DNA of 64,000 nucleotides from Malachius bipustulatus (Eukaryota; Arthropoda; Insecta; Coleoptera; Melyridae). The stretch lies in assembly GCA_910589415.1 (NCBI GenBank), contig OU342630.1, positions 89,462,186 through 89,526,185 of the forward strand. The letters run 5' to 3'. Positions 1 to 64,000 of this stretch are shown piece by piece (positions within the stretch are counted from its first letter, which is position 1; each line of letters begins with the position of its first letter). Under the pieces are notes generated by a model. The model was given only the letters and a program-made list of their open reading frames with translations, had not been told where the DNA came from and made no database searches. A program made the position numbers and the translations under genes.

Positions 1-2
1 TT

Positions 3-283
3 GATCCCACCTTAACAAGACCGGGCAGAAGTACACGTCGAGCCGCAGAGGCTCATCCGTATCAGGTTCAGCTTGTTAACATCCCATACCACCCTATGTC
101 AGACTTCTTTTATGTATAGAGCCGCATAACTTTGGAATAGCATTCCAAAGGGCGTGTTTCCTGACGAATACAACCTGCAACGATTCAAAGCCAACATGAA
201 TCGATATCTCGGCTCATGCACCGCTCCCAGAGCGTCATAGGGATTTCTCTGCAGTGCGTGTACATTTTCAATAAAAAAAAAAC
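3..283 (+). mobile_element. 3' end of a non-LTR retrotransposon (RT ORF C-terminus plus poly-A)
   Basis: The conceptual translation gives the typical C-terminal tail of Jockey/CR1-like reverse-transcriptase ORFs: a segment reading LWNSIP followed by FPDEYNLQRFKANMNRYLG, ending at a stop at 238-240. It begins in frame 3 and is broken by a stop near 115 and a shift to the frame starting at 118, where a TAA replaces a codon just before LWNSIP. A short 3' UTR ends in AATAAAAAAAAAA at about 270-283, as expected for a target-primed 3' end. The copy is dead and 5' truncated by the window edge. The clade is not resolved. Confidence 0.7.
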
Positions 284-1654
284 AATGTTGCTATTTCTTC
301 AGTCTTCAGAGTAATCAATAATTCCGGTATTGAGAGACCAAATAAAGCTGTAACTTATGGTTGGAAGAGAGTCGTACTAAGTGAAGTACCTACCTATGCT
401 CTACGTCGAAAATGTCATGCTGCATTTTTTGGGAATGAAATTTCTACTTCAAAAACAATTCCAACAGAGTTGCACATCGATGAAATTCTGCCGAAGATCG
501 TCAAGTAGGTACTAATCCAAATACTAAGCCAAATGAAAATCCGCTACCAGAAAAGAAACCAAAAAATAAAATTTCGGGAGCATCGTCGATCACAAACATA
601 TATTACACATATTTAGATACACATAAAATAGGTACTACAATCGTATTCAGAAGAAGAACCTCTTTCAATAAAGTGTCAAGTCGTACGCCACTGACATCTG
701 CCTTGCCCTCACGTTTATTTCCCGCAGCTCTCTGGACGGCAAAAAAAGGTATCTTCCCATTACGCACTGAGCTACAGAATCATTTTATGCGAATTGTGAT
801 GATGCTGCGGTGTCGCGGCTGGTGCTGGTGTTTTACATGCCTAGGAAACGCAACGGCGTCTAGTCTGGCTGAACTCGTGCTGATTTGCGATGCTGATGTC
901 TGCATCTATGACGGTATTCGCGCTCTTGAGATCTTCTACGGCGTGCTGCTTGCGTAATCTCTTAAATTGGGCCCTTCTTAGTAAAAATGAGAATCTTGAT
1001 CAAGCCATCCAAAGAAGTGGGCGAACTCCTTGAAATAAATCAATCAGTGAATTCAGAACCATATATTAAGAACATGGTGTGAACTCTCGAAAGTGAATGA
1101 TGTCGTAACAGCCTTTTAACGCGCTTTTTACGTGAAAACTTAAATAAAATGTACTACTCATATACTCATAAACTACACCTTCCAGTCCTTTCGAGAATTT
1201 TACGATCAATAAATATAATAATAATATTAAGATAATTTTAAAATGAGTAATAAACAGGTATGAGCAATAAATGGTAACAAGCAATAGCGGAAATAAATTT
1301 AATAACAGCATTGATGAAATATCGTAAAAGAGAGGATACCAGCCATCTTGATCTCACCGATAATCGACCCACATTAGATTCTAACAATCAAAGCAGTAAT
1401 CATGAAGAAATAATTATACATACCTACTGAATGAACGGCGAAGTTTTTTTGAGTAGGCCAAGAGCGTCGCCCAGTTCCAGTAGATAGCGATCTTCACAGA
1501 GCGGAGAGAGAAGAAAAGAAGAGAATTGAGGTTACGTTTCTTGTAACTTTTCGAGTTGTACCACTTCTAATTGCTTGCTACTGTAATTTTCGTTAAAGAA
1601 ACGTTGGAAACACAAAAAAAACGGCAGGATTATGCAAAACTATAATAATTCAAA
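284..1654. other. Spacer with no supported gene
   Basis: No convincing gene. A block at about 290-510 reads open in one + frame (VTYGWKRVVLSEVPTYALR and onward), but I cannot assign a family. A 94-codon + ORF at 673-957 starts at a non-ATG codon and has no recognisable motif. The 650-960 segment is more GC-rich than its flanks, which may mark a degenerate transposon remnant. Confidence 0.4.
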
Positions 1655-1844
1655 TATCGTGTGATCCACAAAATTTTTCATCAACTAGTGCATTGGAAGA
1701 GAGAGATAGCTATTGCAGTCATGTCTGAGCTCATTGCACCTTGTCACACCTACCAATAGTTTGCATTTTATCTGACAGACTGGCAGACATGCTTCATTTT
1801 TTCCAAGGCACTAGTTGATGAAAAATTTTGTGGATCACACGATA
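1655..1844. mobile_element. MITE with 30+ bp terminal inverted repeats
   Basis: The left end TATCGTGTGATCCACAAAAT is mirrored by ATTTTGTGGATCACACGATA at the right end, giving a 190 bp non-autonomous element with no ORF. The inverted match continues inward through the TTTCATCAACTAGTGC segment. Related partial copies lie at about 46190-46284 and 52571-52655, so this is a family rather than a chance palindrome. The transposase class cannot be told from the ends. Confidence 0.8.
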
Positions 1845-2801
1845 ACAACAAGGAAAAACTATTTTTTTTTCATTATCAAAGTATACTCTTTGATTATTTT
1901 TGTTATTTTGATAACTGTTGTTCTTCTGATACCTAATTTTAATTCTAAATACTAGTTGTTATTTTGAATGAAAAAACAATAAACTTACATTTTTTACGTT
2001 TTTTACATTTTTGACCCCCTTTTGCTCATGTAAATTACTTGAATTTTTTATCTGTAAAAAACATGTAAATTACTCCGTGTAACTTACTCTGCCAACCCTG
2101 CTAATTTCTAATTCTAAGCTAAATTTCTCAAGAAGTGCGCCGGCATAAGAAAGAAGTGTGTGTAAAAGTTCAACAACTGATCATCTCTAAGAAACTACGA
2201 AGTTATAGATGAAATACTTTTTATATTTCACTTTTAAATGCACGCACCCTGTATCTTTAAAAGACAGACGCCTAAGCGAAAAATGACATGAGGATGTCAC
2301 AAAATGAGTCTCATCATTTTGGGCCTTACATTCTGTGCCTAAGAACCTACTTTTTCACAATAATATTAGAGTAGTATTAGAGTAAAATATACTTGCAGGA
2401 TAGGCATCTTTGGTTTTATCAACTTACTTCTAAGCAGAACAATTGTATTTTATAGTATTTTATTTCAACAAAAATCGAGAGAAAGTATGAGCACTGCTAT
2501 AATGGGTTGTAAGTACCTATACTAAGACCACAAATTCTTGTTTTATGGTTGCTCTCTACTGATCGCTCGATTTCAACATATTTTACGTTTCAAACTGACC
2601 TGAATTTTTCTTTCAGGTCTTAATTAGTAGTATCTACGAAAGATAATCCTGCGTCTTTGATATAGTTTTTGACTGAAATGGTAGAAAAAAAAAGTAGATA
2701 GGACATGTGTCTATAAGCATCGTGGAATGAGGCAACAGCAACTTGTGACTAATTAGGCTGTGGCCTATCTGAGCCACTAATTTTGTTTATGTTTACTAGA
2801 A
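1845..2801. other. Spacer, low-complexity AT-rich
   Basis: No gene, RNA or clear inverted repeat was found. A CACCCTGTAT terminus-like motif at about 2247 is a solitary remnant of the foldback-type repeats found elsewhere in the window. Confidence 0.4.
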
Positions 2802-2810
2802 TATAAAAAA
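2802..2810 (+). promoter_or_regulatory. TATA-like box upstream of ectodomain exon 1
   Basis: TATAAAAAA lies 58 bp upstream of the ATG at 2868, a plausible position for a core promoter with a short 5' UTR. In such AT-rich DNA a chance match is easy, so this only supports, weakly, that the exon carries its own promoter. Confidence 0.3.
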
Positions 2811-2867
2811 TCAATTTTGGTTTTCAATCAAATAACTGAATGTAGCTTATTGTTACTCCAAGACAAG

Positions 2868-3396
2868 ATGAACTCTGAAATATTTATCTTGACTATAATG
2901 ATTGTCATTCAGGAGAAATATAGTGAAGTAATGATAAATCCCGTCAATGAAACATATTACGAGTATTACGACGAAGCTGAGAATTGCACTCTAATGACAA
3001 TGATCAAGCCGGTAATTAGAAAATGTTGCCCCTCTCATCAAGCCTACATCAAGAGAAAATGTCGAGACAGTGATGAAGAATTGGATTTGCTTCCTGATAT
3101 CTATAATGGTGTAAATCTGACAGATTTATCCATTGATAATTGGGAAATTATTTATAATAAAACCTGTTCTGTGGGTACCATTACAATATTACACCCAGAA
3201 TGGGTAGAAAATGACTTGTACTATATTCAAGAAAATGGATCGTTATATTTGCCATTCTGGGGAGGAAAGGATAACAGTATGACGCTATCATATGATATGT
3301 ACTGCATTGAAAATTTTATAGGAAAGAATGAAACTACACTAAGAGTGCTTTGTTGCAACGATCTGACTGAGGAACCAAACAGTAATACATCGAAGG
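2868..3396 (+). CDS. Methuselah-like GPCR ectodomain, array exon 1 (first coding exon, eight-cysteine type)
   Basis: Encodes an N-terminal hydrophobic stretch (residues 1-15, probable signal peptide) and a Mth ectodomain. The family core is clear: IRKCC at residues 50-54, a third Cys at 65, YYIQENGS at 118-125, MYC at 144-146 and the closing LCC at 161-163. Eight cysteines remain; the N-terminal Cys and the Cys just before IRKCC are missing relative to exons 3-5. NXS/T sites suggest a glycosylated extracellular domain. The ATG at 2868 is chosen over an upstream TTG because it directly precedes the signal peptide. The frame runs to AAG G|GTAAGT, so the exon ends in phase 1 at 3396. No 7TM exon follows before exon 2. 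Reading through the donor gives only one Lys codon and a stop. In the family this domain is the ligand-binding part of a class B-like receptor; ligand and partner exons are unknown here. Confidence 0.78.
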
Positions 3397-4398
3397 GTAA
3401 GTAAGTTATTCATTAATGTTTATTTATGAGATTTTTTAGAATAAATTAAAGGTACGTTAGGCTGGTATCATACTGATATGGACTAATAGTCTTATATTGG
3501 TAGGTGTTTTTAATTCATTTTGGCCTTTTTAGTGTATAATATGCACAATCATAATTACGTGTTAAAGCTCTATATAACATGCAAATTCGAACGAACAACT
3601 AAATTTAAATCCACACCATTTATTTGTTGGTTTCTGTCATTCCATGAAATTTTTAGATCACTTAATATCATATCGTGCACAAGAAAAAGCCCCAAATAAT
3701 ATTATCTCTACAAATACACCGATACAACATCCTGTCTTAACTATCTTATTTAAAGCGTGTTATGGAAATCATCTTTAGATGGTCTCCTATGACCTATGAT
3801 GAGCCCACCTAGCCTCGTCTAATCATCTCTTCGGCTTAAGTCGCTTCAAAGAGTTGAATTTTCATTGTTGTGCGATTCCAAGATTTAATAAAAACTGAAT
3901 GGATTGTGCGCCTATGGTGAAAATGTTCTGGAGTTAAAATTCTGATCTCCGCGGGCAGTGACTTATCCGAGGACCCGTTCATGCGAGAATTTTAAAAGTT
4001 TGCAGCTGACGTTTGTAACACGTTAGTAGTTAAAACACGAACATAAATAAATACATGCACCAAAGCTGCATCTGGAAGCAAATTAATCTGATATTCGCAT
4101 TGCGCGAAATCGCGTTGCCTTGTCAGATTATTACCAAAAAATATAAGTGAGCTGCATAATTCTGCGGCATCGACTTGCAGTAAATTTTGAGTTCTTGTGG
4201 AATATTTTATTGCCTTGATTGTTAATAAAATTCGTATTAATTCAGACGCGTATTCATCTGAGCACGAACGGGAACGATGAAAGGCGATGCCGAACGAGCA
4301 TTCGTATGTAGGCGTGTTACCGAGACGCGGCAAACTGCATGTGGCTGTGCGACGCACGACCCAAGGCAGTTCCAAATGTCATCCGATGGAAATGGTGA
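3397..4398. other. Putative start of intron/spacer after exon 1
   Basis: Begins with a GTAAGT donor. AATAAA at 3442-3447 could polyadenylate an unspliced transcript. No 7TM-coding stretch is seen. ORFs on both strands at 3992-4459 overlap one another and resemble no family I know. Confidence 0.4.
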
Positions 4399-5436
4399 TA
4401 TACAGAGTGGTCCAGTTTTTTATGCGTTAAATGCAGGGAACAACAGATACCTAATCTAAAAATAATATGAGTTTGCTTAATGAACTATATTCGGAAAATG
4501 CTTTGTTAAGAAAATACCGGGTGCTGAAGTTTTGAGAAAAAAATAGTATTTTTGAAATATTATGAAAATTGGTTGATTAGGATAATTTGAATCAATCTAC
4601 AGTAGTTGTTCCAATTGAAGTACATAATGCGATACTGCCAATGAAAGATTATTTAATCCAGTGGTGGAGATCTGGGTGTGTCGTTACCTTTTTTTTTTTC
4701 AAATAATTTCTAAGTCACTAACTTTAATGCAAATATGACATTTATTTTATGGTAGATACTTACCTCGTGTTGCTTAGAGGAGGAGCGTCATCCTACGTTT
4801 TTGTCGCAGGCGGCTTCGCACATGTTGTCACACTCGAGGAGTCGTTCTGACATTTTACTCGATAATTCTTTATTGACACATAATATCTTTCATATTATAT
4901 TAATTATAGAACACATTTTTCATCAAACTATTTCATCTTACAATTAGTTTCGATCAAAAAATCAGGCCTCATAATTTTAAATTTGATAAAACTTGAAAAC
5001 TTGAATGCGAATTACATTCAGTAAATAAACATAGCCTCCTCAGGTGTTACATCACACATGCGCAATAGCATACCATGTTAGGTGTATCGGGCCCAAAAAT
5101 AACATATTTGCATTAGAAGGCAGTGGAGGAGAAACTATTTTAAAAACGGCAACGACATACCCATCAGATCTCCGACACTGAATTAAATGATTTTTGATTA
5201 GGAGTACCAGATCGTGTACTCCAATTAGCACAATTCTGTGCAAAACTTCAAATTGTCGTAATCAATCAATTATTTTATATATTTCCAAAATATTAATTTT
5301 TTCTTAAACCTTTAACACCCTGTATTTTCTTAACGAAGAATTTCGCGAATACAGTTCATAAAGCAAAATCATATTATTTTTCGATTATCTGTTGTTCCTT
5401 GAATCTAATGTATTAAAAACTAGACCACCCTATATA
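4399..5436. mobile_element. Foldback element, about 1.04 kb
   Basis: The left end TATACAGAGTGGTCCAGTTT is matched inverted by AAACTAGACCACCCTATATA at the right end. The inverted similarity continues through ACAACAGATACCTAATCTA versus its mirror near 5388-5410. A second layer of arms surrounds TAAGAAAATACCGGGTG against CACCCTGTATTTTCTTAACG. No transposase ORF. Non-autonomous foldback type. Confidence 0.7.
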
Positions 5437-6833
5437 GGCAAGCCCTAAGGCCAATAACAGTGGTATCAGACTTAAGATAACGGTTTAAATTCTTTCAATT
5501 TTAAGGCGAGAGGTTTTTTCCCTAAATGATAAAAGGGATTTTCCCTATACGCCAATCCAAAACACCTTTTTGTTTTAGGGGACAAAAACTTGCTACATTT
5601 CCTGGTTGCGAAATTTGCGTAGAATTTGGTAGGTATGATGATACGATGAGAAGGAGCGTTCTGTGAAAAATGTCTGTTTATAGTCCAGTCATTGTCATAT
5701 TAAGTATACGTCCCAATAATCCGAAATGCTCTCATTGAATGGCTTAGAAAATCTTTTGTTAGGGTGTATTCACAGCTTTCAGTAAACGGAAATTTCAGTT
5801 GAGTTCATTTTTGATTGACCTATTGAATAAGTAGTATCCTAAAAGGACTGACCAATACTGACATGCAGTTTTGAAGTATGTATTAGATCTGCTTGAACCA
5901 ATAATATTTTGTGCCCTTTTCTGATACTATTTCTGATGCCCCAGTAACCCCCACGGGTGTTCACTTTGTTAGTATTTTGTCCTATTTCCAAAACAAATTA
6001 TACCAACGATCACCAGGAAAGTTGTTCTTAAAAGAATTTGGTCGTTTGGTAGCATCCATGATAGCCCGAGTGTAGAAGGAATCTCTCGCACCCAAAAATA
6101 ACCACGCTAAACATCCCTAATAGTGGGAGTATATTATGTATTCAAGAGCACTCTTTCGGAAAATAGTTAATTTTGTCTTTTTTTTCTTTTTTTCTTCTCG
6201 AAAATGCGGCCAAAGGACTCAATAATGGGAAATTATGGCCTAAAATTTGAAAAATATGGAATGCCATATTTTGGGATGCGATTTACGGCATTCGAACGGC
6301 TATCGGAAAACTAAAAAAGGATCCCGACCTATTTAGCATAGTTTCTCTGTATAGAAATGAGGACCTACAAATAGCCCATTTTCATATTTATGAGTTACGT
6401 TGAACTTACCATTTTTTGAAGAATGGTTTCGCTCTAAATGGTATCCCATGACGTAAAATCTAAAGAACCGATAAGTTAGCTCGGTTCAAGGAAATGACTA
6501 AAATCGTTTTGAGTTAAAAGAGTAAAAAGATAAAATTAAAACTGTTCGATGTCTAAGGGTAAATTCGGAATATTTCCTAATTTTTTTTTTTTTGGCTACC
6601 TACTTTGAAAGTACGCTTACCTACGATTGGTATCGGTATCTGACATTTATATTGTTGGAAGTTGCTAATTCAATTAGAGAGAAATATAAATTTTCATGCT
6701 TCAAGGTTTTGACAGCATACAATAAGCTTGTTAAAAAATAATTAAATTAAATTAAAGGAAATAAAAACTCCCGATGATCGCCAAAGCTATATGAGAGAAA
6801 TGCGGGTAATCGAAGGGATCTTTTTTAACCCGG
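5437..6833. other. Spacer without recognised content
   Basis: AT-rich sequence with homopolymer T runs near 6180 and 6580. No open frame with a recognisable motif and no long inverted repeat was noticed. Confidence 0.35.
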
Positions 6834-7061
6834 GAGTGGTCGTTAGGTGAGCATTTAGCTCACCATTGTCTTTAAACTGTAATAATTATTCTTTTACTTG
6901 AACTCGTACAATCTTGTCGATTTTTATAGCTTAGTTTATAGCCTTAAGAAGAAACATAGAAAGGATTTTGTAACGAAAATCTGGTAAATTTATTTTTTAT
7001 GCGGACGCTTCATTCACCGCAGTTGCAGCTACGCGAGCTAAACGCTCATTAGCGACCACTC
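6834..7061. repeat. Short inverted repeat (MITE-like)
   Basis: GAGTGGTCGTTAGGTGAGC followed by ATTTAGCTC is mirrored by GAGCTAAACGCTCATTAGCG and ACCACTC at the right end. A further copy of one end (GAGCGAAACGCTCGCTAGCG, then ACCACT) lies at about 7724-7749. No ORF is present. Confidence 0.6.
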
Positions 7062-7300
7062 GTGTCACTCAACTGCTCTTATGTTTAGGTCTGCTAGCCA
7101 TATGCAAGGGTTGCTGTAATTTCTTTATCTGAAGTCATTTGTTGTTTTTATGGTATGTGGTACCTATTAGCTTAGTTAAAAATCGAATCAGTTTGTGTTA
7201 TTTAATGTAAAAAAATCCTATAGTTATATACCAAAAAAATTTATATTGGAAAGTTAACATTATTCCTCCTTATTTTAAAATACCTACAACAAATATTGCT

Positions 7301-7683
7301 AATACAGGATGTTCGGTGATCGAAAAGCCGAAATAAAATTTCATATTATACAAAACCACATCATGAGCATAAAAAAGAATAACTTTGTCCTGATCGGGCT
7401 TCATTCAGGAAATATTTCCAAAAATGTAAAACTAAATCATCTGTAAATATTTTATGTTTTTGAGTACATAGACAGCCAAATTAAAATTTCATCAAAACTT
7501 TAATTAAAATTTAAATTTTTATTTGTTTTATTAAAAAATAATAACATTTTCCAGGTAGGCTTTGTTTAGGAAATACTCAGCCAAAAAAAAAAGACAACGC
7601 CTGACCTGGAAATTCTTTTTTATGCTTCTAATGCGGTTTTTTAAATTTAATTTTAGATGTCCGATCACCAAACACCCTGTATT
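7301..7683. mobile_element. Foldback/MITE, about 380 bp
   Basis: AATACAGGATGTTCGGTGAT at the left is mirrored by ATCACCAAACACCCTGTATT at the right. The arms continue inward through TTTCATATTATA/AAATTTAATTTTAG-like sequence. Belongs to the ACAGG(G/A)TG-ended class common in this window. Confidence 0.65.
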
Positions 7684-8251
7684 GTAATTCAATATTGCAC
7701 ATTTGCTTGTTGATTTTACATGTGAGCGAAACGCTCGCTAGCGACCACTTATGTTACAATTCACCTAGCGTCCAATGCCGGGCTAATAGATTTTCGATCT
7801 GTTTTCGAAATGTTTCGCAAAACACATTTTTGGGATAGATTATGTGATTTTTGGGGAATATTTTCCTAATTCTGGGCCACAAGCCACAATTGTGAAGAAT
7901 AGAAACCTGATTTTTGAAAAGAGCGACTATAGAAACATATGGTAATATGTCTTCCCTTATTTTGGTCTCTCTTATTTTTTTTCTCGATCGTTCCACCCCC
8001 GGACTATGAGAGATTTCACAGATGGCTTGACATATAATTTTGCCTTCTGCATGGGAAGTCAGTCATTACTTTTTCAAAAATCCAATTAATTAGCACTTCT
8101 TTTTGTCAAATTCATCTCTCCTTAGTTTAGGTTTTTTGAAGTTACTTGACAAAATATTGGAAATTAGCTTACCGTATGTCATACTTATTAGCCGCAGTTT
8201 GACATATATTATGATTAGATCCTTTTCAGTTTTTTTTTTCATACTTTCCAT

Positions 8252-9112
8252 GTACAGGGTGCGGCGCGAGAACCTTAGGGCATTTTTATATGGAGAAGTC
8301 CTGGGAGTAGAAGTCTGAAAATTTGTACGTGTATAATTTCGGTTTTGACGAGCTGGAATAAAATATTCACAACCCCTCACCATTTCCGGGTATACCGGAA
8401 GTTGCCATCATCTATCTTATTTTAAATGAGACAACCTGTATATTATTACATTTTCAGATTGCCTGAAAAAATGTAATAAAAATGGTCTTTATAGTTCAAA
8501 ATTGGAATGAGTGGTTTATGAGTTATAAACAAATGAAAATCGCAATTTTCTATTTTCAAAGCAGCTTAGGTCGAAAACAGGTCAAGATATTGGAAAACGG
8601 CTTACATGTCACTATCTTAACTTTTCACGTAGTATCCTATGGTGCTGATGAAATTTGTATACAAAGTGATGAAAAATCAGCGATTAAAAAAAAAAATAAT
8701 AAAAAATATTTTTTGTAGGTACTCCAGCGTAGTATACAAAAAGTTATGATAGGGACATGTAACCCGTTTTCCGATATCTTGACCCATTTTCAAGCTAAGC
8801 TGCTTTGAAAATGGAAAATTGCAATTTTCATTTGTTTAGAACTCATTAACTGGTCGTTACAAATTTGAACTCTAAACATCATTTTTATTACTGTTTTTCA
8901 GGCAATCTGAAAATGTAATAATATACAGGGTGTACCATTTAAAAAAAGAAAAGTATGGCAACTTCCGGTATAACCGGAAGTGGTGTGGGGTTGTGAATAT
9001 TTTAGTTCAGCTCGTCAAAATTGAAATTATACACGTACAAATTTTTAGACTTCTACTCCCAGGACTTCTCCATATAAAAATGCCCTAAGGTTCTCGCGCC
9101 TCACCCTGTATA
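8252..9112. mobile_element. Foldback element with long arms, about 860 bp
   Basis: The left arm (GTACAGGGTG, then CGCGAGAACCTTAGGGCATT) and the right arm (AATGCCCTAAGGTTCTCGCG, then CTCACCCTGTATA) are near-perfect inverse copies for well over 100 bp. Further inward come a mirrored ACCGGAAGTTGCCA/TGGCAACTTCCGGT block and an inner mirrored core built on TGAGTTATAAACAAATGAAA. The open frames inside (8090-8383, 8103-8318, 8482-8718) simply read through the arms and are not genes. Confidence 0.8.
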
Positions 9113-9440
9113 GTTTTCGGCATTGAAAAAGTTAAAAAGTAAAGAGTATCTTACCCTATTGTATAAAAAGACAAAAATAAGATTAAAGCTTCAATAATAA
9201 ATGGGAAAGTGGTGGCAAATAAAAGTTATTAACCCTCATATTAGGTACTTGACGTTAATTTAATTTGCTCCCATAAAAAATGCCAGTCACAGGGGGGATA
9301 CGTATGAATGGCGTTACAAATACGTTACAATAAATGAAATAGCTTGTCAACTCTCACCACCCTAAATGATTTTGGGTTGGTCTTAGCAGTTTTGTCTTGC
9401 GAATAAAATACAATGTTACGTTAATTTTAGCTCGCCACGT

Positions 9441-9485
9441 GATATATTCCAGCCACTCTATTGTTTTCTGTTTCAAAGCACAGTG
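9441..9485 (+). promoter_or_regulatory. Candidate core promoter of ectodomain exon 2
   Basis: A TATA-like GATATATT at 9441-9448 is followed about 35 bp later by GCACAGTGTT, which resembles an arthropod initiator, and then by the ATG at 9522. Spacing is acceptable but the motifs are degenerate. Confidence 0.3.
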
Positions 9486-9521
9486 TTAATGAGAGTGTTG
9501 CATGAGTGTTGTGTGTAAAAA

Positions 9522-10101
9522 ATGAGGCTGCTCCTACTTTTGCTAATCTTTCGTGCCTGGAAAATCAATGAAGCTCAGAAATATGAAGTTAATTGGAATA
9601 TGACAACTGAATCAGAGCTTACTACTGATGTCAATTTGATGGACTTGTTACCTGACACAGACGATATTCCTTCCCAATTTTGCAATTTCCATAGAGTCAA
9701 ACAATGCTTAAGAAAATGCTGTCAGGAGGAAAGCTCGATTTTTTTTGGTTTTAATCGTACTGTCTGCAGACATAATCAGATGAAACTTATATTTAACATA
9801 TACGAAGAAGATTTATTCAGAAAAAAAATGAATAAGGAAGACTTCAACTGGGTGTACGGTAAAGATTGCAAGACACCTCTGAGATTGTTCATAAATCCAA
9901 AGGAGATGGATTCAGCTGAATTTTATATTCAAAAAAATGGATCTGCATTTATTCCGACATATTTTGAATTTCCGAGATACGTTAATAAATTTTGTATTGA
10001 CAATGTCTTCTACGAGAATAGATTCACTGGCCTAAGTTTGATGCTTTGTTTAGGAGATGAAGACATCGTTGACGAGGATAATTTGTACAATTTTAAATAT
10101 G
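9522..10101 (+). CDS. Methuselah-like GPCR ectodomain, array exon 2 (eight-cysteine type)
   Basis: A strong signal peptide (residues 1-12, poly-Leu) is followed by a Mth ectodomain: Cys54, Cys62, LRKCC at 63-67, Cys82, Cys116, FYIQKNGS at 134-141, KFCID at 156-160 and MLC at 174-176. Eight cysteines are present; the N-terminal Cys and the first Cys of the CxC pair seen in exons 3-5 are absent, and the spacing between the third and fourth family cysteines is two residues longer. The frame reaches TAT G|GTAAGC at 10101, a phase-1 donor. A second GTAAGT at 10119 would be phase 0 and is less likely. No membrane-spanning exon is seen before exon 3. Retention of the intron would add eight residues and stop at 10127. 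The domain is extracellular in known Mth receptors; the ligand is unknown. Confidence 0.82.
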
Positions 10102-10601
10102 GTAAGCTACTTTATCTGGTAAGTTAAAAAATATAGAACTGAATTTTATGCACAATAATAACTTTTCCTTATTCTTATCGACGGTACGTAAGTAGGTAAA
10201 GAATATCTACGGAACGCCTGCCCTATGTAATTAGCGCAAGTTCAAATAATTTGAGAAGTTTTTCAGTTGCGTAAGTAATTGCAAAGATGCAGATGTTTCA
10301 AGGCATTAAACACACTTTCTTGACTTATTCCCTAACAATTAACGGATAGCCGGCAGAAATAAATTATGCAAAAATAATTTGCAAATGAGAGACGATTTAA
10401 ATTTACCACTATTTATCTCTTAGTGAGCTATTCGTCGTATTTTGGTAAAAACATATGTGTGCTATTAATACGATCCTAGAAATTAACACAATATTTACAA
10501 TATGTCTAAATAATCCATTCTTGATCGCCGATCATGGCTAATGAATAAATAATCATAAGTGTAAAAGTTATTTGGAGGTTACCTATATGTATAGGTATCT
10601 A
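10102..10601. other. Intron/spacer after exon 2
   Basis: Starts with GTAAGC. AT-rich, no open frame with a recognised motif and no 7TM-like stretch. Confidence 0.35.
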
Positions 10602-11452
10602 ACTACAGGTTAATCAGTTAAGGGTATGAAGCTGCTATATCTCGGAAACTATTTATCCTAGAGCCACAAAATAAAAATTTTCCAGACACAAGAAGCAATG
10701 AGAAGTTCAATGAAAATAGTTTCAAGATGGCAGGAAATACCGGAAGTTGCGACACATACCTACTTCGTTATTTTAAGAGGATCATCCTGTGTATTATTAA
10801 ATTTTTAATTGTCTGAAAAAAACGAATATAGGTGGTTTTGACACTTAAATTAAATTAAGTAGTTTGTGAGATATAAACAAGTCAAAATAGCAATTTTTCA
10901 TTTTCAAAACAGTGTACATACATCGGAAGCGGCTTCAAATATCAAAAAACGGTTTACATGTCCCTATCTTATTTTTTTATGTTGTATCCTGTTACGTAGT
11001 TTAAATTTCGATACAGGGTGAAGAAAATTATCACATTTCCATCACCCTGAACAAAAATTTCAAGTACTCTGTATGGTAACACGTGAAAAGTTACAATAAG
11101 TAGGTACATGTAAGCTGTTTTACAATATCTTGAGCCGTTTTCAATATACACTGTTTTGAAAAAAAAAATTGCTATTTCAATTGTTATAACTCAAATTACT
11201 CAATTTGAACTGCAACTGTCACAACCACCTATATTCGTTTTTCTCAGACACTTTAAAACTTTAATAATATACAGGTGTTCTCGTTAAAATGCCGAAGTAT
11301 GTGTCAAGTACTGGTATTTCCGGAAGCGCAGACATCTTGAAAATAGCTTCATTGAATTTCTCATTGCTATTCATGTCTGGAAAAGTTTTATTTTAAGCTC
11401 TCAACGGTTACTGAGATATGGTCGCTCCATATCAACTGAGCACCCTGTATAT
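10602..11452. mobile_element. Foldback element, about 850 bp
   Basis: The arms start at CTACAGGTTAATCAGTTAAG and end at the mirrored ATCAACTGAGCACCCTGTAT. They share GCTATATCTCGGAAAC versus its inverse, the SNAGACATGAA/GAAGCAATGAGAA-type block, and the GGAAATACCGGAAGT block. The inner core (TATAAACAAGTCAAAATAGC and its mirror) is the one also seen in the elements at 8.25, 19.6 and 49.2 kb. Confidence 0.75.
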
Positions 11453-12563
11453 ATTGTTTCTCTGAAAAAAATCTTCATCCCACTGAAGTCAGGACCATTC
11501 AAGACTGGAAATAGGGCCAATAATTCAGTCAAATTGAATTTTTACTCAGAAAGTTTAGCGGTATTTTTGTTATATTCCATTCTTTATGTGGGTTACTGAA
11601 TCAGAGTCTGAGGTTTGCTAACAAAATTTCGTGATGCAACATTGGAAAAAATTGGGTGAAGGCGAAAAAAAACTCTTCATTTGATGAGTTTTTACTGATA
11701 ACTCGGTAACTCTCATAGCATCTGTATTCAAAATGAAAGGTCATAATATTTTCCTACAAATTTCATTATTTACGATTTTTCCCGACAAACCTTTCAGGCT
11801 CAAGAAAGTATCTGCAGATATTTTTTTCAATTTCTTCTTTGATATTTCTTCTATGAACGCACTGGGGGGCAGTGCACTAAGTTTTTGGAATGCTATTTGG
11901 GTGCCTGGGGTGTAACCTATAGCGTAAGCCGAACCTACCGTGCATTTCATTTGATTTATCTAGAAATCATATTGTCGTTTAGAAGGTCTTAGCTGAGGTT
12001 ATTTGAATGTGACGGGTCTTGATACAGGTTTGAGTTGTTAGATTGTCAGTAACGGGGCTTGTTCATCTGAAAAATTATCAAGTTTGTGAGAAAACAACTA
12101 CTTGTGATCTTATCTCACGAAGAGATGAATGATAAAGAAAAATGATAAAAAAAGTTCTTTGCTTCCATCAGAGAGCATCCTGGAAGGATTCCTTTGCGCT
12201 ATTTCAGGATTTCATTGTTCTTGTTACAGCTGATTGAATTACTTCCAATTAAAAGTCGGGCCTCGGTTATTAAGTAGAATCTTAGCGGATTAGGGCTATA
12301 ATACTTCGACAGCCTCTCCCAATCAGTGTTTATAGTGTAATAAGGATGATGAGGGCGATACTCAAGCTTAGCATGGCGCTATATTACTGACTAAGACTGT
12401 TTCTGGAAAACCTGCTCGTCTTGATAATGACAAGTATAAGATAACTCTAGATTTATTAGAGCCTGGAATATTCCTCCTCCTATCGAATTTGATACAAAAT
12501 TACCTGATTGAGGAAGTGTGTCTCTCCAGTCATAAAATGGAAGCGAAAAGTTCCTATTTTGAC
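11453..12563. other. Spacer, no supported gene
   Basis: Overlapping ORFs on both strands at 11733-11950 and one at 12391-12594 are shadows without motifs. A segment repeating TTCGGGC-like fragments was not resolvable into a known element. Confidence 0.35.
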
Positions 12564-13440
12564 ATACAGTGTGACCCATTTGTTCTTGAAACACCCTGTA
12601 GAATCTTAATTTATGGTGCGATTTTAAAGAAATTTATTTTAAATCATAGAGCTTGATAAACTATATTTTGGGAAGAAAAAGCGTCTCATTCCTACAAAAT
12701 CCAAGGCCTACTAGATCAGTGTTTACTTGTAAAATCTCAAAAATTCATATTAGCGATTTTTTTAGAAAAAAACTGGGCACGCCACGGGATTCACCGGCCC
12801 TCAAAACGGTACTGTTCTAAATTTTATTGAAAATGTCGAGAGTAAAAATGATCTTGTAGTTATTTTAGAAATTCATAATAATACTCTGAATTTTCATAAA
12901 TTTATTTGAAAAAGGTCAAAATCTATCATAAGTAAAAATTAAAATTAAAAAAAAGTAAAAAAAAAGTAAATAAAAAAAAATATTAAAAAAATAAATAAAT
13001 AGGTAAATAAAAAATTATAAATAAAAAATTAAAGTACCTACCTACATTATCACCAACTAGACGTACAATTTCTATTTTGTCTCTCCTGACCTTTTCGAAT
13101 AAATTAATGAAAATTCGGAGTTCTATTATGAATTTCTAAAATAACTGCAAGATCCTTATTACTCTGACATTTCCAATAAAATTTAGTACAGTACCGTTTT
13201 GAGGGCTGGTGAATCCAGTAGCGTGCACAGTTTTTTTCTAAAAAAATAGCTAATATGAATTTTTGAGATTTTACAAGTAAACACTGATCTAGTAGGCCTT
13301 GGATTTTGTAGGAATGAGACGCTTTTTGCTCCCAAAATATAGTTTATCAAGCTCTATGATTTAAAAGAAATTTCTTTAAAATCGCACCATAAATTAAGAT
13401 TCTACAGGGTGTTTCAAGAACAAATGGGTCACACTGTATA
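12564..13440. mobile_element. Foldback element, about 880 bp, near-perfect arms
   Basis: The left end ATACAGTGTGACCCATTTGT, then TCTTGAAACACCCTGTAGAA, is mirrored exactly in kind at 13400-13440. The arms extend about 300 bp each, including CCAAGGCCTACTAGATCAGT and its inverse, and enclose an A-rich low-complexity centre (12940-13035). No coding capacity. Confidence 0.8.
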
Positions 13441-13933
13441 TTTTTTATTATTGGAGATTAATTATTAATTTTTTGTAGACCTACATAAGCAAGCAGTTAA
13501 GAGGTATCCATCCGACATTTAAGAAAAATTTCAAAGCCGACTAGATCTCAAAGTGTTGATCTCAAACTTTTGTTTTTCTAATGGCCGCCATAATGTATTT
13601 TCATGTCATTCTGTATTAAAAGAATTACGGAAACCAAAAATCTATCACATTAAAAAAAATTATTCAATATTTTTTGAAACATTCAAAAAACATTCAGTCT
13701 CTTTTTGCGAAAAGAACTAACACTCAACCATTTTGCGCTTATATTAAACAGTGTTGTTGATGTCAGGTGAACGTACCTATTTTCTCATACATTAAAATAC
13801 AATATGCCTGCAATTTTTCATGTGGACTCTTCCACACCACCACAAAGGTATAGTCTCCCATTGAACCGTACGGATCTATCTGAGGATTTAATCCCCTTTT
13901 ATGAAAGGGGGGAAATTACTTCATGACTGGTCA

Positions 13934-14266
13934 ATTTACAATCTTTTTCTTTTGGTTTTCGTCTTTTGTCAATTGCTTATCCTAATTTGTCAAATGCTTT
14001 TCCCATTTATCAAACGTCAGTGCGTGATTTTTCAATTGAAATTCCTTTTTTGTCAAATGAGATTCCTTTTTTATCAAATGCTTTTCCAATATTACGATAC
14101 TGTCACTGCAGGTAAATAGGTAAAGCAATTGACGTAAAGTGAAACTGATTTGACATAAAAGGAAATTGATTGATAAAAATAATTAATAGTAAGAAAACTA
14201 AAACCATTTGACATACTGGGAAAAGCAATTGACAAAAGAGGAAAACCAAAAGCAAAAGACTGTAAT
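13934..14266. repeat. Foldback repeat built of TTTGTCAATTGC/TTTGTCAAATG motifs
   Basis: The left half repeats TTTTGTCAAATG-like units every 25-30 bp. The right half carries the inverse units (CAATTGACAAAAGAGG, CATTTGACATA), with outer arms matching over ATCTTTTTCTTTTGGTTTTC and its mirror. The 72-codon ORF here (13901-14119) is the translated repeat, not a membrane protein gene. Confidence 0.65.
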
Positions 14267-14269
14267 ATA

Positions 14270-15870
14270 AAAAACCTTCTTGCGCATCAATCGCAGAAAT
14301 AGTGTATTTTTATGCGATTCAATTATGAATATTTTCACCGCTTTTTAAATTGAATTTCTGAAATTTTCCATAGTCAGGTCATATTAGCGTAGTGGTTTAC
14401 TGAGAAAATGGATTTTAAAATTAACAAAATAAAAAAAAAATGGCAAATTTATTTTTTTTTCCTTTTCCTGGGTCCGCCACTGGCTAACTTTACTTAAAAA
14501 ATACTATTCTTTACACTACCTTTAATAAATTCGCAAAAATCGAAAGGGGAATTTTGAAAACCGAAAATTTGAAATTTTAGAGGAATAAACATCATGTAAA
14601 AATATTCGAATATCTCCGCCATTTTTCTTATTTGCTTCTTGAAATTTTTCAGAGTTAGGGGTTATTCGTATAGTTGTCTACTGGAAAAACCTCAGCTCAA
14701 TTCCTTCAAAAAAGGCTCATAAACGGTTATAGAAATTTATCAATTTTTACCCTTTTCCTACCCACGCCACTACTGGCTTATTAATGAAAAATATGCAAAT
14801 TTTACTGCATTAACTCAAATTTAAAATAATTTTCTTCCAATCGTGTCAATTTGGTTTAAATTTGTTTTTCTAACTTGCTTATAGGTAGGTAGGTATAGGA
14901 GTTCCAAATCTGTCAATTTTTTCTAAAATTGAAAAGGCCGCCATTTTGAAACGGTTCGATTTTATTCAAATACAGTAACGACTTCTTGCGGCTATCTTAC
15001 TCATAAAAAAATTTCAGCCCCCTAGATTGAAAACTGCGACCAGAAACCGTGCCTCATAGACGGTTTTTATTTTTAATTTGGAAGCACACCCTGTAGAAAT
15101 AACGCAGCTTTAGGGAAATTTTTTAACGAAAATCAAATGTCATTTCGAAGTTTCACCAGGGTAAAAAATTTCGTTCACTAATCCTTAAATATTAAGCTTC
15201 AGCAGCGGTTTTATAATTTTAGAGAAATAAACATCATATGAAAAAAATATTAAAACCTATCTCCGCCATTTTTTTTATTTACTTCTTGAAACTTTAAAGG
15301 GTTAAAGTATATTAGTGTACTTGCCTACTGTGAAAATTTCAGTTCAATTTCTTTAAAAATGAACTCATAGACGGTTATAGAAATTTAGACATTTTTAACC
15401 TTTTCCTACCCACGCCACTGGCTTATTAATATAAATAATGCCAATTTTATTGCTTTAATTCAAATTTCGAATAGTTTTCTTCCAATCTTGTTAATTTTAT
15501 TTTAAAGTTTTATTGCCATCTTGTTCATACAGGGACTCAAAAAATAGCAAATTTTCAAAAAATTCAAATGGCTGCCATTTTGAAACGACTTGGCCGATTT
15601 TTCTCAAGTCCAATACCAGACCACTCCTTGTGGATATCTTACTCCCACAAAAATTTCAGCCTCCTAGATTGAAAACTGCGACCTGAAATGATACCACAAG
15701 AAACGGATTTCTGGAATTTTGAAGGGACACCCTGTAGAAGTGACTCGACTTTTGGAAATTTTTTCAACGAAAATCTAACACCAATCCAAAGTTTTATAAG
15801 GATCCAAAATTTCGTTCACTAATCTTCAAAGATAAAGCTACAGGAGCGTTTTGAAAATCGAAATTTCGCG
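14270..15870 (+). repeat. Long interspersed repeat, copy A (partly internally duplicated)
   Basis: Starts with GCGCATCAATCGCAGAAATA and contains two successive similar blocks, each with a TCTCCGCCATTTTTCTTATT-like run, a CCCACGCCACTGGCTTATTA-like run and a terminal CACCCTGTAGAA. An inverted copy lies at about 32340-33615; fragments lie at 22853-22955 and 46789-47030. No conserved ORF. The block endings resemble the foldback termini, suggesting composite growth by repeated insertions. Confidence 0.65.
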
Positions 15871-16726
15871 TTTTTGGAGAAATATATAAATATATATATA
15901 TAAATATATATTTGAAAATTAGGTAAAGGCAAGCGGTGTGTCGCAAATAAAAGGTATGATCCTTTTTTGTTAAACTCAATATATTTCGATCTTAATTTAG
16001 ATGTTCATCAGGAGAAAACAAATGATCAAAATAAAATTAGCATCTTTAAAATCCTAAAAATCTTCATAAGGTAATGTTAATAAAGTTCGTGTTGTAAATT
16101 TATGCCAAAAAACCATTTAATATTTATAAATATCAACATTTATGAATAATTTTGATGAGAATTTAGAAAATTTTTTTTTGATATATCTTATGACATAAAA
16201 GTTTTGAAGTTTTTTAACATTGAATGTTTTCAATTTGACCACTGTGTATTACCTACTAGTAATTCTTCAATTCTTAGAAATAAACCTTGAAAATTAGTTT
16301 AGGGACATGTGAACAGTTTCGCTGCCTCTTCAATCGTTTTCTAGTTACCTATTCGTAATAAGTTAGCATAAAAGTAAAGATTCAACAATTTCACTGTGGA
16401 TTATGAACTCAGATATTTATGTTTATACAACTCTTTATAGTTCTGCTCCTCTGACAGCTAATTCCTCTCGTACCGATAACAGTCAAGAGAATTTTTATAA
16501 TATTACTATCACTAATATATATATTTTATTCAACTAATCTCGAACATACGGTCTTTTAGTGTGGTTAACTGTCTATATTTATCTATACTGTAAAACCTAT
16601 CAAGGAAACGTTACTCATTTACGATAAAAGAATGATTTCTGGCTTTACATGACAAAATGACGTACCAATATCTACACCTAGCCACGTTCTTTGGAAACGT
16701 AGTTGTTGTGATTCAACTTTATAGAG
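15871..16726. other. Spacer before exon 3
   Basis: Contains a short ATATATAA microsatellite at about 15882-15912 and another near 16514. No promoter motif better than background was found in front of exon 3. Confidence 0.35.
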
Positions 16727-17363
16727 ATGTTTATACATACGCATTGTTCCCTCTTTTTGTTTTCGGTGCTAATTACTGTTTCTAGTGTCGTGCTTGAAAA
16801 TGAAAAGTGCCCCAAAAATTTAGCTGTCAATGTGACGAAATCAAACAATGACGATTATTATCATACAGCAGACAAGCACATCAGACTTTATGACGAGCAC
16901 GTCTTTACTGTGGATGGTCAATTGAAGGGTTGTATCTGTAACGTAACAAAATGCATTCGAAAGTGTTGCGCGCCAAACAAAAAATTCATTGTTAGCCTAG
17001 AAGATGAAAATAAATGTTCTAACACGGGTGTTGATCTTGAATTCGATATCTACAGAGGAATCGAAAATGCCAATAACATTAGTAAGGATCAATTGTATTT
17101 TATACACGGTTATTCCTCCTGCGATGGTGTAGACATGGTTGTTTCGCCGGATTTCATAGAAGACGACAAATTTTATGTGCAGGAAAATGGGTCAGTGTAT
17201 ATTCCCAGTATGGAGATGGTTGCTCATCAATCAGATTTCTGTATTGACATCATGGATGTCTATGACATCAAAAATACTTTTGGAGTGGTGGTCTGTCTAC
17301 CAGCAGATGATGAAAAATTGGAAGATGAGGGAAAATCAGTGGCTATGTGGCAAAAACTTGTAG
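16727..17363 (+). CDS. Methuselah-like GPCR ectodomain, array exon 3 (canonical ten-cysteine type)
   Basis: Signal peptide at residues 1-22, then a full Mth ectodomain with ten cysteines: C28, C69, C71, C76, C80, C81, C97, C132, C172 and C190. The signature GCICNVTKCIRKCC spans 68-81, FYVQENGSVYIPS spans 149-161 and DFCID 170-174. Potential N-glycosylation at NVT, NIS and NGS. The exon stops at GTA G|GTAAGA (phase 1). Exon 4 is a close tandem copy, about two-thirds identical by eye over residues 61-212, with the same exon length (637 bp). No 7TM exon follows before exon 4. Intron retention adds only KKYF-type residues and a stop. By family the domain binds ligand outside the cell; its partner membrane exon is not in view. 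Confidence 0.88.
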
Positions 17364-17719
17364 GTAAGAAATATTTTTAACAAATCTTTCTTTTCGTTGC
17401 CTGAATTACCTACTTATATGAGACAAAAAGACCAAACCATAACCATTCAGGTTTGATGAAATGAAATGTCAGATAGACTTGAACATCACTCTCTCACCCG
17501 TATTAGAGCGTCTGCGTCATATATTGGTTTAAATACCGAGAATATTATTATTTTTGTCTACTAATTCGACTTACGTAAAAGACTGTGATAATGGACAGGA
17601 TGCTATAATAGTATATATTGACTATTTCTTTATACGGGGTGGGCCATCGAAAAGGTAACAAGCCTAATAGTTTGAAAAGTGAAGATGTATTCGAAAAACG
17701 GCGAAACAGGTGGATTTTG

Positions 17720-18140
17720 TTATCAAGGGAGACATATTTTCGTGACAAATTTAACTACCGAAGTTCACCCCCTTGGCAGGGGTAGCTACCCCTTTGCTTA
17801 TCATCATGGGGAAGAGCTATCGAGTGATACATCATTTGAAAGCTACAATCTTTACAACAATATCCAACATTTTGGGTTTCGCTTACATACAGGGTGGCCC
17901 AACAAAAACGTAGCTCGCCCGAGTTACGTTTTCGTTGGGCCACCCTGTATGTAAGCGAAACCCAAAATGTTGGATATCGTTATAAAGAGAATAAGAGAAT
18001 TCAAATAGCTTTCAAATAATGTATCACTCGATATCTGTTCCTTATGATGATAAGCAAATAAGCAAAGGGGTAGCTACCCCTGCCAAGGGGGTGAACTTAG
18101 GTAGTTAAATTTGTCACAGAAATATGTCCCCCTCGATAAC
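17720..18140. mobile_element. Large palindrome centred at about 17918, foldback element
   Basis: Two arms of about 200 bp meet at GTAGCTCG/CCGAGTTAC. The central 70 bp (ATACAGGGTGGCCCAACAAA and its exact inverse TTCGTTGGGCCACCCTGTAT) is an almost perfect hairpin. The outer blocks CCCCCTTGGCAGGGGTAGCT and AGCTACCCCTGCCAAGGGGG are also mirrored. Two ORFs here (17679-17954 and 17755-17943) are palindromic shadows. Confidence 0.8.
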
Positions 18141-18840
18141 AGGGACGCCACTGGAAATCAATTTTTCTTGAATAACTTTTAAACTACTTTTAATGCTAAA
18201 AAGTTCGAGATCAACCCTAGCATCTTCTAATATCGGAATCTTCTAAGTCATCGTCGCAGTGAGCCCTGAGCATATTATGGATTAAACGTTTAGCTTCTTT
18301 ACTCGCTCTTCGGTACTTTCCACGGCTTTCCCCAACCCCAGCTTCTTGCCAGGTCTTAAAAAGTTTTCCTAGTTCCGACTTTCAACGTCTGATTCCCACC
18401 ACTTTGCCTTTTTGTTGTCTCTTAACGGTCTTTTTGAAAATGTCAAATTTTCAGAAGCTCTGCGGAGCCACTGGTTCTGAGGCTCACTACACAAAATATT
18501 ACTTCCGCAGATCTTCGTCGTAATGCTTCAAGGCTTACTTAACCAACGGTCTCCCTCAGCATGAAGTAAGTTTGTACCAACGGATTTTAGCTGAATTTAT
18601 GCATTACGAAGTCGACTATTATTAAAGTCGATGTTGCTGAAGTACTCGTATATCTGAGCGTCTGCTCCATCATATTTGTAAAAAAATTTGTTTTTTTGGT
18701 GGTTATTTGGGTTTGAAAACGCATTGATTGAACCTTGTGCGTTGCATTGACTTTTGTCCACATACGACCATATACATATAGATTCTTTGGTAGCAGTCCG
18801 TAAGAAGTTCGTTCCAGCATGACCGTTGAAGAATAATATT
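18141..18840. other. Spacer, no supported gene
   Basis: The 98-codon - strand ORF at 18587-18883 shows no family motif and runs into the element to its right. Otherwise unremarkable. Confidence 0.35.
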
Positions 18841-19548
18841 GGCGGCTCTCACACTGAGGCAACAAACAATAAGCAACTAGCAACTGTCAATAAGCAATAC
18901 GCAATATTATTTTGGTTCGCTCTCACATTGAAACAACAGTATTGCCAGAAACTCTGATCATCATGTCATCCGAGGACAGGACTCCGATGACATGATATTA
19001 CTGTGGCGGAATCAAAAAAAAAAAAAAAAAACGACAAACGAAAAGGAGATTGGGTGCACCCAGCTTTTAAGCTTTTACTTAATTAATCATCATGGGGGCA
19101 GCATCTGCCCAAGAGAACTCAGAGCCCATCCTATACCCGATTTCAAAACTGTTACCGAATGATCACTTCTCTTCTGCTGTGGTTCTTTCGAATGAAATCG
19201 TAAATACAGGGATATTTTTCCACTATTTCTACGAATTTTGTATTAAGAACTGGATCGTCCGACATTTTCGAACTTTTAATAATATAAAATAAAAAAACGT
19301 AGTTATCTATGCACAAACCTCTTACGTCACGACTCGAAAAACTGCAATATTTATTGCTTTTCAACATGCACGGTGTATCGCTAGAAATATTATCCCCGCA
19401 ACCAGCAATATTTTTGGTTCGACCGATATCGAGTTGCTCTAATATGAGACCCCCAATTTAATTCTATGTAAAATACTTGTTAGCAATATTATTGTGTGTT
19501 GCCTATTGACAAATGCTTATTGCTTGTTGCCTCAGTGTGAGAGCCGCC
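18841..19548. mobile_element. Decayed PIF/Harbinger-type element with HARBI1- and MADF-like remnants
   Basis: GGCGGCTCTCACACTGAGGC, then AACA, is mirrored by TGTT-type sequence and GCCTCAGTGTGAGAGCCGCC at the other end, giving TIRs of more than 20 bp around 708 bp. On the + strand the frame after 19030 reads KRKGDWVHP, the N-terminal motif style of HARBI1-type transposases. On the - strand 19152-19367 reads FVEIVEKYPCIYDFI, the opening of a MADF domain, the partner DNA-binding protein of Harbinger elements. Both are truncated. A poly-A run lies at 19015-19030. Class assignment rests on these two motifs together. Confidence 0.6.
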
Positions 19549-19639
19549 GAAATGTCATGGGCAATATGGGCTTTGTCTCATCGTGGATCTTAATGTCATG
19601 ATTTATTATAAAAAAAAACTAATTAGATTATAAATAAGG

Positions 19640-20493
19640 TACAGGGTGAGTCCTCTAAGATGGAAAGCTCGATTACACCTATACCATTAAAGATATCGAA
19701 GTGAACCAAAAAGTGCTGCAAATGGGAGGGTAAAGTGTAGTTTGTAAAATTATTTTCAGATACACAGGATGGTCCAATATCGCTGTACGCCATACAACTT
19801 TGTTATTTTAAACAGGACACCTATATATTATTACATCTTTAGATTATTTGAGAGAAGTTAAAAAGAATGGTTTGTAAAGTTGAAGTTTGTAATGAGCAAT
19901 TTATGAGTTATAAACAAGTGAAATTTGCGATTTTCCATTTTCAAAGCAGCTTTTCTTAAAAACAGCTCATAATAGAGGAAAACGGTTTACATGTCCCTAT
20001 CTTAATTTTTAATTTGGTATCCTATCATGTAGCTGAAATTTTTATACCGGGTGATGAAAATAATCAAATTTTTTACCACTGTGTATAAAAATTTCATCCA
20101 TCCAATAGGATACCGCTTGAAAAGTTAAGATAGGGACATGTAAACCGTTTTCCCATATCTCGAGCTGTTTTCAATATAAGCTGTTTTGAAAATGGAAAAT
20201 CGCGATTTTCATTTGTTTATAACTCATAAACCGCTCATTACAAACTTCAAAGTTGCAAACCATTCTTTTTGAATTTTCTCAAGCAATATGCAAATGTAAT
20301 AATATAGAGGGTGTCCTATTTAAAATAACAAAGTTGTATGGCGTACAGCGATATTGGGCCATCCTGTGTATCTGAAAATAACTTTACAAACTGTACTTTA
20401 CCCTCCCATTTACAGCACTTTTTGGTTTATTTCGATATATTTAATGGTGTAGGTGTTATCGAGCTTTCCATCTTAGGGGACTCACTCTGTATA
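19640..20493. mobile_element. Foldback element, about 850 bp
   Basis: GTACAGGGTGAGTCCTCTAA, then GATGGAAAGCTCGA, is mirrored by TCGAGCTTTCCATCTTAGGG and GACTCACTCTGTATA. Inner mirrored blocks include CAAAAAGTGCTGCAAATGGG and the ATGAGTTATAAACAAGTGAA core shared with other elements here. The 84-codon + ORF at 20338-20592 reads the right arm and is not a gene. Confidence 0.8.
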
Positions 20494-20589
20494 ATAGTCC
20501 TGAGGACCGTGGCCAATAAAACACACTATAGACTTCCGATGCCGCTAACCTGTTCTTGTGACAATATTTGTCAACGCCACGTGAACTGT

Positions 20590-20817
20590 TGAATTTTCTC
20601 AGAGAATCTGAAAACGTAATAATATACAGTGTTCCACTTAAAATATGACGGAAAGATGACGGTTACTGCCGGTATAACCGGAAGTGATATAGAGTTGTAA
20701 ATATTTTAGTTTAGTTCTTCGTAATTGAGAACATAAACGAGGAAATATTTAGTTTTCTATTCCAATAAATTTTTCCATTTATGAATGTCCTAAGGTTCTC
20801 GCGTCTCGCCCTGTATA
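20590..20817. repeat. Right-half fragment of the 8.25 kb foldback family
   Basis: Carries ATAATATACAGTGTTCCAC, ATAACCGGAAGTGATATAGA and AGGTTCTCGCGTCTCGCCCT in the same order as the right half of the element ending at 9112. Its left half is missing or replaced by the adjacent element. Confidence 0.65.
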
Positions 20818-21096
20818 CCTCATACGAATAGCGGACAATATAATTCCGTTATTTGTTCTTTTTTTTAATTTGAAATGTTATTAAATTGACGATACCCAGT
20901 AAGACGATTTAATTCATATTTCAATTTCCTAATGTTTACATAAGGATATTTATCTAATAAATATTGTCCCATAATCAACGAAACGTTGCTCAACTATAGG
21001 ATAACATGAGGATTTCTATTTTTTCATTGCCAAGTGATGTGCTAAATAATATTCTGTTCTAACTTTCGCATTTTATTGAAATGCAACCTGTTAGAG

Positions 21097-21733
21097 ATGT
21101 TTAAGCATAGTTATTTTTCTTGCTCCTTTTTCTTTTCGGTGTCAATTATCATCTCGAGCGTTGTGTTTGCAAATAAAAAGTGCCCCAGTAATCTAGCAGT
21201 AAATGTGACAAAATCAAATTACGGCGATTATTACACAGCAAAGCATAACGTCAAGCTTAACGAAAAGCATGTCTTTACTCTGGATGGTCAATTGAAGGGT
21301 TGTATCTGCAACGTAACCAAATGCATTAGAAAGTGTTGCGCGTCAGGCGAAAAACTCATTGTTAATATGGAAGAAGAAAACAAGTGTTCTAAAACAGATT
21401 TAGATCCTGAATTCAATATTTACAGAGGCACTCAAAATGTTAATAATATTAGCAGAGACGATTTCTATTTTATACACGGTCTTTCTTCCTGCCACGGTGT
21501 AGGCATGATTATTTCACCGGATTTCATCGAAGAAGACAACTTTTATGTGCAGGAAAATGGGTCAGTGTATATTCCTAGTCTGGAGATTCTTTCTTATCAG
21601 TCAGATTTTTGTGTTGACGTTATGGATATTGATGATATTAGAAACACTTTGGGAGCGGTGGTCTGTCTACCAGAGGGTGATGACATCTTTGATGACGAAG
21701 AAAAATCCATAGCCGAGTTTCAAAAACTTGTAG
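21097..21733 (+). CDS. Methuselah-like GPCR ectodomain, array exon 4 (ten-cysteine type, tandem copy of exon 3)
   Basis: Start chosen at the ATG at 21097, matching the start context of exon 3 (AGAGATGTTTA in both), rather than an in-frame TTG at 21076. Signal peptide at residues 1-23, then C29, GCICNVTKCIRKCC at 68-81, C97, C132, FYVQENGSVYIPS at 149-161, DFCVD at 170-174 and VVC at 188-190. The exon is 637 bp, as in exon 3, and ends GTA G|GTAAGA in phase 1. Both flanking donor and start contexts are conserved with exon 3, so the duplication included them. No 7TM segment follows before exon 5. Reading through the donor gives 11-12 further residues before a stop. Family role: extracellular ligand-binding domain. 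Confidence 0.88.
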
Positions 21734-22385
21734 GTAAGAAATATTTAAACATTTCTTCGTGTGTGTTTTCTTAATTATTTAGATAAAACAGACTCGAGAG
21801 ATCAGAAGATATATGGAGTTATCCGGCGATCATTAAAATTACCTATTTATCTTATCAAAGTGAGATATAGAAAATTTAGTATAGGCAGTAAGCATGTCGC
21901 TCCTTATGTGACCCGGCGGTCACATCATATGATTTGTGTTTCACATTTTTAAGCATTTGTAGTTGTGTAACATTGTTGATTTATTGTCGTAATCGTTATC
22001 TACTATATCTTCTATTGCGCTATCTTTTTAACAACGTTGTCAGATTAAAAACAATCAGCGGTATATTAATAACAGAGGCTTAGTAGGGTTTTTACTAGTT
22101 GTCTATTGCTACTCAGAGACTAGCAACTATAATACTCGTACATGGAACAATACTTTCAGCTGTCAATTCGTTATTGGCAATCTCTTAAAGTGGCGTACTT
22201 TAGCGTAATAATAGTCAATCCCGTTCTAATAGCTAGGTGAATCTGGCAAGCATGAAGTTGCCATGAAAAGACGATTTCTTGCATTGTCAATTCTTAAAAA
22301 TTAATCTTCGGACGTTGACAATGGATAGATATCAACAATGTTGAAGTATACTTATAATTCATTTAAAAAATTAACTTTGCTCAAT
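21734..22385. other. Intron/spacer after exon 4
   Basis: A short + ORF (21761-21952) starts inside the exon's read-through tail and has no motif. No 7TM-like segment. Confidence 0.35.
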
Positions 22386-23193
22386 ACAGGGTGTTTCACC
22401 AGCCGACCGATATAGCTTAAGGGTAGGTTGCAGTTTTTCAATGCGATTCAGGATCTGGTTTAATGGTTAACGAAAATTTTCCGGGGCTTTTCGTTTCGAT
22501 GTTACAGGGTGTTTCATGCATTTTGCCTAAATTTTTGATGAGCAGTATCTCTTGAACGAATTGATGGAATTTAATTAAATTTGGTAGATATGCTCTACAA
22601 ATAACACCTAATACCTCGTATTTTTAGCCGATCCGAAAACTGCAGGGCCGTACTTAATTTTTCAGGTCTCCAACGGTTTTGTCAAAAGGTTCGCTCTTCA
22701 AAGTTTAGTATACCATTTCCTAAAACTACATGAAAAATGCTACAATTGAAGTGAAAAAATGACTTGGAACAGCAAATCTCGCAAGATGCGCAGTTCACGT
22801 CTAGCTTTCACCTTCCTATAAAAATCGGACAGTACAAGCGAAATAGAAAGAAAAAACATTCTTGCGCATCAATCGCATAAATAGTGTATTTTTATGCGAT
22901 TTAATTATGAATATATTCACCGCTTTTTAAATTGATTTTCTTAAATTTTACTGTGAAAATTTCATTTCATTTCGTTTGGAAACGTGCCAGAAAACATCAA
23001 AAAACAAGAAAAACTAAAATGGAAAAAATTGTTTTTTCAATAATTCTGAATCAAAAATAATTTTTACAATCTCCTTCGGCCATTGCATTGCCCTTCTGGT
23101 TAATTTTTTCCCCATTTAACCGACCCTGTATCTCCCACGGTTCCTGAGATCCCCATAGGTATATGCATTCTTATCTAGGACACAGTGTATAAG
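22386..23193. repeat. Cluster of ACAGGGTG-ended repeat fragments
   Basis: Begins TACAGGGTGTTTCACCAGCC, has an internal TTACAGGGTGTTTCATGCAT at about 22503, the GCGCATCAATCGCATAAATA fragment of the 14.3 kb family at 22865, ACCGACCCTGTATCTCCCAC at 23120 and GGACACAGTGTATA at the end. It looks like nested insertion of several families; boundaries are approximate. Confidence 0.5.
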
Positions 23194-23366
23194 CAACTCT
23201 CTCGTGAATCAACCATTAAAAAATAAAGTGAGATAGGAATGCAGCACCATCGCTTTGCCTCGAACTCTTTTCGAACCCTATCCAGCTATATGAACTCATA
23301 TTACCATAACCATAAAGATGGACAGTCTGAACTGAAAATGCCGCGATTGAATCGGCAGCTTAGACA

Positions 23367-23843
23367 ATACAGGATGTCCCGTAATTAGCGTGCAATACTG
23401 AAACAGCAGATTCTATTTTCAAAAATATGAAAAAAAGTTCCTCTAAAAATAGGCCGAGAAATGCTTCCTAAGGGGGCTACAGCCCCCGAAAGGGGAGCCC
23501 ATGAAGATGGTTTTTAATTGATATTTTTAATTAAAAAAAGTTCGTGTGGTTTTAACCTCACTCCTTACCTATCTAACCCCCCTCTGATGGAAATTTTAAA
23601 ATTTTTGTAATTACATCTTATTCGCCATAAAAAGTTTGATAAATTCCCAAAATTTCACTTTTCTATCTTGAACGGGTTCGGAGATATTAAATAAAAACCA
23701 TCTTCATGAGCTCCCCTTTCTGGGGCTGTAGTCCCCTTAGGAAGCATTTCTCGATCTATTTTTATAGGAACATTTTTTCATATTTTTGAAAATAGAATCT
23801 GCTGTTTCAGTATTGCACGCTAATTACGGGACACCCTGTATAA
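23367..23843. mobile_element. Foldback element, 477 bp
   Basis: TACAGGATGTCCCGTAATTA, then GCGTGCAATACTGAAACAGC, is mirrored through GCTGTTTCAGTATTGCACGC and TAATTACGGGACACCCTGTA. The inner arms carry AAGGGGGCTACAGCCCCCGA and its inverse. A left-half copy lies at 37361-37630. Confidence 0.8.
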
Positions 23844-26301
23844 AAAAAATTTGAGAAACAACAATTATTGTAACAACAAATTCTTGATTATCTAAGATCG
23901 GCAGCTATAGTTACTACCCCGTGTTAAAATGATCGTTAAATGCCGAGCTGTGAATGACTACATCCCGATGAAAATGTTCATTTTCATAATATAATACCTA
24001 GTACATAATTCTTAAACTTAAATCAGTAACGTAACGAAAGATTTATTCAATAGTCGTAGAGAAAACAATATACATATACTGCCTATTAATTAAATGAGAA
24101 TATGTAATTCAGCATATGGCTTATCAGAACATATGTATTCCAGTTTGCCTTTAACTGTTTGCGTGAAATTACAGTTGATTTTGTTGATTAATCGATTATT
24201 TTGCATCTGTCATAAAAATATATGGAATCGTATAATATGACCTAGTATAGTGAGAGTAATAAATTTTTATTGAACAGATTAGCTGCTAGGAAAAATAAAT
24301 AATTCCATGAGTTTCCATTTGAAGGTAAAAACACATTCTAAAGGTAGTTTTAGATCGACAAAAAAAAGTTTGAAATAAGTTGTTATTGTTTCCGTCAAAA
24401 ATCGTCGAAACTGTAAAATTGTACCACCCCCTCCCCCCCTCCCGCACCCGTCATTTAAAACAGATGGACTCTAAAAATCGTTGAAATTTTTCTAAAGAGT
24501 ACGAGTTCTAATGAGGCATAGTCGTACTACAACGTTTAAAGGTGTCGGTGAAATAGACTGTAAACGTACTAACATAGTAGAGGGCTATTTCGAGTTCTAG
24601 CAACTAGTTATCATTTTTCACGAGATAAAATATAATGCACTAATTGATGAAGATGAAAATATTGTCGTGGGTGTTATACTGAAAAATTTAATTGAAGGTG
24701 AAGAGTTATAAGTGAATTACCGGAAAGGAAAGTGAGGAAATATGAGGGTCCCTTCAGTTTGTATGAGTACTTTTGAGTAACAAAAGACTTGGCTCAATAT
24801 ATTTTTCAACGTAATAATAATTCTTGTATTAATTCGTATCTTGAATAACGTAGTAATTCATGATTGTATTATTATAAATTATGATACTTAATTATTAGAT
24901 ACACCTGAGTGATATGTTCTACCTTCTTATTATGCCTGTTCTGAAATTCATCAGCAAAGTCTGATGGCAGCAAGTTCATGATGGCAATATAGATGGACAG
25001 TAGTGGTGCGCCATACAAAAAAAAAATAGGGGAGAATGCGCTCTCATCAGTCCATCACTCCATCGTTTATGTCAACAGTAACATACCTTTTCCGCCATTT
25101 CAGTGTTATTTCGATTTTCATTTTTATTATGAGGTTATTTTTCGTATTCTTCTCAAATGTTTCCATTACAAATAGGTACATCACTTTGTTTAGTCTTTGG
25201 AAAGCTGACGGCATCGAATGGCATCACTGATGAATCAATCATTGATAAAAGAACATTTTGATTATGTCTCATAAAATATTTCCATTAATCTTGCAATAAA
25301 CGAACGTTATTTGCGACAGTGATGTCATGAGTTAACTTCACTGATGAATTGAAGAACATGTCCCTTTTTGCATTGAAATTTTCTTTTCAGGATATTTGAA
25401 ACCGCCACCTGCCATAAGCATGCCATAAGCATGCCATAATCTGAAATCTAATATTTTGTAAACCTTGCAAATTACATGGGGGCATTCGTCAGTGATCATT
25501 CCTTTCCCACGAACTCGAAAACAGCCCTCCTGGTAATCCTCCTGGTCTGAAAATAATACGATCGGATGATTGGGGTTCCAATCCTTATCAAGGCAATAAA
25601 CTTTTTTTTTTCTTTAATACCTACACTTCTATACAAATAAACTCATACCTAATCTTAACTTTTTAGAATTAAATTTTTTGTTGAGCTTAGATAGGTAAAA
25701 CAGTGAAAAATTTGATTGACTACCATCATTTTCAAGGGTTTTTAAAGGGCTGCAGAAAGCCACAAGAATTTCATCGGCCTCTTGTGAACAACTTGAATCT
25801 TAATTGATTCAAACTGAATGGAGAATTCTTAGTAAGCTTCTTTCAGAAATCTGCAGTGCAATTGAATGTCTCAGTGCTGATCGCTGTGGAATTATTTGAA
25901 CAGATTGTCTGATAAGTCTCCGAGTTGGAATTCACCCGTGTCTTAGAAAATTAAACTCGCGACGAAATTGCTTTGAACAGGCGCAACTGATTGACTTGCT
26001 ATAAACCTTTTAACCGCAAAAATGACTAATCGAGATCTTATCAATAACTACTTTAATTGTAATTATCTGCGAACGTAAAACTGACAATAGAACCGTCAAC
26101 AGCGAAATATTGTAAAACCATTATTGTTACATATTTACATACTATCAAATGATGCCCCCCCCCCCCCAGACCTCACACAATTTGTGTTGGATATTTTTTT
26201 CTTTCGAAAGCGCTTCGTCAAAATAATCGACCGCTTATTTTAAAATGGATCACCCTTATATGTTATCATTGTGTATTATAAAGAGTTACTGTATATTATA
26301 A
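23844..26301. other. 2.4 kb spacer with no supported gene
   Basis: AT-rich. Holds a C-rich patch at 24423-24450 (polypyrimidine), a small tandem repeat of CATGCCATAAG at about 25418-25440 and a run of 15 or more C at 26155-26168. Overlapping ORFs at 24993-25230 have no motif. Confidence 0.35.
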
Positions 26302-27155
26302 TATACAGGGTATGTAAGATATTGAAGGGATAACATTGAGATATGGGGAACGGTAAGAGATACGAGGTCGGTTAAATTAGAGAAAAGTTGTATTGTTTCA
26401 TGTTTACCTATTAAGAACCTGAAAAAAATTCAAGAAAACTGCAGGTGTTGCTGAAATATGCTGAAAAAATTAAAAAAATCTATTTTTTTTGTTCAGCCAA
26501 ATTTTTTTTATTATTGAAAATAAATTTGTGATTTTTTGTAGAGTTACATAAGTCGTCGTCCATCTGAGACTTCAAAATTTTCCAAAGCCGACTAGATTCC
26601 AGAGTAGGTATTCATAGTCACCTTTTATTTTTCTCATGGTCACCATATTATTTTTTTATGTCGTTCGGTATGAAAAAAATCAATTTAATCAAAAATTAAT
26701 AACCTTCGAAAAAAAATGTTATTATTCTTTTACAAAAAAAAAATATTTTTTCACCGAATTACGTCAATATGAATAAGTAATATTATTTGCGTTACGGATT
26801 TTTAATTTTTCTATTGCATTCGGTTAAAAAGTATTTTTTTTTTCTTAAAACAAAAATAAGATTTAATTTTGTTTTAATATTAGTTATTTTTGCTTGCTTT
26901 TATTTGGCGGCCTTGGCACACTTGGGTCTAGTGGGCTTTGAAACTTTTTTAAATGTCAGATGAATAGGTTGCTCATGGCGACGTATAAAAAAATATTGTT
27001 AAAATAAGAAATTTTGATTTTTCAGTATTTTGGAGCATATTTCTGAAGCGCTTGCATCAAATTGTGCAACTTTTCTCTAATTTAACCGGCCTCGTTTCTC
27101 TTACCGTTTCTAATATCCCAATGTTATTCTTTCCTTATCTTTGACACACTGTATT
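26302..27155. mobile_element. Foldback element, about 850 bp
   Basis: TATACAGGGTATGTAAGATA, then GGGATAACATTGAGATA, pairs with the right end AATATCCCAATGTTATTCTT and TTGACACACTGTATTA. The block ACGAGGTCGGTTAAATTAGA and its mirror (CTAATTTAACCGGCCTCGTT) confirm the fold. The interior is highly AT-rich with a TTTGGCGGCCTTGG patch. No ORF. Confidence 0.75.
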
Positions 27156-27772
27156 AAAAGGTGTATACGTGATGTGTCACTTAAGAATATTTACGTACCT
27201 ATAACAAAATTTAGCAATGGTTGATTCAGGAGAGTGCAAATAGGTTTAGGGGAAGTTGCATATTCCGAACATGGCGTACAAAGACAGAGGGTTCAGAGGG
27301 TTGTTTTTATTTCTGGGTTCCCCGGTTACAGCTTCTCATAGATACCGTAGAAATGTACCAACGCTGGACTATCAGAAGTGAATTCTGGTGAATCTTATAC
27401 AGTAATAATAGGTAATTGAATTCTCGTGCACTCTCTTCTTAATCTCTTGCCCGTGAAACAGGCTGGTGGAACTCAAGAAAAATACATCTTCTCCTTGCAT
27501 ATAAATTTACTTCACTCATTTCACCACCAATTGCATAATTTTGGGGAGAGCCAGTTAAGGGATGATATTTTATGGATACGTACCTCATTTACCTACAAAA
27601 GTTGTACTAAGCTTGATTTCCTTTTAACTTTTATATTTATGCAAGTGAAAGGATCACCCTCAAGACGCTCTCAATTTAAAAAGGAGTTGTTTAATTTGAA
27701 TCAGCTATCCCTTCGTCTTCCACGTATGAACGAAATTTGTACCAACTCAGCTGATGGTGATTTTGTTTGGCA

Positions 27773-28772
27773 CTGGAGTAGTGGATTCTGTCAGTCGGAC
27801 GAATGTGCTCGGATTTCAGGGTGCAACGAGACTAGCCCCCCCCCCCCCCCCCGTTTTCGAGGACGCTGAATACGATGGTGGTGGTTTAAACTCTTCTCAA
27901 GTTGACCGAACCCCTAAAACGGCAAAAAACCAACCCTTTGAAGGGTAAATCACGGAACTTCTTTCTCTTGGCGGCCAAACTTGTGTCCAAACCCGTTTTC
28001 GAGGTCGCTGAACGCGATGCTGACGTCGAGGTCGGTTCTCGACGCCCGCCAACCCCTCTACGCTGCCAAGAACAACTTTCGGAAGGGGTGCAACGAGAAC
28101 TCGCCGCGTGAAATCGACGAAAATCCGTCCCCGCCCGTTTTCGAACGAACGAGCACTAAAAAGTTCTCATGTTAACTTTTCACCCCTTCCGGGGGTTGTT
28201 CTTGGCCGCGTAGAGGGGTTGGCGGGCGTCGAGGACCGACCTCGACGTCAGCATCGCGTTCGGTATCCTCGAAAACGGGTGGGGACGGATTTTCGTCGAT
28301 TTCACGCGGCGAGTTCCCATTTCACCACTTCCGGGGGTTGTTCTTGGCCGCGTAGGTTGGCGGGCGTCGAGGACCGACCTCGACGTCAGTATCGTGTTCA
28401 GCGACCTTTAAAACCGACGGGGACGGATTTTATTTGATTTCCCGTTTCACCCATTCCGGGGGTTGTTCTTGGCCGTGTAGAGGGGTTGGCGGGCGTCGAG
28501 GACCGACCTCGACGTCAGCATCGCGTTCAGCGACCTCGAAAACGGGGGTTGACACAAGTTTGGCCGCCAAGAGAAAGAAGTTCCGTGACTTACCCTTCAA
28601 AGGGGTGGTTTTTGGCCGTTTTAGGGGTTCGGTCAACTTGAGAAGAGTTTAAACAACCACCATATTATTCAGCGTCCTCGAAAACGTGGGGGGGGGGGGA
28701 GGGCTAGTCTCGTTGCACTCTGAAATCCGAGCACTTTTCGGGTTTTTTTCCGACTCACAGAATCCACTAGAG
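27773..28772. repeat. GC-rich 1.0 kb inverted repeat with internal tandem units
   Basis: The outer ends (AGTGGATTCTGTCAGTCGG and its mirror CCGACTCACAGAATCCACT) are followed by GTGCTCGGATTTCAGGGTGC and inverse, a poly-C/poly-G pair, and GACCGAACCCCTAAAACGGC and inverse. The right half contains three head-to-tail units of about 125-142 bp starting near 28187, 28329 and 28454, each with TTCCGGGGGTTGTTCTTGGC and GACCGACCTCGACGTCAG. The left half holds one and a half inverse units. GC is far above the surrounding DNA. ORFs in this stretch are repeat translations. Probably a satellite-bearing foldback or Helitron-like non-autonomous element; class unresolved. Confidence 0.75.
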
Positions 28773-30432
28773 CCCGTTCTAGGCTAAGTGTTGAATTTAT
28801 TGTGTCTGTGGTCAACATTCCCCTTTTCGTTTTTGGAACCAAACTGGAACCCTTACCTAATAGTTTTTGTTTCCATTATGGTAGCGGTTGCTAAACTATT
28901 CCCTTTGTTGTTCCTGTTTGGGTTGTTTGCTCCAGGAATTATTTGGATAGTAGGTCGTTCTCGTTCATGATGAATTACTGTATTGCCCATACCTTTGCTC
29001 TCAAAGAAATATATTTTCAATATGTTTTTAAAAAAGTATCTACTTTCAAGTGCTTTTTTTCAAATATTATCACTAATCGGGTAATTTTTCTCTTTTCTCC
29101 TTATTTCTATTATTTTTTGTTACTCAACCAGTTGGAGAAAGCTACTACCTTTTGATCTTTACTCAACGAAGTTTCAAAAAAACGGTATTCTTAACTTTTT
29201 GAAAATTTTTATTGTGAGACATTTATTATTATTTTTCGCCTGCATAATTTTTCAAATAAATGTAATATATCCAAGTATATCAATAGTTTTTGTAGAAATT
29301 AACGCAATTAATTAGTTAAATTTGTTTCAGTGAAATAGCTAATATTATGTATTACCTACACACTTTTTCTTTTTTTTTGTACTTAAGTATTGTCCAATTT
29401 TTATAAGAAGGCGAAAGATAGGCGTGAACTGCGCATCTTGCCAGCTTTGTTAACCACCACTGAGATTTTACATGTTCGATGAACGATGGAGATACTCTTA
29501 TCAGTTTGATCTGATTGGTTGGTTTTTTAACGTGGACACCGACTAATATTGCCGATATTAGTGTGCACTCTGAAGGCGGTAACCAACCTTTTGCGCAGTA
29601 AAAACTTATTCGCCTTCCTATAATAACGGGACTGTACCTACATGATTTTAAAATTACTTCAGAATTTTGTGGTTAAGTCTATAGCATTTTATTTGAAGCT
29701 CCGTTCAAGCAGGTTTATTTACCTACTCCTATCCTGTAAGTTAATGTGACTTCATTCAATAATGCAAATTCCTCATTTCCACTCTTTATATTATACGAGT
29801 ATTTAAATACTTTACATTTTGTTTAGATCAAGGCTAATTAAATATAGGGCTTAAAGACACACCTAATGGATCAATAAACATAACATTTAAAAACATTAGG
29901 GACATCGAATAGTGAAGTGTAGGTACCTAATGCGAATGCCTGAAAAATTAATTAGTCTATACAGTTAATTGTCATTCTTGGTGCTGAGACAGGTTAGAGT
30001 GTCACAAATTACGGCGAGACCTTTAACTAAATTATATAAAATGGCCACCGTGTATATTAACTGTAATTAACTTGCAATCATTATTACATATTATAATGTT
30101 TTCGTCACATTCACTCGTGAACGTAGCTTTAAAAAGAACCTCAATTCTTATCGCGTAAAAACCTATACCTTTCTACGATTTCATAGCTGAATAACCACAC
30201 TATATGATAATGATATCATAGCAGTTTTAGCTGACGCTATCGGGAAAGGAAGAACAAAGCCATGCATTATCTAAGAACAGCATTGGTCACACACACTTAT
30301 AATTTAATTATCAGTATATTTTGAGGTGTAATACTTAAATCATGAATTAATTCTGTAAATTCCAAGTGATAAAAAGACAATGTAGCTCAGCTGCTTAACT
30401 GATCGTTTGAAACATCATCAAAAACTTTCAAA
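28773..30432. other. Spacer before exon 5
   Basis: No gene, inverted repeat or convincing promoter. Short + ORFs at 28788-29155 are Phe/Leu-rich by composition, without a receptor motif. Confidence 0.35.
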
Positions 30433-31033
30433 ATGTCGCACACTAAAGTATTCTTATCGTCATTGCTGTGTTGTATCGTTTCTGTTTACTCCATGGATGC
30501 GTTTAAATGTCCTAAACATCTAAGTACGGATATAACAGAAGGTACCAAAGTTGGCTTCGATATAGATCACGCAGGTGTTAGATATTCAACAGAAAACTAT
30601 TACGTAGAAGACAATAAGACATTCGGTTGTATATGCAACATAAAATCGTGTATAAGGAAGTGTTGTGAATTTGGTAAATTGTTAGCTATCGACCCAACAG
30701 GTAAAACGAAGTGCAGAAGAAGTAATAGCACCTTCGGCGTTAAGTTCCATAGCAGTACTGATGTCCTTCAAACTGAACCTTTGGATTTGCACTACATTCA
30801 TGGAATTCATTGTAAGGGAGGCAACAGTACGGTTGTGTCACCTATAATAACCGAAGAAGATAAATTTTATATTCAGGAGAATGGATCTGTTTTTATTCCT
30901 TCGTTTCCTAAGCAAATCATTCCTCCAGATGATTTTTGCCTGGATGATCTGCTTCTGGACGATCTTAAGGAACCAATTATCATTTTGTGTACGCGTAAAA
31001 TCCCAGATGTACCTAAAAAATACTTTTTTATTG
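30433..31033 (+). CDS. Methuselah-like GPCR ectodomain, array exon 5 (ten-cysteine type)
   Basis: Signal peptide at residues 1-20, then ten cysteines: C26, C66, C68, C73, C77, C78, C94, C127, C169 and C186. FGCICNIKSCIRKCC occupies 64-78, FYIQENGSVFIPS 145-157 and DDFCLDD 166-172. The ATG follows AAA in AAAATGTCG. The coding part ends at ATT G|GTAAGT (31033, phase 1). Unlike its siblings, the frame stays open 46 codons past the donor to a stop at 31171-31173, and that tail is strongly hydrophobic, so intron retention could in principle give a membrane-anchored form. No 7TM exon is seen before exon 6. Extracellular ligand-binding role is inferred from the family. Confidence 0.87.
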
Positions 31034-31173
31034 GTAAGTTTTTCTATTTGCAGTTTTTAATCTCCGATATATTTTTAGCTACCTATAAAAATATTTTTTT
31101 ATACTATGTTTACCTACTTATTCTCATTATTCTCACCGTAATAAGCTTAGACCGTAAACAGTTAATCAAATAA

Positions 31174-32339
31174 ATTTTGACGCTAGGTAAACTTGAATGA
31201 CCATATCCAAGATGTTTCAACCTCTAACCTCTAATAACCAAAATTAGTCCAGTCAACGAATGCCCCAAAAGGAGGTGTAGAGCGCGTGAGCAGGTAAACA
31301 CTCGATTCCTTCAAAAACTTATTCAGGTTGCTTAGGGTGTTAACATACCAAAAGTTCTGACGTCTAGATGGTGAGCCGGGGGTGTGGAGGGAGAGGGGGA
31401 GGGTCCCATTTTTGAGGTTTCCGGTTATCTCAAAAACTGCGCGTCATAGGGATAAAATAGGGATCTTTTGTTCTGATATTTGTTATTCATTTCTATATTT
31501 ATTGTTAACAATTCATTTTTTTGTATCACATCTCATCTTTATATTCGTTTCGCCGCTCAACAACAAATAAACAAATAAATTTTCCTATCAAATAAGAGCC
31601 TATGAAATTATCTACAACTTTTATTCTATACGTGACTTTCGAATTCCTAATCGTTTTTGCATGAGTTTTACTGATTCAAAAATCCGTAAAACTAGATTTT
31701 TTCGAAAAAATCATTCTACCTAATTTTTTTCATCACACATCCCACTTTTGGGGTTTCCTGTTATATCTCAAAAACGTTGCGTTGTAGGGAAAAATTTATA
31801 AATAAAAGCTCGTAAAATTCTCTAAAACACTTTTTCAACAACCCTTTTCGAGCTACAAGCTAGGAAACAGTCGGAATATTCGAAACAAATCAATTTACCT
31901 AATATTTTTCATGAAAAATTCCTTTCACATCATCTAAAATATTCATCAGAGAAATAAATTCATATGAAGGAAGTTTTATAGAATTGAATTTTCTTTTAGA
32001 ATATAATATATGCTAATTAATCTTCAACCAGTCAACATTTACAGCAATTTTTAGTTTCGGCTCCTAATATCCTTTAACTACGTCCTCAAGGCACACAGGA
32101 CACTTAGTAGTACTCAACCTAGTTATATTTGTCACAAAAAAGAGTTATGTGTCAGAAATATGATTAGAATAGCTTTTTCAGAGGCTTTTTCTGAAAATTA
32201 CAACATTTTTCGAAAAACCTAAAATACCTGTAATGGTGACCGGCTGGAGATTAATTTCCATTTTTGTTTTATATTCCAAAGGTGAATTCAATTCTATAGC
32301 AACTTCTTTTCAATTTTATTTTTCTGATATATTTTTGAA
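31174..32339. other. Intron/spacer after exon 5
   Basis: Two similar blocks (TCCCATTTTTGAGGTTTCCG at 31404 and TCCCACTTTTGGGGTTTCCT at 31739, each followed by a TCTCAAAAAC run) mark a diverged direct repeat. No gene supported; the 62-codon ORF at 31382 lacks motifs. Confidence 0.4.
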
Positions 32340-33615
32340 CGACATGAAGGAATTTTTGATAAAAAATATGAGGTAAAATGATTTGTTTAGAAAATTTCAA
32401 TGTTTTTGGAGCGTATAGCTCAAAAACGGTTGAGAATTAGAAGAAACCTATGCGTTAAAAGTTTTAGAGAATTTTATGAGCTTTTATTCATAATAAGGAA
32501 CTTTCAACTTTTGAAAATTCCAAGAACCGAATAAAAGAAAAGGCGGAGATAATAGAATTTTTTTTACATGATTATTTCTCTAAAATTTTAAAAACGTTCC
32601 TCAAGCTTCATCTTTCAAGATTAGTGAAAGAAATTTTCTACTCTTGTGAAACTTAAGGATGACGTTTAATTTTCGTAAAAAACATTTTCCCAAAGCTGCG
32701 TTATTTCTACAGGGTTTCCCTCCAAATTTTCAAAAAAAAGACCGTCCATGAGGCACCGTTTCTAGTCGCAGTTTTCAATCTAGGGGGCTGAAATTTTTTT
32801 TGTTAGTAAGATATCCTCAAGTAGTCATCTGGTACTGTATTTGAGTAAAATCGGTAAAGCCGTTCCAAAATGGCGGCTTTTTAAATTTTTTGAAAAATGT
32901 CTAGATTTTGAACTCCTAAATAAGCAGTTAGAAACAAAAAAATTTAAACGATCTTAACAAGATTGAAAGAAAATTATTGGAAATTTGAGTAAATGCAATA
33001 AAATTTTGCATTATTTCTATTAATAAGCCAGTGCATGGCGTGGTTAGGAAAAGGATAAAAATGGCTAAATTTCTATAACCGTTTATGAGTCTATTTTTGA
33101 AGGAATTGAACTGAAATAGTTCCACTAGACAACAAACTAAACCAATAAAACCCTTAACTCTGAAAAATTTCAAGAAGCAAATAAGAAAAATGGCGGAGGT
33201 ATTCGAATATTTTAACATTATGTCCATTCCTCTATAATTTCAAATTTTCGGTTTTCAAAACTCCCCTTTCACTTTTTTCGAATTTATTAAAGGTAGTCTA
33301 AAGAATAATATTTTTTAAGTAAAGTTAGCCAGTGGCGGGCACAGGAGAAGGGACAAAATTTTTCAATTTTGCCGTTATTTTTTTTTTGTTTTGTTAAATT
33401 TAAAAATCCATTTTATAATCCATTTCATCAAACGAAATGAAACGAAATTTTCACAGTCACTACCTACACTAATATGACCTGGCTATGGAAAATTTCAGAA
33501 GCCAATTTTGAAAGCGATGAAAATATTCATAATTGAATCGCATAAAAATACACTATTTATGCGATTGATGCGCAAGAAGGTTTTATTCTTTAGTTTTACT
33601 GACTCACCCTGTATA
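32340..33615 (-). repeat. Long interspersed repeat, copy B (inverse of 14.3 kb copy)
   Basis: Reads, on the - strand, the same ordered blocks as copy A: GCGCATCAATCGCATAAATA near 33570, the CTCCGCCATTTTTCTTATTT run near 33190 and the CACCGTTTCTAGTC/GGGTTTCCCTCC region near 32710-32760. Terminates at CCCTGTATA at 33607-33615. The 99-codon ORF at 32928-33227 is a repeat shadow. Confidence 0.65.
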
Positions 33616-35656
33616 ACGAACACTTTTGGGTGCCCGGGTACTAAGGGCGCAAGTTAGTGGAGTATTATTACTATTGGAAAGTGGTTTGAGACTCCCGTTA
33701 ACAATATGGATTTTTAGTCCTTAAATAAGTCCTAGAAAACACCTTCGCAAGTGCTGGCATAAAATTAACATCCTGTATATTTATTTCAAAAACATTTCTT
33801 CAAAGATGACAGTATATTTTCTGTGTTTTCAAGATAATATACAAAGTACTTCGCCATCTGCAACTCGTCTTTAATAATACAATTGTTGCATCATCTGTTT
33901 TTAATCTTGTTTTATCTTTGATGAGTCGATCCTTTGAGAACGCATTCCCTTGTAGGTTTTCACAGAAACTTTTGATGATGTTTTATGTTTGGAAATTTTT
34001 TTCATGTATTTTTTTGATGTGGGCTATACTTTTTGGCAAGGACGCAAATGAAATAATTTTTCAATAGATATAAAATATAATTCTAACAGAATAGGATTAT
34101 GTTTATGAGCTGATGTATAAAAATAAACAAGACGTGTCGATTATATTTGAATTGTTTACCTTACAATTCTACATAATTAAATATCCTTTATTCAGAAAGT
34201 GAGCGAGTACTTTTGGGTTATACTTATATCCGTTCAAGTTAATCATAATTCCCCTTCGATTAAATGTGTGACTGATAAAAGCAGCTTCCGATTTCAGAAG
34301 TTCTACTTCTAGTGTTCCTTGCAATTTGGTGCGTCCCCAATCAGACAATCATCAGTTGCAGAAAAAAAAAAATCTTGTTATAGGTTTATATTAGTTATAG
34401 GTGGTCTATGTTATAGGTCGATATAAAGTTTATATTCTAGGCACATAATTTGTTAGATACGACATTTGTGCTGAATAGGGCAGTCTAATAGCTTTTAAAC
34501 GCAGCACTATACTACTCGTACATGGGGGTTATACCTAATTAAACAACAAGACATTCAATTGCTTTGAATAAAAGTTGTAGTGTAATTATTATTGAATATC
34601 TTTTTGGCGATGCTTGTTGTAATGACCTAAACAGGATCACCTAATTCAATATTTGAAATAAGAGTCAGCTTATAAAACGTAACCGTTTAACGGAGGCTCA
34701 CAGATCCAATGATGATAAAATAGTGAAAAAACAAAGACAGGACATGTGATTAAACGTCAGCTTAGCTTGCTACCAAGAATCCTTTAATTGCTCCCAGCTG
34801 TGCACTCATATATGTCCAAGAATTTTTCAATTTGAGATTAAATTTCTAGCTGATAATTTTCACAACCAACAAGACTCTACAGCGTAAACAGTGCTGTGTA
34901 CATTTGTATCACTGTTATCTTCCTATTACGCGACCAACAATACATAAACGCGCAAACGTTTATACACATTTTTATTACTCGTTTAGTTATACAAGCACAC
35001 GTACAACCAAATATAACAACATCGGAATGTCACTGTCTTGTCAAAGAAGAAGTTCTGAATTTATTTGGTTTGTACAATAATTGATATTGATGACGACACG
35101 TGAAGCTTTATTGAGCAAAGTATAAGCGCGTTTTTTTTTAAACACAGCTACAGGTGTCAAAATGATGAGAAAACCCTAATTATATTTTACTTTAAAACAA
35201 AGAATAATACAAAGAATTAGATAATATTATACATCTTAAATTAGATAAAAAATTAGATAATATGAATAATATAATTTAAGCTCATATTAACATCGACGTT
35301 GTGCCCTACCCATGTTAAGTCTAGTCAAATAAAAAAAATTAATATATTAATCGGTAGAAATCTGAATTTTGGTACAGGCTTATTACGGCATCCCATTGAA
35401 CATACTAAAAGTCCCCGTCAAAATCTTTTGCACTCGCAAACTTATATCTCGCAAACTATAACTGATGTGAAAAAATAATGCGAATAAGAAGTATAGTTTA
35501 TTAAATTGCCCAGAAAAAAGCCTCACAATATTTTTTTTCTTTGTAACTCCAATATTTTAGCTTTAATCCGACATCGAATAAAGAATAATAAGGTCTCCTG
35601 AGCTCTTGAAACTGTTGTGCAAAGTTTTTTTTGCAGCTTCATGATAATGAGAAGAT

Positions 35657-35693
<37 letters not shown>

Positions 35694-36559
35694 GAATTTA
35701 TTTCCAACAGGTACAGGAATACCTAATAACAGGAAACATTCACACAATCAAAAACTAAAATAAGCTAATAAGTCAGTTTGTATGCCTAGATACATTAACA
35801 AATCACCCAGAAAACTTAAAGATAAACTAAATATACAATACAAAGTAGACAATGAGGGAGCAGAGCACGAGCTATACCAATAATGAATGCGAGCAATTTG
35901 CCCTCATATGCATACTATTCCTCCCCATCTTTAATCAGTATTTTGACCAGATTTTAAGTATTTAAATCAGATTTTTGACACAACAAAAATCATACTCTTT
36001 ACATTATTATACATGATCTTAACACCATTCAGCCATTTTATCGTGAATCGGTGTGCAGCTCGATTATGAAGAAATGGTAAATCGTTAGGGATTGTGTTCT
36101 CGGAGATGAAGAACTCTCATTTTTAATGTCGAGATTGAGCAATAAAACCATGGGCTCTGGAGGAAAAGCCTTCAGTACCCGAACAGGGTTGAGGAAATAG
36201 TGGACTTTCCTCTAATCCCACAGTTTTGGAGACTTTTCATCTCCACGAGATTTTTCATATTTTTGGCCTTGATGATAATCACGAAAAGCGTCTTGCTGAG
36301 CTGCTGCAGTAACTGCAAGGGGTGCTAGATTTGGAACAATGCTAGATTTGGCTTAGGTACATACTCTTTGTACCTACGCGAATTTTCTGAAGGTGTTATA
36401 ATGATGTCGGTTTAAGGATATCTCATTAGCTAACGCATTACAATCAGATAAGAAAAAACATTCTCCAGCGTGAGCAATTTTATCGTGAGTATACAGTTAA
36501 AAATATCTCTGGACAAGAACTCGTGTTGATGGGTGTAGGCTTTCACGCCCGGCTTCTAT
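33616..36559. other. 2.9 kb spacer with (TAA)n microsatellite
   Basis: A perfect (AAT)n run occupies about 35659-35691. A 62-codon + ORF at 34896-35084 without ATG ends in SECHCLVKEEV and was considered as a decayed ectodomain exon but cannot be supported. No inverted repeat or other gene was seen. Confidence 0.4.
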
Positions 36560-36760
36560 TGAAATCGTAAATTATTCCGGACTGTTGCGCCATGGTCTAT
36601 GTAGATTTGCTCTGAAGGTTTCGTCTACAGCTGCGGTAGACATCATCAGCAGTTACATGTGCCCAAGCGATGCTTCTCGTGCTCACTGTAAACTGACTGA
36701 CTGACTGAGCAAATCTCTATAGACGGCACAACAGCCAGGAATCAATTATTACGATTTCAA
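36560..36760. mobile_element. MITE-like inverted repeat, 200 bp
   Basis: TGAAATCGTAAATTATTCCG, then GACTGTTGCGCCATGGTCTA, is mirrored by TAGACGGCACAACAGCCAGG and AATCAATTATTACGATTTCA. The interior GATTTGCTC and ACATCATCAGCAG strings recur in part near 53080-53125 (GATTTGCTCC, ATCATCATCGCC), so a family is likely. A Penelope-like origin is possible but unproven. Confidence 0.6.
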
Positions 36761-37018
36761 AAGAATTTGAGAATGTGTGTTGTCTTAAAGATTGTTGTTT
36801 GTTTAATTTGGCCTTGGATGAACCAATTAGCTAGTCTCTTAATTTTACCTTTTTTGGAATAGAATTTATTTAGAATCACATCAACTCGATGTAATATACC
36901 CCAAATACCTATACACTGTGTTGCATAAAAAAGTAACATAGGGAATACGTGTAAAGCATATTTCAACAATACTTTGAAAATAAATGACATCCTACAAAAA
37001 ATACAGCTTCCTTGGAAA

Positions 37019-37305
37019 CTATGGCTTGTCCAGTGAGTGTTGTCCGGTGAGATGCCACACTGATTCTGACTATAAACGATTTTATTTTATGAGATTTAAT
37101 TCGTACAATTACAATAATTGATTTATATAATAATTATAATATTTATTATTGATTAGTATAATTGTGATAATACAATAATTGATTCGATTCGTACAATTAT
37201 AATAATTTGTAATTATTATTACGAATTAAATCGCAGTAAATCAAGTCGTTTATAGTCAGGATCAGTATAGCATCTCACTGGACAACACTCACTGGACAAA
37301 CCATA
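37019..37305. mobile_element. MITE, about 287 bp
   Basis: TATGGCTTGTCCAGTGAGTG, then TTGTCCGGTGAGATGC, is mirrored at the right by GCATCTCACTGGACAACACT and CACTGGACAAACCATA. Inside, GACTATAAACGA and its mirror flank a very AT-rich centre with repeated AATTGATT and TTAATTCGTACAATTA motifs. No ORF. Confidence 0.8.
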
Positions 37306-37360
37306 CAGTCATACATTAACATCATGGTATTTCATTCTATTTACAATAGATCTTACTCTA

Positions 37361-37630
37361 TACAGGTGTCCCGTAATTAGCATGCAATACTGAAACCGCA
37401 GATGTATTTTCAAAAATTTGGAAAACGGTTCCTATAAAAATCGGTCGAGAAATGCTTCCTAAGGGAGCTACAGCCCCCGAAAGTGGAGGCCATGAAGGTG
37501 GCTATTATTTAATATCTCCGAAACCGTTCAACATAGAAAAGTGAAATTTTGGGAATTTATCAAAATTTTTATGGCCAACAAGACACAATTACAACAATTT
37601 TAAAATTTCCATTAGGGGGGGTCAGATAGG
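37361..37630 (+). repeat. Left half of the 23.4 kb foldback family
   Basis: TACAGGTGTCCCGTAATTAG, then CATGCAATACTGAAACCGCA and GGAGCTACAGCCCCCGAAAG, match the left arm at 23367 onward. The right arm is absent. Confidence 0.7.
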
Positions 37631-37682
37631 TGAGTACTAAAGTAGAAGAAAAATAAAATTTATTGAGTACTGTTTTGAAAAA

Positions 37683-37949
37683 ATGGAACATTTCACTAAC
37701 CAAGAGCTGATGGCTGACATGCTTTTCGTGTATGGATTCTGCAATGGTCGTGCTCTGGCGGCTGAGCATGAATACCGACGAGGATTTCCAAACGATTTTC
37801 TGCCTGAAGCAACGCAAAAGTTTGTCAATATTATAATCGGGGGTGTTATAGAGGGCATTACGGATATAATGGCCACTATAACGCCCAGATTGTTATGCAT
37901 GGTTTATATGTATCTCGTATTCTTGGCATCATTGACGTATAAAGAGTAA
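37683..37949 (+). pseudogene. DUF4817-like transposon-associated fragment
   Basis: The 88-codon ORF opens with MEHFTNQELMADMLFVYG and continues CNGRALAAEHEYRRGFPND, the style of the short helix-turn-helix DUF4817 domain (typically xYGxxxGNxxxAxxxYxxRFP) found N-terminal in many insect transposon ORFs. Only the first 40-45 residues match; the rest (VIEGITDIMATITPRLL) is not recognised. It directly follows a foldback fragment, so it is best read as a captured or decayed transposon ORF rather than a host gene. Confidence 0.5.
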
Positions 37950-39244
37950 TCGAAAATTATTCATATTTCCTTAAAATTATTTTAATAAAATATGAGATGG
38001 TAAACAGAGTACCTAATTAATTGATTTTCTTTCATGCACTTTACGTCCAATGTTGAGTTGATTGATTTACCAAACAAGTAACGAGCTGTATATTTTCAGC
38101 TCGGGTACATATTATTTATCAGCTAGATATTGTCGCCTGAGATATAATGGAATTTCGTTCGCTTCCGCTAGAATTGCATCACAAGGAGAAGTCTGCATCA
38201 CTCCATTGTATAGCAGAGTCTAATCTTTCTTCGTCGATTTTTTTCAGATTGAGAATTGCTACCTATTTTAATCGATTATAATGCATCTTGTACCTGCAAT
38301 GAACAAAAATGATTTTTTTGACAAAAGACGAACTTTTTGATCAGGTAGCTTATCGCTTTTTTATATATTATTTTCACACCTGGTATATGAGTAATACCAT
38401 ATGCTTACCTTTTTATTCTAAGTAAAGCGTGTACAACTTATTAATCGTTGGATAAATTTCTAATAATTATTACTTAAGTATTAGTTCATTATTTATTCCC
38501 TATCATATTATTATATTTATTATTATTATATTTACCTACTTATTTCCACTAGGGTACTGAACTGTTATTTTCCAATATTAATAGATAAAAATTTAAATAG
38601 ATATCAACTTTTCATTTATAAGCAACAATGATCTATAAATAAATAAATTATTAACTTTTTAACCTTTTGAGCTATTTGAGGTTCCAATGAATATTAGAAG
38701 AAATTCTTGGTGGTTGAGCAGCGGTCCAGTCTAACTTTTTAATTATTCCCCCCAAACCAAAAGGCTCAGAAGTCTTGAATTTCTCATGATTTAAAACAAG
38801 TTTTCATTGTAATATTTTTACACGGTCACTAACTTGAAATTTATAAATACTGTTACGTTAATTTAAAAAAAAATAATAATAATAAAAAAACTACAGTTCT
38901 TTCCTTAAACTTTCATCTACACTATTCACCTTATACTGTGATTCTGTATATCAATTGATAAAAATACAATACATTCATAAAAATCAAGTTCGGGTTCATT
39001 AATTGGTTCATTCTAAAACAAAGGTCTCATTATTTCTAAATAATTGATGATTAATAAATTAAATAAGCTTTGTTGTAAAGTTTTTATTACAAGGACAATA
39101 ACAACTGGACCCTTATGATTACCTAGAGATTATTAAAATTTATTAATAATTATTATTTCAAATTTTACACCTTAATCAGATTAAGCAGATCGATGTTTTT
39201 AAGGCCTGATGTTTTTTCAGCGCAAACATTTATATTTCGTCGGC
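37950..39244. other. Spacer before exon 6
   Basis: AT-rich with TTATTATTATAT-type low complexity around 38510-38530. No gene or inverted repeat supported. Confidence 0.35.
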
Positions 39245-39296
39245 GATATAAACAATACGACATTCCGCGAACAATGTGTCCGCCGGTGGCCTCAGT
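39245..39296 (+). promoter_or_regulatory. Candidate core promoter of ectodomain exon 6
   Basis: GATATAAA at 39245-39252 lies about 40 bp upstream of CTCAGTGTGG, which contains the arthropod initiator TCAGT (39292-39296); the ATG follows at 39330. This is the best TATA/initiator pair in front of any exon of the array. Confidence 0.4.
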
Positions 39297-39329
39297 GTGG
39301 CTTCGATGAGGTATCAATCCTAGGCCGCG

Positions 39330-39801
39330 ATGACTAGACTCGTGCTATTCCTCCTCAAGTCGCTCTATCTTATCGCGTGCATTTCCGATCTCCGGGTGTT
39401 CAGTGCTTACGATGTCAGTGATAATGACTTTTCTATTTTCAAAGCTCGTACTTCAAGAAAGTGCTGTCCTCCCAATAAAGCCCTCGGCGAACGTAAATTA
39501 CGCGGAAGATGCATCCAGAGACAAGGAAATTCATCTTCCCTCGATTTTTCAAATTTTACACTGTATGGTAGAAAGTGTCCTTCGAAGGAATACCAAATCG
39601 TTATTCTATATCCTGGAGATAAATGGATTGTTCATGACGATGGACGATTGCAGATAGTGAACTTCACGGGCCTTACCTTTGCAAATCAAATTTTCCCCAT
39701 AAACCAATACTGTTTTGATCAGTATATCGATTCTGGAAACATGGTAGTGCTAATTTGTAAAAAATCTTTTATCATGCCGGATCAATATCTATGTAGTGTA
39801 G
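39330..39801 (+). CDS. Methuselah-like GPCR ectodomain, array exon 6 (shortest, diverged)
   Basis: Signal peptide at residues 1-26, then SRKCCPPNKALGE at 42-54 in place of the usual CIRKCC block, C61, C83 (RKCPSKE), WIVHDDGRL at 99-107 in the place of FYxQENGS, QYCFD at 126-130 and LIC at 141-143, plus C155. The segment that carries the first four cysteines in exons 3-5 is deleted, so only seven cysteines remain. The reading frame is intact and closes at GTA G|GTGAGC (39801, phase 1), which argues against a pseudogene. The read-through tail is three codons and a stop. No 7TM exon follows. Family assignment rests on KCCPP, the aligned DDG turn and the spacing of the last cysteines. Confidence 0.68.
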
Positions 39802-42800
39802 GTGAGCCTTTTTAATTTTTTTTACTGGAAATTAATTTTCTGTACAATTACATATAAAAAATAGTATTTGAAATATAAAGTACATTAATATCTACTTTCT
39901 AAGTTTTTTCAGTTTCAATGAATTTCCGATAGTTACATAAATTATTTCAGTTGAATTAATTCATTTTTATAATGAAGACATTTTTTTCGTATGTAGGTAG
40001 GTGTTTGATTTCAAATAAGGATGATTTGTAAAAAAATAACGAAAAAATTTTGCATACAGTGTGAGTCACAGTGCATACAGTTGTGCATAAAGTGTAAAAA
40101 AAAAAAAATGTATGTAAGTATGTATCAACAACTTACTATCTTCTGATGTTATATTTTCAGTATTTACAGAGTGTACGGCGAGGTTGTGGTTAAATTAATA
40201 CACATTTTCATTAACGACGATTGAATATTTTTATGTAAAGTGGTTGCTCGTTTAAAAGTTTATCTAGAGATAGTGATTGTAATTTGCACATAAGCCAGCG
40301 GACTTTAAAAGGAATTTGGACCTTCTCAGAACAAATCCGCTATGAAGTCCGTTTGTGTGTGGGGGACCTGTAATCGGAGATCAAGTCCGTCTCCGTCAGA
40401 CCAGTGCATCTGATCCTGTCCGTTTTATCATTTTTACTATATCATATCCTTTAAGGGCTGGGTCTCTTCAGATCCTACAGAATTTAAGTTTGTGGTTATG
40501 CTACCTAAATTAAGGTGGTACCAGCTGTAGTTCATTGTATTTTCTAGATGACTAGGCATCTACCGTATAAAAAAATTCGTGATTCTCTGTTTGTGTTGGT
40601 ATACTGTGTAAGCAGCAGCTTAATTAGGAACAATTTGTCATGACATACTCTGAGTGTAAAAATATTCTTGTGAAAATAAAAAAAAAATGATGAACCTCGT
40701 AGGGCACGTAGGCTTAAAATAAGTTTCGTTATCTCGTCTTCTCAATAGCTTCATTATCATACCGAAGACGCGACCTAAAGCTCTGTGTCAGTTTTTATGG
40801 GTCAACTGAATTATCTATATATTGGAAACCTGCATGAACTATACAGATTACCAAGAATAACTTTACATCTAAGGGAATCTAGCAGCGACAACACCATCTA
40901 TACCTGCAGGAAAAATTACCCTCGACTTCATTGAGATAATAAATGAAATAAAACTTCCCTCGCAATATTTTCTTAAGTACAATCGAAGCAAAAAAAATTA
41001 ATTCCTTCTCGAACAGAATAAAAACACACCTCTAATATTATACGTAGGTACTGATAAAATTACACATAACTCATAATTTTTTGGTTTTATTAGTTATAAA
41101 GGGTTATTAACGGCAATAATTAAAGGAATTCAATGTAAACAAACGTTGCAGTGAGTATGATATAGGTACGCGAATAGTTATCTAATTATTTTTAGCAACC
41201 TTCTTAGAAAAAATACTGTCAGGGACATCCAAATATATTTTACTATGATTTGAAACTTGATAGCTTGAAGTAAATAAGCAGCTAATAAGTGCCAAAAGAA
41301 TGAAATTATGTGAAACTGCTTAATACCGTGAGATTCAGCGGAAAATGGTTATAATTACACCTCAAGGTATGGTGAATTTTAAAGGTGGTATTAAAAAGGG
41401 TATTGTTTTCATCCTTTTTAACTAACGTCAATTGTTCAATTTCTCCTGTTTTTTATATCGTGAGTATACTGAGTTATACATGGGCAAATTACCCTGTACC
41501 GTTTTGGGGAATACTGGACGTTTTACACATGGGAAAATTGTTAAACTCTATTTCAATGAATTACAATTGATAAATACCTTATTTGTTGGTATTGTTACAA
41601 ACAACACCATGGAAACAGTTTACCATGTCAACTTCCAATGGCAAGTGGCCTGTGAAAAGAAGACTTTTCTTTTTCTTTTTATTGTTTAGAAACTTTTCAC
41701 GATATATTTTCTTATAATAAGTGTTATAGAACACATTAACGATGAATAAAGGGAAAGTGACATATGAATTAAATCAGTCACAAATAAAGCGCAAGCATAT
41801 TCTGTTTAGTGGTAGGATAAATACAAATAGAGGAGAGTACATAACATAGTTAACATTATAAGATATAGAGCATTTGCAGCATAGTCAATACAATAATAAT
41901 TATGTTAACAATCCCATAGTTACTATGATGACATCTATGTTTATCCAGGTCAATGTGCCTTGATTTCTTTTCGACTTCCTTAAGAATCACCGTCCTGTTA
42001 TCTTTAATAGTTACACACTTAAGTACACATCAATACAGGTAAATATTATATTGATATCCAGTCACACCAATTGAAGAAATTCAGTTTAGGTAAATCGTTT
42101 TTCCGTTCTTTTCACTAAGACTGTTGATGAAACGCCACCCTGATGCATATATTTGGTTCTTTACTAATAATCTTGTTATATCTTTTATGACCCGATAACA
42201 TGACATCATAAAAAATTTGTTAAATCTATAAATACCAAATAAAATCTAAAATAGTAATAGATACATTGCCTCATGATCGTCGTCATGATTTGTCTTTTAT
42301 CTTGTCTATAGTATCGGGTATTCAGTGATTAGCACTTCCTCAGGGGGCCGTGGACCGCGGAACGTATGTCTTAACTTGATTTAGATTCTTCGAGAATACG
42401 AGATATGAACGGTTCAACATGATAGTTGATTTAGAGATAATCGTGATTCGCTGTCACGGTTAGACTAGACTAGATTTATTGTGAGTGGGCCATTGTGACA
42501 CCTCCACTGCGACCGAAGGTCTATTGTGGCTCGCTCTCATGGTTAACAAATGAATCTGTCATTTGTTTTGATTTGTTTCAAAATAACTGTAATTTTATTG
42601 CAAGTTGTTAGTCTCAAATCATCGGTGTTTCATCCGTAACTCTCTAAATCACCTACGCGTCAAATAGCCATAAACAGTGTTTCTCGCACATGGGTATCTC
42701 AAAGTAACGAGTAATTTAGTTCTGACGCTGCTTCGTAATTCGGTTCTCCCATCTCTAGTACCACCTCAATGAAACTGATGTAATGTAAGCAATGTGACGT

Positions 42801-43100
42801 TTCTGAAATTTAGCATCATTGTTTTACTGAAGTTCGTTCAATATCTTTTTTTTTCAATGGAAAGGTTAATAACGAAAACGATTTATTTTTTATTAGGTCC
42901 AGGAAATAATTACTGCATGAAGTTTGGATAGCTGACTAGATACATAATTGCGTGAAAACCATTTAGAAAATAACTGAACTGAACTGAAATTTGGTTATTT
43001 CCTTAGGTTTGTTGTTAAAATTTTTAAAGGCGCTCACGTAAGAGCAAAAAATTGTCATAGTTGAAAGTTATTTTCACAATGGGAGTAAACTTAATAGAAT
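39802..43100. other. 3.3 kb spacer with no supported gene
   Basis: A poly-A run at 40096-40110; no inverted repeat noticed. ORFs at 41385-41689 overlap each other and carry no motif. Two patches of higher GC at 42335-42365 and 42480-42540 were not recognised. Confidence 0.35.
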
Positions 43101-43154
43101 TTGTACTCTTTAGATCTGTCTCGAATAAATCTTGATTATTATATGTGGTGGCTC

Positions 43155-43526
43155 CTAAGAATTTATTTTTCTAGAGAAAACTTTGAACGGTATTATATTG
43201 CAAAAGATGGAATGTTTCTGCAGGAGCCTGCTTTTAAGCTTTTTAGAAAAGGTGCTCATTTTTGTCCTTATCGAGTGATATAGTAGTGAAAGTGTCCCTA
43301 CGTTCCTGAGACATTCCTGGCAGCAAAAATTTTTGTCAATTGTCAATTTCCCGAAAGTTATACAGTTTTCAACAATTTTTTTTGCAGGTTTAGCAAGGTT
43401 CCAAATATCGTGTAGGTCAATTCCCAGAATTACAGAGCCCGGATGTGTTTGTTGGAAAACTTCCGAAGCAACCGATTTATTAGTGATATAGATCTGTGAC
43501 GATCGACTTCTAAATTCGTAATACAC
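43155..43526 (-). pseudogene. Possible degenerate ZAD-like zinc-binding fragment
   Basis: The 123-codon - strand frame has AKKIVENCITFGKLTIDKNF followed by CCQECLRNVGTLSLLYHSIR, which resembles the second half of an insect ZAD domain (…C…L…iCxxCL…F…). The first CxxC pair is not seen upstream and no C2H2 fingers follow. The overlapping + frame (43101-43283) contains YYIAKDGMF, which faintly recalls the FYxQENGS turn of the Mth exons. Only one reading can be right and neither is strong. Confidence 0.22.
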
Positions 43527-43583
43527 CCATACCGTAGATTCTGAGCAAACTAGATTCTGGAAGCTTAAATGTGATTTTTCTCT

Positions 43584-44296
43584 ATGTATTTACATCGAGG
43601 AATCGATATTTTCTGTGAAACGAAGTCAAGTCGAGTAGGTAATCTAGAGGATAAGTTCGTCGAGACAAACTATATACCCGGCGACGTGTTACAGTGTGTC
43701 CTTACTGGAGTGAGAAACCGTGTAATAAAATGTGTTCAGGAGGGTGGAGTGCACTTCACCTTTCTAATAAATGGATTATTTATCGATTTTATTTATGTGT
43801 TTTATAAAAATGCCGATTGTCTATTTTATTAACAATCTGTGGTGATGTGTGGTGTTGTGACAGTGGTGTTGTGACAGTGATAGTGTGGTGATGTGAAAGA
43901 CTGATGAGATGGGGATAACCATTGAAATATCGATGTATTTGTCTTCACCATACCATTAGGGGCAGTGTGTCGTTCAGAAAACAAAATTATTTCATTTTTA
44001 TTTATTTTATTCTTTATAATAATATCGATATAGTTTCTGAGATCCATAAATTTAAGTCCATAAACTTTTATCATTTTTCTAGACGATGTGTGGTCGATTA
44101 AAGTTGATCCCTCGGTCGATCCGTAACTTAAGGCGGTAAAGCAAATTTTCTATAATTTCCGTAAAAGGGGATTAAAACTACTGGCAGAAAAAAAATAGGT
44201 ATGCTTTTTACTATTTATTATTTTTAGTTACAACTAGTTAAGTCTATAAGTACTTAGTTTATCTTTAATTAAGGTGAATACTATCTATTAAAAGAG
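43584..44296. other. Spacer 3' of the channel gene
   Basis: An 82-codon + ORF (43584-43832) has no recognised domain. A GTGGTGTTGTGACAGTG tandem repeat lies at about 43838-43890. On the - strand, no clear AATAAA immediately follows the channel stop. Confidence 0.3.
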
Positions 44297-46000
44297 TCAA
44301 AACTTTTCATAAATTTCTTCAATTCTAACTTTCGGCCTTACATAACCTGTTTTGGCTTCTTCGTCCAATCTCTGCAAGTGTAACTTGAACTTACTCGATA
44401 CGGTAACTTCACAGTTTTGACGAAGAAGAATTTGAAGCTTTGTATAACCCTTCATACATTTTTTAAAGTCTTCGTGTGTTAAGCTGTATACCTCTGCTAT
44501 TTCTACAGACACTACACTTAGCAAATGATGTTTTACCTGACGATTAAAGTAATAATATTCTCCAAATACTTCACCATCTTCTAAGTGGACTACCTCAAGG
44601 CCTTCATGATCGTACCCAGCACAGCTACCTCTGTGCAAGAAATAGATTTTGTTAGGTTTTGAGCCACATCTGATCACGACATCATTAACAAGGTAAACCT
44701 CTTTCTTCAAACAAGCAATGATACTTCCTATCAGGGCTCTGGGCATATTTTGAAAGAATAGGGCATTCATTATCATCGGAGTGAGCGTGAAAAGAATTAC
44801 TTCATGCCTCAGATGTTCAGAGAGTGTATCTAGAATAAAGTACTCGTTGATGAAACTTCTTTCGAAACGGTAGTTGAAATACGACATGACTCTGATTTTA
44901 ATGTATTTAGGTACGTGTTTTTGAGTTAAATACTCCTTTAGTTGCTTTTGCATGTCGTAGAATTTATTTCCAACTATTTCCGCTAAACTAACCATTTCGC
45001 AAACCACAACCATTAGATAAGAAAAGTATAGAATTCCGCACAGTCTTATGAATCCATGTACAAGTTTCTCTGGAGTATTATCTGCTTCGTAGTTCCCTCG
45101 AGTCAAGAAAAAAATGCTAGCACTTTGATAAAATGATTCTGCATATATATATGATCCAGGTTGAGAATTTAGTTGAGCTTTATTGATGAATGATGTTCGG
45201 TAACCGGAGTGGTTCGCAGCTCCACCAATTATGTATATAGCACAAGTAGCGTAATGAATAAAAATGAAGGAATTGATGGCAATACAGATTATATTATAAG
45301 CGGAATCTCCTAGTCGACAATAATCAGATATTCTTCGAAAATAAAGAGTTATTGTAACAAATCTTCTCAGTCTTAACAACTCTTGGAATATAGTCAGGAA
45401 GAATATCCAAAATGGTATGTTGTTGTAACCCTTTTGTTCTGTTCCATAATATGAAGCGGAATAAAAATATATGTTAATGGCAATCAACATAGGCATACAG
45501 GAAAGAAAATCAGTAATGAGATAGTTCTTCAGATAATTTGCTGCGATAATTTTTGCATCAACGACCACAACACGGATATCGGGATCGATATATCCCAGAA
45601 AAAAATTAACGATGATATCCACTAAAAGGACTAAATTAAAGATGATGACTTTTGGTACTTGGTCGGTGTAAAAGGCTACTATGGTAGTCTCGCCGATAAT
45701 GAAGCTCAACCAAAGAATCATCATTACGATTTCGCGATACATAGCCAAGGCACTAAGAGGATGGATAATATACCAGAATTTTGATCTGGCGTGACGCTTC
45801 TTCTCCGCAAGCAACGAATTTCGGCTCTTGAAGTAGATGCGTGTATCGCTGTTGAGCTCCGAGGGTAACAGAGATCTTCGCAGAAGTCGCATAAAACGAC
45901 TGAAGTATCCAGCATCTGGCTGAAGCTTTGGTAAGCCACTATCGGATTCCTCTCCAGCATCCAAAGTACAACGGTGAACGTCGATTAATTTCCACTGCAT
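44297..46000 (-). CDS. Divergent HCN/CNG-superfamily cation channel, single open exon
   Basis: 567 residues with the layout of a cyclic-nucleotide-gated voltage-channel-like subunit. A pre-S1 HCN-type motif (SKFWYIIHPLSALAMYRE) spans 73-90; S1 about 91-111, S2 118-137, S3 155-178, S4 208-223, S5 234-260, pore helix and loop 284-305, S6 315-345, C-linker 346-415 (QKQLKEYLTQKHVPKYIKIR) and CNBD 420-515. S4 keeps only a short basic run (LRLRRF, FRR). The selectivity region reads FFLTRGNYEADN, without the GYG of HCN or the TIG/ETPPP-type filter of CNG channels. In the CNBD, FGE is present at 479-481, but the usual Arg-Thr-Ala phosphate contact is replaced by His-His-Leu-Leu at 491-494. The frame has no intron, unlike typical family members, which suggests a retrocopy or intron loss. 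It lies antisense in the gap between ectodomain exons 6 and 7. The intact length implies function, perhaps as an auxiliary or non-cyclic-nucleotide-gated subunit. Superfamily is certain, subfamily is not. Confidence 0.88.
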   Translation of the reverse strand: MQWKLIDVHRCTLDAGEESDSGLPKLQPDAGYFSRFMRLLRRSLLPSELNSDTRIYFKSRNSLLAEKKRHARSKFWYIIHPLSALAMYREIVMMILWLSFIIGETTIVAFYTDQVPKVIIFNLVLLVDIIVNFFLGYIDPDIRVVVVDAKIIAANYLKNYLITDFLSCMPMLIAINIYFYSASYYGTEQKGYNNIPFWIFFLTIFQELLRLRRFVTITLYFRRISDYCRLGDSAYNIICIAINSFIFIHYATCAIYIIGGAANHSGYRTSFINKAQLNSQPGSYIYAESFYQSASIFFLTRGNYEADNTPEKLVHGFIRLCGILYFSYLMVVVCEMVSLAEIVGNKFYDMQKQLKEYLTQKHVPKYIKIRVMSYFNYRFERSFINEYFILDTLSEHLRHEVILFTLTPMIMNALFFQNMPRALIGSIIACLKKEVYLVNDVVIRCGSKPNKIYFLHRGSCAGYDHEGLEVVHLEDGEVFGEYYYFNRQVKHHLLSVVSVEIAEVYSLTHEDFKKCMKGYTKLQILLRQNCEVTVSSKFKLHLQRLDEEAKTGYVRPKVRIEEIYEKF

Positions 46001-46189
46001 TCTCTATATCATTTACAGCACGAATTCTTCACTTCTGAGGAAAGTTATTAGATTAATTTCTTATACATTAGCTGTCACCTTTGACAACATCTGCCTGCGT
46101 CCGAATTATATCCGTATTATGAACCATTATTATACATTATTGCGAATATTTAAAAAATAAAAAAATTTAACATTTGTTCATGCAATTAC
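46001..46189. other. Region upstream of the channel gene
   Basis: On the - strand the sequence before the ATG reads AAATGATATAGAGAATG, so an upstream non-coding exon ending at ATAG is possible. No TATA box is convincing. Confidence 0.3.
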
Positions 46190-46284
46190 GCACCCTCCAA
46201 TTGTTTGTATTTTATTTGGCAGACATGCTACATTTTATCGAAGTCAATAGTTGTTGATGAAATATTTTGTGGATCACAGGATAC
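46190..46284. repeat. Half copy of the 1.66 kb MITE
   Basis: CAGACATGCTACATTTT and GATGAAATATTTTGTGGATC, then ACAGGATA, match the right half of the element at 1655-1844; the left arm is missing. Confidence 0.7.
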
Positions 46285-46788
46285 TTGTTTCACCTTTTTT
46301 TAACGTATTTTAACGACACTGAACTTAAAGACTCTTCGATACTAAACCGGCAATCGTTGATTGAAGAATACAGTAATGTTTAATTTCCTTTGCATATTTA
46401 CTCTTTCCGAGAAGAAAAGAAAATTATAACACCAGTTATAATCAGAAGAAACCTTAATTCTTATTTGTTACAAAATAAAAATTGGTAATGTAATAAATCC
46501 TGTCTATTTCAAGATTCCTTATTTCACCTACGAAATTTTAGATATGACATCAATGCTGATATTTAATATGACCTTGGCAGACTATTTAGAAAATAATTTA
46601 GGTGTATGAATAATCATATTCAATCACAATCATAAAGACAGTCGTATACGATTAACCTGACTGGTCTCCATGGCATGAGTGTCTCCATTTGCTGACACTC
46701 ATATTCATATTTTAATGAATAAATTTCGACATTTTAAGAGTTCATCGTTAATTTTGATTTTCAACGCGCCCCTGTTGCTTTATCTTTC

Positions 46789-47030
46789 AAAACTAGTACG
46801 CGAAATTTTGCAATCTTATAAAACGCAAGGTGACTTTTAATTTTCGTTGAAAAATGTTGATTTTCGTGACTTTCTACAGGGTGTTCTTTCAAAGTTCGAA
46901 AAAATACATTTTGTGGCATCCTTCCAGGTCGCAGTTTTCTATCTAGGGGACTAAAATCTTTGTGAGAGTAAGATATTTATAAGAAGTGGTTTAATGTTCC
47001 ATTTGAGCATAATCAGAATTTTTTTCTCAA
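46789..47030 (+). repeat. Fragment of the 14.3 kb repeat family
   Basis: AACGCAAGGTGACTTTTAAT, then TTTCTACAGGGTGTTCTTTC, CAGGTCGCAGTTTTCTATCT and TGAGAGTAAGATATTTATAA follow the order of that family's terminal block (compare 15640-15780 in inverse sense and 32650-32830). Confidence 0.55.
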
Positions 47031-47265
47031 GTGATAACAAAAACTACTAAGTTTTCCTGAAACATTTTTTTATGTAAATCATTTGAGACGTTTTCCGTAG
47101 AATAATAGTACATAATGTCTTCTGTACTGGGTAGTATACCGTTTTATTAGATAAGCTGTTTAAAGTTTTTTTTTTACGTATGTGCACTATTTCTCTACTT
47201 AAACGTACGTACTAAAATGAAACGACTATATCTTGTCTACATGGCCGTCGTAGTTTTCTCCGAAA

Positions 47266-47812
47266 AACAACACGAGATATACCTGGATAAAACTAATTTT
47301 TAGCGCATCGCCTCTGAAAGACGATTTTTCAGTAGCTCAGTAGCCGGCGGAATGACGCATATTGCAGCCTGCATGCAACAGCAGCTCGCTTCCAAGCGTA
47401 GAAAATTTTCCAGCCCGCAACGAACGTTTTTTCTGGCCCTAGGGCGGACAGATTTAGGAGTTACTATAGCAACTACTGATAGTGTTATCAGTTAGTGATT
47501 ACGCGGCAGGTGAGAGCGAAATTGAAGCACACCGCTGACAACTAAACCGAGACCACTATACCTACGCGCATATTTCAATAAAGTCTAAACGAGCTGGAAA
47601 TATAATAACAGGTATAGGTACCTATCTAATTATAACGATTAACGGGGGTTACTAGTTTCTGAAGTTTCGTCAATAAAGAAACAAAATTAACGCTCGACAG
47701 GAAAATTACACTGACAGTGAATTAATTTGTACGCCAACAAGCTAACAAGCCAAAGTATTCAGTGTTCTTACGCGATGCGCTAAAAAATAGTGTCTATATC
47801 TCGGCCGGATCA
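47266..47812. repeat. Inverted repeat around a GC-richer core
   Basis: ACGAGATATACCTGGATAAA, then ATTTTTAGCGCATCGCC, pairs with GCGATGCGCTAAAAAATAGT and GTCTATATCTCGGCC. The 400 bp between is less AT-rich and holds CAGCAGCTCGCTTCC and GTGATTACGCGGCAGG but no ORF. Just outside, AAGTTCATTTCAGC and GCTGAAATGAACTT (47817-47903) form a second small hairpin around CTCCGCTACGCTCCGCTCCG. Confidence 0.55.
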
Positions 47813-47903
47813 GAAGTTCATTTCAGCTCGTATTCAATCGACCCTTGCTCCGCTACGCTCCGCTCCGCTCGGCCCGATAACTTCATACTCGCTGAAATGA
47901 ACT

Positions 47904-49210
47904 TCTTTCCGCCCTTGCTATAGAATATACTATTATTCGATTATTTGAAATTTTGCATTCGATACGAGAACAGATTCATAAGGCTTTCTCTTCTAGATAC
48001 ACGAGATAACCGTCAGATTTTGTTAGGAATTTTCTTCCTTTCTACGATTTTTGCCGGAAACTGGCAGTTTTTTTTTTACTTTGAATGAACTAATGGACAA
48101 TGAACTACAGCATCGATTAAGCGGTCATCCATGTGGGTACCTATTTTTCACTACTTTTTTTATTTTATTTGGTATTGCGGTGTTTCATTAAAACAATTTC
48201 CACATACCTAAGCCTGCTTAATAATACTTCCATTTAAATTTCTTTGATAAATATTTAAAAAAATAAGAAAAATATACCTTTATTTATTGCACAAGTTTTA
48301 AAATTTTCAAACGAAAATAAGACGAGTGTAGGTTCGACTAATTAAGTTTGTTTACACCTGTGTAATTTAGAAGTGCAAACAAATATAATCACTTTAATTA
48401 TTTATTGCAGTAAGTAATTATTCAATATTGATATTAAATTTTTTACGATTTGAATACTATAATACCTATACATACATGAACTTACATTTTGTCTTATGAT
48501 ATTATGCAGTATGTAATAATTGTTTATATAGTCATATATAATTATAAAGGACATATAAAAAGGTAATTACCACAAACAAATACGCAAACGTTGTAATTTA
48601 TTGTAAATATTGTAGAGCTTTTTCAGTAATAGCCATGAAGTTAGAATAGCCATTAATGTAGTTAGAATAGCCATCATAAATGTTCCACGTCGTTCAAAAA
48701 ATTTATGTTTAAGTAGTCTGTCGCTCTACTCACTCCTTATGGCCGTGGATAGATATCTACTTATTATATGTATATCCGAAGATACTTTTAAAGCACCCCC
48801 GTTAATACCCTAGAATTTTTCTTTTGTACAGAGCAATATCTGAAAATTGGAACATTTGATAGTTTATTTTATAACGTGTCATTTTTTAAACCTGAAACTC
48901 TCAATCTCGAGAAAGCATTGTATCAGATAAATCGTCCAGAATGAAAATTTACCTAGCTGAGGAAACACATTAGCTGTAAAACCAATACCCCCCCCCCCAT
49001 CGCCTTGTAGGTGTTGGGCCGATTAATTTTGAATTTTTTAACAGCGCTGTGTGTAATAAATCTAAAAAAAATATTTCAGACAAATTTTAATACTAAAATA
49101 ATACTTTTTTGAAAAGTTAGAGTCCCATAATAAAAATTTTAAGTTATCCCCATAACGTTATTTATGCAGTATGTCCCACGTTGAAATTCAAATACCGAAT
49201 CGTATTTTGG
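47904..49210. other. Spacer with no supported gene
   Basis: AT-rich; a direct repeat of AGTTAGAATAGCCAT at about 48638 and 48660; a run of C at 48989-48997. Confidence 0.35.
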
Positions 49211-49764
49211 ACTATAGAGAGTGTCCCATATGAGAGTGGCATATCAAAGGTATGTTTTTTTAATGGAAACTCTCATGTTACACTTTTGGATTCTCGAAGG
49301 AGAAAAAACAAGTCCGGTTGTTACAGTTGGAGTTTAAATTAAGAAGTTTAGAACTTATAAACAAGTTAAAATCGAAAAGTTATGTACTTACTATTACTAA
49401 ATGAAAAAAAAACAGTAGGTACAAATGTTTCTATATCATGGAATGGAAAATAAGAAATTAAAATAGGAACATAATATAAGCTGTTTTATAAGATCCTGAA
49501 CCGTTTTCGTTGTACGCAGTGCCTTGAGCTTTGAAAATTACTATTTTCACGCTTGTAACTTGTAAACTTTTCAATTTTAACTCCAACTGTAAAAACGGTA
49601 TTTTTTCTGCCCACACAATATCACTTATGAAATAGTATAAAATTTATTTATTAAATTTTTTTACTGAAATTTATAATTTAAAAATAAAACAAATTTAAAA
49701 ATTCGATAATTTCATAAAAAACACTTTATAACTTGTACTAACTTTGATAAGACACTCTCATATA
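49211..49764. mobile_element. Foldback element, about 550 bp
   Basis: TATAGAGAGTGTCCCATATG, then AGAGTGGCATATCAAAG, pairs with ACTTTGATAAGACACTCTCA and TATA. The inner core with TTATAAACAAGTTAAAATCG and its mirror is the one shared with the 8.25, 10.6 and 19.6 kb elements. Confidence 0.65.
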
Positions 49765-50157
49765 CAGGATGTTCCTTAATTGGAGGTACAAACGAAGAGG
49801 GGAGATTCGTTAAGTAATTTTAAGAAAAAAAAGTCAAATAAACATGGGGTCGCAAACGTCTCATTTTCGAGATACAGGGTGTTAAAATTTGAATTTTTTC
49901 AAGTTTTTTTCTCATAGTATCTACACTTCACAAGATATTCAACTGAAATTAGGCACCTTTATTACAATTGAGAGTTTACACCATGTTACATGCCAATTTC
50001 GATAGCAAATCTACAGGGTGATATTTTTTAACATAACTTTAACATCCTGTATCTCAAAAACGAAACGTTTGCGACCCCCATGTTTCTTGGACTGTTTTTC
50101 TTAAAATTACTTAAGGAATATCTTCCCTCTTCATTTGTACCTCCAATTAAGTATAAC
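49763..50157. mobile_element. Foldback element, about 395 bp, abutting the previous one
   Basis: ATACAGGATGTTCCTTAATT, then GGAGGTACAAACGAAGAGGG, is mirrored by CCCTCTTCATTTGTACCTCC and AATTAAGTATA. The inner arms match over CATGGGGTCGCAAACGTCTC and inverse. No ORF. Confidence 0.75.
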
Positions 50158-52570
50158 TCGATCTGTGTAGTCCCAAATAATTCCAAATTATAAGCATTAC
50201 GACCCTGTATATACCTGTTCGAATTTGTATTTTTTTCAACTCCTTCGTTTGGCCTACAGAGACCGATTCGAATGACGTGAAAAAATTAAATTTTGATAAT
50301 GGTATTTTTTGTAGAGTAATAATTATTATTACTAGAGATTTCTAAAAGTTTTGGGTTAAAAAATTCACCTATACTCCCATTGTTAGAAGAAGTACCTACG
50401 GCACAGCTTTTTCTTCAAAATTACCTAAAAATAGATTTAATTTTAGAAATCCTCATTCATTTCAAAAAATTATCGAGCTTAGATCCTGCTTTAAGATATA
50501 AGAAAAACAATTTTAATCAAAATTAATCATCAACGAAAAGAAAAATATCTATGAAAAATGTATTTTTTTATAAAGAAAAAAATTTCAGAACAATTTGGTC
50601 AAAGATAGACGGGCAGGTTTACGGGTTATGGTTTGCTTCACGTGGAATTTTGGGTTCTTATGTAGGTATTTATATTTTTTGGCATCTTTAATTTAAATAA
50701 AAAATGCTCTAAAAGAGTTGTCCGAACAAATTCTTAAGTAGTGACACTTTAGAAATTATACGTTCTCATATCTAGTCTTAACTGAGTAGGTAGGTTAATT
50801 ATTAATATTAATTAAATAATTATTAATTATTATTATTATTAAGCAAAAACGTTTTGTTAAAATTATTGTATTAATTTATAGATTGATATGCTGTGTATTT
50901 ATAGCAACCTTAAAAAATTAGGCAGCACATCCAGTAAAGGTTTTCTCTCTCTTAAATTAAGCTTTTGATTTCCTTGTTTCAGCCAACGAACGGTTTGATG
51001 ATAAAAAATAGAAATCCATGAATTCGATATTACATTTTGTGGTTATACTTTACTCAAATTTAGGTCAAACTTGAATTTTGAAAAATAAAATTTGAAAAAG
51101 TTAAATAAATTCCCATGCATGGGAACTCCACTATCCCTTGAATTTTGTGTACTTTATGAAAATGTTTACGGGAAAGTTAGCTGAGGGTGTGTTGAAGCGT
51201 TTGTTTCAACTTCTAGCGTGACGAAAATGATCATTAATAATTAATTATTAAGGTGGGTGTGCACATTAGCTAATGAGTACACAGCTTGGCCTTCATCGTT
51301 ACAATTGAGATAGTATATTTCGCATAATATATTTTCCATATTTACAATTTCCCAGACTCAACTCACCTGCTTTCCGAGAATTTATTATTTATTATTATTT
51401 TTCTAAGAATGGCAACTTTTCCATTCATAGAATTCTCTGATGTCAATTAAGTATTGATACCGATTAGATTGGTATTGAGTTTTGAATCATTGTTTGTTTT
51501 CATTACTTAAATATAATTTAATTAAACCCACTTTCAGTAATGATTTTTTGGACAGGTCAGAAGGATTGTTGTAGATGATAGAGGGTTATCGTCGCGTGCT
51601 GCTGACACCTACGACTGATCAATCGTTTTTAAAATGAGGCGTAAGTTTCCAAATGATCCTGCACAAGAAATATATCATTAGAAAAGACATGACGTGCATT
51701 TACATTAAAACTGACGAAATATTAGTGATAAAATAATTGTATTTTTCCTGTAGACATACAGGGTGTTGAAAAAGTCTCGGTACCATAAATTATTAGTTTT
51801 GTAAAAAATTAAACAAACAGCTAAATTTCAATGAGGCATTGGTTGTATTCCAAGGAGGATGAACAATAAAGTAACAAAAAGTTAGTTCTGCCCATCGAAT
51901 TAGTATGGAGATCACTAGTTTTGCCACCCGCGAGGGGTGACGCTTTCGCGTTAGTCGTTTTAGGGTTCCCTGTATTACTGACACTGACGCTTACTAGCGT
52001 TAATGTGTCGTGAAAACAGTCAAATTCTACAAAGAACAAGTTATCTCAGAAACTCCGACTATTCTGTCTTTCTTAATGACAATAAAATAACATTTCAATT
52101 TGACGTTTCAGTTCGATTTTAAGTTTTTTAATGAACAAATTATCATTTACCATTTGACCATTTTATAATTTCACTTCCAAAGCACAAACAATAAAAGAAT
52201 TTATGAAGAATGGTGGTCAAAAATGTCATATATCATAAAAAAAAGTAAAAAAAGTGGCAATTACGGTAGGCACTTAGTAATATACCAGTAATTTCGTCAG
52301 GTTCTTAAATTATAGTCATGATTTGGCCAGATTTTGATATCCGGGAGATTCCCAGTGCTTGTAGGTCATTAACTTAAAGAGAGTTTAGTATTTGGACAAA
52401 ACACAACACAGGAAATGACTCTTCTCTCTCTGGGGCAACAGCAGAGCATTAACACACCTGAAAGTTTTCGCGATATTTTTAATATTTTAGTGAAACTGAT
52501 AGGAAGTGAAATTATGACATATGACATATGAGAATTTGAACTACTGAAGTTATTTTAAAATTATTGTAGT
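50158..52570. other. 2.4 kb spacer with no supported gene
   Basis: Contains TATTAATTATTATTATT low complexity at 50795-50842 and a lone ACAGGGTGTTGAAAAAGTCT terminus-like motif at 51759. Overlapping - strand ORFs at 51793-52039 are motif-free. Confidence 0.35.
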
Positions 52571-52655
52571 CAAATGAGCTCAGACATTACTGCAATAGCC
52601 ATCTCTTTCTTCCAAGGCACTAGTTAATGAAAAATTTTGTGGATCCCACGATATT
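52571..52655. repeat. Partial copy of the 1.66 kb MITE
   Basis: AATGAGCTCAGACATTACTG, then CCAAGGCACTAGTTAATGAA and ATTTTGTGGATCCCACGATA, match internal and right-end sequence of 1655-1844. Confidence 0.65.
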
Positions 52656-53283
52656 ATAAAGCAGACAGCATGTATTATTATTAGTGTATTTTTTAATAAA
52701 TTTAACATTAAAAACGACTTCTAAGCTGCAAGCCAACATAAGTTAACGTAGGGTGTAATTCTCTATGGCAACACTTAAAAAAGAAAACTGTATACAGGGT
52801 GAATTTTCTTGATGTGTTTTAGACGTGTTGAGAAAACTGGAATTGATTTAAAATTTCAAGGATTTCAAGTTGAAAAGATGAATTTTTAAATCTTTGTTTA
52901 CTTGACATGAATCAACTTTAATGCTAGGTAACTTTTCACGTGATTGGAATTCTTGGATTTATTTTGTTCATGTAAATGTATTGTGTCAATGTTTTACCAA
53001 ATTAGCACGATAAGAAATAATTTTCTTCAAATGACGAGACTTTTGTAATCATGAGTGATTCCGGGTTGTTTTGCCGTGGTCCTTGAAGATTTGCTCCAAG
53101 CGTTTCTGCAATCATCATCGCCAATTCTCGTTTCATCGAAATCTGCCTTGATAACCGGAAGAACATTCCCATATTCAGGGTGCTCAGTTTATCTGGAGAC
53201 ATGACAACATATCCAAAACTACGCATCGGATCAAAACAAGTCGCTGTTCGTTTGGAAGGGACACATCCAATGATACTAAACTT

Positions 53284-54682
53284 GGCCTCCCTACCTCCAC
53301 TACCTTGGGGTGGAAGTGGTTAACTTTGGAATCTTACCTCTAAAAATACGTTGGAAATTGCTCCCTCCTTTCCTCCTAATTTAGTGGGGGGAGTAAATTG
53401 AATTTCGGTTAGCAACCCTTATTTTTTATAGCAGATTCGGATTTTACGAACTAAAATCCGTATGATTTGTTTGCAACATTTTTTAGATTCATGACAGATG
53501 GCGCTGTAATCAAGGTAATCAAGGAAAACCAAATTTGGTTAAAATCCGTTTAAAAACTGGTTTGTCGCTACAAAGTCAAATCAATGGATTTTGTCCCGGA
53601 AAACAAGATTTGATATAAAAAAAGAAGTTTCCCATTGAAAATTTGGAGATCTTTCCTACCGCTAGGAGAAGACGGAGGTCAAAAATATCGCGGACGCCTG
53701 ATTTTCAATGTCTTTTTACCAAATTTGGTTTTCGTCGATTACAGCGCTACCTGTCATGAATCTAAAAAAAAAATTCAGACGAATCCTACGTATTTGCGGT
53801 CTTAAAATCCGAATCTGATATAAAAAATATATCTTTTTCTTCTTCTTAAGGTGCCGTCTTCTTGCGAAGGTTGGCGACCATCATGACCAATTTCACTTTG
53901 CTGACTGCTGCCCTGAACAGGTCGTTTGATGTACAGTTGAACCACTCTCTGAGATTTCGAAGCCACGACATCCGTCTTCTTCCCATGCTTCTTTTCCCCA
54001 CTATTTTACCCTGAATAATCAGTTGTAGCAGCTTGTATCTTATACCTCTCATTACGTGGCCCAGATATTGGAGTTTTCTGACCTTTACCTCTTGAGACAG
54101 TTCCAGGTCTTTTGAGACTCTCCGTAAGACTTCTTCATTAGTAATTCTGTCAACGTATGATATCCGGAGTACTCTTCTGTAAAGCCACATCTCGAAGGCA
54201 TCTATCTTTTTGAACATTTCTTTTGTTAGAGTGGCAGCTTCTATTCCGTAGAGTATTATTGTAAAAAATATGTAGCATCTTAGCATTCGTATTTTAAGTT
54301 GGTTACTTAAAGTTTTGCAGCAAAAGAATTTCTTCATTTTAATAAAGGTGTTACGTGCTATTTCGATTTTCGAAAAAATATATAAGGGTTGCTAACCAAA
54401 ATTCGAATTTACCATCCCCCCTATACACGGGGAAAGGAGGGACCAATTTCCTACGTATTTTCAGGCGTAAAATTCGAATCTGCAATAAAAAATAAGGGTT
54501 GCTAACCAAAATTCAAATTTACGGCGCCCCCCCCCCTACACGGGGGGAAGAGAGGGAGCTACTTCCCACGTATATTTAGGCGTAAAATCCGAATCTATGC
54601 CTAATAAAAAATTATTATAGGGTTCCTATTTAATATTCCAAAGTCACCCACTCCCACCCCTAGACAGAGGAGGTAGGGGGGC
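53284..54682. mobile_element. Large foldback structure interrupted by an RTE fragment
   Basis: Outer arms: GGCCTCCCTACCTCCACTAC (left) versus AGGAGGTAGGGGGGCC (right), with TAACTTTGGAATCTTACC mirrored by ATTCCAAAGTCACC. Next layer: TTTCGGTTAGCAACCCTTAT mirrored by two right-hand copies of AAGGGTTGCTAACCAAAATT (54383 and 54496), so the right arm is a tandem repeat of about 111 bp. A third inverted layer (TTCATGACAGATGGCGCTGT and inverse) occupies 53440-53825. The RTE piece sits between arms. Confidence 0.65.
53846..54372 (-). pseudogene. 3' end of an RTE-clade non-LTR retrotransposon (RT C-terminus)
   Basis: The 163-residue frame matches the well-known C-terminal tail of insect RTE reverse transcriptases: LRCYIFFTIILYGIEA, then FEMWLYRRVLRISYVDRITN, EEVLRRV, YLGHVMRG, LLQLIIQGKI, GRRRMSWLRNLREWF and FRAAVSKVKLVMMVANLR. 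Codons upstream to about 54372 (RNTFIKM) continue the homology, so the start at 54337 is not the true ORF start. It ends in KKTAP and is followed by a GAAGAAGAAGAAAAAGAT 3' tail, typical of RTE ends. 5' truncated; catalytic RT motifs are absent. Confidence 0.9.
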
Positions 54683-55395
54683 CAATTCTGAGAATTTGAC
54701 TATATAACAGACCGACAGATATATGAGTAATTCTACAGCGTGTCCTGAAAGTAAACGGTCAATCACTAATTAATTAATGTTATTCCCAGACCAAAAGTTC
54801 TTATTCACATAGGTCCGGAAGACGACTCGTTAACAAGAAAAATGATCATTCTTTGAAAATAAATTTAAATCAAAATTAAAACAATAAAACATATTTGCCT
54901 ATACCTATATAAATTGCTCAAAATATCCTCCATTGCTTAGTCAATCGTCAATCGTATTAAGCTAGTATTTCGGTACACTAGATACTTATGTTTAATTTGT
55001 TTTTTTTCTTAACGAGTCGTTTCCGGACCCTCGTGCATAGGAACTTTTCGTCTTAAAATGACACCACCTATCAAAGATTGACACATGACCGTTAACTTTC
55101 AGGACACCTATATCATAGGGGTTCTGTTTTTTTTTTTTTTGTTTTTTTAATGGAACGCAAAAAAGCAGTGTGTGCTTTACCTACACAAGAAAAATATAAA
55201 ATACGTGTAAGGAAATCTTACACTTCCAGATTGTTGATGTTTACTATTATTGTAAGAAAATGTTTCATTTTTTATTACAAGATTTAATTTATGATAGTAA
55301 TGAACAGGTATAGTAAAGCTGTTAACTCATATGTTAAACAAATGAGTAATGTTTGTGCAGTAGCGTTTAATCAAATTAATACTTGCATATGTAAA
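54683..55395. other. Spacer with no supported gene
   Basis: A possible small inverted pair: GTGTCCTGAAAGTAAACGGT at 54739 and ACCGTTAACTTTCAGGACAC at 55088 suggest another foldback of about 370 bp (54733-55110) with CCGGAAGACGACTCGTTAAC mirrored by TTAACGAGTCGTTTCCGGAC. Otherwise a T run at 55128-55148. Confidence 0.45.
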
Positions 55396-56123
55396 GCCCG
55401 GTTTACACGTATCCAGTGCTTTAGTAGAGTACAGTGATTTAGTAGAGTGAGCTTTCTGTTCACACAGGTCAAGTAATTTAGTGGAGTTGGTAACTAAAAG
55501 ACGAGTAAAAACAGGTGTCCACATGTGCACTTGTATTTTATTTAGTATGAGTCGAGTGGTCGAGTAGTAGATGCCGTTAAAAAATAATAATAATAAAATA
55601 ATAAAATAAATTGCGTTCTATAATAAAACACCTTATAAAATTATTAACAAAAAACGAGAAATTTTTGATCGAGGTCTTCGGTTAGTTATACAAATGCTTC
55701 TTGATGAAACCAGAAACTTGTGTGCTGCGGAGCTGAACAAAAATAAGCGTATATGGATACGAAAATGGTTGGCTAGAAGAAATGCGCTTGGAGGCTCCAT
55801 GTTTTGCGCAACAGTTTTGCAAATAAAACACATTTTTATAAAACACTCTCAAATTTTTTGGTTTGTTTTGCTGAATACTCTACTAATCTGATAATCACCT
55901 GCGGCGAGACGCGTCTACACGCGTTTAGTTCAGCTGAAAAAAGGGAGGAGGAAGGCTACTCGACTTGTACTCGACTGGAAAAATAGAATAGGATTCTATT
56001 TACTAAACTCGACTGTTAACTCGACCAAACCAGCTGACTTGACTAAAACACAAGTGTTCACACAGGTCGAGCATTAAATTACTCGACCGCTCGACTAAAT
56101 TACTGGATACGTGTAAACCGGGC
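55396..56123 (+). mobile_element. Harbinger-like non-autonomous element, copy 1
   Basis: Bounded by GCCCGGTTTACACGTATCCA, then GT, and the inverse ACTGGATACGTGTAAACCGG, then GC. The interior has repeated subterminal TTTAGTAGAGT/CTCGACTAAA motifs. A + frame at 55694-55891 contains IRKWLARRNALGGS, close to the start of HARBI1-type proteins and their relatives. 728 bp; a truncated derivative. Confidence 0.65.
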
Positions 56124-56128
56124 ATAAT

Positions 56129-56930
56129 GCCCGGTTTACACGTATCCAGTAATTTAGTCGAGCGGTCGATTAATTTAGTGCTCGACCTGTGTGAACACTT
56201 GTGTTTTAGTCAAGTCAGCTGGCTTGGTCGAGTTAACAGTCGAGTTTAGTAAATAGAATCCTATTCTATTTTTCCAGTCGAGTACAAGTCGAGTAGCCTT
56301 CCCCCGCCCTTTTTTCAGCTGAACTAAACGCGTGTAGACGCGTCTCGCCGCAGGTGATTATCAGATTAGTAGAGTATTCAGCAAAACAAACCAAAAAATT
56401 TGAGAGTGTTTTATTATTACTGTTGCGCAAAACATGGCACGTCATGGTGGTCTGAAGATACAACATATAAATTTGTTGTGGAGTATATCAAACATGAGTG
56501 CCTGTGGGATGTTAGAGACAAGAGATATAAAAATTGACAAATGCGGCAGGCAGCTTATGAAAAAATGCAGGAAGTGATGGGAATCCAGGCATTTGAGCGG
56601 AATGAAATTGTTCAAAAAATTAAAAACATTAGATTTACAACGTATTCTCAAGAGCTAAAAAAAAATTTATTTTATAATTTTATAAGGTGTTTTATTATAG
56701 AACGCAATTTATTTTATTATTTTATTATATTTTATTATTATTATTTTAACGGCATCTACTACTCGACCACTCGACTCATACTAAATAAAATACAAGTGCG
56801 CATGTGGACACCTGTTTTTACTCGTCTTTTAGTTACCAACTCTACTAAATTACTTGACCTGTGTGAACAGAAAGCTCACTCTACTAAATCACTCTACTCT
56901 ACTAAAGCACTGGATACGTGTAAACCGGGC
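56129..56930 (-). mobile_element. Harbinger-like non-autonomous element, copy 2, inverted relative to copy 1
   Basis: Same termini as copy 1, separated from it by only ATAAT, in opposite orientation: its left arm (GTAATTTAGTCGAGCGGTCG) is the mirror of the end of copy 1, and its right arm mirrors the start of copy 1 including the TAATAATAATAAAATAA-like tract. On the + strand about 56463-56660 reads FVEYIKHECLWDVRD and then QAAYEKMQEVMGI and YSQELKK, a nearly complete MADF DNA-binding domain broken by one stop. So copies 1 and 2 retain different parts of the parent element. Confidence 0.7.
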
Positions 56931-57249
56931 ATAAGAGTTTACTAAATTAAATTCCAATTCCAGTAAGATGCTATTAACGTACTTCGTCAATTATTTCAAA
57001 CATCACAGAGAATAGAATCGATTCGAGCAAGAGCAATCAGTGAACCGAAGGCATTCAAACTCTTAGGTGAAAAGTGATGCATTATTACGGAATCTGAGTG
57101 TTTACTTACTCAAACGATTCGTGTGGCCTTTACAATATGACACAAATGAAAGTAAACAGTAAATTTCTTTAAATGTGATCTTATCTTATCAGTTTGGTGG
57201 TTTAAACCTACGGATTCGTGCCAGTTTATTGCGAATTTCCACTTGAAAC
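56931..57249. other. Upstream region of exon 7
   Basis: An initiator-like ATCAGTG occurs at 57036-57042 but no TATA box stands about 30 bp before it, and the ATG is more than 200 bp away. Promoter position undecided. Confidence 0.3.
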
Positions 57250-57748
57250 ATGCATTACGTTCACTTTGTCACACTTATTTTCATTTATCAACTGCCTTTT
57301 CTGCTTTCTGATGAACTTGAGTGTACCAATGGCAAAGGGGGTAAAGAAGTTTATCAGGTGGAGAAAGAGAAAATCGTGAAACGAGTAGCGGGTAGTGCTA
57401 AGTGTTTGAGAAAGTGTTGTCCTTTCGGGCAGGTTATATCTGATGATGAAACCGGTGCGTGTAAAAATACTCTCGGTTTGACCAATATAGATAAGATCGG
57501 TGGTGCAAATTTTGGTAACATAATTCATGGAAATCTTTGTGAAAGTGAATCCTTCTCCAGAATTGTATTAAATGGAAATAGGAAGGAGGAACAGTCAGAT
57601 GAATTCAATTTATCGGACGACGGATATTTGTCCTTTGATGGGAGCCAGCTTGATTTCAAATCATACTGCTTGGATCTATATGAGGGAGAGACTGTCGCCA
57701 TAATTTGTACAAAAGATGAAGAAGTAGAACAGCTTCTTGTGGATATTG
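57250..57748 (+). CDS. Methuselah-like GPCR ectodomain, array exon 7 (eight-cysteine type)
   Basis: Signal peptide at residues 1-20, then C25, SAKCLRKCCPFG at 49-60 (C52, C56, C57), C71, C97, FNLSDDGYLSF at 119-129 where the others have FYxQENGS, SYCLD at 138-142 and AIIC at 150-153. Eight cysteines; the CxC block is reduced. The frame runs to ATT G|GTAAAT at 57748, in phase 1 like its siblings, but the donor is weaker and the next codons are AAA TAA. An AATAAA at 57752-57757 overlaps that stop, so this exon could also end a short transcript for a secreted ectodomain. No 7TM exon is recognised in the remaining 6.2 kb of window. Assignment rests on KCLRKCCP, the DDG turn and the closing cysteines. 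Confidence 0.72.
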
Positions 57749-57756
57749 GTAAATAA

Positions 57757-60700
57757 AATAATCTTCTATAATAAGGCACATCAAATACTCTAATAATAAT
57801 TATAAGTACAGCTTCTACTGAAAATTGGCAACAGAAGTTACTATCGCCCAAGCGGCTTGAACTGTGAATTAGCATTGATTAAAGATGTCAATTTATTTTA
57901 ACGAAACGTCAATCTGTCGTTGGCTTGTCATTTAAAACATTTGAAACACAATTAAATATGCAATTTTAATTAACGTGAAGTATTATTCTCATGCTTAAAT
58001 CTGAATTTATGTAATTCAGATGCAGAAATAATGAATTATTTACGTATTCACACTACTGAACACTTACACTACAGTGATAATAACTATTAATTACACCTAG
58101 CTGACACCAAAAACTCTAGATAAATTATTATGTCTACTGTATTTGCATAATATTTCTCCGTGATTTTTTGAATTTATATGCGGTTTTGTGTAGTTAACTA
58201 ACAGTTCAAGGCAACTGTTGTGATGCCTTTTTAATATTATGTAAACAGTCGATAGCTGCACGTATTATAGTCAAGAGTATTTGGACACACTCACCTGGAG
58301 TCCTTATAATTTTTTGATTTGGTTTTATCTGTTCGCATGCTATGAAGTCTGTGATATGATTGAATTCTTTTATTTCTGGAACATTTTTCAGCTTAATCGG
58401 TTCAAATATAAGTCTCCGGCTTACGTATCAGGTGTTATAATAATAATAGTCTTATCTCTCATTACGACATACTTATGAATAAAAATAAAATACATAATAT
58501 AACGTGCTTCACTGCAAAATAGCGCGGTATAAAATTAGTAAAAATTTACTGGCACACTATTTCAGTTTCTTGCAAATAACGCTCCTCAAACTTCTATAAA
58601 AACAAAGACATTTTTTTTATTACTGATCTATTTTCACGATCGAGTTTAAAAGGAACCATTTGTCATGTTCAAAGGATTCGTATGACGCAGCGGTATAAAG
58701 TAGTATAATCCCTGGTTCCAAAGACCAAAATTGCAGATTAGATACTGCGGTAGAATTGTGTTATTATCACGTTTTTATTGACTCGCTTACTTGTCGGTTT
58801 GTCTGGTCCACAAAAATTTTGGAAAGTCTCGAGAACCAATGATGAGAGTGTGTGACGTATTATTAAGATGTTTAAGACCGTTTACAAAATTTCACGCACA
58901 TACAAAACTAAGCAAAAGAATATAATAATTACTTAAGTAATTTGTTATATGTCACGTTCTTAACACGGGCTATAAAGCAGCATTTAATAAGTTTTAACAG
59001 CTATCGAAACACTCGTAAACGTGGGGCGCGTGCAATTTATAAAAGTGGGTGTGTAGTTGATTTTAAAAAAGTTGATTTTAATTAAGAAGTCGCCTTTCCA
59101 CTTGAAAACATACATGAAACTATTAATGAATCAAATATGTATAGTAAGCGTAAAAAATAGTTATTTATGTATCTATGTATTGTGCGCGAAATTGAATTTA
59201 GGTGCTTGAAAATATTCAAATCATTCAAAATCACTCGAAAGCACCATAATTTTACGTCCGAGATGCATACAACATTTTGTGGACCACTTACGAAAAAATC
59301 GAAATAACATAATCATAATTTTTTATTTAGTGCAAGGTTACTTTTTTCTTTGTTGCTAGGGAAACATCACTGCATTTGATTCCTATTACAATGCACGAAA
59401 TACTTTTCTCTCTAGTGCGAGAAGTAGTGTGAGAAATGCTCTCACAAAACAATAGGTACTCTCTCAATTTTTTTCGTATCTTGATGAAAAAATATCAACA
59501 TTATTTTACGGCTTTCTAAAATAGTTATTCGTTATACAAATGTAAACAGTAATAGAGTTTAGCTCGAGATGCGATTTGATTCACGACGCGTGACGGAAAA
59601 ACTAGAATCGGGTTTTTTTGTGTGTAAGATTTTTTTAAACTTTTACAATTTTTTTCTGTGAGAAGAAAACGGAAAAGATAACGGAAAATAATATCAAAAT
59701 GTTGATCAATGTTGAATTTGAATTTTCAAACTGGTAGACTTTTGTAGTAGGTAAAAAAAAATATTGTATGGCTGAGGAAAAGCCCAAGTGTCAGAAGTTT
59801 TCAAGTAGCCCAAGGGCCTCTGACGTAACCTAACGACTAATAATTTTTTAAATGTCAATTTAGTTATAATAATTGAAGAAAGTTTTGCAAAATTCTATAC
59901 TTAAATATTTTCGATGAGTGGGATTAATAAGATGATTATGATTATTATGAAAATTCCTTTAATAATTATTCTCATTTTGACTTTATGGATAATATGTTGT
60001 ATAATTTTCTTGTTCGTGTTGGATATAAATTTGATGATATCTGAGTGTTAATAATGTCTATACCTATGTGTCCATATCAGGAGAAAAAGTACTAATTTTT
60101 TCCCCGCAATAAGCAGTTTCATATAAAGTGGAATTTTTATACCTCTGACAAAAGTGAAAAAATATCAACTTTTTTCCCCTCCCAAAAAAAATATACGTAT
60201 AGATAAATATTTATTTTCACTATTAATTTTGAATGTGAAAAGAAAATAGATAAAACTGCAAACTGAAAAAATTCAACGTTTTTGTATAACTTTTATAACG
60301 TTTTTATTATTATAAATTTATAAATTACCTGCTTCTTCTTCTCTTTTTGCACTCCACTTTATGATAAACATTGATATTTATATGATAAAAACAACACCCC
60401 ACGTGTAAATACACTTAGCCAATTCTTGAAAAATTTAGTATCAACATAAGTTGGCTCATTGTGTTTCATAATTTTATAATTTAAACACCATCATCTGGCG
60501 TTATGGCCACAAACAACAGAAAAGGAAACGCTTATTTGTAAGAAAAGCAAATATTTAAAGAACCGAGTATTTTCCCAGACGGCTTGTATCATGTCATTTC
60601 ATCATGGCACATCCAAAACAAACATCCAAAATTACATCAATATCGTATGCTTGCTTATGAAATAGGCTTCAGGATATTATATTTTTAACGATATTCTGTA

Positions 60701-62099
60701 CATATTATCTAGTTAAATTAATTAGACAGGAAATTAAAGTATATGCAACATACATAATAGTAGATAAGCTGTGCAAGCAGATGGCGCTTCGATTAAATTA
60801 AGGGCCTAAATTAATTAGGTACCACCTATATGTTAATATCGGTAATAAGTGTCGGTACATATGAGGAGTAAAATAAACTAATGAATCAGTATTGTTTATC
60901 TAATAGTTCATATTATTAGGTAACTTGCAAAAAATACTTTCAAGAACCTAATTTGATTCGGCAAAAATCAGGCTAACTTTATTTAAAAATTCATGGCGTT
61001 TTGAGTTACCTAAATAAAGTGGAAACACTTAATTTAGTAGGTGCTTTATTTATATCACAACAAGCAAGGTGGCTCATTGAATCTTTGAGATAATGTTTCA
61101 GTCTCTCCTGTTTTTTTTTTTCTGAAAACGAACATTTCTTCAAATGTTCGTTGACCAAGTCTCATGTGATAATCTGACCATCAATATCGACGTTGTCAGA
61201 AATGTATTATGGTAACCTTTTCCCAACTTCTCGCATTACTCTGTGAACTTATTTTACTATAATAACTGTGTCCCTCACTCCTTGTTTGAGTTTGATGACT
61301 TGCCTCCATCTTCTTTTCACTTAGAGAACCTTTCAAATTTCTCCAAGATTTGTGGTTTTCCGGAAAGTTGCAATAGGTACGGGGATATTTTTTGTTTTTC
61401 TCAGTCAAGCTAATTTGGTGTCACTTGAAAGGTGGATGTGTTAGTTCACAAACTATAGCCCTTTTTTCTTAGGTCTTATAATTTTGATGGTATTACCTAT
61501 AATCTCTTTAAACAACGTTGCTCCCAGCTTTATCTCTAAACATCATCGGTCAAAAAGTGGAAACTTTTGGAAAAAAAAGGAAAATTTTTATTATTATAGG
61601 GAGTCGAGGAACAATCATAAAAAAATTATACCAAGCTGTTTAAAATTTGTTGTTTCACAGAAAAATTATAGTAACCGACTGTACGGAACCCTCGGCGAGC
61701 AAGTTAGGTACCTAATAACAGGTCGCAAGACAAGATCACTTAAGACATTGTTGTAAATGTGTATCAGGCATCTTTATTATGATATTTTATATTTATATTA
61801 AGAGATTATCTTAAGTCGAAAAGTACCTCTGAAGAAGTGTCCTCACTGTCACCAGTGATGAGTGTTGTCGCGATTTATGTTGGCATTTCATGGCGTTTTT
61901 CACTTGACAGTTATTCAATTATTAGGAAGTATGATTTCAAAATGTATGATATTTATTGTGATATGTTAAGAATGAATTCAGGAAAGGGCAAGAAAAAGAT
62001 ACCCGGAAATCGTACCAGATTTAATTATAAAGGAAAACCAAAATTTGCCATCTTTACCATCCAACATATTATTTAAAAAAAAATTACAATTTTTTTTTT
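57757..62099. other. 4.3 kb region downstream of exon 7, no supported gene
   Basis: If exon 7 splices to a membrane body, this is intron. A 65-codon + ORF (58281-58478) is hydrophobic and was examined as a TM exon, but has no Mth 7TM motif. ORFs at 61196-61408, 61484-61756 and 61837-62076 lack motifs. No inverted repeat was noticed. Confidence 0.35.
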
Positions 62100-63775
62100 T
62101 GTTCATTTATTTATGGTTCTTAGAAACAAAAAGTTTATATCAAGAACCTATGAAATAATTTTCTAATAAAATTAACAGTAAGTAACACAAGATCAATAAT
62201 AATAAAAAAATACTAATAAGAATAAGCATCATAACACACTATATAACAACACTATAACAAAATAAAGAAAAATGGTCTATTTTCTATGTTTTAATTTGCT
62301 GAACCCAAAAAATTTTCTCAAGAAATTTTTAATGATTGCACTTTTTTTATAGTTTGTGGCAAATTATTATAAATTTGAAATCCTTGAAAATAAATCGATT
62401 TTTTGCCAAAATTAGATTTTATATTTATTAATGATAAATGATCTCGCTGTCTTGTGTTATAATTATAATTTTGTGAAGTTGAAAACAAAGCAGCAAATTT
62501 TGTATTTAATTTATAAATGTGGTTTAAATTAAATATTTTTTCTGATTTATATAGATTTGTTGTTGGTTCCAGATATGGTAAATTGTAAATACGTTTTATT
62601 GCTTTATTTAGAAGTGTTTGTAGTGGTTTAAGATTTACATCACAAGCAGTTCCCCAAACAAATGCTAAGTATTAAAGTTTGATTAAATGAATGCAAAATA
62701 CATTATTTTCAATATTTTAGTGTCGAAATAATATCTTATTTTAAATAAAATTGCCACAAACGGTAAAATTTTTACTTTTAATTTTTCGATATCAAATTTC
62801 CAGCTTAAGGTTTCGTCAATATGGAGACCTAAAAATGTTATAACCTTTTTATAGTTTATTATATTGTTATTGTTTAGGATGAGTGGATCTGGATCATTTG
62901 GTAAATTTCCTTTATCAATGTAGGTACATAAAATTTGATTTTGAAAAATTTTACGATAATTTAATTAATTTTTAACCATTCAAATAAAATATTTAAATCA
63001 GATTATTTTTTACCAAAATAAAATATAGTAGTGTCATCAGCATATAATTTTAGAAATCCCTTCAGTTTTATTTTTGACATTGAATTGATGTATATTAAGA
63101 ATAGTGTTGGTCCCAAAACTGATCCTGGTGGTACTCCACATAAAATTTTGTTATAATTAGAGGAAATAGTATTATTATAAACATACTGTTGTCTTTCTGA
63201 AAGATAATTTTGAAACCACGCTAATGCAGTGCCTCTTATTCCTAAATTAGTCAATTTTGTGATTAATATTTCGTGATTAATTGTATCAAAAGCTTTACAT
63301 AAATCTAATGATAGAACCCCACATTTATAGCCATTATCTAATTGAATTTGAATGTTTGAAACAATATCTAATACAGCACATTCTGTATCGCTATTTTGCC
63401 TGAATCCATATTGATTTTCATACAAAAATTTAGATTTTTCCAAGTAATTTACAAGTCTTTTATTAATAACTTTTTCAATAATTTTGCTCATTATAGGTAA
63501 AACTGAAATTGGTCTGTAATTGTTTAAATTTTGTTAAATCTCCTCCTTTGAAAACAGATGTTACTTTTGCTGTTTTACATTTGTTAGGTACAATACCATC
63601 TTTAAAAGTTCAGATAATTCATCTTTTACCTGTTTTACCATTCCTACACTGATATCATCAAATCCGCTTGCTTCATGATTATTAAGGCTAACAATTACTT
63701 CATTTATTTCATCATTAGTAGTTTCCTCTAGGAACACTGAATTTTGAAAATCGAATCATCAAAAGTTTGATTATT
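62100..63775 (-). mobile_element. Decayed non-LTR retrotransposon (RT domain), CR1/Jockey-like
   Basis: The best frame (63003-63491) has the RT signature order: NKRLVNYLEKSKFLYENQYGF, SLDLCKAFDTINHEIL, GVPPGSVLGPTLFLIYIN and the catalytic KLYADDTTIF. Upstream, after a frameshift near 63492-63540, the - strand still reads NEIIVSLNNHEASGFDDIS (about 63640-63710), the RT N-terminal part. Downstream (62340-62660) it reads WGTACDVNLKPLQTLLNKAI and TRQRDHLSLIN, the post-RT tail. Stops and frameshifts make it dead, and the endonuclease part lies beyond the frameshifts or outside the window. The canonical Q in GVPQGSVLGP is P here. Confidence 0.85.
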
Positions 63776-64000
63776 AAAAATTAGTACACAGATAAGTTTT
63801 CTGTCCAATAAGGTAAACAAAAGTTGACTGGTCATATCTTCTAAACTAGTGGGTAGTGGGCGTAAAAACAACCAAGTGACGGCAATAATGCAGAAAGTTA
63901 AACAATTGTGAATATACCTACTAGTGCTCTCGCTTCCTCAATCAATATACTGGAGGAGGGGTCGTGGAAAAAAGACGAAAACATTTAATTTGAGTAATTG
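63776..64000. other. Window end, nothing recognised
   Basis: AT-rich sequence with no motif; ends inside a spacer. Confidence 0.3.

What the first reader, a model, noticed from the sequence alone, without database searches (positions are those of the whole stretch)
2868..57748. Seven-member array of Methuselah-type ectodomain exons with no receptor body in between
Seven + strand exons over 55 kb each encode a signal peptide and a full Mth ectodomain, yet none of the 4-18 kb gaps, nor the 6 kb after the last, holds a recognisable 7TM segment. This is the layout expected of alternative first exons, each with its own promoter, spliced to one shared GPCR body 3' of the window, as in clustered protocadherins or UGT1A but swapping the ligand-binding head of a GPCR. 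If true, one locus would make a family of receptors with a common signalling core and interchangeable sensors. I know of no described Mth locus of this type.
Basis: partly seen in the sequence, partly recalled or inferred. Interest (0 to 1): 0.9.

Follow-up and report, generated by a model that had tools for sequence, protein, structure and literature searches.

The report
Beetle receptor with interchangeable heads
One beetle gene appears to carry at least eleven different sensor heads in a row, any one of which could be spliced onto a single shared receptor body beyond them, so that one signalling receptor may be fitted with many different outer domains.

Summary
In the same genome the array has at least 11 Methuselah-type ectodomain ('head') exons on one strand (one upstream of the window, three downstream). 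They are followed by one intact six-exon 7TM body, 52 kb beyond the window end. No 7TM exon was detected between the first head and that body. The head donors are phase-1 G|GT and the body opens with a phase-1 acceptor, giving Gly-Met-Ile-Ile-Ser-Met-Pro-Phe. In 19 other beetle species, 98 of 98 Mth2-type proteins with a recognised junction share the body within each species, from that same glycine, and differ in the head. No transcript or protein of this species was found, so splicing here is inferred. Separate promoters have only weak support. The splicing scheme is known from insect gustatory receptor loci, and (recalled) protocadherins and UGT1A. Ten searches of a partial paper library showed me none describing it for a Methuselah receptor, though NCBI models already list the isoforms. 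Verdict: new variant of a known kind, widespread in the beetles listed.

The parts
2868..3396 (+). E1: alternative first coding exon, Methuselah-type head (176 codons + 1 base), donor GT at 3397
   Evidence: Methuselah_N 23.9 bits over cut-off 21.5; phase-1 G|GT
9522..10101 (+). E2: head exon (193 codons + 1 base), donor GT at 10102
   Evidence: no Pfam match; BLASTP to beetle Mth2 types best E 7e-12; phase 1
16727..17363 (+). E3: head exon (212 codons + 1 base), donor GT at 17364; close pair with E4
   Evidence: Methuselah_N 36.1 bits; E3/E4 dN/dS 0.31
21097..21733 (+). E4: head exon (212 codons + 1 base), donor GT at 21734
   Evidence: Methuselah_N 35.1 bits; phase 1
30433..31033 (+). E5: head exon (200 codons + 1 base), donor GT at 31034
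   Evidence: Methuselah_N 33.0 bits; model matches 1fjr at E 3e-7
39330..39801 (+). E6: short, most divergent head exon (157 codons + 1 base), donor GT at 39802
57250..57748 (+). E7: head exon (166 codons + 1 base), donor GT at 57749
   Evidence: Methuselah_N below cut-off, E 0.11; BLASTP E 8e-12; groups with heads of other beetle families, SH-aLRT 96

Best explanation
A beetle Mth2-type GPCR gene of about 132 kb (C1:89459889-89591830). At least 11 tandem alternative first coding exons each carry a start codon, a signal peptide and a Methuselah-type ectodomain, and each is spliced through a common phase-1 glycine codon to one constant six-exon 7TM body. Most likely transcription starts near the chosen head; heads further downstream stay in the intron because, as first exons, they lack an acceptor; and the donor of the chosen head joins the body's first acceptor. 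Shown: heads, donors, order, one intact body, matching phase, and same-body different-head proteins in other beetles. Inferred: the splicing in this species, separate promoters, and that different heads bind different ligands on one signalling core.
For: Seven heads in the window and four more outside it, on one strand. A single intact body of 318 codons after them, 66-68% identical to tenebrionid Mth2, 7tm_2 E 1.7e-13, with none detected before it. Phase-1 donors and acceptor. 98 of 98 junction-bearing proteins in 19 species with the body's first 200 residues identical within the species and head identity median 0.20-0.31. Three head-plus-body proteins on public contigs of 1676-2303 bases, too short for introns like those here. 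In-frame stop 3-87 bases before each of 15 ATGs. E3/E4 under purifying selection, dN/dS 0.31 (bootstrap 0.20-0.46).
Against: No RNA or protein of this species. Phase 1 is also expected of tandem duplicate genes, and for H0 and H11 the donor was picked by asking for phase 1 and for H10 by eye. Promoter evidence is weak. NCBI isoform models are predictions. The twentieth species compared, Ignelater, shows three different bodies.
Confidence: 0.87

Rival explanations
1. The same interchangeable heads and shared body, but with one upstream promoter and a non-coding leader exon; the heads are chosen as mutually exclusive internal exons (or several heads share one promoter).
For: The DNA alone cannot place transcription starts. 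A TATA-plus-initiator pair was found upstream of 1 of 15 heads only. TCAGT enrichment is weak: rank 3 of 1024 5-mers for 15 heads, rank 7 for the 11 array heads.
Against: No head has an acceptor-like site of score 14 or more within 60 bases of its ATG (0 of 15; random places 7.4%, so about one expected), while body-1 exons score 11-15 at their own acceptors. TCAGT lies within 200 bases upstream in 8 of 15 heads against 18% of random places, its reverse complement in 2 of 15.
Confidence: 0.25
2. The heads are left-over first exons of tandem duplicate receptors that lost their bodies, or they make secreted head-only proteins; they are not joined to body 1.
For: Three ordinary-looking head-plus-body sets follow in the same cluster. 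A head-only protein of Zophobas is in the database (P0001, 220 aa). E5's frame runs 46 codons past its donor through a hydrophobic stretch.
Against: All head frames are open and have donors. E3/E4 dN/dS is 0.31. Proteins of 19 other species join different heads to one body. E1 and E7 fall with heads that are joined to bodies in other families.
Confidence: 0.07
3. Heads and body are separate transcripts joined by trans-splicing.
For: Not excluded by DNA; head-to-body distances here are 25-118 kb.
Against: All heads lie upstream of the body on its strand, which cis-splicing needs and trans-splicing does not.
Confidence: 0.03

Closest known systems
Insect gustatory receptor loci with alternative N-terminal exons (Drosophila Gr39a; TcasGr214, 30 variants; AglaGr99, 17)
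   Same: Tandem alternative N-terminal exons on shared C-terminal exons in a receptor gene, beetles included (passages of PMC3011837, and PMC6720082).
   Different: Those are chemoreceptors of another family, and (recalled) the variable exon there holds most of the membrane part. Here the variable part is one secreted-side domain and the whole 7TM core is constant.
Clustered protocadherins and UGT1A (recalled, no call)
   Same: Tandem variable first exons, each with its own promoter, spliced to constant exons.
   Different: Not GPCRs; separate promoters are not shown here.
Methuselah / Methuselah-like GPCRs of Drosophila
   Same: Ectodomain family and fold and 7tm_2 core.
   Different: The fly subfamily is described as 16 members (start of abstract of PMC3655951); a Tribolium study counted three receptors against 15 in the fly (passage of PMC3163568). 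Here many heads serve one body.
Mth2 / Mth2-like isoforms of other beetles in NCBI
   Same: Same body within a species, different heads, same junction.
   Different: Predicted gene models; I saw no paper describing the locus.

Membership tests
Methuselah/Methuselah-like GPCR | Methuselah N-terminal ectodomain | tested here: met
   Pfam over cut-off in 6 of 11 array heads (E1, E3, E4, E5; H0, H9); E2, E6, E7 by BLASTP; H8, H10 by tblastn, best E 1e-10 and 1e-25
Methuselah/Methuselah-like GPCR | 7tm_2 core | tested here: met
   body 1, 50.9 bits against cut-off 20.6; outside the window
Alternative-first-exon array (as in Gr39a, protocadherins, UGT1A) | Tandem homologous first coding exons on one strand | tested here: met
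   11 heads with ATG and a close in-frame upstream stop
Alternative-first-exon array (as in Gr39a, protocadherins, UGT1A) | One downstream set of constant exons in compatible phase | tested here: met
   body 1, acceptor phase 1; no body detected between heads
Alternative-first-exon array (as in Gr39a, protocadherins, UGT1A) | Transcripts joining each first exon to the constant exons | not testable with these tools
   no RNA of this species; protein-level support in 19 other species
Alternative-first-exon array (as in Gr39a, protocadherins, UGT1A) | A promoter for each first exon | tested here: inconclusive
   TCAGT in 8 of 15 heads, TATA pair in 1 of 15, no strong acceptor within 60 bases in 15 of 15

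The most novel reading that the evidence does not exclude
Across polyphagan beetles one Mth2 gene works as a modular sensor: a slowly changing GPCR core with about ten or more fast-diverging, separately promoted ligand-binding heads, each tuned to a different ligand. It would be a GPCR counterpart of the protocadherin and gustatory receptor arrays, making up for the few separate Mth genes of beetles.
Probability: 0.4. Interest if true: 0.88.

Novelty: new variant of a known kind. Interest (0 to 1): 0.74.

Why it matters
GPCR diversity is usually counted in genes. Here one gene would give at least 11 receptors that share the intracellular side and differ in the outer domain: a natural domain-swap experiment for finding what Methuselah-type ectodomains bind and whether the core alone fixes the signal. 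Gene counts such as three methuselah receptors in Tribolium against 15 in Drosophila (passage of PMC3163568) would undercount beetle receptor variety. RNAi or mutations aimed at beetle Mth2 would hit one isoform or all, depending on where they fall.

Tried and rejected
Foldseek with the E6 model found nothing under E 0.001; the VIA second look gave 1fjr alone. A 7tm_2 search of the own genome listed 20 matches, none in this cluster: single exons of this divergent core are missed by it, so it says nothing about the locus. A genome-wide protein search for further copies of the body did not complete, so Mth bodies elsewhere in the genome are not excluded. TATA-plus-initiator promoters: 1 of 15 heads (random places 1.3%), no support. 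No own-species protein (4 hits, best 35% identity; best 68%; only 120 of 213 hits listed); every species named's list is, as I read it, a beetle. The two head trees are quick ones with many weak branches; E2 and E6 are long branches whose place is not to be trusted. Dropped rows: Ignelater (three proteins, three different bodies) is outside the 19 species; one Cylas protein (P0033) had no recognised junction; 20 of the 122 proteins then held were not in the count (single for their species, unnamed, head-only, or not given to it).

Full report

THE BODY. I fetched 200 kb downstream and searched window plus downstream with 122 homologues, then again with the heads and the body added and 30 kb of upstream DNA. 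Past E7 lie heads H8 79976-80537, H9 84173-84713 and H10 90541-91084. The first 7TM body then runs reg 116245-116424, 118550-118628, 120148-120326, 120439-120607, 123336-123536, 129498-129645 (stop), that is C1:89578430-89591830. It is an intact frame of 318 codons, 66-68% identical to Tenebrio, Tribolium and Zophobas Mth2 over 303-313 residues, 7tm_2 E 1.7e-13. Each of its six pieces was hit by 81-120 of 122 queries at E<=1e-3; none was hit between the first head and this body (E<=1e-3, E<=0.01). Of 50 kb examined upstream one head was found, H0 at reg -2296 to -1819, and nothing in the 47 kb before it. So the unit is 11 heads and one body over about 132 kb.

THE JOINT. The 15 heads of the cluster end in a phase-1 G|GT. 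For H0 and H11 I chose the donor by asking for phase 1 and for H10 by eye, so 12 of 15 are the fairer count. Body 1 starts after TTTTTCCAG with GA ATG ATA ATA, so head plus body reads Gly-Met-Ile-Ile-Ser-Met-Pro-Phe whichever head is used. A shared phase is also expected of tandem duplicate genes: necessary, not decisive.

NEIGHBOURS AS A CONTROL. After body 1 come H11 (138287) and H12 (153999) before body 2 (157269-166828), H13 (172409) before body 3 (173698-182655) and H14 (187763) before body 4 (191043-195427). So the search does find bodies more divergent than body 1. I did not build these three: a first exon of body 3 was not found, and body 4 seems to have its first exon twice, so their intactness is open. 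Nor do I exclude that array heads reach these bodies.

OTHER BEETLES. The relatives are mostly named Mth2 or Mth2-like 'isoform Xn' (120 of 221 and 120 of 213 hits listed). I compared 102 proteins of 20 species. In 19 species all 98 proteins with a recognised junction have the same first 200 residues from the glycine on within their species; their heads differ, median identity 0.20-0.31, highest pair 0.65. The twentieth, Ignelater, gave three bodies; one Cylas protein had no recognised junction. In 16 of the 19, all or all but one of the entries bear NCBI isoform names. Beyond the first 200 residues the bodies are not always the same: Anoplophora isoforms differ by an insert, two Tribolium isoforms by their C-terminus. 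In Dastarcus four proteins named Mth-like 2-1, 2-2, 2-4, 2-5 share one body; the paper on that beetle (abstract, sections 2.2 and 3.1 and a word search seen) reports RACE cloning of a 450-residue Mth-like2, the length of P0027, and holds no word beginning splic, isoform or exon. Three head-plus-body proteins lie on contigs of 1676-2303 bases, too short for the introns seen here, so probably RNA. In the Colorado potato beetle a table passage of PMC12626429 gives an Mth2 gene model of 134 kb with unnamed models of 540 and 519 bp (and one of 8 kb) inside, one of 516 bp after it, then a second Mth2 gene. That the short ones are heads is my guess.

EVOLUTION. Heads change faster than the body: for reciprocal-best pairs, mean head against body identity is 0.55/0.82 (Coccinella-Harmonia, 6 pairs), 0.73/0.92 (two Tribolium, 3), 0.71/0.94 (two Diabrotica, 4), 0.81/0.92 (two Euwallacea, 2) (part of the listed isoforms). 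E3 and E4, the only close pair, have dN/dS 0.31 (bootstrap 0.20-0.46), and their DNA similarity around the exon runs from 24 bases before the ATG to 13 after the donor. E7 groups with heads of tenebrionids, Dastarcus, Anoplophora, Leptinotarsa and weevils (SH-aLRT 96; 93); H0 and E1 with heads of Coccinella, Zophobas, Tribolium, Anoplophora and Leptinotarsa (93). So some head types probably predate these families; these are quick trees and many other branches are unresolved.

HOW IT PROBABLY WORKS. Each head has its own ATG with an in-frame stop 3-87 bases upstream, so heads are first coding exons. The simplest scheme is promoter choice: a transcript begun at one head contains the heads further down, which lack an acceptor and stay in the intron, so the first donor meets the body acceptor. 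No acceptor-like site of score 14 or more lies within 60 bases of 15 of 15 ATGs, but by chance only about one would be expected. TCAGT, the arthropod initiator as I recall it, lies within 200 bases upstream in 8 of 15 heads against 18% of random places, its reverse complement in 2 of 15; it ranks 3 of 1024 5-mers (7 for the 11 array heads), so this is weak. A common leader with mutually exclusive heads remains possible.

KNOWN OR NEW. The scheme is that of insect gustatory receptor loci: Gr39a (figure legend passage, PMC3011837), TcasGr214 with 30 variants and AglaGr99 with 17 (passages, PMC6720082); and of protocadherins and UGT1A (recalled). Here the exchanged unit is a folded ectodomain and the constant unit a whole GPCR core. 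Ten searches of the paper library showed me no paper describing such a Methuselah locus; I saw most papers only as listings, eight as passages or sections, and subscription journals are largely absent. Since NCBI models already list the isoforms, the arrangement is in databases. I rate it a new variant of a known kind.

Noticed in passing
window 44297-46003 (-): Single open frame of 568 aa resembling a cyclic-nucleotide-gated channel (cNMP_binding 7e-9; Ion_trans_N 0.01, below cut-off), nested antisense between E6 and E7.
   Followed up: no
window 53846-54391 (-) and 63003-63533 (-): Open frames that look by eye like LINE-type reverse transcriptase fragments.
   Followed up: no
reg 191043-191162 and 192141-192374 (C1:89653228 and 89654326, + strand; L019): The fourth downstream body seems to have its first 7TM exon twice.
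   Followed up: partly
reg 173698-182655 (C1:89635883 on): For the third downstream body no first 7TM exon was found; it may be incomplete.
   Followed up: partly
other species: Anoplophora P0004 and P0042, Tribolium castaneum P0024 and P0025: The constant body varies too: a short insert before the last third in Anoplophora and another C-terminus in two Tribolium isoforms.
   Followed up: no
Leptinotarsa chromosome 10, table in PMC12626429: A 134-kb Mth2 gene model with short unnamed models in and beside it, in a list of candidate genes for imidacloprid resistance; looks like the same kind of locus.
   Followed up: no
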